Below, one piece after another: positions 1-64,000 of a DNA stretch of 64,000 nucleotides. A model generated the notes under the pieces. The model ran no database searches, was not told the DNA's origin, and saw nothing but the letters and a program-made list of their open reading frames with translations. A program made the translations under genes and the position numbers. Every line of letters begins with the position of its first letter. Position 1 is the stretch's first letter. The stretch comes from Antedon bifida (lineage: Eukaryota > Echinodermata > Crinoidea > Comatulida > Antedonidae): positions 5,157,501 through 5,221,500 of the forward strand of contig OY727093.1 of the NCBI GenBank assembly GCA_963402885.1. The letters are read 5' to 3'.

Positions 1-89
1 AAAGCTTAAATCAAAAGAATTCGACGATACGCAAAGAATAAAATCACATTAAATTATTTTGTTTTAAAAGGCATGATCAACAAAAAATC

Positions 90-161
90 AGGTTCTACCG
101 AGACTTGAACTCGGATCACTGGATTCAAAGTCCAGAGTGCTAACCATTACACCATAGAACC
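90..161 (-). tRNA. tRNA-Gln(TTG), copy 1
   Basis: Full cloverleaf: acceptor stem GGTTCTA/TAGAACC with U discriminator, anticodon stem CTGGA/TCCAG and loop CTTTGAA, giving anticodon TTG for CAA codons. A T6 run three bases past the 3' end is a Pol III terminator. Confidence 0.95.
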
Positions 162-261
162 GCTGCTTGACCAAATAAGAAGTCAAAAGAATTCGACGAA
201 ACGCAAAGAATAAAATCACAATAAATTATTTTGTTTTAAAAGGCATGATCAACAAAAAATC

Positions 262-333
262 AGGTTCTACCGAGACTTGAACTCGGATCACTGGATTCAA
301 AGTCCAGAGTGCTAACCATTACACCATAGAACC
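262..333 (-). tRNA. tRNA-Gln(TTG), copy 2
   Basis: Same sequence as copy 1, anticodon TTG, T6 terminator. Confidence 0.95.
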
Positions 334-445
334 GATGCTTGATTAAATTAGAAGTTAAAAGAATTCGACGAAACGCCATTCTTTTGAAAAAGTATAAAAT
401 CACGTTAAATCATTTTGCTTTCAAAGGCATGATCAACAAAAAATC

Positions 446-517
446 AGGTTCTACCGAGACTTGAACTCGGATCACTGGATTCAAAGTCCAGAGTGCTAAC
501 CATTACACCATAGAACC
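446..517 (-). tRNA. tRNA-Gln(TTG), copy 3
   Basis: Same sequence as copy 1, anticodon TTG, T6 terminator; preceded by the longer 112-bp spacer type. Confidence 0.95.
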
Positions 518-629
518 GATGCTTGATTAAATTAGAAGTTAAAAGAATTCGACGAAACGCAATTCTTTTGAAAAAGAATAAAATCACGTTTAATTATTTT
601 GTCTAAAAAGACATGACCAACAAAATATC

Positions 630-701
630 AGGTTCTACCGAGACTTGAACTCGGATCACTGGATTCAAAGTCCAGAGTGCTAACCATTACACCATAGAAC
701 C
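630..701 (-). tRNA. tRNA-Gln(TTG), copy 4
   Basis: Intact cloverleaf with anticodon TTG. The downstream T-run is only four T, near the minimum for Pol III termination. Confidence 0.93.
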
Positions 702-813
702 GGTGTTTTACAAAATTAAAAGTTAAAAGAATTCGACGAAACGCCATTCTTTTGAAAAAGTATAAAATCACGTTAAATCATTTTGTTTTAAAAGGCATGA
801 TCAACAAAAAATC

Positions 814-885
814 AGGTTCTACCGAGACTTGAACTCGGATCACTGGATTCAGAGTCCAGAGTGCTAGCCATTACACCATAGAACC
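814..885 (-). tRNA. tRNA-Gln(CTG), copy 5
   Basis: Anticodon loop CTCTGAA gives CTG for CAG codons. The D-arm reads GGCTAGC where other copies read GGTTAGC, a change shared only with copy 6. Confidence 0.93.
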
Positions 886-985
886 GATGCTTGCCTAAAG
901 CAGAAATCAAAAGAATTCGACGACACGCAAAGAATAAAATCACATTAAATTATTTTGTTTTAAAAGGCATGATCAACAAAAAATC

Positions 986-1057
986 AGGTTCTACCGAGAC
1001 TTGAACTCGGATCACTGGATTCAGAGTCCAGAGTGCTAGCCATTACACCATAGAACC
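986..1057 (-). tRNA. tRNA-Gln(CTG), copy 6
   Basis: Identical to copy 5, including the GGCTAGC D-arm variant; the flanking spacers also match, so the two are a recent duplicate pair. Confidence 0.93.
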
Positions 1058-1157
1058 GATGCTTGCCTAAAGCAGAAATCAAAAGAATTCGACGACACGC
1101 AAAGAATAAAATCACATTAAATTATTTTGTTTTAAAAGGCATGATCAACAAAAAATC

Positions 1158-1229
1158 AGGTTCTACCGAGACTTGAACTCGGATCACTGGATTCAAAGTC
1201 CAGAGTACTAACCATTACACCATAGAACC
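1158..1229 (-). tRNA. tRNA-Gln(TTG), copy 7
   Basis: Anticodon TTG. GGTTAGTAC replaces GGTTAGCAC after the D-arm; the change is shared with copy 13, its partner in the 1044-bp duplication. Confidence 0.92.
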
Positions 1230-1341
1230 GGTGTTTTACCAAATTAAAAGTTAAAAGAATTCTACGAAACGCCATTCTTTTGAAAAAGTATAACATCAAG
1301 TTAAATCATTTTGTTTTGAAAGGTATGACCAACAAATTATC

Positions 1342-1413
1342 AGGTTCTACCGAGACTTGAACTCGGATCACTGGATTCAGAGTCCAGAGTGCTAACCATT
1401 ACACCATAGAACC
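1342..1413 (-). tRNA. tRNA-Gln(CTG), copy 8
   Basis: Intact cloverleaf with anticodon CTG. The downstream sequence reads TGATAATTTG, so the usual T6 terminator is reduced to three T. Partner copy 14 shares this. Confidence 0.9.
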
Positions 1414-1513
1414 GCTGCTTGACCAAATAAGAAGTCAAAAGAATTCCACGAAACGCAAAGAATAAAATCACATTATATTATTTGGTTTTAAAAGGCATGA
1501 TCAACAAAAAATC

Positions 1514-1585
1514 AGGTTCTACCGAGATTTGAACTCGGATCACTGGATTCAGAGTCCAGAGTGCTAACCATTACACCATAGAACC
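1514..1585 (-). tRNA. tRNA-Gln(CTG), copy 9
   Basis: Anticodon CTG. The T-loop reads TTCAAAT instead of TTCAAGT, which is still a normal B box. Partner copy 15 shares the change. Confidence 0.93.
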
Positions 1586-1685
1586 GCTGCTTGACCAAAT
1601 AAGAAGTCAAAAGAATTCGACGAAACGCAAAGAATAAAATCACATTATATTATTTGGTTTTAAAAGGCATGATCAACAAAAAATC

Positions 1686-1757
1686 AGGTTCTACCGAGAC
1701 TTGAACTCGGATCACTGGATTCAAAGTCCAGAGTGCTAACCATTACACCATAGAACC
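1686..1757 (-). tRNA. tRNA-Gln(TTG), copy 10
   Basis: Consensus sequence, anticodon TTG, T6 terminator; partner of copy 16. Confidence 0.95.
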
Positions 1758-1857
1758 GATGCTTGGCTAAAGCTTAAATCAAAAGAATTCGACGAAACGC
1801 AAAGAATAAAATCACATTAAATTATTTTGTTTTAAAAGGCATGATCAACAAAAAATC

Positions 1858-1929
1858 AGGTTCTACCGAGACTTGAACTCGGATCACTGGATTCAGAGTC
1901 CAGAGTGCTAACCATTACACCATAGAACC
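1858..1929 (-). tRNA. tRNA-Gln(CTG), copy 11
   Basis: Consensus body, anticodon CTG, T6 terminator; partner of copy 17. Confidence 0.95.
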
Positions 1930-2029
1930 GATGCTTGCCTAAAGCAGAAATCAAAAGAATTCGACGAAACGCAAAGAATAAAATCACATTAAATTATTTG
2001 GTTGTAAAAGGCATGATCAACAAAAATTC

Positions 2030-2101
2030 AGGTTCTACCGAGACTTGAACTCGGATCACTGGATTCAAAGTCCAAAGTGCTAACCATTACACCATAGAAC
2101 C
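2030..2101 (-). tRNA. tRNA-Gln(TTG), copy 12
   Basis: Anticodon TTG. The anticodon stem 5' strand is TTGGA, giving one U-G pair instead of C-G; partner copy 18 keeps the C. T5 terminator. Confidence 0.92.
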
Positions 2102-2201
2102 GATGCTTGACTAAAGCTTAAATCAAAAGAATTCGACGACACGCAAAGAATAAAATCACATTAAATTATTTTGTTTTAAAAGGCATGATCAACAAAAAAT
2201 C

Positions 2202-2273
2202 AGGTTCTACCGAGACTTGAACTCGGATCACTGGATTCAAAGTCCAGAGTACTAACCATTACACCATAGAACC
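2202..2273 (-). tRNA. tRNA-Gln(TTG), copy 13
   Basis: Same as copy 7, including the GGTTAGTAC variant, 1044 bp away. Confidence 0.92.
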
Positions 2274-2385
2274 GGTGTTTTACCAAATTAAAAGTTAAAA
2301 GAATTCTACGAAACGCCATTCTTTTGAAAAAGTATAACATCAAGTTAAATCATTTTGTTTTGAAAGGTATGACCAACAAATTATC

Positions 2386-2457
2386 AGGTTCTACCGAGAC
2401 TTGAACTCGGATCACTGGATTCAGAGTCCAGAGTGCTAACCATTACACCATAGAACC
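2386..2457 (-). tRNA. tRNA-Gln(CTG), copy 14
   Basis: Same as copy 8, anticodon CTG, again with only three T downstream. Confidence 0.9.
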
Positions 2458-2557
2458 GCTGCTTGACCAAATAAGAAGTCAAAAGAATTCCACGAAACGC
2501 AAAGAATAAAATCACATTATATTATTTGGTTTTAAAAGGCATGATCAACAAAAAATC

Positions 2558-2629
2558 AGGTTCTACCGAGATTTGAACTCGGATCACTGGATTCAGAGTC
2601 CAGAGTGCTAACCATTACACCATAGAACC
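2558..2629 (-). tRNA. tRNA-Gln(CTG), copy 15
   Basis: Same as copy 9, with the TTCAAAT T-loop. Confidence 0.93.
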
Positions 2630-2729
2630 GCTGCTTGACCAAATAAGAAGTCAAAAGAATTCGACGAAACGCAAAGAATAAAATCACATTATATTATTTG
2701 GTTTTAAAAGGCATGATCAACAAAAAATC

Positions 2730-2801
2730 AGGTTCTACCGAGACTTGAACTCGGATCACTGGATTCAAAGTCCAGAGTGCTAACCATTACACCATAGAAC
2801 C
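2730..2801 (-). tRNA. tRNA-Gln(TTG), copy 16
   Basis: Consensus sequence, anticodon TTG, T6 terminator; partner of copy 10. Confidence 0.95.
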
Positions 2802-2901
2802 GATGCTTGGCTAAAGCTTAAATCAAAAGAATTCGACGAAACGCAAAGAATAAAATCACATTAAATTATTTTGTTTTAAAAGGCATGATCAACAAAAAAT
2901 C

Positions 2902-2973
2902 AGGTTCTACCGAGACTTGAACTCGGATCACTGGATTCAGAGTCCAGAGTGCTAACCATTACACCATAGAACC
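2902..2973 (-). tRNA. tRNA-Gln(CTG), copy 17
   Basis: Consensus body, anticodon CTG, T6 terminator; partner of copy 11. Confidence 0.95.
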
Positions 2974-3073
2974 GATGCTTGCCTAAAGCAGAAATCAAAA
3001 GAATTCGACGAAACGCAAAGAATAAAATCACATTAAATTATTTGGTTGTAAAAGGCATGATCAACAAAAATTC

Positions 3074-3145
3074 AGGTTCTACCGAGACTTGAACTCGGAT
3101 CACTGGATTCAAAGTCCAGAGTGCTAACCATTACACCATAGAACC
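3074..3145 (-). tRNA. tRNA-Gln(TTG), copy 18
   Basis: Anticodon TTG with a fully paired anticodon stem; partner of copy 12. The spacer diverges just beyond it, marking the end of the 1044-bp duplication. Confidence 0.94.
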
Positions 3146-3232
3146 GATGCTTGACCAAATAAGAAGTCAAAAAAAAAAGTATAAATCACGTTAAATCATT
3201 TTGTTTTAAAAGGTATGGTCAACAAAAAAATC

Positions 3233-3304
3233 AGGTTCTACCGAGACTTGAACTCGGATCACTGGATTCAGAGTCCAGAGTGCTAACCACTACACCATAG
3301 AACC
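3233..3304 (-). tRNA. tRNA-Gln(CTG), copy 19
   Basis: Anticodon CTG. The D-stem region reads GTAGTGG instead of GTAATGG. T7 terminator. It follows a shortened unit of 159 bp. Confidence 0.92.
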
Positions 3305-3404
3305 GATGCTTGACTAAAGCTTAAATCAAAAGAATTCGACGACACGCAAAGAATAAAATCACATTAAATTATTTTGTTTTAAAAGGCATGATCAACAAAA
3401 AATC

Positions 3405-3476
3405 AGGTTCTACCGAGACTTGAACTCGGATCACTGGATTCAAGGTCCAGAGTGCTAACCATTACACCATAGAACC
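3405..3476 (-). tRNA. tRNA-Gln(TTG) with C33, copy 20
   Basis: The anticodon loop reads CCTTGAA, so the near-invariant U33 before the TTG anticodon is C. The rest of the cloverleaf and the T6 terminator are intact. It could be a decoding-impaired gene or a pseudogene in the making. Confidence 0.85.
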
Positions 3477-3576
3477 GATGCTTGCCTAAGGCAGAAATCA
3501 AAAGAATTCGACGAAACGCAAAGAATAAAATCACATTAAATTATTTGGTTTTAAAAGGCATGATCAACAACAATTC

Positions 3577-3648
3577 AGGTTCTACCGAGACTTGAACTCG
3601 GATCACTGGATTCAGAGTCCAGAGTGCTAACCATTACACCATAGAACC
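3577..3648 (-). tRNA. tRNA-Gln(CTG), copy 21
   Basis: Intact cloverleaf, anticodon CTG. The downstream sequence is TGAATTGTTG, so the T-run terminator present in other units is destroyed. Confidence 0.88.
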
Positions 3649-3748
3649 GATGCTTGCCTAAAGCAGAAATCAAAAGAATTCGACGAAACGCAAAGAATAA
3701 AATCACATTAAATTATTTGGTTTTAAAAGGCATGATCAACAAAAATTC

Positions 3749-3816
3749 AGGTTCTACCGAGACTTGAACTCGGATCACTGGATTCAGAGTGCAGAGTGCT
3801 AACCATTATTACACCC
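3749..3816 (-). pseudogene. broken tRNA-Gln(CTG), copy 22
   Basis: The T-arm and anticodon arm are recognisable (loop CTCTGAA), but one anticodon-stem base is changed and the 5' end is scrambled: the 5' strand of the acceptor stem (GGTTCTA) is lost and the D-arm is shifted. It cannot fold as a tRNA and marks the right edge of the array. Confidence 0.9.
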
Positions 3817-4535
3817 GATGTTTGAACAAAGAAGTTAAAAGAAAAAGGTTCTGTTTGTAGGCATGCATATTTAGTACCGGTAGTCGGTCTACATAATGGT
3901 TTCCATGTTTAATCTGTTTAGACCTACGTCCAATTTGTGGGTTTTTAATGTTGTTCAAAATGGCCATTATTAGGCCTATAGGTCCATGGTAAAACATTAG
4001 CCACGATTATATAAACACATTTAAAAAAAAACATGTCATAATAACTCGATATTTGCACAGTTCGTAAAAGTTCATGTTAAAGACTCATGTATCAGTATCA
4101 GTTATTGGAGCAGACAAGATAGTTAACCATATCGACTAATGAGATTGATCATTATCGTCTGCAAGTCACATGGTACACCGGGAAACCATTAGCGAATTTC
4201 TGTACGTGATGTTAGAAAGTCAAACTGACAACAGGGAAAACAATAATTAAGCAAGCGTAACAAATGAGTGTTTTTAGTTCATCACGTTCAAGTTCCATTA
4301 TTTTTACACACTTATACATCCGACTGGTGATGATATAAAATATATACAGATTGATACTTTAACACCACGTGATTGCTGGAGAAGACAATCGGTCAGTTAC
4401 AAACAAAATAATTATTAATTTAAGTGGTAACATAAATAATAAAAACAAAACAGACTGATATTATAAATTATAGTCCCGTTAAAAAAAAAAGTACTAATGT
4501 CTGGTATTCAATTCTGAACATAGGGTAATGAGCTG
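3817..4535. other. non-coding, nothing recognised
   Basis: AT-rich sequence between the tRNA array and a SINE. I see no conserved ORF, RNA gene or repeat here. Confidence 0.5.
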
Positions 4536-4738
4536 TTAGGAGCTCATTTGACAAGCCTTGGCATTATGTGGCAGGGCGGCCAGTTCCTTTTCACGCCGCC
4601 TTATTCTCCCTAGTATTTTCAACCAGGTACTCATTTACATTTACAGCTGAGTAGACTGGGAGTTGTCGGGAAATGAACCCAGGTCTCTCTGTGTGACAGT
4701 CAAGTGTCCTACCACTCGACTACCCAACTCCTAGTCCC
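4536..4738 (-). mobile_element. tRNA-derived SINE
   Basis: On the minus strand the copy begins with a tRNA-like head (A-box-like TAGTCGAGTGG, B-box-like GGGTTCATTTCCC). A body follows that contains AAATGAGTACCTGGTTG and an AATACTAGGGAG block, as in tRNA SINEs of many marine invertebrates. No poly-A tail or target duplication is obvious. The tRNA head alone could be taken for a tRNA gene, but its anticodon stem does not pair. Confidence 0.65.
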
Positions 4739-5928
4739 GTTAAGTACAGTAATATTAATAAACGATAATACTTGACCAACGATTATCACTGTAGGCCTAC
4801 GTCCATGGTCAGTTTAGTAGGTGACCATTCACAACGACGAGAAACTCCGGGGTCGGTGACCATTCTCTATAAGAGTCGTGTTAGTTGATGGTGTGAAAGG
4901 GATATTTGTTCAATTAATTTACAGCATTCTAGGCAGTACCAATTCTAGCCCCATCGACTTTGTTTTAATAATTTATTAGAGTTTAAGAGGATAACTCAAT
5001 AAAACAAAGAGAACAGTAATGCTCTATGAAGGCATAAGCCATGTTGAGGTTTGCCCTGTTGTGTAACAAGGAATATACTGTGTGACATGGCTCCATAATT
5101 TAGTCTGTAAAATTATTACGATAAATGAGGTAATTTACGACATGAGTGGTTCGGTGATTACTAGAATGTATATGTCAAAGGCGCCCGTGTTATACCGAAC
5201 TTCCAAGTGAAAACCACAAAAGAACGGTCTTTTTTGTTAATTAACAATTCCACAAGACAGATGGGAAGAAATTAAGTAAAACGCTTAACATTAATTGCAG
5301 ATACAGCCTCTGTTTTAATTCCTTTCAACTTCTCTCAAAAATCAAACACAAAGTCTATGATTCAAGGGAATTTTAAGACTCCCATCGACAGGAAAATTAT
5401 TATCTCATGCCCAATTTGAATGTGTTAGACTACTTTTATAATTTTGCACACAATGTTTGATATGTTTTGTGGAAATAAAATGAAATCCTTTTATTCACGG
5501 TAGACGGTATTGCATCACATGTCAAAATGAGCTACCGTAATTATACAATGAAAAACAGTTAACACTCACATCGGTAATGGTTTGAATTTGTTTTCATTAT
5601 ATGTAGGAACTGTTGTGTGACCGATGATACCCTGTTAAGTGAATTATTAATGGGCTATATTTTATGAATGGAATGACTATAAATGATAGAGGATTATGAT
5701 GTAGGCGGGAGATATTAGTCAGACGTCCACACTACACTGATCGCCAAATCCCGCCTATTGAAAACATATGGAGCGTTTTTACATGCTATTGAACCTTTCT
5801 ATTGTATCGATATTGAAATGTCTGATGATACATTACTGTCTGGCAATACAATCGTCATCGTTTTAGCGATCGTTGTCGTGTGTAAAGGATATCAAGAATG
5901 AATGTAGAATGTACCGTATACCGTAATG
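4739..5928. other. non-coding, nothing recognised
   Basis: No gene seen. A short imperfect palindrome built on TAGGCGGGA and TCCCGCCTA lies at about 5703-5758. Confidence 0.45.
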
Positions 5929-6072
5929 CGTGGTTCCCACTAGAGACGCAACACAACGACGTGACGCAACGTAAGGGATTTGACCAATCACAAGCGATGG
6001 ATTATTACAACTGTCGCTTCTGATTGGTCAACTCGCTTACGTAGCGTCCAAGTGGAATAGAAATCAAGCTTA
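5929..6072. mobile_element. MITE-like element, type with TGGTTCCCACTAG end
   Basis: The ends are imperfect inverted repeats (TGGTTCCCACTAG at the left, its diverged complement before AAGCTTA at the right). The interior contains two inverted blocks related to TTGACCAATCA. A second copy lies at 45531-45659. No coding capacity. Confidence 0.65.
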
Positions 6073-9000
6073 ATGTTAACAACGATTAAGGCTGCGATTA
6101 TGATTCAAAATAAACCAATCGGACACTTCTTGGCATCTCTTATTTCTGGTTAAGCTGCACACAACTGGTTGTTATGCACGACCGCCACCCCAACCCCCAA
6201 TTTACCCCCCATTCTGTTTTAGTTTTACTACCTACTTGGTTCCTGTGACTACCAGAATTCCCTGCAATATGCCTACGTTTTATAAATATTTTATATAAAA
6301 AAAATACAGTAACCAAATAGTGCTTATTTTGTTTGCATGGATATTTCTCCCAGTGGTCTAGAAACGTTGATGCACACACTGAGGTATAAACAAATGATTG
6401 TTTTACTAGTAAAAGTAATATCGATTTAATAGTGCCTCTTGAGGAGGTGTGACAACATGAGCAATGGCCATCTGGAACGATGAGCCCACCTCCAATTAAC
6501 AGGGTGCCGCCTCGGGCCATCCTAAGTGGTAAAAGGAAGCCTTTTTGTCTAGTTTGTTTATAATATCCAAGGTAAATACTGTACAATACTGTAGTTGTTT
6601 GACAAGGCAAACCAGTTCGAACTTATCATCGGGCGAAATTAAGAGCCTTCTGCCTATAGGGACTTATCCCGATCGCTCATGTCGACCGCAGGAATAAGAT
6701 CAGTACAAACGCTCCTTTATGCAATCAAGTCGTGCCTGACTTGATTTGTTATTTGAGCTAATTGATAGCGGTATGTTTGCTACAGTACCGCTAGGTTTTA
6801 TTCATTATTCCAGTTTGCTTCATAGAGCGAGGTAGTCTGCCTTGAGTAGACTGGGAAGACGATACACAACTGACGCCTTTAAATCTATATGTATCTATAA
6901 ATATAAATATTCACGGTCATAATTGAACAGAAGATAATCGATCGGAAGTTGGATTTATTGATTATACCTTCCGGCGCACTCATTGATTAGATTGACTGTC
7001 CTGGATCTTATGTGGGAACAGGCGCATGCCTACATCGATTGATCCATTTGTTGGAATATGTTTACGTAGAATATTTGTAGATTTTACTGGGCATTTTTAT
7101 ATCAAGTAAAAAGGTTAGTGTATACTAGTCTATATAATACCGGTTTTCATAGTATTATTACTTCGAAATATATTTTTATGCAACTACTGACTGTTAGGCC
7201 TCTATAATAGGCCTAGTATTATTAACAATATAGTGCAACATACAAAATAACAATATGTGTACATTTTACTATTTTATTTGATGCACTTAGTGGTACAATT
7301 GTTTCCTTACGCCATGTTGTGTAGGCCTGAATAATGTTAAGTTTAGGCCTAGTGTAAATAAAAGCATTCCGTAGCGTAATGTATGCAAACAGCCGATAGT
7401 GTCGTTTCTAAATATTGCAAGCACTATTATCATGAAAGGTCACGATAACTCTGGAGAAGCACTTAACTTATACAGTTATTTTGCAGGCCCTTCTGTATGC
7501 TATTGAGTCAAGAGCTATGTAAAAGAATGGTGCAGCATTGCGCTTTTTGTCCTTCAAATACATTACGGTATATTCCCATTAGTGTTTTTCCAAAAGTTAA
7601 TTTCTATCGGATAACATTAAACCGTATAAGGAAGCTGGCAAGGCCAGGGTAGCAGCAAACCCCTCCCCCCCCCCCCCCAGACACGCACATTTTTAATGTT
7701 ACAAGTAGCCTGGTGGATAAGGGGTTACGGAGGTTCGGGTGAGCGAACCCACCCGAAATCACCTTCCCATGATCCAATCCAATGGAAGCTACGCTTAAAT
7801 CGGCAGTAAAGGAAATAACCATAATAGAACATAAAATAATGTATTGTAAATAAAAACCAAATCTTGTCTATAACACCGATAACCTTACGGCCCCCACTTA
7901 ACGTGTGTTCATGTATGTAGGCTACATTGTCGGCCGCTTTATGAACTCCTGGGCTCGTCGCCAAAGTTACATCAGACCACCATACAAATATATCGTTAAC
8001 AATTACGACTTCATATTCAAGGTTAGGCTTACTCATCAACGTCGATTGTATCCATAATTTTTAAAGCAAACAAAAAAAAAACCCATAAATTTGAATTTCA
8101 TTAATAGACCGTGATGCTGATGAATAACCTGTCACACATGGCGGCCCATACAAATTCTGCTGGCTCACACGGATGATGAAGATCTCGCGTCAATCTTACG
8201 CTCGCAACATTGTGCGCCCGCGACGTGTAGTACATTCGTATGAAACGCCGTTCTGAATGTGTATTTTAACATAATGCAGACATGACGTTCCATACATACA
8301 TGCAAGTTATCCAGGACAGCCAAAAGAACACAAATAACGCATTGCATGTTGTCTAATTGTGTGTAACGTATCGTATATTGCTGTGATTCTTTATTCAATC
8401 ATGGACCCATGATTTAATAATGTTGGATTGTGTTAGTTAGCTGTATTATGCAGACAAACAAATCTGTACAAATAACCACAGAATAAACGTTCCTATTGAA
8501 TGCGTTCAATGAACTATAGGATTTAAAATAAATATATATGTTTAGTGATTTACGATCCGTTTACCCGCTCTTTAAACGATCTGTGGGGACATGGGGTTGT
8601 AGCGGTGTTCGATGGGTGAATGCATACAGACAATCCCTCGTTACAGGCTCCCATGAGGGCTCCAATTATGTTCTAACACAGAATAGATTTGCTTCCTTTA
8701 ATGTCATTTTGTACTGAAAACCGGAAAAAAGACTTTACCAGCGTTCAAAAAAATCACATATTGGTACAACATTGTAGGCCTACTGCTTGAATATTGTAGG
8801 CCTACTACTAAATTTTACCAGTAATATAAATCCTCAAAGATAGTGTAACATGCATCTTTAATGGTTGCTGTTGATTTGAAATATTAAAGTGAAATGTGCC
8901 GAGTATAACTTTTATATCTCGGTATATTTTATTCAAAATTCGCATACATGTATTACACAAGAAAAAATATTTAAACTATAGTCACTATCAACAATAATCA

Positions 9001-10270
9001 CAGGATCGAATATTAAAAACTTGTGATGGTATTGAAAAGGTCACGAGCGTATATTTAATTTCTTGAATAGACTCTACAGTAAATATTTCTTCTATTAAAA
9101 TGGTTGTAAAGAAAACAGTTCCTCTTTCTATTTATACCTCAAACAGAAGTATTAATGGGGACTATTTTCCATGAGTTCAATGAACTTGAATTTATGTGAC
9201 AGTTTGCGGTAATTCGGTCAATATATCGTAATTGGTGTGATAGTGAATTAGCCGTCTGTTGAAAGCCGCACGAGGTCAAGGTTCATTTAACTTCTGACCA
9301 ATGGCGACAGATTTATAACAGTTACGGTATATCAGCCATTTTGTATTTGTATGAATACAGTGTGATAATAACATGTTTGCAAATTCTGCGAAGGGATGTT
9401 TACGGTTAGAGGTTAGATTGTAGGATGAATATTACATGAATGTATAGAGTTAGGCTGAATAAAATTAAATCTTGGTTTACTGATTGAAGGTAATGGTAGT
9501 CGCATCATGTTGCCTTTTATAACACATCATATAATTAAATAACCCTGACGATCGACGTCTTTACTTTCTGATTGATGAAGGAGATCAATAAAAGGTTGTA
9601 CTTCCAGGTCATCGACACCGAATAATACAGTACAACGAATAGTGCGATTCGTGGATTAATTACGACATATACACGCATAATGTACGATCTCTGATGTAAT
9701 AATCGATTAATGCGTCTAAGCTATGTTGCTTTTAAGCCACTAAAGGCGTTAATGGCGTGCTACATTCATTCTAAGGTCTATCTACATCTATAATGTTAAG
9801 GTGGTTTCTTTAATGTTATGTTCATTTATTTAGAAAAAGATGGTTGAAATAACTTAATTATTTTGCATAACGACATTTGCATAATTGCCGCAACGATCTA
9901 TATTTTCCAAATTCACTAAAGTGTTATTTTGGCCTTGCAAGCCATGCTAACTTCATTTATACGCCTATTTTGCATTTATCTGAGATTTAACATGGTTTTT
10001 TTTTATATTTATCTATTTAGGTAAAAAGGATCTATTGCACCGAATCAAGAATTGTTATGAAGACGATGCAACCAAAACGTGAATTCTGCAAACTTGTAAA
10101 TGCGTTGTTTGAAATTTCGATTGTCTGTTTTTTGTGAATGTGACGTCAATATCCGAAAGTCAAGTTCAGTTGGGTAATTGCCGGTGTGTGAACAGGCAAT
10201 AAGAAAAGGAACGTTTGCAAACAATAGTGGTTCATACAATAAAGGCAATCGATGTCGACGACAGGTTGCC
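6073..10270. other. non-coding region upstream of the Ig receptor gene
   Basis: No conserved gene is recognised. The interval holds a 14-base C run near 7666 and local palindromic TAGGCCTA motifs (for example 8775-8810). ORFs of up to 156 codons occur, but they show no known domain and no codon pattern that I trust. Confidence 0.45.
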
Positions 10271-10280
10271 AAGTTGCGAA

Positions 10281-10290
10281 TATATAAAAT
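10281..10290 (+). promoter_or_regulatory. TATA box of the Ig receptor gene
   Basis: TATATAAAAT sits about 150 bases before the first ATG of the 785-codon ORF. No ATG lies between the expected start site near 10310 and that ATG, so the ORF would be the first one on the transcript. Confidence 0.6.
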
Positions 10291-10429
10291 GGAGTTTAGT
10301 TTTGCGCGAAGTAAACAAACTCCTTGATTTTTCTACGACGCAGGAGGTCGATTGATAAGGTCACATTTTGACAGTTATACGCATAAAACTGCACTGCTCA
10401 GGCTTGCCTTCACCACTTCACCCTCAATC

Positions 10430-12787
10430 ATGAATGTTTTAGGAGGGGGAACGAGTATCTATTTTATTGTGATACTAACGACTTTTTATCAAGAGTTATT
10501 GAGTGTTGATTGTTTTAGAAATCTGAAGGAACCAAATGAATCTAAATCGCGATGCGAACTTGCTGGTGCTGTGCCGTTTGAGGAGGTGCATTGCACAAGA
10601 GAAAGTGAAACCGATCTTGTATGTACAGATATTGATATAGAGAGGGAGGATCTGAGATCAAGGCATGCCCGCAGCAACAATAATCTGCAGCTAACGCATA
10701 CAGAGGATTTTGATGTCATAAAATATCATTACAATAAACCTAAAGACATTCAGTATGTATGTGATAGTAGAAACGACTACAAAATTAACGGTGGAGTCGG
10801 TACGAGAAAACTTGCAGCCGTGGAAGAGGAAGAGATAAGAGAACCAAATATCGAATCTCCTCATTGTGTTATCAATGTATTTCTACCAAAGGACAGGAAT
10901 GAAACTATGCCTGGTGATTTGGTAGACTTCGTGTGTATGACATATGGTGGAAATCCTCTGCCAAAAGTCAAACTCTTTCATGGAGATGTTGAACTTGCCG
11001 CCATTGACCAGACTTTCGACGACACCGTGCAATTTTACTATCGAAAAAATGTTTATGAAGAGGACAACGGATTGGCTTTCTCTTGCGTAATGGATACACC
11101 TGCTTTAAAATCGCAGCGTGCTTGTACTGCTCAGGCGCTCTTAATTCCTCCGACAGCAGATGTTGTGCCAACACGATTTAATGGTCTTCTCGGAGAAACG
11201 GTAACTTTCACCTGTAATGCTGAAGGAATTCCGTCAATCGTTAGTTACACCTGGAAAACGACACCGCTAAACGCAATGAGAAAAATGGGCAAACGTTTAC
11301 AAATATCTAATGATAGAACCTCTGTGACGGTAAGAAATCTTAAAAGACAGGATCATAAGGTACGGTTTTATTGTACAGTTGCAACAGAAAACGGACTAAC
11401 GGCCGAATCTCGTGGAAAGATCTGGTTAGATCTACCGACTACGACAATGCCTCCAACAACGACAGTATTGACAACGACACAGAAAACGACACGGAAACAG
11501 ACTACCACTGCAATGCAGCGTATATCAAGTTTAGTTGATACCGCAGACATTGGTCCTGCTATTGCTATAACACAAACACCTAAAGACGGAACGGGACAAG
11601 TTCCAAAACTACGCACAATGCTTCCACCACGTATACCTCAGATGACCACAGAGCCACCAGTGAACGCAACCGACGTTGGAAGCGTCATTCCAGAGGATGA
11701 CGTCAGCATAACGCAACGTATTATTGTTATTGTTGTTCTGTGTTTGCTATTCTTGTTTATTCTTGTTTGCCTAATCATCTGGATAACATATCGTAAGTTT
11801 AAATATACTAAACCCAGAAGCAAACTAACTTTAGACCAGATTGTCATTGTTAAACCAAGAGTACACCATGACGTCCATACAGATCGCGATGACTACGCTG
11901 TACCAGAAGTACCAGACGACGTCGACGATTCAGGATTGTACAGTCCTCTCCGTCCAAGCAGTAATGAAGCCGGTCTGTTTGTGAGCCGAGAGTGCGAGAA
12001 TAACAACACTATTGACGAACCTGACTCACCAATATACGCTACTCCCATGACTAAACGGAAAGATCCCGAGGGTAGTGAAACACCGAACGACGACGAGATG
12101 TGTAATGACTCGACTGCCATTCAAAATGGCGGCGTTACCTACGCGACTTGTATGAAACAGATGTATAAAAACAAACTATCAACCAAAGAGTGTTCGTCCT
12201 TTGAAGAATTATTTAAAAACTTTGACAACACCCAGCGACGTTTGTTTTCATCGCAGTCACTTAGTAGCCTGCTTTTCTCTGAAGATGCAGACGGCTACTT
12301 AGCGCCTTCAATTGCTGGAAGCCAGGCTAACATACCACCCTCAGACAAACCTATAAAGTCCAAAATTGAGCGATCAAAATCATTCGCAGCGCCGCCATCA
12401 GAACCTATATACACATCTCTTGACACGCTTCTCGATTCGAACAAACCCATTGATGTGCAATTTACAAAGGCAAATCACACCAGTAGCCCTTCCAAGACGG
12501 CGGTGGTAGTAGAAAGTAAAAACATTCAACCTAAAAAATCAGACCAAAAGCCAGCCGTGCCTAAAAATAAACCAAGTAAAATAACGAGACCTAAAACTCT
12601 TCCTAAGGAACCACCGCAAGTAGCTAAGAAACCGGTAAATCGAAATAAATCCTCAAACGAATACTCTCAAATACAGCGAAAGCGTCCGAAGGCACCTCAG
12701 GAAGCCTCATACCTCTCATTTTCACCGATGTTCAGCCCTGAGAAACCGTCATACGTTCCGCGAAAACCGGCGTCATTTATATCATAA
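10430..12787 (+). CDS. two-Ig-domain type I membrane receptor, single exon
   Basis: The ORF encodes 785 residues. ATG at 10430 is the first ATG after a TATA box; the open frame extends 26 codons further up, but only from a TTG. In order: hydrophobic signal peptide (about 1-26), a Cys-containing N-terminal region, Ig domain 1 (about 142-238, Cys169/Cys219), Ig domain 2 (about 244-334, Cys262/Cys315, YxC signature), a Thr-rich probably O-glycosylated stalk (336-362), a transmembrane helix (about 430-454) and a 330-residue cytoplasmic tail. The tail has Tyr motifs YAVP (489), YSPL (504), YATP (536), YLAP (623), YTSL (661) and YSQI (745), and Lys/Pro-rich SH3-ligand-like segments near the C-terminus. 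Ig receptors with SH2/SH3 docking tails act in adhesion or immune signalling; that role is inference. No close family member recognised. The lack of introns is unusual beside the intron-rich neighbours. Confidence 0.85.
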   Translation: MNVLGGGTSIYFIVILTTFYQELLSVDCFRNLKEPNESKSRCELAGAVPFEEVHCTRESETDLVCTDIDIEREDLRSRHARSNNNLQLTHTEDFDVIKYHYNKPKDIQYVCDSRNDYKINGGVGTRKLAAVEEEEIREPNIESPHCVINVFLPKDRNETMPGDLVDFVCMTYGGNPLPKVKLFHGDVELAAIDQTFDDTVQFYYRKNVYEEDNGLAFSCVMDTPALKSQRACTAQALLIPPTADVVPTRFNGLLGETVTFTCNAEGIPSIVSYTWKTTPLNAMRKMGKRLQISNDRTSVTVRNLKRQDHKVRFYCTVATENGLTAESRGKIWLDLPTTTMPPTTTVLTTTQKTTRKQTTTAMQRISSLVDTADIGPAIAITQTPKDGTGQVPKLRTMLPPRIPQMTTEPPVNATDVGSVIPEDDVSITQRIIVIVVLCLLFLFILVCLIIWITYRKFKYTKPRSKLTLDQIVIVKPRVHHDVHTDRDDYAVPEVPDDVDDSGLYSPLRPSSNEAGLFVSRECENNNTIDEPDSPIYATPMTKRKDPEGSETPNDDEMCNDSTAIQNGGVTYATCMKQMYKNKLSTKECSSFEELFKNFDNTQRRLFSSQSLSSLLFSEDADGYLAPSIAGSQANIPPSDKPIKSKIERSKSFAAPPSEPIYTSLDTLLDSNKPIDVQFTKANHTSSPSKTAVVVESKNIQPKKSDQKPAVPKNKPSKITRPKTLPKEPPQVAKKPVNRNKSSNEYSQIQRKRPKAPQEASYLSFSPMFSPEKPSYVPRKPASFIS

Positions 12788-13673
12788 TGTTGTCGTATTG
12801 GTAGCCTAAATATCTTTAACAGAGACTGTAGATTTAGGTTCTTAAGAACAATATTCTTTAGCATGCCATGTACTGTAAATATTTGAACATTATGTGTGTG
12901 CACTGCGAAAGTTGTGATGTTCTATGTAACCAATCATTATAACCAAGAATGATAATTCGCCAGAATGTACTGCTGTCTGATCACATAATATTCAGAATTT
13001 CAAATTATACCAGTATTTTATATTAGGTAGGCTTACAAAATACAGAGTATTGTGAATTGTTTTTGATAGGGTATTTGATACAATAAGGCTGCAAGTTACG
13101 CTGCTGCAATTGATTAGAATTATAATATTGATGATAGGCTAGGAAGATGCGAGTGTCGGTAGTTACAATAACCTTTTCAACCAAAAGGACAGTCTTTCAT
13201 ATTTTATATAAGATATATACTACATTGTAACTACACGTTAATAGAACAATCAACCCAAATGAGATTATTATTATTATTACTGTATTATTATGATTATATT
13301 ATTATTAGTCAATGTTAAAAGTCACTTTAATTAAAAATATGATGGATTGACAAAATAAACTGCTCATTCAAAAAACATCAGAAAAAAAACCCCAGAGATG
13401 TATTAGCTAAGGAGTGGAGTATAAGTTACACACTATATTTTTAAGAAGAACAATAGACCATTGCCAATTATTAATTATAGGCCTCATGCAATTTACTGTA
13501 GCAACAATGTCATAATTTCCACCAGTTATACGAGTGCCGTGGGTAAAATTGAATCATATTTTTTAAAGGAGTAATCATTTTAATTTTTGTAAACAAGTAT
13601 ATTCCTGTTAATATTTTAAGGACACTGAAAGAGTGTTATGTTGAGAAGATTGTATAAAAATGTACTATTGTTT

Positions 13674-13679
13674 AATAAA
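13674..13679 (+). terminator. candidate polyadenylation signal of the Ig receptor gene
   Basis: AATAAA about 890 bases after the stop codon; an earlier, weaker candidate (AAATAAAC) lies near 13354. Either could end the 3' UTR. Confidence 0.4.
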
Positions 13680-13784
13680 TTGTACTGATATTATAATTAA
13701 TATTTCAATCGTTATTTGCTGTTATGTTTGACATTGACGGTGCTCCTTGCATTCACTACAGACGAGCTAACATCATCTTATTGA

Positions 13785-14140
13785 AAAATAAAAATACCAC
13801 CAAACGGAGACAATTTAGAGTGACAATAGGAAAGGGGAGTTGACTAACTAATCAAAGACAGTTCATTAACAAGCTACAAGAGGCAGATCTTATTAATGGA
13901 CCATGTAAAGAAAAACTGTCAAAAATGTTTCGAATATTAGTAAAACGACAATATTTTAACACCTATGGCGTTTCATACGTATAATACTCCAGACAAAAAT
14001 ACCACCAAACGGCGACGATTTAAAAGAGTGAGAGTAAGGAAAGAGAGAAAAGTGGCGAGTTGGCCAAACTGTTTCGAATATTAGTAAAACAACAATATTC
14101 TAGCATATATGGCGTTTCATACGTATAATACTCCAGAAAA
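13785..14140. repeat. two tandem units ending in GGCGTTTCATACGTATAATA
   Basis: Blocks at about 13793-13995 and 13996-14140 share ATACCACCAAACGG, TTTCGAATATTAGTAAAAC and a terminal GGCGTTTCATACGTATAATA. The terminal motif recurs near 58573 and 61250, so this is a dispersed repeat, probably a transposon end, here in tandem. Confidence 0.6.
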
Positions 14141-14159
14141 AAATCGAAACATTGACTGG

Positions 14160-14944
14160 TGGACTAACATAAAAAAGACAATATAAATATAGACTTGGGA
14201 AAAGAGAAAACGACATGAACTTATTGAAGGATTAAGCGCGCAGTAAATGCAAATTGAGTTATAGGAATGAAATTCTGTTTCGAGTGTTGAACGTTGCCAA
14301 ATGGTTATTCTTGTATAAATTCAAACCACCCTAGTACTTATACGAACAAGTAAATAAATCACTGTACGTGCACCATACAGTACAATTATTAAATTGGAGA
14401 GATAAGACGAGGCTTAACCTCCGTCTCTTGGGGATAAACTTTTCCTCGCCTGACTCTCCCTAACGCGTGTTTGTCTTGTTCCAATTGTCGCCTGGGACTT
14501 GTACAACAAGCCGGATGGATAAAAAGACCTTTAGAAAGACTTCCTGAATGTAGACGAATGTGTATTATTCTAAGATCACCCCATGGATATGACTTCTGGT
14601 CGTTCATGAACAGAACCATGTGACGTTCAACCGATAGCAAAAACACATACTTTGTCACTTATTGGCGAAAAAATCATTTCCCGAGAACAATAGCAAAGTT
14701 GTAAATTAATTTTCGGGACAAAAGAGATTTCGATTTTGACACAAAACTCGTTAATCACAGATACTTGGTTTGCTGAAAATAAATCATTTTGTTGGAAATA
14801 AGATCAACTGCTAATTGTTTAAAAGAAAGAAATAATAAGAAAAAGAATCATTAGAAAGAACATATTATCGGTCGTGTTCATACTTTGCAACACTATCAAG
14901 CCACTCAAATGGAGCAATATAGGCTAATGTAATATAAATTTTCT
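14160..14944. other. non-coding, nothing recognised
   Basis: No gene or repeat recognised. An 89-codon ORF on the minus strand (14389-14658) has no known domain. Confidence 0.4.
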
Positions 14945-15060
14945 AAAGCTCTGTCTACACTATCAAACTTTAGGCCTATATGACAAAAAATGTGATGTAC
15001 TCATAATAGACGAGACATGATGATGTCATATTACTACCACATTTGGGCATATCACTTAGT
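14945..15060. mobile_element. MITE family 1, copy 1 (right end missing)
   Basis: Begins with AAAGCTCTGTCTACACTATC and contains the family core (TGATGTCATA, CTACCACATTTGGGCA). The inverted right terminus is absent. This is the only copy left of 20.8 kb. Confidence 0.75.
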
Positions 15061-15589
15061 AAAGAATAAGCATGGAATAAGTAAGAAATTAATATTCTTT
15101 ACTCCATGAAATAACTACAGACTTGGGACAAGTCTGTAGTATGAAAAATGCTCCAGGTTATTGTTCCCAATAAAATAAGGAAAGACTAATTTTACGCTTT
15201 TCGGTGGGAACTCAATCTTTATACCGTTATACGACAGTACCACAATACACGCTCCCAGCAGATACAGTTAAATACTCAATTCTATACAATAGCTCGAAAA
15301 TATAAAATGCAAACTGCCTTTTATATTTCTGATATAATTCTCTAAGGAATTATTAGCGCGAAACGTGTTTTAAAGTGGAATGGGTTTTAGAGCTCCGGAA
15401 GTCGGTATTTGTTTGAAAGTAGGATAATACTCATTTTTCTCAAGGGCGATGCAACTACATCAGGATGACCTCTCGTTCGCGTGATGTAAAAATATATAAT
15501 TCCATCTCCATTTTTAGATAAAAAGGAAATATCAACAAAACAATAGGGCCGCGTTTTTTATGCAGGCCCCTGGTTTATCACAAACTCCC

Positions 15590-15786
15590 ATCAATTGAAA
15601 TAAATTCGCTCCCATTTTGGAAAAATTGACCAAATTCAGTTTCTTTTTTTAGCAGGACATTAGGGAATGTTCTTCCAATAACCACAAAAATCAATTGAAA
15701 TAATTTCGCTCCCATTTGGAAAAATTGACCAAATTCAGTGTCTTTTTTTAGCAGGACATTAGTCTAATCTTCTTCCAATAACCACA
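15590..15786. repeat. direct duplication of about 100 bp
   Basis: Two copies in tandem of a block containing AATTCGCTCCCATTT, ATTGACCAAATTCAGT and TAGCAGGACATTAG differ at only a few positions. Confidence 0.8.
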
Positions 15787-15881
15787 CAAATATTATCTTT
15801 GCCTAAATTTTAGTTTCATCTTCCAAAATATTGCTTCAGTAAAAGTTACACACTATTACAGTATATCAATCAAATAAAAAA

Positions 15882-16122
15882 AATGAAGATTAGGCCTAAT
15901 TTAATCTTGAATAGGTTATTTTGTAGTTAATTAAACCAAAAATCCATTTGCTGGCAGCCAATTTGACTATTTTTTGTTTTAAATTACAATTTTTTCAGGT
16001 AAATACATTTTTTTTCGATCTAATTTTTGGTCAAAGTGGATAACTTTATGTGACGTTAAAATGGCATATTCAACAGAAAATGTTTTAAAATTTATTTTTT
16101 CAGGGGGACAATACATCTTTAA
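15882..16122. mobile_element. MITE family 2, copy 1
   Basis: Ends in GGGGGACAATACATCTTTAA and carries the family interior (TTTTTGGTCAAAGTGGATAA, GCTGGCAGCCAA). The left inverted end has degenerated. Other copies: 48117, 51367, 59371, 63105. Confidence 0.7.
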
Positions 16123-16716
16123 TGTATATACTGTATACAATACGTATACACACGCATGAACGTTTTGCCTGTTTTGGAACAGAGTACATCAGCACACTAC
16201 TTTAAACATAAGACACTTGTTATTAACTTGTGTTTATTTTCTGTCTAGTGCTATTGATAATAACCTACATGGTGATTACATACTGTACATGTTGTAGGAG
16301 ATAACATTGATAATACGATGACCCAGGTCAATGATGAGGAGTTGAGAAGATAATGTAAATTAACCATCAATGATCTATATAAATTATTGAACGATTTCCT
16401 AAAAATATAACATCTCTAAAAAAGGTTTATTATTTCAATGCGACTCATGACATTTTGAAGTAAGTTTTAAAGTCATGGTGTTATGAGGTAACACGACGCC
16501 AAATAAAATATATTGATCTGTCAAAATTAAACAATAAAACATGACATGAAGCCATGAAGTTACGTTGAAACACACGACACATGTAATATTGTCGTCATAA
16601 AAACAAGATATGAATATTAAACCGAACTTGGATACTTTCATTTAGGCAATCGAGAATTAATTTCACGGCAATAACCAGTTTAACTTATGTAGGCCATATA
16701 GAAGGATAAAATACAA

Positions 16717-17000
16717 TGTACAGGCCCCGGACCTTATGGGGCCCTGAACAGTGCCCAGAGGAAAAACAAGGCCAACAGCCATTAAGTCGCGTGCTACAAT
16801 GCATAGTGATACCGGACCGACAGACAGACCGACAGACAGACCGACCGACATAGTGAACTATAGAGTCGCGTCCACGCGACTAAAATGGCAGGCTTTAAAA
16901 TATGTAGAAAAAGGCTAAAAACGCATAAGGCCTCCAGCGTCGGAGGGGCCACTTATGGTTTCTAAACCAGGGGCCCTGGGCCTCTGTTACGCCACTGTGT
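16717..17000. repeat. diverged relative of the 19-kb hairpin repeat
   Basis: Contains diverged GGGGCCC, CAGTGCCCAGAGG, GCAGGCTTTAAAATATG, GCTAAAAACGC and CTCCAGCGT segments in the same order as the hairpin arm at 19130, interrupted by a GACA microsatellite (about 16813-16850). It shows that the hairpin sequence belongs to a dispersed family. Confidence 0.6.
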
Positions 17001-18589
17001 ACATAGGAATCTACGGTTGTTTTTTATTGACCACAAAACTGTATTTTGTGATTCATTAAGTAAATAGCTGGCAGTTTAAAAACTACCAGTTATTGTTATA
17101 ATTATAATAATCCCCCAATTAACCATACGCTCAGTTAATGCAGTTGTGTTGATATATAGAACGTGATGTTGATGATGATTATGTATTTATACCTTGGATA
17201 AATTATCTTTTCCTCTATGTTTACACAATGGTTAAAATAAATGATATTAAATCGTGTTCACACTGACAATTGAGTCATTGAGGTCACGCCCTACTATCGA
17301 CTTAATGCGAAAATGATGATTATAGGAAAGCGCAATTGGTTAATGAATAAAAGCTAGATGTCCGAGGGTATTTTCGTCGAGTGGTTGAAAAAAAATCGAT
17401 TTGCGAAAAAAAACATTTAAGAAATAGTAGCAATTATTTTATCATTTTATTTGTTAAATTTTATTTGACAAAGGCATGAATGAAAACACATCAAACGGTA
17501 ATGTTCCCTAGCAGGTTTTCCATTACCATTATCATTAAGACCAAAATCCAGAAAACAATTTAGTACATTATATATTTTAACATTATCTATTATACTTTTC
17601 TGAAAGAAAAATAGAACAATCGATGCTATATAAATAATTATTAATTATTATTATCATATAATACACCTAATTACAAAATTATATTACCAATTTGTGCATA
17701 TTAATACCTAATACAGTATTATTCAATATTATATTGTGCGTAAGACATTATGAACGTGTATATGAAAGCAAATGTTCGACTGGGTGCACGGCACTTTGAC
17801 TGGGAAAGCCCACCTACCTTCACCCAGTATAATATTGCACCTAAAGTTCCTAAGTAATTGAGTTGGATTATATAAGTGAGGAATCTGGATCAAGGAGATA
17901 ATACTGTACTCGTGGACAGTTAACCATCATATTGAGTCATCCAAATAAAAAAACCTGATTGTTCGCAAAAAAATAAAATTAATTATTTTAACAGATTTTG
18001 AGTAAATCTATAGATAACAATAGATACAATGGTGGATCCTTAAGGTCACTCCTGAATACTAGCGGTCAAGCATTTACAATGTAAATCTATTTTCAGGGCG
18101 AAATAAAACTAAAAAACCTTCAGACAAAAGAAATTCAATCAAGTAGAAATTTCCTGCCAACTTGAGCACCACCAATGAACTTGGAGATGTGTTAAATGAC
18201 GGGAAAGGATTGAGAGGTCTTTTGGGACCTAGTATCATCCTCCCTAGCACAAGTAGTGTTCTACTTGACATAGCCTTAGGCTCATGCAGTGCTACCGGCT
18301 GAGTCATCGTAAGGAAGAGGAACTTTACCCGGCCAATAGACGGTGATTGGTGTGTAAATGTTGCCAAAATGTCACCATGTCCTTTGGGAGAAGATTTCAA
18401 TGATTTCTTGAGAATTGTCAATTCAATTATTGTTATTTACAGGGGGTGATCTCTACAGATTAAGCTTGTCGCACATTAGAATCATGTAAGCTAAAATAGA
18501 TACTAATAATACGTTGATCATCTTATATTGCGCTTAATGCACAAAGCCTCTAAGCGTAATGTTGCAGCCATAATCAGCAAAATTGTGTT
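17001..18589. other. non-coding, nothing recognised
   Basis: AT-rich sequence without recognised genes. A 115-codon minus-strand ORF at 18074-18421 has no known domain; it may be a decayed transposon piece. Confidence 0.4.
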
Positions 18590-18750
18590 TTGACATATAC
18601 CAGGTACCCATTTGGAAACCTGGGTAGAAAGAGGTAAAAAATGCAAGTAAAGTATCTTGCCTAAGGATACAAGGATTGCGATGAGCTTTGGATTCGAACA
18701 ATTCACGATCAATAGTCCAACACACTGCGCCACACGTCCTTTACATAGAT
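18590..18750 (-). mobile_element. tRNA-derived SINE, deuterostome type
   Basis: Read on the minus strand: a tRNA-like head (TGGCGCAGTGTGTTGGAC, then TTCGAATCC), a segment for AGGCAAGATACTTTACTTGC, and TACCCAGG with AAATGGGTACCTGG. This order is the classic layout of a widespread tRNA SINE body. Confidence 0.75.
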
Positions 18751-19129
18751 AGATTAGTGGACAAGAATGATCAAAAAGTAATAGAGCATTGAAATGGAAA
18801 GAAGCAAGCAATAGAAGTAATTGCCAACTATACACAAGTTATGTGCGACTATACTCAAATGAGATTCTGCACAGTATAGGATGATGATGATGAGTATTTT
18901 GTACCATTTTTGTTAATATTGGAATTGAAATTATCATAATTAAAACCAAGTAGCAATTCTGAAATAAATCCATTATCAAAATGGTCATCAATTCATGAAT
19001 GGAAATGAAATGCACATGTAGAGTATCTCAACACTAAAAAGAATAATTCATATTTTCATATTTGAAGAAATGCGAATTGTACGCATAACAAAAAGAGATA
19101 CTCAGTGGCCCCTGGTTTATGAACCCTAA

Positions 19130-19322
19130 GGGGCCCAGAGCTTATGGGGGACCCTGGGCAGTGGCAAGAGGAAAAAAACAGGCTTTAAGATATGTCGTAA
19201 AAGCTAAAAACGCCTGAGGCCAACGCTGGAGGCCTCAGGCGTTTTTAGCTTTTACGACATATCTTAAAGCCTGTTTTTTTCCTCTTGCCACTGCCCAGGG
19301 TCCCCCATAAGCTCTGGGCCCC
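19130..19322. repeat. perfect inverted repeat, 92-bp arms, 9-bp loop
   Basis: Bases 19130-19221 are the exact reverse complement of 19231-19322, separated by nine bases. Diverged similarity extends outward on both sides (CCCCTGG and its complement). The arm resembles the dispersed repeat at 16717. A transcript from either strand would form a 92-bp RNA duplex. It may be a recent inverted duplication, a foldback element or an assembly artefact. Confidence 0.9.
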
Positions 19323-20185
19323 TGGGTTTAACCAGTGAGCGCTCATAGCCGTTACTTCACTAGATACAGTACTACTGGGGTACGGAATAATACTACTGTA
19401 CTGTGTGTATTACATGTTTAAAGTATGTATCAGGCACATGTCATACGGCACTTTGGGAATGACGTAACCCCACCCATCCAATTAACGATAATCACATGAT
19501 GGGATGAGTTAAACAACAAGGAAGTGGCCCTTTGGGAGTATAACAACATGGTCAAGGTAGCGACTGCCTAATGTACCATACTGTACATAACAAGTATTAT
19601 AATAGATCTAGAGATTAGTTCCCGGATGCTGTTATAACCAGGATGGGTGGTCAAAGGGTTAAATGAATTTGAGTAATGGACTGTAACTAAACATAGCTGT
19701 GGAGCCATGGTCATAAAAAAGTAATACATAATACAAATGCTGTATGCATGTGCATAGAGTATTACCACATTTGCAAAAGTAGTATGAATGATATGATGTA
19801 GGCCTACATTAACTGATAACCGGGGAAAATCATAAGAAAAGTGGTTAGTATTTTATTAATGGTTAATTTGGATGATTATAATTTTTAATAGCAGATTCAT
19901 CAGCATTCATTAACAAAACATGGATAAATTGTTAAAAAATTGTTTACATTTCTTTGAAATTGCCTGAAAACAACATAGAAGAAAATTCTCTAATTACAAT
20001 TACCCAACATCAAAATATAAACAAAATTATTTTCATATTTACACTCTATGTATAAATATATATTGCATTTAAAAAATTGTAAATTAATTTCCCAAATAAA
20101 TCTCTATTAATGAAAAGTACTGTTTTTAAAATTACTATATTGTTTTCTGGATTGTACGGTCGTCGTCATTTAATACCTTCTTAAA

Positions 20186-20619
20186 ATAAACACCTCAAAA
20201 TTATACAATTCATATTGTCAGATTAGAATTGTATTTGTTTTCATACAATTATTATTTTGTCATTTGCGATGATAAAATATGAATTATGATCTTTGCAACA
20301 GACACACTGCAAACTTATAAACTTTTATGAAATAACAATGTTTGATTTGCACAAATATGGGCATTATCAGTTATGTCAATTCAAAGAAAAAAAGAGACAT
20401 GTTAAATTTTGTGTATGTCTATTATAACATTATAAACCTTGAAAAATTGGACCATTGCCTGATATACTTTGCTTTGATAAAGTTTGACCTCATAAATAAT
20501 ATTATGTAATCTGACAGTAATATGACATTCAATAAAAAAAAATATTGAAATTTCATGTGATCTCAATTTGAAAACAATCCAAATTTCAAGACAATATGAA
20601 TGTGGTTATTTTGAGGTGT

Positions 20620-20622
<3 letters not shown>
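20186..20622. repeat. imperfect inverted repeat spanning the SELENOO stop codon
   Basis: The segment from AAAATAAACACCTCAAAAT (about 20186) through TTCATATTGTC to about 20255 returns as an imperfect complement at about 20550-20622. The right arm contains the TAA stop codon of SELENOO and the start of its 3' UTR. This layout looks like an old MITE of about 435 bp next to or over the end of the coding sequence. A conserved RNA stem is the alternative. Confidence 0.55.
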
Positions 20623-27221
<6,599 letters not shown>

Positions 27222-27417
27222 TACACAATTTTTATTCTCATATTAAAAATACACGATTATTCATACGGCTGCCGTTTACGAATTGACTGTAGTTTTTACG
27301 GTACTATACTTTACTACTGACACTTGTACGTGTAAATAGAATCCCCACTTGGACGAAACCATTATTTTTCCCACACACGTTTTGCTAGCCATCCGCAATT
27401 TTTTATAAGGAAAAAGA
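27222..27417. promoter_or_regulatory. bidirectional promoter between SELENOO and MARS1
   Basis: Only 196 bp separate the two divergent start codons. No TATA box or other motif stands out on either side. Both are housekeeping genes, so a shared dispersed-initiation promoter is the simplest reading. Confidence 0.6.
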
Positions 27418-30400
27418 ATGGATTTGTATTATGACAAAGGAAATCATTTAGCACTAAAAGCTGCGATTGCCTTTTATTTAGGTGAATCAAAATTGCCTGT
27501 AAATTGGAAAACTGTCAAGTCCTCTGGTAAGTTGACTAACGCCAACTGGCTAGGTAGGGCTAGCTAGGCCTCCCCACATCGAACATCTGGCTTATGCAAC
27601 GTATTGAAAACCACTAGTCCACGCCCACTCTTGCATCATTCACTGTGCTTTAAACTAGATAGTAGTGGGCCTAGCCTACTTACCACAGAATATGATCACT
27701 AACATTGTGATATTTGTGCACCATGTATTTTTTTTCAAAGGGTGAATAAAACTAATGAAAACGTCTGGAAGATGTGGTAACAACAATAAAGTAATAACAA
27801 TTTAGAATAGGGCCTATCTAAAATATCTGTTATTTTGCCAATGAAGCATTAATTAACATATTTCTAAATTAAATTGCATTTTTTTTTGCCTCTTTACAGA
27901 TCGAGTTGTTCCGTTTCTAAAGAAAAACAAGCTCCCAGTCTTGCAATTATCAAATGGCGATTTTATCTTCTCATCAAATGAAATTTGCAGGTTAAAAAAA
28001 TTTTGATTTTTTCATTTATCCTGATTTAGGAACCCTAAAGGCCCATTTACACTAGGGCGATAACGATCGACGATAAATAGATAAACATGCATTTTTCTTT
28101 GATAAAACGAAAGAAATTAAAACAGTTTTCGTTCTAGAACTATAGGATAATCATGTATGCTGTATTTGATAGAAATAATATTTTTGAAAATCCAATCAAA
28201 TGACGTCATGATCAATAAAACAATAAAATCGTTGTATTGTAACAATATTATTGCTCTACTAATCATGACGTCATTTGATTAGACGTGTGGAAATATTATT
28301 TTCATCAAAGGCAGCATAGATGATAATCCTATAGTTCTAGGATAAAAAATTTTTGAAATGAAATGGAATGAAATTCTTTTGTTTTAGTTATGAAAAATGC
28401 ATATTTATCTTGTTATCGTCGGTCGTTATCGCCCTAGTGTAAATGGGCCTTTAGACTATTTTAATTAACTTTTTACTGTAATTCATTAATTTAAAATAAA
28501 GTACAGAATAAGAATATAATGATAAATAAAATAATATTTTAAAAATAATTATTAAAAGTTGACTTATGTAGAAATGTATGGTATTTAATTTATTATATTT
28601 CAATATTTAATAATATTAATAATTAATTATTAATTAATTATTAATAATAATAATAAACATTTCTTTTTTTAATCAATATGGTCTTCTAGGTATCTTCTTA
28701 GCAAGTTGGGCAAGGATACAGATGATCTTCAAGTCGCGGAGTGGCTGGATTGGGAGTCTAGTCAATTACAGGTCTCGAAATTATTCAATCACTCAATCAA
28801 TTATTTGTAATACAAACGGATCATAGAACCTAAAAAATAATCATGCATTTGTTTTGAAAATTTTTATTTATACTGATACTGCTTTTTATTTACCCTCAAA
28901 GTTTTCTGTTTATTATTGATGAGTTATTCATTAACTATATTTATCTATTCTAATAGCCTGTTCTAGGTCCTTACCTTGCTGTGTCTGCCTCTGGAGGAAA
29001 GGCCAATCCAGACCCATTAAAAGGTCATTTTGCCAACATCGACCAGACGTTAAAAGGGAAGACTTTTCTTGTTGGTGTAAGTTTGTTTCTTTCTGTAAAC
29101 ATTAATTTTAATACATTGTAATCAATTTTTAAAAAAAGTTAATTCTGTTCAACACTGATACATATCAATTAAAATGCTTCTGTTTTACATATTTAACACC
29201 AATTATTGAAGATAGATTTTTTAAATGGATAAAATGAAGGAAATATATCTGTACTTATTGTTTGGGTTCTAGCTATTACAACAAAAACAACTTTGTAATT
29301 AGCTGTGATTCAAATCTAACTTTTTTTTTTATTTTTTAGTCTGATCTAACAGCAGCAGATATTGCTCTCTGGTCAGCACTGTATCCTGCTATTGCTGAAA
29401 ATTCCTCCCTTAAGTCCAACTATTCCAACATGGCTTCCTGGTTTGATAAGCTATCCCAGAATGCTGCGTTCCAGTCTGCTGTTGCTATGATAACCGAAAA
29501 CAAAGGTGTATCAGCCTGTGCAACGTCTATACAAGCACAGCCATTGGTTCGTCCAGTGGTTACCAAAAAGAAGGCTGTCGTAACTGAAGAGAATGATTCT
29601 CTAACGGTACATGCTTTTTTTTAAGTAGCTGGCAAGCTTTAGAAAAATAGTTCTACTGAATACTAATAAGTAAGTTTTCATCTTCCCTTAATCTGTTTTT
29701 ATGTTCATGAATTATTTTTTTGTTTTAGAATGATGAGAAAGATTCAATTATTGATGACTGGCTTCATGGTAAAGCTAAACTACCAAAGAATCCTATGAGA
29801 GAAAAGCCTATGTAAGTATAAGATAACCAAAATAGTATAAGCTAAATTAATTAAGGTATGACCGAGGCATACAACACAACTGTTGTCTTCAGAGCAGCAA
29901 TCAAAATTTGTCAATAGAAAGCGAATAATAACGTGACATGATAAATATGCCCAACTAATTTAAATGATCTGGATTGTAGGTACAGTAGTTTAGTTGATCC
30001 AGATCATACAAGTAATGAAGTGAAGTATATGGAGTATTATGTCATAAGTTTTTTTTTAATTATGCATTTTCTTTGTAGCTTGCCTGTCAAAGGTCAGCGT
30101 AATGTGCTAATCACAAGCGCCCTGCCATATGTCAATAATGTTCCTCATCTTGGTAACATCATAGGCTGTGTTTTGAGTGCAGACGTTTATTCAAGGTAAC
30201 ATTAACTCATTAATATAAGTATTATCATGACCATTTTCCAGTATAAACTAAACATAAACATTTTTAAATTTTGCTTTGTTTAAATAAAGTGGATGAATTA
30301 TGCATTAATTAAAAAATGGCTCTTAACAGATATCGAGAAAAATCTTGATAACAACCAATATGGTTGCCGTAAACACTTTTCTACAACCCATAATTTGGTT

Positions 30401-33400
30401 GATCTACTAAATGTGTTCTATGAAGGTAGTAACATTCCCAAATCTGTTGGTCAGTTAGTTTTAACTGACTTTAGTAAAGCATTCGATTGTGTTGACCACA
30501 CAATAGCAGTTTCTAAATTAGTAACACTTGGCTGTAGACCTGAAATTGTACCGTGGTTAATTAGCTTTTTGTCAAACAGAACCCAACAAGTACGCTATAA
30601 ATCTACATTATCAATGAGTGTTAATCTAACATGTGGCGTCCCTCAAGGCACACTCCTTGGGCCTATGATCTTTCTTGCTCTAATTAATGATGCCATGCAA
30701 GACTCGCCATGTAAAACTTGGAAATATGTAGATGATTTGTGCATAGGACAGATAGTAAAAAAGGATGAAATTTCCTCAATTCAGAATGATGTTGCTTTAC
30801 TGAATGTATGGTCTAATGAAAACAAACTAAAACTTAACCCAACTAAATGTAAAACTATGTATTTTAACTTTCAAAGAAATCAATATGAACATGAACCCCT
30901 TTTGATTGGTAATGCTACAATTGAAATCGTTAATGAAACTAAGTTACTAGGTTTATGGATACAAGCCAACCTCAAATGGGACCGTAATGTTAAAGAAATT
31001 GTATCCAAAGCCAGCAGACGTCTGCATATATTGTGTAGATTAAGAAAGTTCAATCTTCCGAAATTTGATCTTGTAGATGTATTTAAGAGTTACATAAGAC
31101 CAAGTGTTGAATATGCTGTCCCAGTATGGCATTCTAGTCTCACTAAGAAACAAAGTGATATGATAGAATCTGTCCAAAAAAGGGCTTGCAGAATAATATT
31201 GTGTAATGACTACATATGTTATGACCAAGCACTCAATGATCTTTCTTTAGACACTTTATCTGATAGAAGGCATAATCTATGCTATAAGTTTGCTCTGAAT
31301 TGTTCAAAAAGTATTCATTTTGGAAAATGGTTTCCAGTGAAGAATGTAAGTAACATGAAACTAAGACGTGTAAAGTATCAACAACCCAAATGCAGAGTTG
31401 AAAGATATAGAAAAAGTGCAATACCATACCTTATCTCGCTTCTAAATGAATAATCATTATATATCACCCAGTACAGCTATGCAATTCTTATTGGTCCTTT
31501 TTGGTGTTTTTTTTTTCTATTTTAATATTTTAATGCTAAACTTGTTGAATGTTCCTGTATTGTATTTCTTGTGTAAATTGCCTCCTTTTTTATATATAAT
31601 TATCATTGGTTTTATACAAATTTTAATATTGAGAAAATGTAAATATCTTTGTAATTCAGCTAAGGCTGCGATGATGATAGTGAAATAAATGAAATGAAAA
31701 AAAAAAAAAAAAAAAAAAAATGAATGAAAGATTTTTTTAGATAAATTCAAATCCTCTTCATTTTTGGAATACTAGATTCTGCAAATTGCGTGGCTACAAC
31801 ACATTGTACATCTGTGGTACTGATGAGTATGGCACGGCAACAGAAACAAAAGCATTGGAAGAAAAACTTACACCGAAACAGATATGCGACAAGTATTTCA
31901 AGTTACACCAAGAAATATATGAATGGTTCAATATTGGATTTGACTACTTTGGGAGAACTACTACAGAGAAACAGACAGAGTAAGTATAGACTGTGAAATG
32001 TGGTATATGTCTTAGTTTCTGTAGTGCAAAAACACTATAACCCTATATGAAATGTTAAGAATATTAAGACATTTGAAGATTAAAGTTCTGTCTACACTAT
32101 CAAACTTTATTTGAAAAAAAAATGTGATGTGCCCATATATGTACATGATGATGATGTCATATCACTACCATATTTGGGCACATCACACTATTAAAGTTGG
32201 TCTGTATGTTTGATTACTCCTAACTATATACATTTCAACTTGATTCATTTCTAGAATTGCTCAAGATATATTTTGGCGTCTTCAAAAGCGCAACTTTCTG
32301 CTGGAGGATACGGTTGAACAGCTTCTTTGTGAAACGTGTAACCGATACCTAGCAGATAGGTTCGTAGAGGGAACTTGTCCGTTGTGCAACTACGAAGATG
32401 CACGAGGAGACCAATGTGACAAATGCGGAAAACTAATTAATGCCACCGAATTAAAGGTAAAGGAATAGTGCTGTAAATAAAAATATGAATAATGTAAATG
32501 TAGTGACTTGGTTTTGGAGGCAATTGTTTTGTAAACAATATTACTCTTACTGCTAATAAAGTTTACATCATTTTACATATGTAATTCTGTTGCTTGCCTT
32601 CTCACTCCAGTCACTGGGTGAGGTTTTCTCTGATTTTGATTTTCAGTTCCTTTATAACTAATGTAGGGCAAATTATGAGAAACTTTTAATTCCACATGTA
32701 GATTTGTTTGTTTTTTTTCCAGAACCCAAGATGTAAAGTGTGCAATAGTTCACCTGTAATTCGTTCCTCAAAACACCTGTTTCTTGATTTGCCAAAACTT
32801 CAACCAACACTTGAGAAATTCCTAAACAAGTCTACGAACGAAGGCGATTGGACCCACAATGCTAAACTCATCACCAACTCTTGGGTTCGGGATGGCCTGA
32901 AGCCCAGGTGTATCACCAGAGATCTTAAATGGGGTACACCTGTACCTCTTGAAGGGTTTAAGGATAAAGTGTTCTATGTTTGGTTCGACGCTCCTATTGG
33001 ATATCCATCGATCACAGCTAATTATACTGATGATTGGCAGAAATGGTGGAAGAATCCAAAAGAGGTAAAGCTCTGTCTACACTATTAAACTAGTTTAAGT
33101 GTGATGTGCCCAAATATGGTAGTGATATGACATCATCATGTCATTGTCACATAAAGTTTGATAGTGTAGACAGAGCTTAAGTTACATTATTGATCTCATT
33201 GATTCATTGCAAGATTACAAAACAAAAATGATTTTAAAAAGAATGATTTTGTTCCATCAGGTTGAACTGTACAATTTCATGGCAAAAGACAACGTGCCAT
33301 TCCACAGTGTCATATTTCCATGCTCGCTGCTAGGCACTGGTGAAGACTGGACACTCGTCAATAATTTGGTTGCCACAGGTAAAGTCTGCTCTGTGAATTC

Positions 33401-36009
33401 AGAGTCTTGTACATAATTACATAATTTTGAATACATCGAATGCAGACATCAATCACTAGTCTATTTTTATCCAAGATCCAGCGAAATGGCATCTAACACC
33501 AAGAAAAGACATCACTTATGTGGCCACTATGTATTCACAATAGAGCCAATAAGAAAATCCTTAACGTAGACCTGTATTCTTGAAACTAACTTTGGTATTA
33601 TAGCGTTTTCTTGTATATTCATCACAGTAAAATCCAATTTCTGCTTTGTAATTTCAGAGTATCTCAATTATGAAGATGGCAAATTTTCCAAGAGTAGAGG
33701 CATAGGTGTTTTTGGCACTGACGTCTGCAAAACTGGCATTCCTGCAGCCATTTGGCGTTTCTACCTACTCTACATCCGTCCAGAATCTCAGGACAGCGCA
33801 TTCAGCTGGTCGGATTTTGTTCTTAAGAATAATTCTGAACTGTTAAATAATCTTGGGAACTTTGTGAATAGGTATGGTCAAATGGTGATTATCATTCTAG
33901 CTCTTCGTTTATTGTGGCCCAGATCTGTACTCTCACTCGGTACCGATAGTGATAGTGCCACTGGCGTATAATGCTGACAGTGCCACTGGCAAATAATGAG
34001 ATTAACCATCTAGAGAAGAACTGTTTTAATATTCTTATCTGTTATTTCTATACAGAGGTCTGACATTCCTGGAGAAGAATTTTAACAGTGTTGTCCCAGA
34101 AATGGTGCTGAGTGAGGATGATAAGAACGTAATAGTCTCCGTCACACAGGAGCTCAAGATATACATTGAACTTCTAGAGAAAGTTAAGTAAGTACTAGCC
34201 CAATTAAATGAAGTTTTTATATCATTCGTAATAGTTTAAAATTCAAATACAATTTTGCAGTCAAAATTTCGAAAAAATGTTCACCTGATAGTAGTAGCAG
34301 CATCAATATTCAATGTTTGCTTCTCTTGTAGGATTCGAGATGCACTTCGTCAGATCTTATCCATCTCTCGTATTGGTAACCAGCACCTCCAAGCTAACAA
34401 GCCGTGGGATCTCCTGAAGACTAAGAAAGAAGAAGATAGGTAAATGCTAACTAAAACCTGCTAAATCTCACATAAAATTACTTTTTTTTAAATGAAATTC
34501 GAAATATATAAAGGACATTTAGTACACAACACATGATTATCAAAAGAACTCTTTTAATTAGAAATGTATGAACATTGTTATTTACTATTTCAGAGTGAAA
34601 GCAGGAACTATTATAGGTCTTGCAGCCAACATTAGCTATCTGATATCAGTGATGCTGCACCCTTACATGCCAAGTGTGAGCCAGACAATACAGGAACAAC
34701 TCGCTGCAACCAACATCTCAAACTATATCTGTGAGAAATTCGTATGTCACCTTCAACCAGGACATAAAATAGGGAAGGTGCGTTTCATAGACTGTAATGG
34801 ACATCATTAGTAATAGTTGATAAATTGCCTTTCACAACCAATAACTATTACAATGTGTCATTTGGAATTAGCCCTACCAAAAAAGTGATATCTAACATGC
34901 TCTAATGCATGTTCAGCTCTCTGGAAGTATTTAGAGATATTTTGCCATGTGGCGTTGTTGATTGCGTTTGGAAATCAACGTGTTGTGCTCGCCTGCACAC
35001 CACATCTAAAGTTAGAGCACTGCCTTTTTGAATGGTTTAGCTTCCTGGTCTAGCACTTATCAAAGATTTAGAATGTTAAAAATAGAGCAGTAAAGTTTCA
35101 ACTCATGAAATATGTTCACCATCATAAACATTCATTATTTGTATAAAACTACTCAGAAATGTTAATATTTTGTAATCCACTAGTATACAATAATTATTTT
35201 TCCATATTCAGCCATCGCCCCTATTCAGTAAAATTGAAGCATCCCAGGCTGAAGAATTAAAAACAAAGTTTGCTGGTAAGCAGAATCCAGTAGGAACTGC
35301 TCAGCCACCACCTGCTGCTGCTCAACAACCACCCGCAACTCCTCAGCAGCCAACATTTAGTAGCCCATCAAATATTGAGGAACTTAAAGCTCAAGTGACA
35401 GCTCAGGTATTTTTTTTTAAGGATTTTTTAAAACTTGTTTTAATTACTATTTCTATGTTATTAGGTCTATAAAATCATTTATTTATTTTTATTTCAACAA
35501 TATTTTACGAGGGTGGTCCATCCAGCCGAAGCTGATTATTAGGGACCCTTACAAAAATACAATTTAACAAGACATTAACATACAGCAATTAAAAATTAAA
35601 TAAATAGAAATAAATATGTTAAAAAATAATTAGAATCAAAAGGGAAATCAATTAAAACAATAAATTAAATCATAAATAAATTAATCATAAAATTAAAAGG
35701 AAAAATTCACCATTTGTAATACAGTATTTGTAAGTTACGCAAATAAACTTGAGTTTTATAAATACCATCCTACATTCAACCTTTACCAGCACCCCTCAGA
35801 AATAAAACTATATTTTATTGTTGTTTTTTTCATCTTAGGGAGAAATTGTGAGATCTTTAAAGACTGCAAAAGCAGAAAAAGATAAGATTGAATCTGAAGT
35901 AAAGAAGCTTCTGGAACTGAAAAAGAACCTGGCTAAACTCTCTGGTGAATCACCACCAAGTAGTTCATCTAGTAAATCAAAGAAAAATAAAAAGAAGAAA
36001 GGAAAGTGA
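27418..36009 (+). CDS. MARS1: cytosolic methionine-tRNA ligase, 17 exons
   Basis: Exons: 27418-27526, 27900-27990, 28690-28771, 28957-29076, 29340-29606, 29729-29811, 30079-30195, 31776-31979, 32255-32456, 32723-33064, 33261-33378, 33658-33871, 34056-34187, 34332-34439, 34594-34777, 35212-35406, 35839-36009. They join in phase to 912 residues; human MARS1 has 900. The enzyme charges tRNA-Met with methionine using ATP. Seen in the sequence: an N-terminal GST-like domain that in animals docks to the multi-synthetase complex (exons 1-5); HIGH-type motif HLGN (274-277) after ALPYVNNVP; zinc-knuckle CETC, CPLC and CDKC clusters (exon 9); KFSKS (587-591); the anticodon-binding helical region with NxxxxxKPW (exon 14); and a C-terminal WHEP domain (about 846-893) followed by a Lys-rich tail. 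The linker in exon 16 is Gln/Pro/Ala-rich. Intron 7 carries a LINE; introns 2, 8 and 10 carry MITEs. Confidence 0.96.
28037..28451. mobile_element. foldback MITE with AAGGCCCATTTACACTAGGG ends
   Basis: About 60-bp inverted ends (AAGGCCCATTTACACTAGGG and complement) flank a second internal inverted pair containing TGACGTCAT. TA lies on both sides, consistent with a TA target duplication. In MARS1 intron 2. Confidence 0.85.
30290..31720 (+). mobile_element. 5'-truncated non-LTR retrotransposon in MARS1 intron 7
   Basis: A reverse-transcriptase-coding segment is followed by a 3' UTR and a TGAAATAAATGAAATG tail with a poly-A run (31698-31720). It has the same orientation as MARS1. The 5' part (endonuclease and N-terminal RT) is missing, as expected from incomplete target-primed reverse transcription. 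CR1/jockey-like clade by motif style; clade not certain. Confidence 0.85.
30293..31453 (+). pseudogene. LINE reverse transcriptase, N-terminally truncated ORF2
   Basis: 386 codons are open. The frame enters within the RT fingers ([14 protein letters not shown]) and carries TDFSKAFD (58-65, first catalytic Asp), GVPQGT (115-120) and YVDD (145-148, catalytic Asp pair), followed by thumb and C-terminal regions ending shortly after a Cys/Arg-rich stretch. No frameshift or stop is seen, so the insertion is fairly recent. The ATG at the start is probably internal to the original ORF. It makes no complete retrotransposition enzyme because the endonuclease is missing. Confidence 0.88.
32082..32190. 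mobile_element. MITE family 1, copy 6 (right end missing)
   Basis: AAAGTTCTGTCTACACTATC at the left and the conserved core with TATTTGGGCACATCACAC; the right terminus is truncated. In MARS1 intron 8. Confidence 0.8.
33067..33178. mobile_element. MITE family 1, copy 7, abutting a splice donor
   Basis: Both ends are intact (AAAGCTCTGTCTACACTATT and GATAGTGTAGACAGAGCTT). The left terminus starts two bases after the end of MARS1 exon 10, so the donor GTAAAG is made of GT plus the first MITE bases. Confidence 0.88.
35480..35700 (-). mobile_element. LINE 3' end fragment
   Basis: On the minus strand, CAGCTTCGGCTGGATGGACC is followed by TTGTTGAAATAAAAATAAAT, a typical 3' tail of a CR1/L2-like LINE. 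In the last MARS1 intron, antisense to the gene. Confidence 0.6.
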
Positions 36010-36333
36010 TCAGATATATGAATACCTTAGGGTCACTTAAAGGCAATATGATTGAATACTGGATAAATATCACAAACCTTACCTATCTTCAAAAACATTC
36101 GACCATTTTATAGAAATACTGAATAAAGGCATGTTGTATTAATTTGTGCCTCCATATAAAGACCACATGTAATTTCTTTATTTTATTTAAACATCTTTCC
36201 TCTAAAAAGTGACCAGTAACATAGTAATACATTATATAGACCCACTATTTCCTGCTCTACTATTTACACACACAAAAAAATGTAAAATGTAATTTCTATG
36301 TGACATGCTGCTAACATTTTGGAAAAACTTTCT

Positions 36334-36339
36334 AATAAA
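36334..36339 (+). terminator. MARS1: polyadenylation signal of MARS1
   Basis: AATAAA about 325 bases past the stop codon; another AATAAA lies at 36122-36127. Beyond this, up to about 37038, is the convergent 3' UTR of the lectin gene with several minus-strand AATAAA candidates. Confidence 0.5.
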
Positions 36340-37038
36340 TATACTGTGATGTCAAAAAAAGAGTGCATTTTCTGTCTCATGTGTTCGTTTGTATGCAAGA
36401 GTCTTACAATTACAGATGACCCATCTAATATCTTGTTCACTTGTGTAGTGTAAATGTGTTGTGGTTTGATTCCTTTTTCCCGGTTAAAAAACTACGATCA
36501 TACATGATCAATGGTTAAGATCTTAATAACCAATAAAGAGACATTGTTACTGTATAGAAATCATTTTTATTGTGTAACATGAACAAAAATGGTATTAAAA
36601 GATAACTTCAATAACACCATATATAACTATAAATTTATTTATAAACACAACAGGCACAGAACATTTATTCTAAACCTTGATTTATATATTCATATTGTAC
36701 AAAATTCATAATTGTTTTTTTTTTTTACTTTATAATCTATACATTATTTATTCATGCTGTATATAAATGAATACATTTATTGTTTTCGTTTTAATAATAC
36801 TGTAATAATTTATGTAAATTTCCTTATTATAATGGTGCCGTGAAAATCCTAGAAAATCACTTGAAAGGAAAAAAAAGTTGACTTAAAGTTTAAGAATTTA
36901 AGCTATATATCAATCTATGGTCATGTAGACACATAGTGGAAAAACATGCATTGCACGGTATTGCGCAATTATTAATTAATATTGAAATATACAACAACAG
37001 GAAAAATATTAAATGTCAAAAAAAAACCCCATGTGTTA

Positions 37039-37241
37039 TTAAGCCTCAGCTTGAGCTTTCTTATCTATCTGCACTGAAGAAGTTCCACTTTCATATAATT
37101 GATTATCTATACCACTCATAGCTTTGCTGTCATCAAATGAGAACTTCTTGCGCTGTACGATGAACCAAGCGATCATGACGAGGGCAAGCAGAAGCACACA
37201 TGATGCCAACGTAATGCCAACAATTCCTCCAGGGCTCAAAC
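37039..37241 (-). other. last exon of the lectin gene: transmembrane helix and tail
   Basis: A helix of about 23 hydrophobic residues (IVGITLASCVLLLALVMIAW and on) is followed by QRKK and a polar tail of about 38 residues ending QAEA. One Tyr (QLYES) is present, but no clear YxxPhi or FxxxxY endocytic motif. Confidence 0.85.
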
Positions 37242-40200
37242 CTAAACATAATAATTTAAATTATTTTAAAACAATATGCTGATTTCTTTTTACTGTGTTA
37301 TTCACATATTCTCTTCACATTTTTATTTTAATATATATATACAAATTAATATATTAATGATATTTGAATTATTAAGGACTTTTAATTTGCAATCACCTAC
37401 GACCTAAGATCTAATTGTATAATAATTCATTGAGTGCTTGAAGGGATATTGGGAGGTGCTTCCTTACTCCATTCTTTGATGCAGTTTAAACAGATTATAG
37501 GCCACCGATGAAATATATAAGTAGGTTGCTAAATTCCTATTATTTGTGTGTTGAAAACAAGTTACAATGATGATGATGATGATGCAGGTGTATGGAGGAG
37601 TAGCTTGGTGGTCATGATACTTAATGATAATTTAAAGTAGTATACATTTCCAGGACACTAATAAATATAGATCCCTCTAAGAAGTTATGTACTCTAATAG
37701 CAATGAAGTAGGTTGGATGTAATGATGCTTACCTACCAACTTCATAGTCTTCTGTTCCGATGTCAGGATTTTTTTCACGCCAAGAAAATTTTTCAACCAA
37801 AAAGCATTCATTTGGTATATTTATTTATAGTAACTTTTTTCTTTGAACCAATGAAATTGAAATGAATGAAACTACGTTTACACCATTACTGTACTACATA
37901 TAAATTTATTAATTCTTGAAGATTATTAATACAAATTGTATATAGCATATAATATGGAGTAGCTTTGGTGGCGACGAATACTACAAATTCCAGAGTCTTG
38001 AGTTTGAATTCTATTATGATGCTGATATTTTTTTTTTTTGACAAAACAATAAACTCTGATTATATTTATGTAGAGCATTAAATCTAGCTTATGGATATGG
38101 AGTGAGAGCAGATAATGAACACACAATACAAGCAATTTCTAATGATATCTTAAATATATACTCTAGCCTATAGATATATTTTACCTGTAGTTGGTTCCTT
38201 ATTTCCATCCTTGTTAGTTGGCGTTATAGGTGGATTTGGTCCATCGTCTGTCGAACTCACTGGTGCTCCTGAAAACAACAAAATATTGTCTACATTATAA
38301 AACTAGTGTGACAAAATAAGTGTGATGTGCCCAAATATGGTAGTGATATGACATCATCGTGTCCATATATGGGCACATCACATTTAGTGTAGACAGAGCT
38401 TAATGTTAAACTGTTCTCTACAACGTGGTTCTCAATTTATTCATACGATTGATACAGAAATAAGATTCTTAATATTAACACCTATAATAAAAAATACCAC
38501 GAAAGATTGGGCAGGGAGGGACCAGTTCCATGGTTTGGCTATATATTTCCTCCATGGTTTAGAGATATATACCAGTCCCATGGTTTGACTATATATTTCC
38601 TCCATGGTTTAGAGATATATACCAGTCCCATGGTTTGGCTATATATTTCCTCCATGGTTTGGAAGTATACCAGTCCCATAGTTTGGCTATATATTTCCTC
38701 CATGGTTTAGAGGTATACCAGTCCCATAGTTTGGCTATATATTTCCTCCATGGTTTAGAGGTATACCAGTCCCATAGTTTGGCTATATATTTCCTCCATG
38801 GTTTAGAGGTATACCAGTCCCATAGTTTGGCTATATATTTCCTCCATGGTTTAGAGGTATACCAGTCCCATAGTTTGGCTATATATTTCCTCTATGATTT
38901 AGAGGTATACCAGTCCCATAGTTTGGCTATATATTTCCTCTATGATTTAGAGGTATACCAGTCCCATAGTTTGGCTATATATTTCCTCCATGGTTTAGAG
39001 GTATACCAGTCCCATGGTTTGCCTATATATTTCCTCCATGGTTTTGGTCACCTGAAAGCATTTTCACTGAGTTGGTACTGAACACCCAGAAAGCTTTGTC
39101 AGGCACAAACCAACAACCATCAATGACTGCAAGAAGAGGATTCCTAGGCCTGATAGACCAAGATGATGACAGATAACTTTAAAATGTCATACCTTTAAGA
39201 ATTTCACAAACATAAGCTTGGCCATCGTTACAGTTCTCATCATTCCAATAACCAAACTGTGGGTACAATTCAACACAGTTTTCATGCTTTCCGTTGTGAG
39301 TCATGGTTGGTTGTCCATCATCCCAGAATGTGTAATCTACTCCAGTACCATCAGACCACATAAATCCACCTGAAACCAAGTCCATCAGAATATTAATACT
39401 TTCTTGCTATTGAATAAATTAATTTTAAAAAAAACCATAATTTTCCATGTCGACTTAGCATTTTCAGGTTTTGTCATAATCCAAAAACATAAAGAGATAT
39501 CATTTGTCTGATAAGATACAATAGTTAATATATATAATATTAAGAATTTTTGTAAAATAAGATACATTAGTTAATAAGTATAATATTCCTAAGAGACAGA
39601 TGTCTAACCTACCACTGTCTGATCTAAACAGTCCAACCCAAACGCTTTTGCCTAAAAAGCTCTGCACATTAGCACGAATGAATTCATTTTGAGCTCGGCT
39701 GTGAATGCTGGCAAGATGACCTGCATGGTTCAATGAGCAGGCAAACTCTGCCTCTGCCCACGAGATGGAGGTGAAAGAGACGCCAAAGAAGTAGCAGTGG
39801 CTTCCATAAGGAACCCATTCATCAGTTGGGCAGGTGCCTGGGCGTGGTGCAGGTGTAACTGGCTTCTCAGCTGAAACAAGGCAAAGATATTAAACATTTA
39901 TTAATTTCTATCAATGGTACAATACAATAATAATAATTAAACAATAACGACAATCCCATTAATAGAGGATCTTGCAAGAAGAAATTACTTGTCACGCAAG
40001 ATTCATTAATGAAAGGGTGGGAAATAAAATGTACATTCAATACATAAAAAAATGGGTTTTTTAAAGATATTATAATGTATGTGGTTATTTCAGTACATAT
40101 ACAAAGAAACAAACAGTTGACATTGAACATTCTGTCTGCAGGCATAAAGGGCCTTTCACACCTGTTACGGCACAGTTTCTGTCCGGCGCTCCACACGGCT

Positions 40201-43200
40201 ATGTGCCAATCGATAGATGGATTTGCAGGTGTGAAAGATCCTTTAGTCCTTTGTCATATATTGACCAACTGCCTGCCAACTTTGCAATTGTACAAAATGC
40301 GGTGGACTTAGAGATCATCAACTGCTGAAATTCTGCGACACCAGTTTTATAAACTTACCAGTAGTAGTCTTGCAGAGAGGGTAGTGAAGGCTTGTGCAAG
40401 TAGCATCCTCCCAGGTACCATCATCATTCACTCTGACACATCCCTCGCCAGGTCCCTTGCTAGGTTCATTCTCTGCCCAGTTAGTGTACCAAATTGGCCA
40501 TCCATCTAACCACATATATTCTCCTTCCACCTACAGAAAGGAAACATGAATAATAATTATAGTTAAATAAAAGCTATAAAGGACAACATCAGTGGGCAAT
40601 CAAGACTAATGATTAACCTTGGACTTCAATTAAATTTCTTTTGTTTTGCAAAAGTACTATATCCATATGCATGAAAACAGAAACAGCAAAGCCTTTTCAA
40701 CACTACAATAAATTTCTATAGAAATAAGATTAGATAACATTTTATATGTATAAGAGTAAGGGATAACTAGATCGTTAGGTTACAGTGCTCGATACCATTG
40801 GTAGAGTTAAATATATATCAAAAATAAAACTTTGTTACTTCATAGTACTTTATTACAGAACAAATTTGTTTTGTATGCTAACAGGGCTAACACACTCATA
40901 AAGTGAAAAATACAAACATAACTGGCATAGCTCTACACAATACATTTCAATTTTACATTATGTAATTTTTTTTATGCGTGTTAAATTTCATGTTGAAGAA
41001 AGGGAAACTATAAATCATATCTTAAATTAATACCAATTTTAAACCCACTACAGTATTTAACAAAAAAATAAACATACTTTCATATCAATCATGCCTATCC
41101 AAACTGGCTCATTGTTATTTCCATAAACAAGTGATTCCACAAAGACTTGTTCATATCCATCAGGAATGCTCGCCAACTCTGAATTCTGGTTCTCACACAG
41201 CTGCCTGGCTGAAGCAAAGTCACGCTTTGTGGTGTCCATCATGTAGCAAGAGTCACCATACTTTCGGAAATTTGGTTGACCACAGTATTCAATATTGTCA
41301 GGATTAACGGGAAGTGTAGGGTCTGAAATATATCAATTATTAGGTGTAATTTAAGAATCTTTTGTTCTTTATTTCTCGCCATTTCTCATTTCAGTTTCTG
41401 AACTAACCTGTCTAGCTTCTACTAACGTAAAATATAGGCATATATATCATGCTTATATACTTCATTTCAAACTAAAGAAATCTCTCTCTAGTTTGACAAT
41501 AAAAGTATGATGTGCTCAAATATGGTAGTGATATACCCAAATATGGTAGTAATATGACATCATCATGTCCATATATGGGCAAATCATATTTTTTTGTAGA
41601 CAGAGCTTAACAGAATAAGAACTGTCTGTATTGTTTGACTTACCTAGAGGTTGTTGACAGACATATGCATTTAGACTGCTACAGTCAACATCATCCCATT
41701 TACCAGTCTGTTCAGCACTGTTCATCATCTTTACACAATCACTTGAGCTCTGTTTGGTCAGAAAATTAGAGGATTTAAGTTAAAAATGGTCCTAATGGCA
41801 TATAAATGGGGGTGCAAAGCATTCCTCTTCGGGCAATATCATGCAATTTACTATTATTTTCAGCATGATTCTACACTGGCGACATACTTATGTGAGTGAC
41901 CCATCTTCATCCAGTAAAAATATATTTATGTACACAACTCTAAACTTGGTTTTATGAATGCCAGGATCTGCCCATACTCTCCTCCTCTGGTTCCTGTCTA
42001 CACCCTATTTACACAGAGGTAACAGTAAGCCAAAAACTGTGTAGCTTGTCCCATGTAGAATCTGTATCTATCCTCCGCGGAAAAACCAGTCGTCCGCTCT
42101 GAGCTTTGTGTAAATGGTCATAGGGAATAACATAATAACAGATTCTATGTTTTTATTACCGTTACCGCTCGTCTGTGTATATTGACCTATAGTGACCACG
42201 TTTTATATAGTTATTCGCTTAGTAAGGTAATTGCAGTATTTTCTGTATCTTACCCCATCTGGTAACACAACTCCACTCTTTGGTTCATACATAGCCCAAG
42301 CCTCAAAGTCTAGGCTTGTACCATCAACCCAGGCAAATTTACCATCAGTATGTCGGTCGTTTAGACCAGTCCAAATATCAGTGTTTGCTGTTTTTATATA
42401 TGTTGACAAATAAGCTGAAATGACAACATTTTTAATGATAAATCCACATATTAAAAGTCAAAAGTCAAAAGTCTAACCCGCCCAGTGATATACTGAAATT
42501 TAATTAATTAATTTGAAACGATAAAGATGAGGAAATCTGTGAGAATGAGAAAAAGTCGCCCCAACCGAGATTCGAACCCGGAACCTTCTGCTTGATATGC
42601 AGATGTCCTAGCCCTTAGACCACTGGGGCTTTCATGGTTCAATCTCGATTGGATAGCAACTCTTTAACACTCTCGGTGTGGTACAGCGGAACAGCACTAG
42701 TCCCTCAATTGTACACACGCGCACCAGAGATCAAATTGATATCAGCTTATCTATCAGTATTATTCACGAAGCAGGATCATATGAAGTACTATACCTTGTA
42801 GTTCTTTGTTATGAATGGTGACCAGATCTGCATTCTTTGCGAGACACATGCTGCGAGCATCACTCCATTGGAGTCTGTCAGCAATTTCCGTTCCATACAC
42901 TCTATAGCAACGGTTGCTGTGTTTAACCCAGCCATTCAGGCAGTTTCCAGTAGGTGGTGGAGTAGGAGCGTTTGTGATTGGCTTGATATTATCCTCCGCC
43001 TTTTTGCAAACGAACGGACCAGGAATACCACAAGCTTGATCATTCCATGCAGCCACTTTAATTTAAATATCACATATACATATTTCGTTAAATGCATTTA
43101 TGGTTCATACTGCATTAACAGACAATTGTGTTCTCCGTTTTGTAAAATCTTAAATAAACTCTAGTTTACATAGATTTTGCAATCAAATGCCTGTAACGTA

Positions 43201-46200
43201 GGCCTATCACTCTTTATAATCCGTATGTTTTATTATTTTCTCATATAAACAATGTAAACACTTTCAAGTAACGTTTCAATCCTTATTATCTGTTTGTTAT
43301 CTGCTATTTTCTTGTATAGATACTGTAACCAAACATTTTCATCATATAGATACTGTATTTAAATACCTGCATTACTCTTTATGATCTGTGTTTTTCTATA
43401 GAAGAATTGATTGTTAATTTTTGTATTAGTCTCTAATTGTATTGCAATGTATTATTGAAATGAAAGATTGAAAATAAAATAAAAAATTAGTTTATTTTAA
43501 TGTTGTTTAAATCACTTGATTAGCTCTCTTTAAAAAATCTACCCTTACAATGAAAAAACACCTTAATGTGACAATTTGCAGAAGTCTCATATAATGCTAA
43601 ATGGTTGTCATGACAAAACACAACACTTACATTTTTGTACTTCCAGTTCAACACATTGCTCTGCTCCATTGAAATCATTGGGTTCGTTATTGGCCCAGAA
43701 TATGTAATCAAATGGCGTACCATCACTCCACCTGTTAAGAAATTGTATACATTTTTTAAAATAAAAGCGTTGTGAGGTGTTTTCCCAAATGATCGCATGA
43801 TCAAAACGGTACGATCAACTACCGTTCATGTTCCCAACTAATCATCCATTCATAGAAGTACTGATGAAAAAGTCAACAATCTGTGGTGACTATAGAAGCT
43901 GTACTCGCATTCATTTTTTGAACTTCAGAATGTTTCATAAACAAAGAATCAACTTAAAATAAATCATTTTTACTAAACAATTTTTACTAAAAAGTCAATC
44001 TGTGGCAACTATAGAAGCTGTACTAAAGCATTAATTTTTTTAACTTTAGAATATTTCATAAGCAAAGAATTAACTTAAATAAAACAGAAAAAAAAATGTG
44101 CATACTTATAATCTCCTCCAGCTGCTTGTTCTCGTAGACCAATCCAGTAAGACCCAATGACTTTGCTTACCTAGATTATTAGATTATAATACAAAAAGAA
44201 AGCCAATAACATAAAATAAATGAGATAAGCAAAAGCAAAAAAAAACCATAAAGAATTCTGTCAACAACTTATTATAAATTATTACTAATATTATGATTTA
44301 CTTTCATCTCATTATCTTCCGATACTGTGCAGGACCTCTTTTGAGTATAGTCACACGTGGGTTGGTCACATTTATGCATGCATTTTATATTGGTTTGCCA
44401 TAAATGAATACTTCACCAAAATATAAAAAATCTACAAAAATGTGCTTTTAATAAAACATAAATATTTCTTACAAGTCTAAAAACGTAGTTCTGCTCAAAT
44501 ACATCATGAATTGATGCCAAGTGGCCGCCTCTACTTTTACAATAATCCTCAGCATCTTGCCATCCTTTACGTCCGGTACCATAGGCTGGACTCACGTAGT
44601 AACAATATGGTGATCGATAGACCCAGCTATTGTCTGACGGACACGGTATAGCTTTAATAAAAAAAAAAATCAATCTTTATTATTATATTCAATGTGATAG
44701 GTTAAAGCTCTGTCTACACTATCAAACTAGTTTGACAAAAAAGTGTGATGAGCCCATATATGGTAGTGATATCCCAAATGTGGTAGTGATATGACATCAC
44801 ATCACATTTTGTTGTCACATAAAGTTTGATAGTGTAGACAGAGCTTTATTTACTTGGATAGATCAATAAATACCAATTTTTCAGTTTAAAACAAACCTAA
44901 AATAAAATATTAGCCAGGTCCGTAGCCAGCTTGAGGCTGACGAGGCAAAGAATAAGTTTGAAACACCCACATCCTTCGGAAAAATATGCATAATATAATT
45001 TATATTCTGACAGCTCATTAAAAGTTAATTTGTTTTAATTAATTTTTAATTAATTAATTTAAAACATCATCTTACGTGCATCTGGATCAGGAGATGGTGT
45101 TATAGGAGTAACTCCTTTGGCGATTTTACAGATCCAGTTTCTGACCGTTGAGCAATCCATATCATTCCAGCCTCTCTGACCATCAAAGAACATCTCTACG
45201 CATTCCTCAGATCCACTATCATTAGGTTCACCATCTCCCCAGTTTGTGTAACCAACAGCTGTACCGTCACTCCATTCATAGCCTTTGGAAAAGACAAATA
45301 AAATACAGTAAATTAAAGAATTTTATAGGCATACACATGTGCATATTATTTCATTTTTTCATTTCATTAATTTTATTCATCAAAGAGAAATATCATTAAA
45401 AAGAATAGAATAAAATACATTAATAGATGAAAAAGTCATCAACAAAAAGCTCACATGGTTGATGAACTAAAAAACCAAAAAAAGTACATATGAAAAAGTT
45501 ACAGAAGCATCGGCAAAAGACATTCATTTTTTAAGTTCCTACTAGGTCGCAACACAAGTAATTTGACCAATCAGAAGCAATGGATTATTCAAACTGTCGC
45601 TTGTCATTGGTTAATTCATTTACATCATTGCGTTGCATCCTAGTGGGAACCAAGCTTAAATAACAAGGAAACTTACCGCCCTCAATGGTACGGTCGTTTA
45701 GACCAATCCAGTAGCCTAACCAGTAAGCGTTTTCCTGATCACTAAAGCAATATAACAAATATTCAAAATTAATAAATGTTACTTATTTCTTAATAGTGTA
45801 CCACAATTACTTAGTGATAATCTTAAATCTATTGGAGGACAATATGTTATTCAAAATAATTTGCTATACTTTTCAGTTTATAAACCAAATACAAAACATC
45901 TCTTTTGTGATACACTACCAACATTACCTATATACTACTAAAAATAGTTCATACTAAACTCTCAATGTGTGTACAAAAACTGAAGTAAAAAGGGAAATTG
46001 AAAAATAGTCGTAATTGTTTCTGAGTTGTTGTTTCTGTATCTGTTAAACCAAGCTGTAAGTGGCTGATTTGTTTCTGCTGTTGGTTCTGGTTTTAAAAAT
46101 AAAATTAAAAAAAACTTACATAGGTGTAAATCTACCAAGTATATAAGCCTCCTCTGCAGCACTATGGAAGCTAGCAAGATCACCACCCATTTTTAAACAA

Positions 46201-49200
46201 GACTGCTGGGCTTCTAACCATGACAACCTGTTATTTTGACTGGATTCTTCGTTTGGCTGAAAAAAAATTATACAAAATTGACTTTGAATAGATTTGATAT
46301 CAAAGATAAATTTTTAAACATATCTGCTCAAATATCTATTGTTTATTCAAAAATCACACCATATTTAATGTACATAGGTACTAAACATTATAGTCTTTAG
46401 AATGGTAGGCTTACTGTTAAACAATAGTACATAACCTTTTTTTTTTAAATTAGGTAAATATTAAATACCTAAGTGCATTGAAAAGAAAAACAAAATCTAA
46501 CCAAGTCATTCAAAAATCACTTTTATTAACACCATAATTTAATGTACATTGGTCCTAAACATTATATTCTTTAAAAAGGTAAGCTTACTGTTAGTACATA
46601 ACCTTTTTTTTTTAAATTAGGTAAATATTGAATATCTAAGTGCGTTGAAAAAGAAAAACAAAGTCTAACCAAGTAACAAGAGCTTCCATAGCCAATCCAT
46701 CCCGGTGCACATTTCTGGTCACTTGGGGGTGTTGTACGAGGGGGGTTTGTGTGAGGTGGGTGTGTGTAACCAACTCGGCTCTTCTCACACACATATGGAA
46801 GTCCAAGAGCACAGTTTGTGTCTATCCAGAAACCTGGTGAACTCTGACCCGATGTTATAGATACGCAATCTCCACCACTGTTATCTGAAATAAGATTGTG
46901 TTCATGAATTCAATATGGTAGGAATAATGATTGTTAATGTATAACATTTTCTAGGCCTAAGCACTACACCTTAGCCAAGTAGGCTAGAGGATGCACAATA
47001 TTCACGTCCATACAAAACAAGGCTGTTCATATGTTTTCACATCTGTACATTAGGTATGTATAAAAGGATGCTCTAAAATGAATTTTTTTTTTACATTTTA
47101 GGTTTATTCCATAGTTAACATAAGATAATATAAATTCACTCCAATGAAGAAACAGAAAAAATATCAAGAACAGGCTCATTATATTGTAGCAGAATATTAT
47201 GAACTAACCTGGCTGTCCTTGAGCCCAGTTAGTGTAACTAACCGAAGCACCATCTGACCACACATATGTGCCTGGAGTAACAGTGTCACTCAAGCCAATC
47301 CAGTAATTGTTTCCATTTTCTAGACTCAACTCACTTTCCAACAATGCTTGACCAAACCTAAAAAAAAAAACAAATATTTAGATTATGCTTTTAAGGGGTT
47401 AAAACATTACAGTTAGCTAGAATCACTATTGCGAAGTCTAGTTACAAAATGCATTTTATTTATTTATTCAACACAATCGGTCAAGGGGTTGCGACAGCAA
47501 CAATGCGCCAGAAAATGTGAGTGTCTGCGACCTCTAAATTATTATCCAGTTGGTGCTTCCTTGGGCTCGAATCTAAGACTAGCCATCAGCTTTAGTATTA
47601 GTATCACAAGCAATGTCATATTATAATTAGCGTTGTAACAGCAAAGTGTTCAGATTTGCTTAACTAACGCTTTCGTTTGAAACTGAAGTGTCACCGATAC
47701 TGGGCGAACATCTGGTATGCAGAAATAAATTTGATTGTTTAGAGGTCAAAATTGTTGATGCATGACTTTTGTATCATAAGCGTCGTTCACTAATCTTGTA
47801 CCTTGAGCTGTTGTAAAGAACAAAAGATCAGTGTCGAAAGAGGTGGCTTCCACTATCTTTTCCTGGTTCAGACCTATAGAGTTGTACATCGCGTACAATA
47901 GGAAAGCATAACTCCGTAGGTCTGAACAGGACCTAAGACATGTAATGAGTAACCAGCGCCCATACTTACTGATCGTGGATAGACATAAGATTTCCATTAT
48001 TTGCATTACAGTCTTTTTCTGCATCTTGCCAAGTTTTTGGGCTGTTCACTATCTTCACACATCTGTACTCATGACCAATCCAGCCCTTTATTGAAAACAA
48101 AAATAATTTTTTATTTTAAAGATATATCTTCCCTCTAAAACAATTTTTTTTTTTGGAATATGCCATTTTAATATCACAAAATAGTTGTTCACTTTGACCA
48201 AAAACTGGATCGAAAAAAAAAGATTTACCTGAAAAAAATGTTAATATAAAGCAAAAAATACTTAAATTGTCTGTCAGACAATCGTTGGCTTTTTTTAAAT
48301 GAAATCATTATTTTTTGAGGTTTTTTTTGTACAGAAGTGAATAACTTTATTAAAACTAGAAAATTGCCTATTTAAATTCTGATTTAATTAATCTTCATTT
48401 TTCATGTTTTTAGGGGACAATACATCTTTAAACAAAAATCAAGTGATAAGCATTAAAAAAAAAACACTTTTGAAACTTATGGTTTGTATACAGATATTTT
48501 GACTTACAGCACCGCATCCTTTGTCAGTAGGTATTGCAGTATTTCCCACATCGATCTTCTTCATTTTGCAGATAGATGTAAATGCTCCACTACAAACGTT
48601 ATCATTCCAAGTTCCCTGAAAAAAAATACCATTTACGAGGATGATTAATAATCTGCCAGAAGCTGTCTTATTTTACTATAAAACATAAAATCAAATTTGT
48701 TCCCATCAGATTTCAAGAAACTGAAGAGTCAAATACTGTTTGATGCCATGACTAAAGTCAAACTAGTTTTGACAAAAAAAGTGTGACGTGCCCAAATGTG
48801 GTAGTGATATGCCAAAATGTGGTAGTGATATGCACAAATATGGTAGTGTGATATGACATCATCATGTCTATAAATGGACATATCACATTTTACTATCACA
48901 TAAAGTTTGATAGTCTAGACAGAGCTCAAACAAGTAAAAAAAGCCATAATAAAAAAAGCTTACATCCCAGTAGCGAAGCTCAATGCAGTCTTCTCCATCA
49001 TACCAATTATCAGGTTGGTTTTGTCCCCAGTAGGTGAAATCGACCTTTGACCCATCAAGCCAAGCAAAGGTTCCTTCATTGTTGTTATCACTCATTCCAA
49101 TCCAAGTAGAGTGGCCAAAAAGATCTGAAGAAATTTATTTTGTACTATTAAAAGAACTTTTATTGCATAGGGGAAAACCCCAATATCCTCACTATATCAT

Positions 49201-52200
49201 TATAATGCACTATTATAATTATATTATTATCATACTAATGAATATCAAATAGTGTTTCAAAAACATAAATACTCCACCTTGTTGAACAAGATTCAACAGG
49301 AAACTATTCTCTCCTACATTGTGGACTGATGCCAATTCAGCACCTGCATAGCGGTTGTGGCATTTCACACTGGAAGCATCAAAATCGGCCACTGTGTTAT
49401 CAGCATAGTAGCAATAGTTATCGTATGGTTTCCAACCACTGGGGCATCCATAGTATGCGGGTAGTGTAGTAGGAGGGGCATCAGTTGGCACATTCATATC
49501 TAGTACAAAATCAAGTATAATAATACATCTTTAATGAGTTAATTTCTGAATTTAGGACTCTACACTGAGTTGTTCTCTTTCAAATAACATAATAAAAGAT
49601 AATAAATAGAAGAAAACAATAAGGAAACAGAAAAAATGTAAGAAAATATTTTCGAAAGAAATAGATTTTATGTACGACACTAGACAAACATAACAAATTA
49701 ACTGTTATGTTTGTAAATGTCTGTCTGATTTTTATTAGCAAATTAATTTTAAAAATGTCTTTTTATCAAACCAAAAAACTTAGACGGTAAAAAGGTTCAC
49801 GAAAAAACTTCTTCAGAAGATTTGACTTTTACCATCTACGCTTTTACTTCAGTTTGTTAAAAATAAATTTAAAAATTCATAACCTCGTGTACAGTCCCTC
49901 CCAATACCAGACTCTCTGAAAACCAGAAACTCTCCCAATATCAGACTTTTCTTGAAGTCCAAACATAACAGTCCCAAATTCATTTTAACCATTAAAAACA
50001 CATTCCGAAAACCAGACTTTCCAGAAAACCTATTTGGGTATTGGTAGAGTTGACTGTATATATTATTTAAATACCTCTTTCATAATGGTCGTAAATATCG
50101 CCAGTGTAAGTTGGAGTAAGCCCGCCAGCACTATCCTTGTTGAAAGAGCTTAATTGACATGTTTTCTGATTACGATTGTAATCAAAACTTAAACATGTGA
50201 AGCCAGTTCCCTCAATACACCTTTTGGCACAGTCACTTGGATAGACATCCGTCAGCACAATGTCGTCCTTGCCACTGATGAAAGCATAATGGTAGGAATC
50301 GAAGTACTTGTTGATGTATTCTGTAATTAAAGAAAAAAAAATTTGAAAGAATGAGTTTGGCATAAAAAAGGAATGTGAAAGAACATGGCAGAAGTGGAGG
50401 CCCAATTGGTGGGTAGAAAATTCCATAATAACATTTATATTACTGTGCTAGGCATACTAACATGTACAAACTAATGAAAACTCCAATAACGTTTAACAGA
50501 ATAAATTTAATTTTTTTTTTTATATTGTTAATATAAACAATTGAAAATGCATGTAGACAATTGTAATATTCAATTGAAACAAAGACATTGTGAGTGTCTC
50601 ATTGAAAAATAAATTAGTTTGGAGTTTATATTACAAGTATTGGTAATAAAGAAAAAAACAGTTAAAAAAAACAGTAAAAGTATTCATTCAGCAGAAATAC
50701 TGTTACTTATACTGATCTTATTAGATCTCGTCAGTGTAGCTCAGATTTTAACATAAAATTGAAAAACATAATTGGCTCAATATATAGCATGAGTCAGGTA
50801 GTACAGTATGTGGAACATGGTAAACTGATTATGAACACCAGAGTACACAAACTTAACATGACCTATGACATTTTCCTTACTATCTTTTTTGCAGATATAT
50901 CCAATAAAATTCTTTTCACATTTATGATCATTCCAGACTCCTTGATTTACAATTAATTCTCCACAATTTTCACCACCTGAAAATGGCCCATCGTTGTTTG
51001 GTTCACCTGTAAACAAATTATATGTAAATTACTTTAAAGGCTTGGTCAACAAGAATGCTATCATATACTGTTTTTTATTTATATTATTATTTTATAGAAA
51101 GTTGCATACACATACCACTCTTCCAGTTAAAGTATACAAATGGTTCCTTATCGGTCCATTCCCAGCCACCCTCAGTCGTCAGATCATTGGCTCCTATCCA
51201 CATTGTAGGCTCAGTGACACCTCTCAAAAGAGCTATTTGAAAAAGTACATCAAAATAAATAAATACAGTACTCTGTGATCAAAATCATGAAAAAGATAAT
51301 TATTATTATGTATTAAAATAAGAATTAAAAAGAATTTTCAAAGAAAAAAATTTAAATAAAAATATTTAAAGATGTATTGTCGTCTTAAAAAATTAAGATT
51401 TTACAATTTTTTTGATGAATATGCCATTTTATTGTCACATAATAGTTATTCGCTTTGACCAAAAACCGGATCGAAAAAACAATTATTTTCCTGAAAAAAA
51501 TGTAATTTAAAGAAAAAAATAATCTTTATTTGTTCATGTTTTTTGGGGACAATACATCTTCAACTAATTCTCTTTTATAATTAGCTACTGTAGTTTATTC
51601 AAATTCTTCCTTTGGTTTATTTATGGGAATGGTTTAGATAATCTAACCAATCAGAGCATTTTTAGTAACAAATGTAACACGTTGATTGGTTTGATTTCCA
51701 GTTACTTACATATAAGGAAGTTTTCTTCTTCATACGATGTAATACTAACAAGGTCACCGCCTTCAATCAGACACTGGTCTCTTGCGCCAGCCCAGTCCTT
51801 ATAGTCAGATGGTCTTAAAAGGTAACACTTGCCAGAGGCACTATCATACACCCAATCAATGCCACAGCGGGTGTCAAAAGCACCTGATAAAAGTTTCAAA
51901 ATAATCATTCACTTATATTTTATCAGATTTGATAAGAATATACACCTAATAATATTTTTTAAAGCTATGTCTACATTATAAAACTAGTTTGACAAAAAAA
52001 GTTTGATGCGCCTAAAAAGGTTAGTGATATGCCCAAATATGGTTGTGAAATAACATCCTCCTATCCATATATGGGCACATCACATTTTTTTGTCACTTAA
52101 AGTTTGATAATATAGACAGAACTTATATGTTAATAGCTATCTCAATGACTATCTAAATATTATATTCATACAGTATGTAAACAACATAAGCCTATTAAAA

Positions 52201-55200
52201 ATTTTTTTTTTTGTGAAACATACCAGTTGGGAGAGGTGTTGCTGTGTGTACAGTATTGTCATCAGCTGAAATAATAACCATAATAATATTAATACAACTG
52301 AAATACTATAGCAAGGCTGTTTCTAATAAAAGAATATTTCGAGAGAAACACAATAACCTGGAATACTTACTTTTAGGCTTTTTGCAGACCCAACTTTCTT
52401 CTCTGCTACACGTCAGGTCATTCCACATGCCTACTTTGTAGTAGTTAATCTCCAGATGAACACAGTCCTCATTGCCAGCATTGTTAGGCTCACCAGGTGC
52501 CCAGTTGGTGAAAGTGACCTAAAACAGTATCAACATGGCCAATTAATCATATTTAAAAACCTATTTTTTAGAGAATACCCGATGAATATTCATTAATGGC
52601 CATAATGACACCTATTTACAATGAATAGGGTGTCTCTGTATATAGGCATATCCATTGAATTTAGAGTCTCTTCACCGTTGTTCACTGGCTACAATAATCG
52701 TTGCATAATAAATGTATTGGTAACCAAATATTTTTAAGAATTATTCATAGTAAATAGGTGTCATTATGGCCATTAATGAATATTCATAGTTTATTCTCTA
52801 ATTTTGTTCTTTATTATTTGGAATATGATACTCTAAAAAATGTATGTATATGTCTTTAATACCCAAACACTCAGGACGATAGCCTAAAAATTGACTATTG
52901 TGCGAACAAACAAAGCACATTTAGCAAAATTCTATTTTGCCAAGTAATACAATACTGTACTCTTAGGTTGGTTATTTTTCATTCAATACAGTTTATATGG
53001 TATTTTTCTATACGTTTCTTATTGGTACAGTTTATATATTACTTATCTATAATTTGAATTTCCAAAAATAATAAAGATGAAATGAAATAATTACCGTAGA
53101 TGCATCTGTCCATTCAAAATTTCCTTCGCCATTAGCGTCATGAAAACCAATCCACATGTTGTCCTTGGCAATGTCAGCACGTACTAAACAAAATTCAAAT
53201 AAAGTATTAATTTAATTTTAATGTCAGATAAAACAAAATAAAATTTTTAATGAAAATGTTGATCTATCAATTATGTTTGCATGGTAGATTTTTTAGAAAG
53301 AAGAAAAACTTTCCCACTGGCTGTCTCTGTAACTCATATGGGTATATGTATATTGTTGTGTGCTCATATTTTGACTCTAAGTATATTACTTGCTTTGTTT
53401 GCGTGTAGGTTTTTCTTGCTTGTATATAAGTTTGTTTACATAAGTTATCATTAACTTAATTTTTTTCCATGCTTCAGAATAATCGATATACAGTCAACAT
53501 TTCCTAATATCGGACATCTTTGGGCCGGCCAAATATCTGGTTTTCCGGAAAATCTGATATTTGGAATGTGGTTTTAATGGTAAAAAGGAATTTGGGACAT
53601 TGGTCCTCAAGAAAAGTCTGGTATTGGGAGAGTTTCTGGTTGTCAGAGAGTCCGGTATTGGGAGAGTTGACTGTATATGTTGACATCACAAAGGGTTATT
53701 AAAATCTTTAGTTATCTGCATATTTGATATTGGCCGAAATATTAAATAGCTCTCTGCATGCTTTGATTTTTTTGCTGTATACAAATTTGAAAAGATTTTA
53801 AATATTTGCATATTTACCAGACAAAAATGACTGTTCATCGGCATCTAAAATGCTTGACAACGATGCCTGCATTGATTCACACGTAGTCTTAGCTGCACTC
53901 CATGATTTAGGGTTCGTTCCAAAGTAATAGCAATTGTCTCCAAACAAAGCCCAGTTAGATGGACAACTTCCAATTTCTAGCACAATAAAAAAGAAATATT
54001 AATTCACTGTGCAGATATATTTGATTCAATATTGTTATATTTCTGGTATTATACATAATAGAAAATTTGAAATTATTATTCCAATTATGAGATGTAGATT
54101 ATTGTTATGTAAATATTACTTCTATGTGACTTCTAAATCAACATTTTTTTTTATGAAAGGTTAATAATTTAAAACATTATTTTTTTAAGAACATTTTTTA
54201 AAAGTTTGATTCACACCATACATGGCAGGCACTTAGTACTTGCACAGTGTGAACCAAGGTTAAATAGAAAAAACAATCATTTACCTTTGGATGGAGGTAT
54301 TGTTTGCACTGCAGCTCCTGTCAAAATAATGAAATATTTGAGATATTGATAATTTACAATTATAAATTCATAATTATTAGTTCATGTCATACTAAGAAAG
54401 AACAGTTCCCATTTGTCAATGTTATAATATAATTAAATTTGGACAAACCTGCTTTAATCTTGCAAATAAATGCTTGAAGAACGTAACAATTCTTTGTATC
54501 CCATGCTGCAGTAGCAGAGTCTAAAAAAACAATCAAAGCAAAAGTTCTTGTTACGTATTAAGTACCAACCAAAGCAAAATTTCTTGTTACGTATTAAGTA
54601 CAGTACTGTACTGTACTGTATTAAGGCTTATTACAACCATACCGAATACATAGTATGGATTTGTAGACAATATCTCAATTTCTCATCTTCTCCGTGTTTT
54701 ATGATGGTCTAAAGCTGTCTACACTATAAACTAGTTTGAAAAAAAAAGTGTGATGTGCCCAAATATGGTAGTGAGATATACCCAAATATGGTAGTGATAT
54801 GACATCATCATGTCCATTAGGCACATCACATTTTCTGCCACATAAAGTTTGATAGTGTACAGCTTAAAACTCTGTTTGCACTTTTATGGATTTTGGTCTG
54901 CACTGCTTGGCATTCAGTTTAATTTTATGTATCATATTTTATTCAACAGTAGCAAACAAATGAACCTACTACTCAGCAAGTTACTTATTAATCTTTACAA
55001 AAAAATATTTACCTGTATAAATACTTCCACAGTCAGTTTGACCTTTGGTATTGCTAGGCTGACCTGGGTTCCAAAAATTAACTGTTATCGGTGCACCTTC
55101 AGACCATACAAAATTGCCATCACTTGCAACATCTATTTAAAAAAAGAAAAAAATCATTACAATGTGTTAAACATTATAATATAAATACATAAAATTAGTC

Positions 55201-58200
55201 TACTTTACTTATACAGTAGAAACCAACTTTCCCATGAAATGAACTATGGCCAACCCATATTAAGTGGCACACCTATTAAGGAGACCACTTTGTTGGGTCC
55301 GAAGGTATAAAACTGTAATAATTATGTATAGCTTAGTATGTGGCAATATCCAATTAACACTGTTCATTTTCATGGCATATCTTAAGTCAGTAAGAAGCAA
55401 TTGCTGGGTCGTGTTAGTTAACCATGCGCATGTGAAGAAGTTGAGACTATTTCACGACACAATTTTGGTGGTTTCTGGGTCCAGATGACGACGACAACAC
55501 ATTAATTAATGCGTAGGTCGTCAGACATCTACTGACAGTTACAGAAAGTGTCTTCATTTATTTATTAGTATCTGATGATCTTTACTACAAATACTTTTTG
55601 TCTGGGATCAACTGCTTTCTCTGTCAAAGAAACTGCATGACTATTGTACATACCTGACATGCCGAACCAAACATCGGTCCGTCCAGCTTTTTTCAGTTCG
55701 GGTAGTTGACTGGTAATAAACTCATTCTCACGATCCCTAAAAAAACAGATCTATAAAGTAAAGCAATTCAGCACTGGAAATCAAGGGTAATTAAATTATT
55801 TAATAGATTAATATCATATGGTATAAATAGAATTGTCTGGGATTTATGCACTTGTCAATTGTATGACCCACTATACGACCCCGGGAAGAGGTGTGTCATT
55901 TGTCCGATGTGCGTCATACCTTATAAGTTATAAATACCATGATGCACCCGTGCGTCAAAAATGTGACTTACCTTTAGGTGACCATGACGCACCCATTTTG
56001 ACGCACTGTGACCATGTTGTGTATGATATTTGAGTGGTAAAGTGATGGACATTGACACACTATTGTTCATTGATGTGACGTACCTTCTAGGTTTTTTGAC
56101 GCACCCCTGCTTCAGTAAATATTTGTAAATGACACACCCATGACCCACCTCTCCCGGGGGTCGTATAGTGGGTCATACAATTGACAATTGCATTAGTGCA
56201 GTACTGATTTGACAGTATTTGGATAATTTGCGGAAGTTATAAAATTTAAAGTGAATGGTTTGCGTGTATTAACAGCAGGCAACTTACGAAAGTATTGATG
56301 TAAGGTATCCGCCTTGAGCTTCACAGTAATGTTTTGAGTCAGTCCAGGTCTTTGGACTATTTGCATTGATTTGGTAACAGTTCCCATCAAATAGTCTCCA
56401 GCCAGTGGCACAAATACCTAGAACACACATAAATATACTGTAAAAGCTAGTGAAGGACCCCGAAAGTTGAAACTCAACATCATCATTTGTTTTACTATAT
56501 TTTGTACACTGCTACTCCTACTAGGGTCTACAATTATAGCCACTAGCCTGAGGACTAGGCCTACTAAGTAGGACTACTTGTAGTAAGTTATAGGCTGCTG
56601 AGCATAGGCTGTTGCTGGAGGCTAGCTAGCCAGCCAGGTCTAGGAGGCCTAGGCTAGTAGGCTAGGCTGGTAGGAAGGCCTAGAAAGGCCTAAAAACAAA
56701 TTATAAAAAAACATACTGTACCTTCGGGTCTTTGGCAAATAAAACTTAATGTCTGCGAACATGGTGCAGTACTCCATTTACCAACACTGTTAACTGTGTC
56801 AAGAACTTCAGCACAATTACCACCTGATGCAAAATATCTAAGAAAAAAGTAAAAAACTAAACCTTATTTCTTCCTTTTAAATTTCGTGCGTGTGTGGTAT
56901 TACACACGTGACATGCTGCCAATCAGTACGCCCTCTGTAGTTTAAAAACTTCTGAAACTTCAATTACGGTTGGTTCCCGGCGGCGGTGTTCAGAAATAGA
57001 ACAAAACTACGTACGTCAATTTAAAATATAAATAAAATGAATCTTAGAGATTCCTTACTTGTTGTTGGGTTCTGTAACTGCCCAATTATTATATGATCCA
57101 AGAGATGTATCATCACTCCATTTGTAGTCACCCTCAGTGTTACTATTCTATATTTAAAAAAAAAAAAGCAAAATGATACTTATTAGTAATTACAAAGGTT
57201 CTTAGTTATTATAAGCAGGTTATAAAAACAAAAGATCGATTGTGTGTATTTGTTTTACTAATTAAACATGTAGGCCTGTTATACAGATTAAGAATAAATG
57301 AAAACTAATTGGCTTACAGAATCCGACAATCCGATCCAATAGGTCCGTCGGTAACGTGACGTTAGCACGTTTAGGTAATCCTGTGTGTCTTGGCTCTCAA
57401 CTTTGACTAACTGTCCGCCAACTAATTCACATTCGCTTGCTGCTCTATCCCATGATCGCTGTTCCTCAACAAATAAGTAACATTTGCCGTTGGAGTTTGA
57501 CCATCCATTTGATTCATCGCATTTTATTTCAACATCTGAATAATTTATAAGTATGCAGTTTATTACACATCTATTATATTTATCTATATAAAACACATTA
57601 TATTTATCTATATAATAATTATAATCTCGAGTCACCCACAACTAACTGTGGCCGGTCATCACCATATACAGTATTACGGTAGTTATACACAGTAGGATAA
57701 TGTATTTCTATGTTGATATCTGTATATCTGTATATATCATCATCCAATATCGTCACCATCGTCGCCGCCGCTGTCCTAAAATTCCTGAACGTATAAACGT
57801 CAAAATCTTGTTATCACCACAACTAATATCACCATCATCAACATCATCATCACATACTTACTTTGTTTTCTTGAGCATATATACGGTAACGGTGTAACAC
57901 AGTTCTCATCATTCCAAAGGCCAGTATCCGCCCTTACTTGCACACAGTCTTCTCCTAAGAGATTATAATCATTTGGTTCGCCTGGCTTCCAACTCCTTTA
58001 TTGATTTAGAAAAATTAAAAGAAAGAACAAATGAGAACTCTCACTTGATAAATAGATAAATAGAACAAACAGTAATAATAAGAAGGAATGTATATCTTTT
58101 TCTAGAATGTCATGACATTATCTTGACAAATTGATGTTTATTTAAACATTTATAGCTTGATAATATTGCAGATGTGAAAAGGGTTAGAATATCAACGACA

Positions 58201-60852
58201 TAGACCAGTGGAGAATCATTTTATTCACTGCCCCCAAACGTAAGTAAGTTAAAAAACATTATTTTGATGTTGACTTACGCCTGAGATTGATCCAAAGCTG
58301 TTCCATCAACCCATTGGAAATTGCCCTCATTCGATGTATCATGTAATCCTATCCAGAAATCTCGGTTAGAATCTTTTATTAAACCACTTAAAAAAGTCTA
58401 ATTCATAAAAAAAAACAAGAAGAATGATTAAAGTACGTTAAAGCAGATGTGTGATAAATGTTCAAAATACCTCACCCATCTCCTCTCTCCTCTCTCTTCT
58501 CACTAGACTTGCCTTTTGTAGTTATTGTTTTTTTTTTATGTTAGTCCATCAGTCGACGTTTCGATTTTCGTCTGAATACTATACTACGAATATACGTATT
58601 ATACGTATGAAATGCCATATGTGCCAAAATATTTATCTTTTTACTAATTTCTGTCTAGAACATAGATTAATTCCTCCCCTTCATAATTCCCTTTTTTTTG
58701 TAACATTTGGTTGTACCTGTAATTGGAAGTTATAGCAATAAAAAAAACTTAGGCCAGACTATAAATAATGCTTTTTTTGATTTTTACTTTATTGTTGTTG
58801 TTTTTTTTTTATTTTATTTGTCAATTAGACGAAAGAAAGAAGTGTTTGTTTTTTCACTCACTTCAATTAAATAATAATATTTATTTATTTATCTCTGTAG
58901 GACCAAACTTAAAGCATTGGTTTAATGCGTCCTCCTCACACAATTATATTTACTAATTTATGTTCTATTCTGTATGTTGTAATGTGTGAAACAATAAACT
59001 TGAAACTTGAAATAGACAAGCGAAGCTTACATTAACGTCTTGTGACGGTATAATGGCAAGATCCGCTTGTAGATTCTGACAGTTTTTTCTAGCTTCATCC
59101 CACCATTTTAAATCGGACTTGATCAGGTAACACGTATCACCGTACTGTTGCCAACCTTGTCCACACTGCTGACTCAACACTACAAAAAGGGTAACAAATC
59201 ATGAGGGATGACAATGCATTTTACTTATTATACATTGATATTGACTGATATCACATAATCCAGTCTATATTATGTATACAAAACACTCTTTAATATATCT
59301 TATTGATTACATCATCTATCATCTTGTATTGAAGTAACCTATTTGACTAATTTGTTACATATTGCTTTAATTAAAGATGTATTGTCCCCCTGAAAAAATA
59401 ATTCTTCAACATTTTTTTTTCAATATACCATTTTAATGTCACCTAATAGTTATCCACTTTGACCAAAAATTGATCGGGAAACAAATGTATTTACCTAAAA
59501 AACTGTAATTTAAAGCAAAAATAGTCAAATTGGCTGCCAGCCAATGGGTTTTTGGTTGAATTTAACCATTTATTTTGTCATTTTATAAGTAAAAACATTC
59601 ATCATTTTTTGGTTTTTTTTCTACGGAAGTGATTGACTTTATTGAAACTACAAAATAATCTATTCAAAGTCTGATTTTATTAATCTTCAAGTTTACATCT
59701 TTAAGCAGTATTATATAAAGTAGAATCGACTACAGTGGGTAATGATATCAAAACGTTTTTGTTAAAAGCCTTTATTGATTTGCCTTCAATACATTATCGT
59801 TATCTATATTTTGACTATTTGTGATTATTATTATCACTTGCTCTAAACTGCGCATGCTCGATGCTTCCCTACAACTGGTACGACAGATATCTTATCCGAT
59901 TAGAGAGGGAGGAAGTTGGAACGGCGAAATATTGACAAAATGCGCTTTTCAGTTTGTTTACATTCCGAATGCAAGTCTAAAGTTTTTGTTTAAACATTTT
60001 ATTTTAATATCCTTATTACAAGTTTCTTATAAATTTATAATCTTTATTCAAATATGAACTATAATTGTAAAAGGCGTATAGGCCAAATACATATTGGTAT
60101 CATACCAACAAATTTTAGTTTATTTTTTTCGCGTCTATTTTATTATGAAGCAAAGATCTAAAGTTTTTCAAATTGTATGTGTCAAAAAATGTGATGTGTC
60201 CATATATGGATATGATGATGTCATATCACTACCATATTTGTGCATATTACTACCATATTTGGGCACACAAAGTTTAATAGTGTAGACAGAGCTTAATACC
60301 ACTTTCACATCGCCTAGCAACATCCTCCGATGTTTCTCCGGAGTTTTTAATCACGGTGTTTAAGTGGGAAAAGGGGTCCAAGAAGCAAGAAACCAAGAAG
60401 AGTTCCTTGTTCGTAAAAAAAATGGCCTAATATATATACTTATAAACATAGCTACAAAGTTAATGATATAAAACATATACACTGGTAACCTTTGAACGAA
60501 ATTTAGAAAGGAACTATTTGTTGTATAAGTAGGCCTATTAGTATTACTGTAACACGGACGTACGTGTTAATTTTGTTAAATCGTTGATTTAGCAATACTT
60601 ATATAACAAGTTATTATGGAATAGTTCTTGCTGATTATTTACTATAATATATTTTTTTTTAAATATTAACATTGCGTTATACGCTTTCTGTACTCCGTAT
60701 ATAGGCCCTTCTTTAGCTTTTACTCAGCCTACGTTTTACTATACAGAGTCAAAACAGTTAATTTTAAAAAGTGACGTTAAGATATTAGGTCTACATTTAA
60801 AAGTCTTACCTCCATACAGAATTGATGAGAGAATCAGTATCCTTAGTATCAT
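37039..60852 (-). CDS. membrane receptor with 12 C-type lectin domains and a PAN-like domain
   Basis: I assemble 41 exons with GT-AG junctions and consistent phase, totalling 5799 nt or 1932 residues. Order: signal peptide (exon at 60852-60810), CTLD1-5, one PAN/apple-like domain (exon 50320-50075), CTLD6-12, a Pro/Thr linker, a transmembrane helix and a tail of about 38 residues (37241-37039). Each CTLD shows the WIGL-type core and paired cysteines. Mannose-type EPN plus WND Ca2+ ligands occur in CTLD1, 4, 5, 8 and 9, and galactose-type QPD plus WND in CTLD6. CTLD2, 3, 7, 10, 11 and 12 have altered ligand residues. The layout recalls the mannose receptor/PLA2R family (8-10 CTLDs), but the ricin-like and fibronectin II domains are absent and the PAN-like domain is extra. 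Likely role: cell-surface glycan recognition or endocytosis, by inference. A tandem paralogue lies upstream at 61784. Introns are loaded with MITEs and a minisatellite. Confidence 0.88.
37588..38040. mobile_element. degenerate tRNA-SINE fragments
   Basis: Three decayed stretches (about 37597, 37690-37780 and 37955-38040) share AGTAGCTTGGTGG-like heads and a GATGTCAGGATTTTTT-like end with the SINE at 25065. In an intron of the lectin gene. Confidence 0.45.
38284..38401. mobile_element. MITE family 1, copy 8
   Basis: Right end AGTGTAGACAGAGCTTAA; the left end is diverged (TTGTCTACATTATAAAAC). Lectin gene intron, just upstream of linker exon 38268-38185. Confidence 0.8.
38517..39046. repeat. 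minisatellite, 48-bp unit, about 11 copies
   Basis: The unit contains CCATAGTTTGGCTATATATT, TCCTCCATGGTTTAG and AGGTATACCAGTC. Early units are 50 bp, later ones 48 bp. Because 48 is a multiple of three, one plus-strand frame stays open (38635-39081), but it is antisense to the gene, in an intron, and not a believable protein. Confidence 0.92.
39193..39870 (-). other. CTLD12 (exons 39870-39613, 39369-39193)
   Basis: Residues about 1693-1837. WVGLFR, QPT and WNDENC: partial Ca2+ site. Followed by linker exon 38268-38185 (Pro/Thr/Asp-rich, 28 residues). Confidence 0.82.
40147..40252. mobile_element. short MITE with AAGGGCCTTTCACACCTG end
   Basis: About 22-bp imperfect inverted ends (AAGGGCCTTTCACACCTG and CAGGTGTGAAAGATCCTT) with TA on both sides; 106 bp in all. 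Lectin gene intron. Confidence 0.75.
40359..41322 (-). other. CTLD11 (exons 41322-41078, 40530-40359)
   Basis: Residues about 1554-1692. WIGMID, EPS and WED: altered ligands, built from only two exons. Confidence 0.82.
41475..41608. mobile_element. MITE family 1, copy 9
   Basis: Right end TGTAGACAGAGCTTAA, left end diverged; the core ATATGGTAGT motif appears twice. Lectin gene intron, close to exon 41749-41644. Confidence 0.8.
42001..42190. mobile_element. MITE-like element with GGTAACAGTAAGC end
   Basis: Outer inverted motifs (CACAGAGGTAACAGTAAGC and GTTACCGCTCGTCTGTG) flank an interior sharing GCTTGTCCCATGTAGAATC with the complement of 22040-22070. Confidence 0.6.
42470..42632 (-). mobile_element. 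tRNA-derived SINE
   Basis: On the minus strand, a tRNA-like head (GCCCCAGTGGTCTAAGGGC, then GGTTCGAATC) with a well-paired anticodon stem (TCTGC/GCAGA) runs into CTTTTTCTCATTCTCACAG and AT-rich tail sequence. The same tail occurs alone at 23672, so this is a SINE copy, not a tRNA gene. Confidence 0.7.
43080..43500 (+). mobile_element. possible LINE 3' UTR fragment
   Basis: An AT-rich block ends in TTATTGAAATGAAAGATTGA followed by AAATAAAATAAAA, like the tail of the LINE at 31720. No coding part is visible. Confidence 0.4.
43865..44085. repeat. tandem duplication of about 115 bp
   Basis: Two copies share AAAAAGTCAA, ACTATAGAAGCTGTACT, AATATTTCATAA/AATGTTTCATAA and AAAGAATCAACTTAAA-like segments. 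Lectin gene intron. Confidence 0.75.
44704..44847. mobile_element. MITE family 1, copy 10 (best-preserved ends)
   Basis: AAAGCTCTGTCTACACTATC and its exact complement GATAGTGTAGACAGAGCTTT bound a 144-bp element. TA borders both sides if the ends are taken as AAGCTC and GAGCTT. Confidence 0.92.
45531..45659. mobile_element. MITE-like element, same family as 5929
   Basis: Ends CTACTAGGTCGCAAC and GTTGCATCCTAGTGGGAACC are inverted; inner TTGACCAATCAGAAGC matches the element at 5929. Confidence 0.7.
46345..46680. repeat. tandem duplication of about 170 bp touching a splice donor
   Basis: Copies at about 46360-46515 and 46540-46680 share CTAAACATTATA, AGGCTTACTGTTA/AAGCTTACTGTTA, AGTACATAACC and AAATTAGGTAAATATT, ending in TCTAACCAAGT. 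The right copy includes the real GT donor of the CTLD7/8 exon (end 46670), so the left copy carries a second donor-like site in the intron. Confidence 0.75.
46780..48085 (-). other. CTLD7 (exons 48085-47970, about 47358-47210, first part of 46884-46670)
   Basis: Residues about 967-1090. WIGLSDT is present, but QPG and WID replace the Ca2+ ligands. A Pro/Thr linker follows within the same exon. Confidence 0.8.
48117..48431. mobile_element. MITE family 2, copy 2
   Basis: Left end AAAGATATATCTTCCCTC, right end GGGGACAATACATCTTTA, with family motifs CTTTGACCAAAAACTGGATC and TTGTCTG between. Ends about 30 bp from the acceptor of exon 48085-47970. Confidence 0.8.
48508..49499 (-). other. CTLD6 (exons 49499-49278, 49124-48964, 48615-48508)
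   Basis: Residues about 803-966, starting with a Thr/Pro linker. WIGMSD, QPD (QNQPDNW) and WNDNVC give a galactose-type Ca2+ site, the only one in the protein. Confidence 0.85.
48751..48927. mobile_element. MITE family 1, copy 11
   Basis: Right end GATAGTCTAGACAGAGCT, left end eroded; the core ATGTGGTAGTGATATG block is present three times, making it longer than most copies. Confidence 0.82.
49890..50058. mobile_element. MITE with TACAGTCAAC-type ends
   Basis: TACAGTCCCTCCCAATACCAG-like left end (position 49890) and TTGGTAGAGTTGACTGTA right end; internal ACCAGAAACTCTCCCAATA. Same family as 53490, with Tc1/mariner or pogo-like termini. Confidence 0.75.
50075..50320 (-). other. PAN/apple-like domain exon
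   Basis: One exon, residues about 721-802, without the WIGL or WND signatures of a CTLD. The pattern DCAKRC, FTCLSFDYN, KTCQLS is that of PAN/apple domains, which bind proteins or carbohydrates. It is symmetric (phase 1 at both ends), as expected for a shuffled module. Confidence 0.75.
50881..51883 (-). other. CTLD5 (exons 51883-51710, about 51232-51116, 51006-50881)
   Basis: Residues about 582-720. WIGANDL, EPN (SGEPNNDG) and WNDHKC: full mannose-type Ca2+ site. Confidence 0.85.
51367..51562. mobile_element. MITE family 2, copy 3 (internally shortened)
   Basis: AAAGATGTATTGTCGTC and GGGGACAATACATCTTCAA ends at a spacing of 196 bp; the middle third of the longer copies is missing. Confidence 0.8.
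51961..52124. mobile_element. MITE family 1, copy 12
   Basis: AAAGCTATGTCTACATTATA and TTTGATAATATAGACAGAACTT ends; the core is moderately diverged. Confidence 0.82.
52569..52801. mobile_element. MITE with TAGAGAATACCC-type ends
   Basis: About 45-bp inverted ends containing GAATATTCATTAATGGCCAT and AATGACACCTATTTA, and their complement, enclose a 230-bp element in the intron between the second and third exons of CTLD4. Confidence 0.85.
53490..53675. mobile_element. MITE with TACAGTCAAC ends
   Basis: TACAGTCAACATTTCC and GGGAGAGTTGACTGTA ends; the interior (TTTCCGGAAAATCTGATATT) is the inverted counterpart of the element at 49890. Confidence 0.8.
54711..54866. mobile_element. MITE family 1, copy 13
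   Basis: AAAGCTGTCTACACTATAAAC and TTTGATAGTGTACAGCTT ends, both lacking the same few terminal bases; two ATATGGTAGTG motifs in the core. Confidence 0.85.
55210..55310. mobile_element. pogo/Tigger-like transposon end
   Basis: ATACAGTAGAAACCAACTTTCC with ATTAAGTGGCACACCTATTA resembles the terminus seen at 24893. No partner end or transposase found nearby. Confidence 0.4.
55847..56192. mobile_element. MITE with about 47-bp terminal inverted repeats
   Basis: TGCACTTGTCAATTGTATGA and on through CCCACTATACGACCCCGGGA match the complement at the right end almost perfectly. The 345-bp interior has repeated GACGCACCC motifs. Intron between the first two CTLD3 exons. Confidence 0.9.
56722..57535 (-). 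other. CTLD2 (exons 57535-57318, about 57149-57061, 56837-56722)
   Basis: Residues about 149-289. WIGLSDS and EPN are present, but WND is replaced by WST, so the Ca2+ site is probably incomplete. Confidence 0.8.
57862..59179 (-). other. CTLD1 (exons 59179-59031, 58397-58279, 57995-57862)
   Basis: Residues about 15-148. Starts CGQGW, carries WIGLHD, then EPN (GEPNDYN) and WNDENC: a complete mannose-type Ca2+ site. Confidence 0.85.
58573..58700. repeat. dispersed repeat with TATACGTATGAAATGCCAT
   Basis: ATTATACGTATGAAATGCCA, TATGTGCCAAAATATTTA and CTTTTTACTAAT match the unit at 61248 and the ends of the repeats at 13785-14140. Confidence 0.6.
59371..59705. mobile_element. MITE family 2, copy 4
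   Basis: TTAAAGATGTATTGTCCCCC at the left; the right end is shortened to TTTACATCTTTAA. Full interior with GCTGCCAGCCAATGGG. In lectin intron 1. Confidence 0.82.
60179..60294. mobile_element. MITE family 1, copy 14 (left end eroded)
   Basis: Right end AATAGTGTAGACAGAGCTTAA with the core TATGATGATGTCATATCACT. In lectin intron 1. Confidence 0.8.
60810..60852 (-). other. exon 1 of the lectin gene: signal peptide
   Basis: ATG at 60852 encodes 14 mostly hydrophobic residues (MILRILILSSILYG) and ends on GTAAGA in phase 1. Exon 2 adds VLSQQ before the first CTLD, completing a plausible signal peptide. Confidence 0.75.
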
Positions 60853-61783
60853 TTTGATGTGCTTTTCACTGTCCGTGCCCAATATTTTAAACCATTGGGA
60901 GATTTGATCACCTACTGCGGATTTTGGGGCTGATCTCTGCCTTTACCTGATAACAAAGTTACATTAAGATAAGGATAAAGCCAGGTAAACCTAGGATGGC
61001 CTGGACTTTTGATCATAATTATCATCAGCGGTCCATCTAGTTAATCATTGATATTAGGTCCAAATTCTGTGACATTGTGGTGGTAATTAACACATTGAAT
61101 GCAATATTAATATATGACACTGGGTCTAATTAAACAGACAGCAATTTTTAATGTGCATGTTGTGACATAGAACAGGGAGATGTAACATCTTCCTGCATAG
61201 AATTGCAAAAAGTCTATTTGTCTTTTATATGTTTCAATTTTTTTTAGCTCAAGTATTATACGTATGAAACGCCATGTGCGCCAAAATATTTAGATAATAT
61301 GTCTTTTACTAATATCAAGTCGACACAGAACCTAGACCAGTTGTCATTCATCCTTATATGGTAATATTATCATTGTTTAAAAAGTGTATGTAATCGTCTT
61401 TGGCGATTGTAATATGGGGTGGTAAAACATCAACTATGGAAAAATAAACTTTGATTCAAACTTTTCCAAAGTTACAAAAAGCAACACTACGTTAAAAAGA
61501 GTGTAATGTAAAACAGTTAACAAATAACAAGTTTCATTTATGTCTCTGTGATACATCACATTGAAAAACTACACACGTACGTAAATGTAAATTTTATTGG
61601 TTATCATATATATACAAATTACATTACATTTATTCTTTTAACTATACAGATTATCACCCACAATATTTTATTTATTGTATTCCTTTCGATTTGTTAATAT
61701 TTATATTGTACCATTAAATTACTGTGATACTAGGGTAGAACGATTTCTTATGTACAAGCAATGTTAGTACTGATTTGGATTGC
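60853..61783. other. intergenic region between the two lectin genes
   Basis: About 930 bp containing the repeat with TATACGTATGAAACGCC at 61248-61345. It must hold the promoter of the 12-CTLD gene (immediately above 60852), but no TATA box is clear. Confidence 0.5.
61248..61345. repeat. dispersed repeat with TATACGTATGAAACGCCAT
   Basis: ATTATACGTATGAAACGCCA, GTGCGCCAAAATATTTA and CTTTTACTAATATC match 58573 and the 14-kb repeats. Confidence 0.6.
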
Positions 61784-63910
61784 TTATTTTTGTCGCTTTT
61801 TCACAACCAGAACAGTCAACACAGAAGCCAGGACAAGTACACATATGAATCCAATAGTGATGCCTGCGATAGCACCTCCAGATAGAGTTCCAGCTGAGGA
61901 GAGAAAAGTATGTTAAATGATGCCATGGGATACCGTGCCATCAATACAAGTTTGACAACCGTTGACTTCGTATTTTGTATTAAGCTCTGTCTAAACTACC
62001 AAACTAGTTTGACAAAAAAAGGTGTGAAGTTCCCAAATATGGTAGTGATATGTTGAAATATGGTAGTGATATGACATCATCATGTCCATATATGGGCACA
62101 TCACATTTTTTGTCAAACAAAGTTTGATAGTGTAGACAAAGCTTTACATTGTACTATTCTAAACTCTGTTTATCAAAGGCTTTGAAACCATACAATACAT
62201 TAAAATGACACTTTCTGTTGAGGAGTGACAATGCCTCCAAAATCCAAAATCATAATTTTCTTCTCTATCCACCACCCAAGTGTCAATTATGTTATTGTCA
62301 TATTTATTAATAGATTTTTTCTCCATGTTAGGACACAATTCAAAGTAATTTGAATATGCAGGTGATTCTATGTTAATCAAATACTTACATGGTCCATCGG
62401 TTTTACCAGAAGAGGGTGGAGTTACTGGGTTTACAGGTCCTCCACCGCTATCTGAAAAGCAACATATTATTACACAATTAACATTCTGATGGAACTATGA
62501 CATCAGGTTACTCAATCCTAATATTTTCTACTTGTGTCTTGATCAATACCCAACACCCCACTCAATAATCAGTAAAAGTATCAGTAAAAAAGATGAAAAT
62601 TTAAAAAGTATTAAGACAAAAATACATGCTGTACTTACTGTATGGTCGTTTACATATGTAAGGTTGATGTCGTGTACAATCCAAATCATTCCACATGCCA
62701 AGTCTGGAGTATTTACTAACGAAGCTAACACAATCTTCACCTGATCCAGACTCATTCGGTTCCCCTGGGGCCCAATTGTTAAATGATAACTGAAATAAAA
62801 ACAATTTACATGTGACAATTTACTGAAGCGAAAATAACAAATACTGTATTAGTAAATACTTGGATATTTAGTATGTAATTATTCTTGGTGAAAATTTTGA
62901 TTTTTACACTGTTTATTAAATTACATTCTGTAACATTATTAAAGTTATTTATAGATACTTACAGCTGATCCATCAATCCACTCAAATTTGCCTTTTGTAT
63001 CATGTAAACCAATCCACATCTCAGCTCTCAAAACATCAGCCCGAACTATATGTAAATTGTAAAGACAATAGTATAATAGAAAATAATATACATAATTTGG
63101 AACTATTAAAGATGTATTGTCCAACTGAAAAATAATTTGTAACATTTTTTTTTGTTGAATATGCCATTTTAATGTAACGTTATCCACTTTGACCAAAAAT
63201 TGGATATAAAAAAATGTATTTACCTGAAACTGTAATTTATTGGAAAAAATGGTCAAATTGGCTGCCAGTCAATGGGTTTTTTTTTAATGAATTTTACCAT
63301 TTATTTTGTCATTTTATATGAGAAAACATTTTTTTTTTTTTTACGGAAGGGATTAACTTTATTAAAACTACAAAATAACCGATTCAAAGTCAGATTTAAT
63401 TAATCTTCATTTTTCATGTTTTTGGAGGCAATACATCTTTAAAAGTTGAGAGTTAAGTTGTGAATAATTTTCAAAATTCATTTTGAGTTAATTATGTTTT
63501 GCACATACCTGAAAGAAAATCCTGCTCCTCTTGGTTAGTGATGGTTACCAGTGAGCCACCTTCATTGGCACAAATAGCCTCAGCATCCCAGTATGGTTGG
63601 AAATCAGTGGCTCTAAACAAGTAACAAGAATCACCATGCGCTTGCCAATCACCTTCACATGAATGGACACCTGTATACAAATGTAATTTAAATTCATAAA
63701 TATCATTATAATTATATGGCTTGATTTCTAACATTCTTGAAATCTTAAATTTTATTTTTTTTAATGGTTATGTGTTTACAGAGTAAATGATCTTTAAGAC
63801 CTTACCTTGATCTGCTGGCAGATTTGTGACAGCTCTGCCTGCTGTTATCTGGCAAATAAAAGCCTGCTCATAGTTGCAATCTATAGTATCCCAAAGCGCT
63901 GCATTGTTTC
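61784..63910 (-). CDS. 3' part of a second C-type lectin receptor gene (partial)
   Basis: Six exons are visible, all in phase: 63910-63806 (end of one CTLD with WDTIDC, then linker), 63670-63509, 63045-62963 and 62789-62639 (a complete last CTLD: WIGLHD, EPN in GEPNESG, WNDLDC, a full mannose-type site), 62451-62389 (Pro/Gly/Ser linker) and 61893-61784 (transmembrane helix, then KKRQK and stop). The 5' part lies beyond the window. The domain order, phase-1 junctions and linker plus transmembrane exons match the 12-CTLD gene just downstream in the same orientation, so the two are tandem paralogues. The cytoplasmic tail is only about five residues against about 38, so direct endocytic signalling through the tail is unlikely. 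Confidence 0.85.
61982..62145. mobile_element. MITE family 1, copy 15
   Basis: AAGCTCTGTCTAAACTACC and GATAGTGTAGACAAAGCTTT ends, intact core. In the last intron of the second lectin gene. Confidence 0.88.
63105..63442. mobile_element. MITE family 2, copy 5
   Basis: TTAAAGATGTATTGTCC and GGCAATACATCTTTAA ends with the complete interior (GCTGCCAGTCAATGGG). In an intron of the second lectin gene. Confidence 0.85.
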
Positions 63911-64000
63911 CTGAATCAAAATAAACATCATAACTAAAACGAACCATATACAATAATTGACGGTGTGGAAAGATTTAATCATTGTAAAGGTGCACATGGT

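Follow-up and report, generated by a model that had tools for sequence, protein, structure and literature searches.

A predicted 12-CTLD receptor of the crinoid Antedon bifida with a PAN module inside the array and a single N-glycan sequon in its ectodomain

The window, the whole stretch of 64,000 nucleotides of Antedon bifida DNA that was analysed, contains a receptor gene on the minus strand, the 3' end of a paralogue of it, and several other loci. Positions 11-3808 (minus strand) hold a tandem array of 21 tRNA-Gln genes with a unit of approximately 172 bp. The array carries 11 TTG and 10 CTG anticodons, and each copy is at most one base off the consensus besides the anticodon base. Because the copies are near-identical, both isoacceptors belong to one homogenised array. 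An apparently intronless gene with two Ig domains (Pfam), a hydrophobic segment recognised by eye and a long Tyr/Pro-rich tail was found at 10430-12787 on the plus strand. A SelO gene fragment (PF02696, E 3.2e-10) lies at 26754-27242 on the minus strand, and a second likely exon was placed by eye at 26123-26554. The reverse transcriptase ORF at 30284-31453 on the plus strand (RVT_1, 5.2e-20) sits amid exons that, by eye, are methionyl-tRNA synthetase-like.

The receptor gene runs on the minus strand from the ATG at 60852 to the TAA at 37041-37039. Next to it, at 61787..63910 on the same strand, lies the 3' end of the tandem paralogue, with the C-terminal part of a CTLD followed by one full CTLD, a stalk and a hydrophobic exon, all with junctions drawn by eye. 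The full CTLD, which is the last of the paralogue, was 46% identical to CTLD4 and 44% identical to CTLD1 of the receptor, and the rest of the paralogue is outside the window. A dispersed repeat of approximately 116 bp (38292-38407, 41498-41613, 51994-52109 and 62015-62130; 61-82% identical to a reference copy) sits in introns of both receptor genes, and two further families of approximately 100 bp were seen. Intron 39 of the receptor gene contains a 48-bp minisatellite (38521-39044, approximately 10.8 copies, 96% matches), and intron 33 contains a tRNA-Asp-like sequence with an ATC anticodon (42557-42629), perhaps the head of a SINE.

In the list of minus-strand ORFs, CTLD exons extended from approximately 59.2 to 39.2 kb. 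The exons were joined by dynamic programming, with GT-AG junctions only, a free number of exons, and a start and stop fixed beforehand. Scoring used a codon table and splice profiles, both derived from the receptor gene itself, and a bonus on CTLD cores picked by eye. The first run, with a stronger core bonus, produced a chain of 45 exons, one of them of zero length, and 1977 aa. Once the bonus had been made milder and the splice profiles trained, the chain had 41 exons and coded for 1932 residues. This independent chain thus arrived at the figures of the original prediction, which had the model close in frame at the same exon number and length. When the bonus was removed, there were again 41 exons, 40 of them identical, and the protein had 1928 aa; the acceptor of exon 18 shifted from 51232 to 51220 (12 nt). 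The real region scored 618.4, and the best of six shuffled regions scored 5.9, with four of the six yielding a path and two yielding none. The opposite strand, chained from its first ATG, scored -6.6. Poly(A) motifs were too common to be informative.

What was taken for one gene might be two adjacent genes, or might include alternative transcripts that lack the PAN exon. When an extra stop and start were made free of cost, the two-gene chain scored 622.8 vs 618.4 for one gene, which slightly favours the split. However, the best split fell inside CTLD5, so that the second gene would start with MWIGAND, and two genes were rejected because this split cuts the domain. The short introns 19 and 20 (just 560 and 575 bp) also argue against two genes, as does hydropathy: no internal transmembrane segment was found in 19-residue windows within the ectodomain, where the highest value was 1.1. 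A search within introns for the start of a second gene, by ATG-led hydrophobic ORFs, returned 9 weak candidates. As for transcripts without PAN, skipping of exon 20 (246 nt, phase 1-1) would keep the frame, but this exon contributes 19.5 to the chain score. Both forms of this explanation are therefore judged very improbable, and a single gene appears to be the simpler reading.

The exon chain and Pfam together confirmed the earlier observation of a 12-CTLD receptor with PAN between CTLD5 and CTLD6. Lectin_C (PF00059) matched above its cut-off five times before exon 20 and seven times after it (E 1.2e-108 and 2e-152 for the two stretches), and the remaining Pfam matches on the CTLD parts were weak and belonged to CTLD-like or Xlink families. 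Exon 1 (60810..60852) encodes the start ATG and a likely signal peptide (MILRILILSSILYG/VLSQ), which was judged by eye; the N terminus stays under the 1.6 hydropathy mark. Hydropathy over 19 residues exceeded 1.6 in exon 41 only (37039..37241), which encodes the transmembrane segment, a tail with IDNQLY and the stop TAA. The stalk exon 40 (38185..38268) is Pro/Thr/Asp-rich. The features of type I topology are therefore a C-terminal transmembrane segment by hydropathy and a signal peptide by eye. The CTLDs are mutually just 25-38% identical, which indicates that the array is old. A recent duplication of CTLDs was rejected on the same identities and on the internal introns, which are mostly at different places. 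CTLD4 and CTLD5 have one internal intron in common (column 60, phase 1), and a phase 1 intron lies at most 18 residues ahead of 9 of the 12 CTLDs.

The sugar sites were scored by EPN or QPD, E, and WND, which we take to be the mannose-binding-protein rule. The signature of Ca2+ site 2 was complete in half of the CTLDs (6/12; five mannose-type and one galactose-type), although such signatures predict sugar binding just roughly. The mannose-type signature (EPN, E, WND) was found in CTLD1 (residues 20-148, exons 2-4, 57862..59179; EPN..GEDC..WND), CTLD4 (residues 440-567, exons 13-15, 52371..53976; EPN..NEDC..WND), CTLD5 (residues 588-720, exons 17-19, 50881..51883, with a 12-nt uncertainty in the acceptor of exon 18; EPN..GENC..WND), CTLD8 (residues 1113-1250, exons 26-29, 45076..46884; EPNDSGSEEC..WND) and CTLD9 (residues 1266-1399, exons 30-33, 42795..44651; EPN..AEQC..WND). 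CTLD6, which is encoded together with a Pro/Thr linker (residues 821-950, exons 21-23, 48508..49499), carries QPDNWYDGEDC..WND, presumably close to the galactose-type signature. In the other six CTLDs, site 2 was incomplete. It is broken in CTLD2 (residues 154-289, exons 5-7, 56722..57535; GGNC, WST), CTLD3 (residues 292-425, exons 8-11, 54449..56417; QPS, WDT), CTLD7 (residues 964-1091, exons 24-26 with the first residues in exon 23, 46670..48085; GGDC, WID), CTLD10 (residues 1416-1553, exons 33-35, 41644..43055, beginning in the exon that also ends CTLD9; EPK, WDD) and CTLD11 (residues 1567-1692, exons 36-37, 40359..41322; EPS, WED), and CTLD12 has QPT..HENC..WND (residues 1706-1837, exons 38-39, 39193..39870). 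All of these exons are on the minus strand. In human MRC1, the Ca2+-dependent sugar site is described in CRD4 (PMC7949135).

The PAN module occupies residues 721-802 and is encoded by exon 20 (50075..50320, minus strand), which contains four cysteines. PAN_1 (PF00024) matched this exon alone with E 1.5e-11 and 44.4 bits, well over the cut-off of 21.4, so by profile the module, at first called PAN-like, is a PAN_1 match. Among PDB sequences, the exon matched the N domain of HGF (E 1.2e-4) and, weakly, plasminogen (E 0.046). The PAN fold has a helix on a beta sheet and core disulfides. A single-sequence structure model had low confidence (pLDDT 49.4) with the order strand-helix-strands, and a fold search with this model gave no match at E <=0.001. 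The PAN call therefore depends on the profile match. Exons of phase 1-1 are the usual form of shuffled modules. If the PAN exon is read through into intron 20 (50075-50060), an in-frame stop follows after two codons, and retention of intron 20 would yield a secreted CTLD1-5-PAN protein.

From the DNA of this one species alone, we consider it probable that the gene encodes a type I membrane receptor in which an old tandem CTLD array is combined with PAN on a symmetric phase 1-1 exon, and that it is most likely an endocytic or phagocytic pattern-recognition receptor. CTLD1, 4, 5, 8 and 9 would bind mannose/GlcNAc/fucose-type glycans and CTLD6 galactose-type glycans, in a multivalent manner. The degenerate CTLDs may serve as spacers or protein-binding modules, and PAN may add a contact with protein or carbohydrate at a point within the rod. 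The tail IDNQLY would connect the receptor to clathrin uptake. NxxY motifs are common, and IDNQLY has 3 of 6 letters the same as FENTLY of MRC1. A review names the latter as the motif that mediates clathrin uptake in MRC1 (PMC8551360). Taken together, the topology, the relatives and the tail point to the capture and uptake of glycan-bearing particles.

The same domains could also make a receptor for adhesion or matrix instead of an immune receptor, with the CTLDs holding self glycans or proteoglycans and PAN holding matrix or a protease. Half of the CTLDs are without a full sugar site, and PAN modules are thought, in the sources consulted, to mediate contacts with proteins or carbohydrates (PMC5297725, PMC6322860); both points suit adhesion. 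In our judgement, however, capture is the better fit for six CTLDs with intact sugar sites and a tail motif of the uptake type, and a role in adhesion is considered quite unlikely. For the capture receptor, the earlier suggestion that glycan and protein binding are combined in one molecule appears plausible, and its two halves differ in support. The glycan half is supported by the six intact site-2 signatures, and the protein half is suggested by the precedent of PAN modules.

The ectodomain (residues 19-1868, 1850 aa) contains 134 Asn and 268 Ser/Thr, and only one N-x-S/T sequon vs approximately 18 expected. The reversed motif occurred 15 times. At the other spacings counted, with Ser/Thr 1, 3, 4, 5 and 6 places after Asn, there were 17, 22, 20, 24 and 14 occurrences, respectively. 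In 5000 shuffles of the ectodomain, the mean number of sequons was 18.4 (sd 3.9, minimum 5). When residues were permuted column by column in an alignment of the 12 CTLDs (n=5000), it was 12.3 (sd 2.7, minimum 3) vs 1 observed, and the reversed motif was close to its expectation (13 observed vs 11.4 expected). Amino-acid composition and conserved CTLD columns were thus rejected as the cause of the loss by the shuffle and the column permutation. The depletion was noticed first and tested afterwards; because the effect is large, chance is an unlikely explanation. The sole sequon, N1214, is the Asn of EPN in CTLD8. This Asn is a ligand of the sugar site, which no working site can do without. In the paralogue fragment upstream, which at 190 aa is too short to serve as a control, the only sequon is at the equivalent place (EPNES).

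Pieces of four vertebrate relatives (2601 aa) had 24 sequons vs 19.5 expected, which indicates no loss. The counts (expected) were 2 (2.9) for the sugar binder MRC1, whose piece was 425 aa only, 8 (4.8) for PLA2R, 8 (5.5) for FcRY and 6 (6.3) for DEC-205. Two pieces of MRC2 of approximately 240 aa had 2 sequons by eye. DEC-205, PLA2R and FcRY are poor or non-binders of mannose, and mannose binders make up a small part of the vertebrate control, which limits it. The Ig gene within the window, the sole control from the same genome, had 3 forward and 4 reversed sequons in 452 aa.

The N-glycans of invertebrates are mannose-rich. Mannose-rich self N-glycans would occupy the five mannose-type sites of the receptor itself, and sequons may have been purged for this reason, which is the reading we prefer. 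We tentatively propose, as a possibility that is on balance doubtful, a mannose/galactose-binding receptor stripped of N-glycan sites, which would keep its twelve CTLDs from meeting their own sugars, and with PAN making capture two-mode (sugar and protein). The loss could also stem from the way the array must fold or pack, or from another cause apart from self-glycan avoidance, and the chance of this falls only a little short of even. Glycans could be disfavoured in closely packed CTLD rods; the count comes from a single gene, and mannose binders form a small part of its controls. On the other hand, the count is far under both the composition and the column nulls, and pieces of the same fold from four relatives carry ordinary numbers of sequons. 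Among the titles and abstract openings of the literature matches listed, there was no description of sequon loss in a lectin receptor.

We regard the sequon loss as a more useful point than the architecture. It offers a countable prediction, made from sequence by comparing forward with reversed sequons, for all animal multi-CTLD receptors. If the loss is general, multi-CTLD receptors of animals with mannose-rich N-glycans would record the avoidance of self glycans. It also opens the question of whether lectins that bind the N-glycan type of their own host purge their own glycan sites while other relatives do not.

As originally predicted, the protein had no ricin-type or FN2 domain by Pfam. 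Upstream of CTLD1, open pieces of at least 15 aa in the three minus-strand frames of 59180-61760 matched no ricin-type, FN2 or any other Pfam family, a search that a domain cut into very small exons could escape. In comparison with solved chains, all 11 matches of CTLD6-12 with E <=1e-25 were mannose-receptor-family proteins, and FcRY, DEC-205, PLA2R, MRC1 and MRC2 occupied the first 11 places for CTLD1-5, although multi-CTLD chains rank first partly because domain scores add up. CTLD8 alone, compared among single-CTLD chains, matched MRC1 (81.1 and 77.4 bits) and MRC2 (76.7), followed by CD23 (74.3). CTLD4 alone matched CD23 with 103.8 bits over 127 residues, and the best mannose-receptor-family stretch among those listed had 101.3 bits, over two CTLDs. 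Matches of single domains were thus mixed (CTLD8 to MRC1/MRC2, CTLD4 to CD23).

The mannose receptor family is defined, in the sources consulted, with an N-terminal cysteine-rich, ricin-type domain (PMC3269628, PMC12321717). If the receptor were a strict member of this family, its N-terminal cysteine-rich and FN2 domains would have disappeared, and CTLDs and PAN would have been added. The family provides the best solved matches across several CTLDs and also the best match of CTLD8 among single-CTLD chains, and the transmembrane segment near the C terminus with the NxxY tail motif agrees with membership. Against this, neither the protein nor the open pieces upstream contain a ricin-type or FN2 domain, CTLD4 alone is best matched by CD23, and receptors with tandem CTLDs could have independent origins. 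We consider strict membership unlikely. By its sequence, the protein looks like a receptor that works in the manner of an endocytic lectin of the mannose receptor family, yet two defining features (ricin-type, FN2) are missing from it.

Compared with the mannose receptor family (MRC1, MRC2/Endo180, PLA2R1/FcRY and LY75/DEC-205; CTLD group VI), the receptor is alike in its tandem CTLDs, its one C-terminal transmembrane segment, its short NxxY-type tail and its best multi-CTLD PDB matches. It is unlike the family in the apparent absence of cysteine-rich (ricin-type) and FN2 domains, and in its 12 CTLDs (8 or 10 in vertebrate members), mid-array PAN, six full sugar sites and near lack of N-glycan sequons. 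With HGF and plasminogen, it has a PAN_1 sequence match and four cysteines in common, but it is without their kringle or protease domains. The RpMR1-13 proteins of the Manila clam are described as having 1 to 14 CLECT domains each and 2-60 exons, with a proposed immune use, and that study names multi-CTLD proteins 'mannose receptors' by their CTLD content (PMC12321717). The high CTLD number is alike, whereas PAN is absent from the seven domain or region types given there for the clam proteins (PMC12321717). Having more CTLDs than the usual 8-10 therefore sets the receptor apart from vertebrates, but not as a speciality among invertebrates, since clam mannose receptors reach 14 (PMC12321717). 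In nematodes, a CTLD and a PAN-type module are described in one protein, with CW equated with PAN-3 (PMC5297725); the same account of CTLD + PAN/CW proteins describes no long CTLD array with a central PAN (PMC5297725).

The overall interpretation made earlier was thus upheld in part: it stood for the architecture, and its comparison with 8-10 CTLDs applies to vertebrates. The near lack of sequons, the tail motif and the upstream paralogue did not feature in it. The claim that no described receptor has this architecture held in part: more than 10 CTLDs and CTLD with PAN are each already known, and the order of five CTLDs, PAN and seven CTLDs was not among the literature matches listed on architecture, although it may exist unannotated in protein databases. 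What appears to be new, by the literature matches listed, is PAN inside an array of 5 + 7 CTLDs. This architecture adds a PAN-bearing form to the multi-CTLD receptors.
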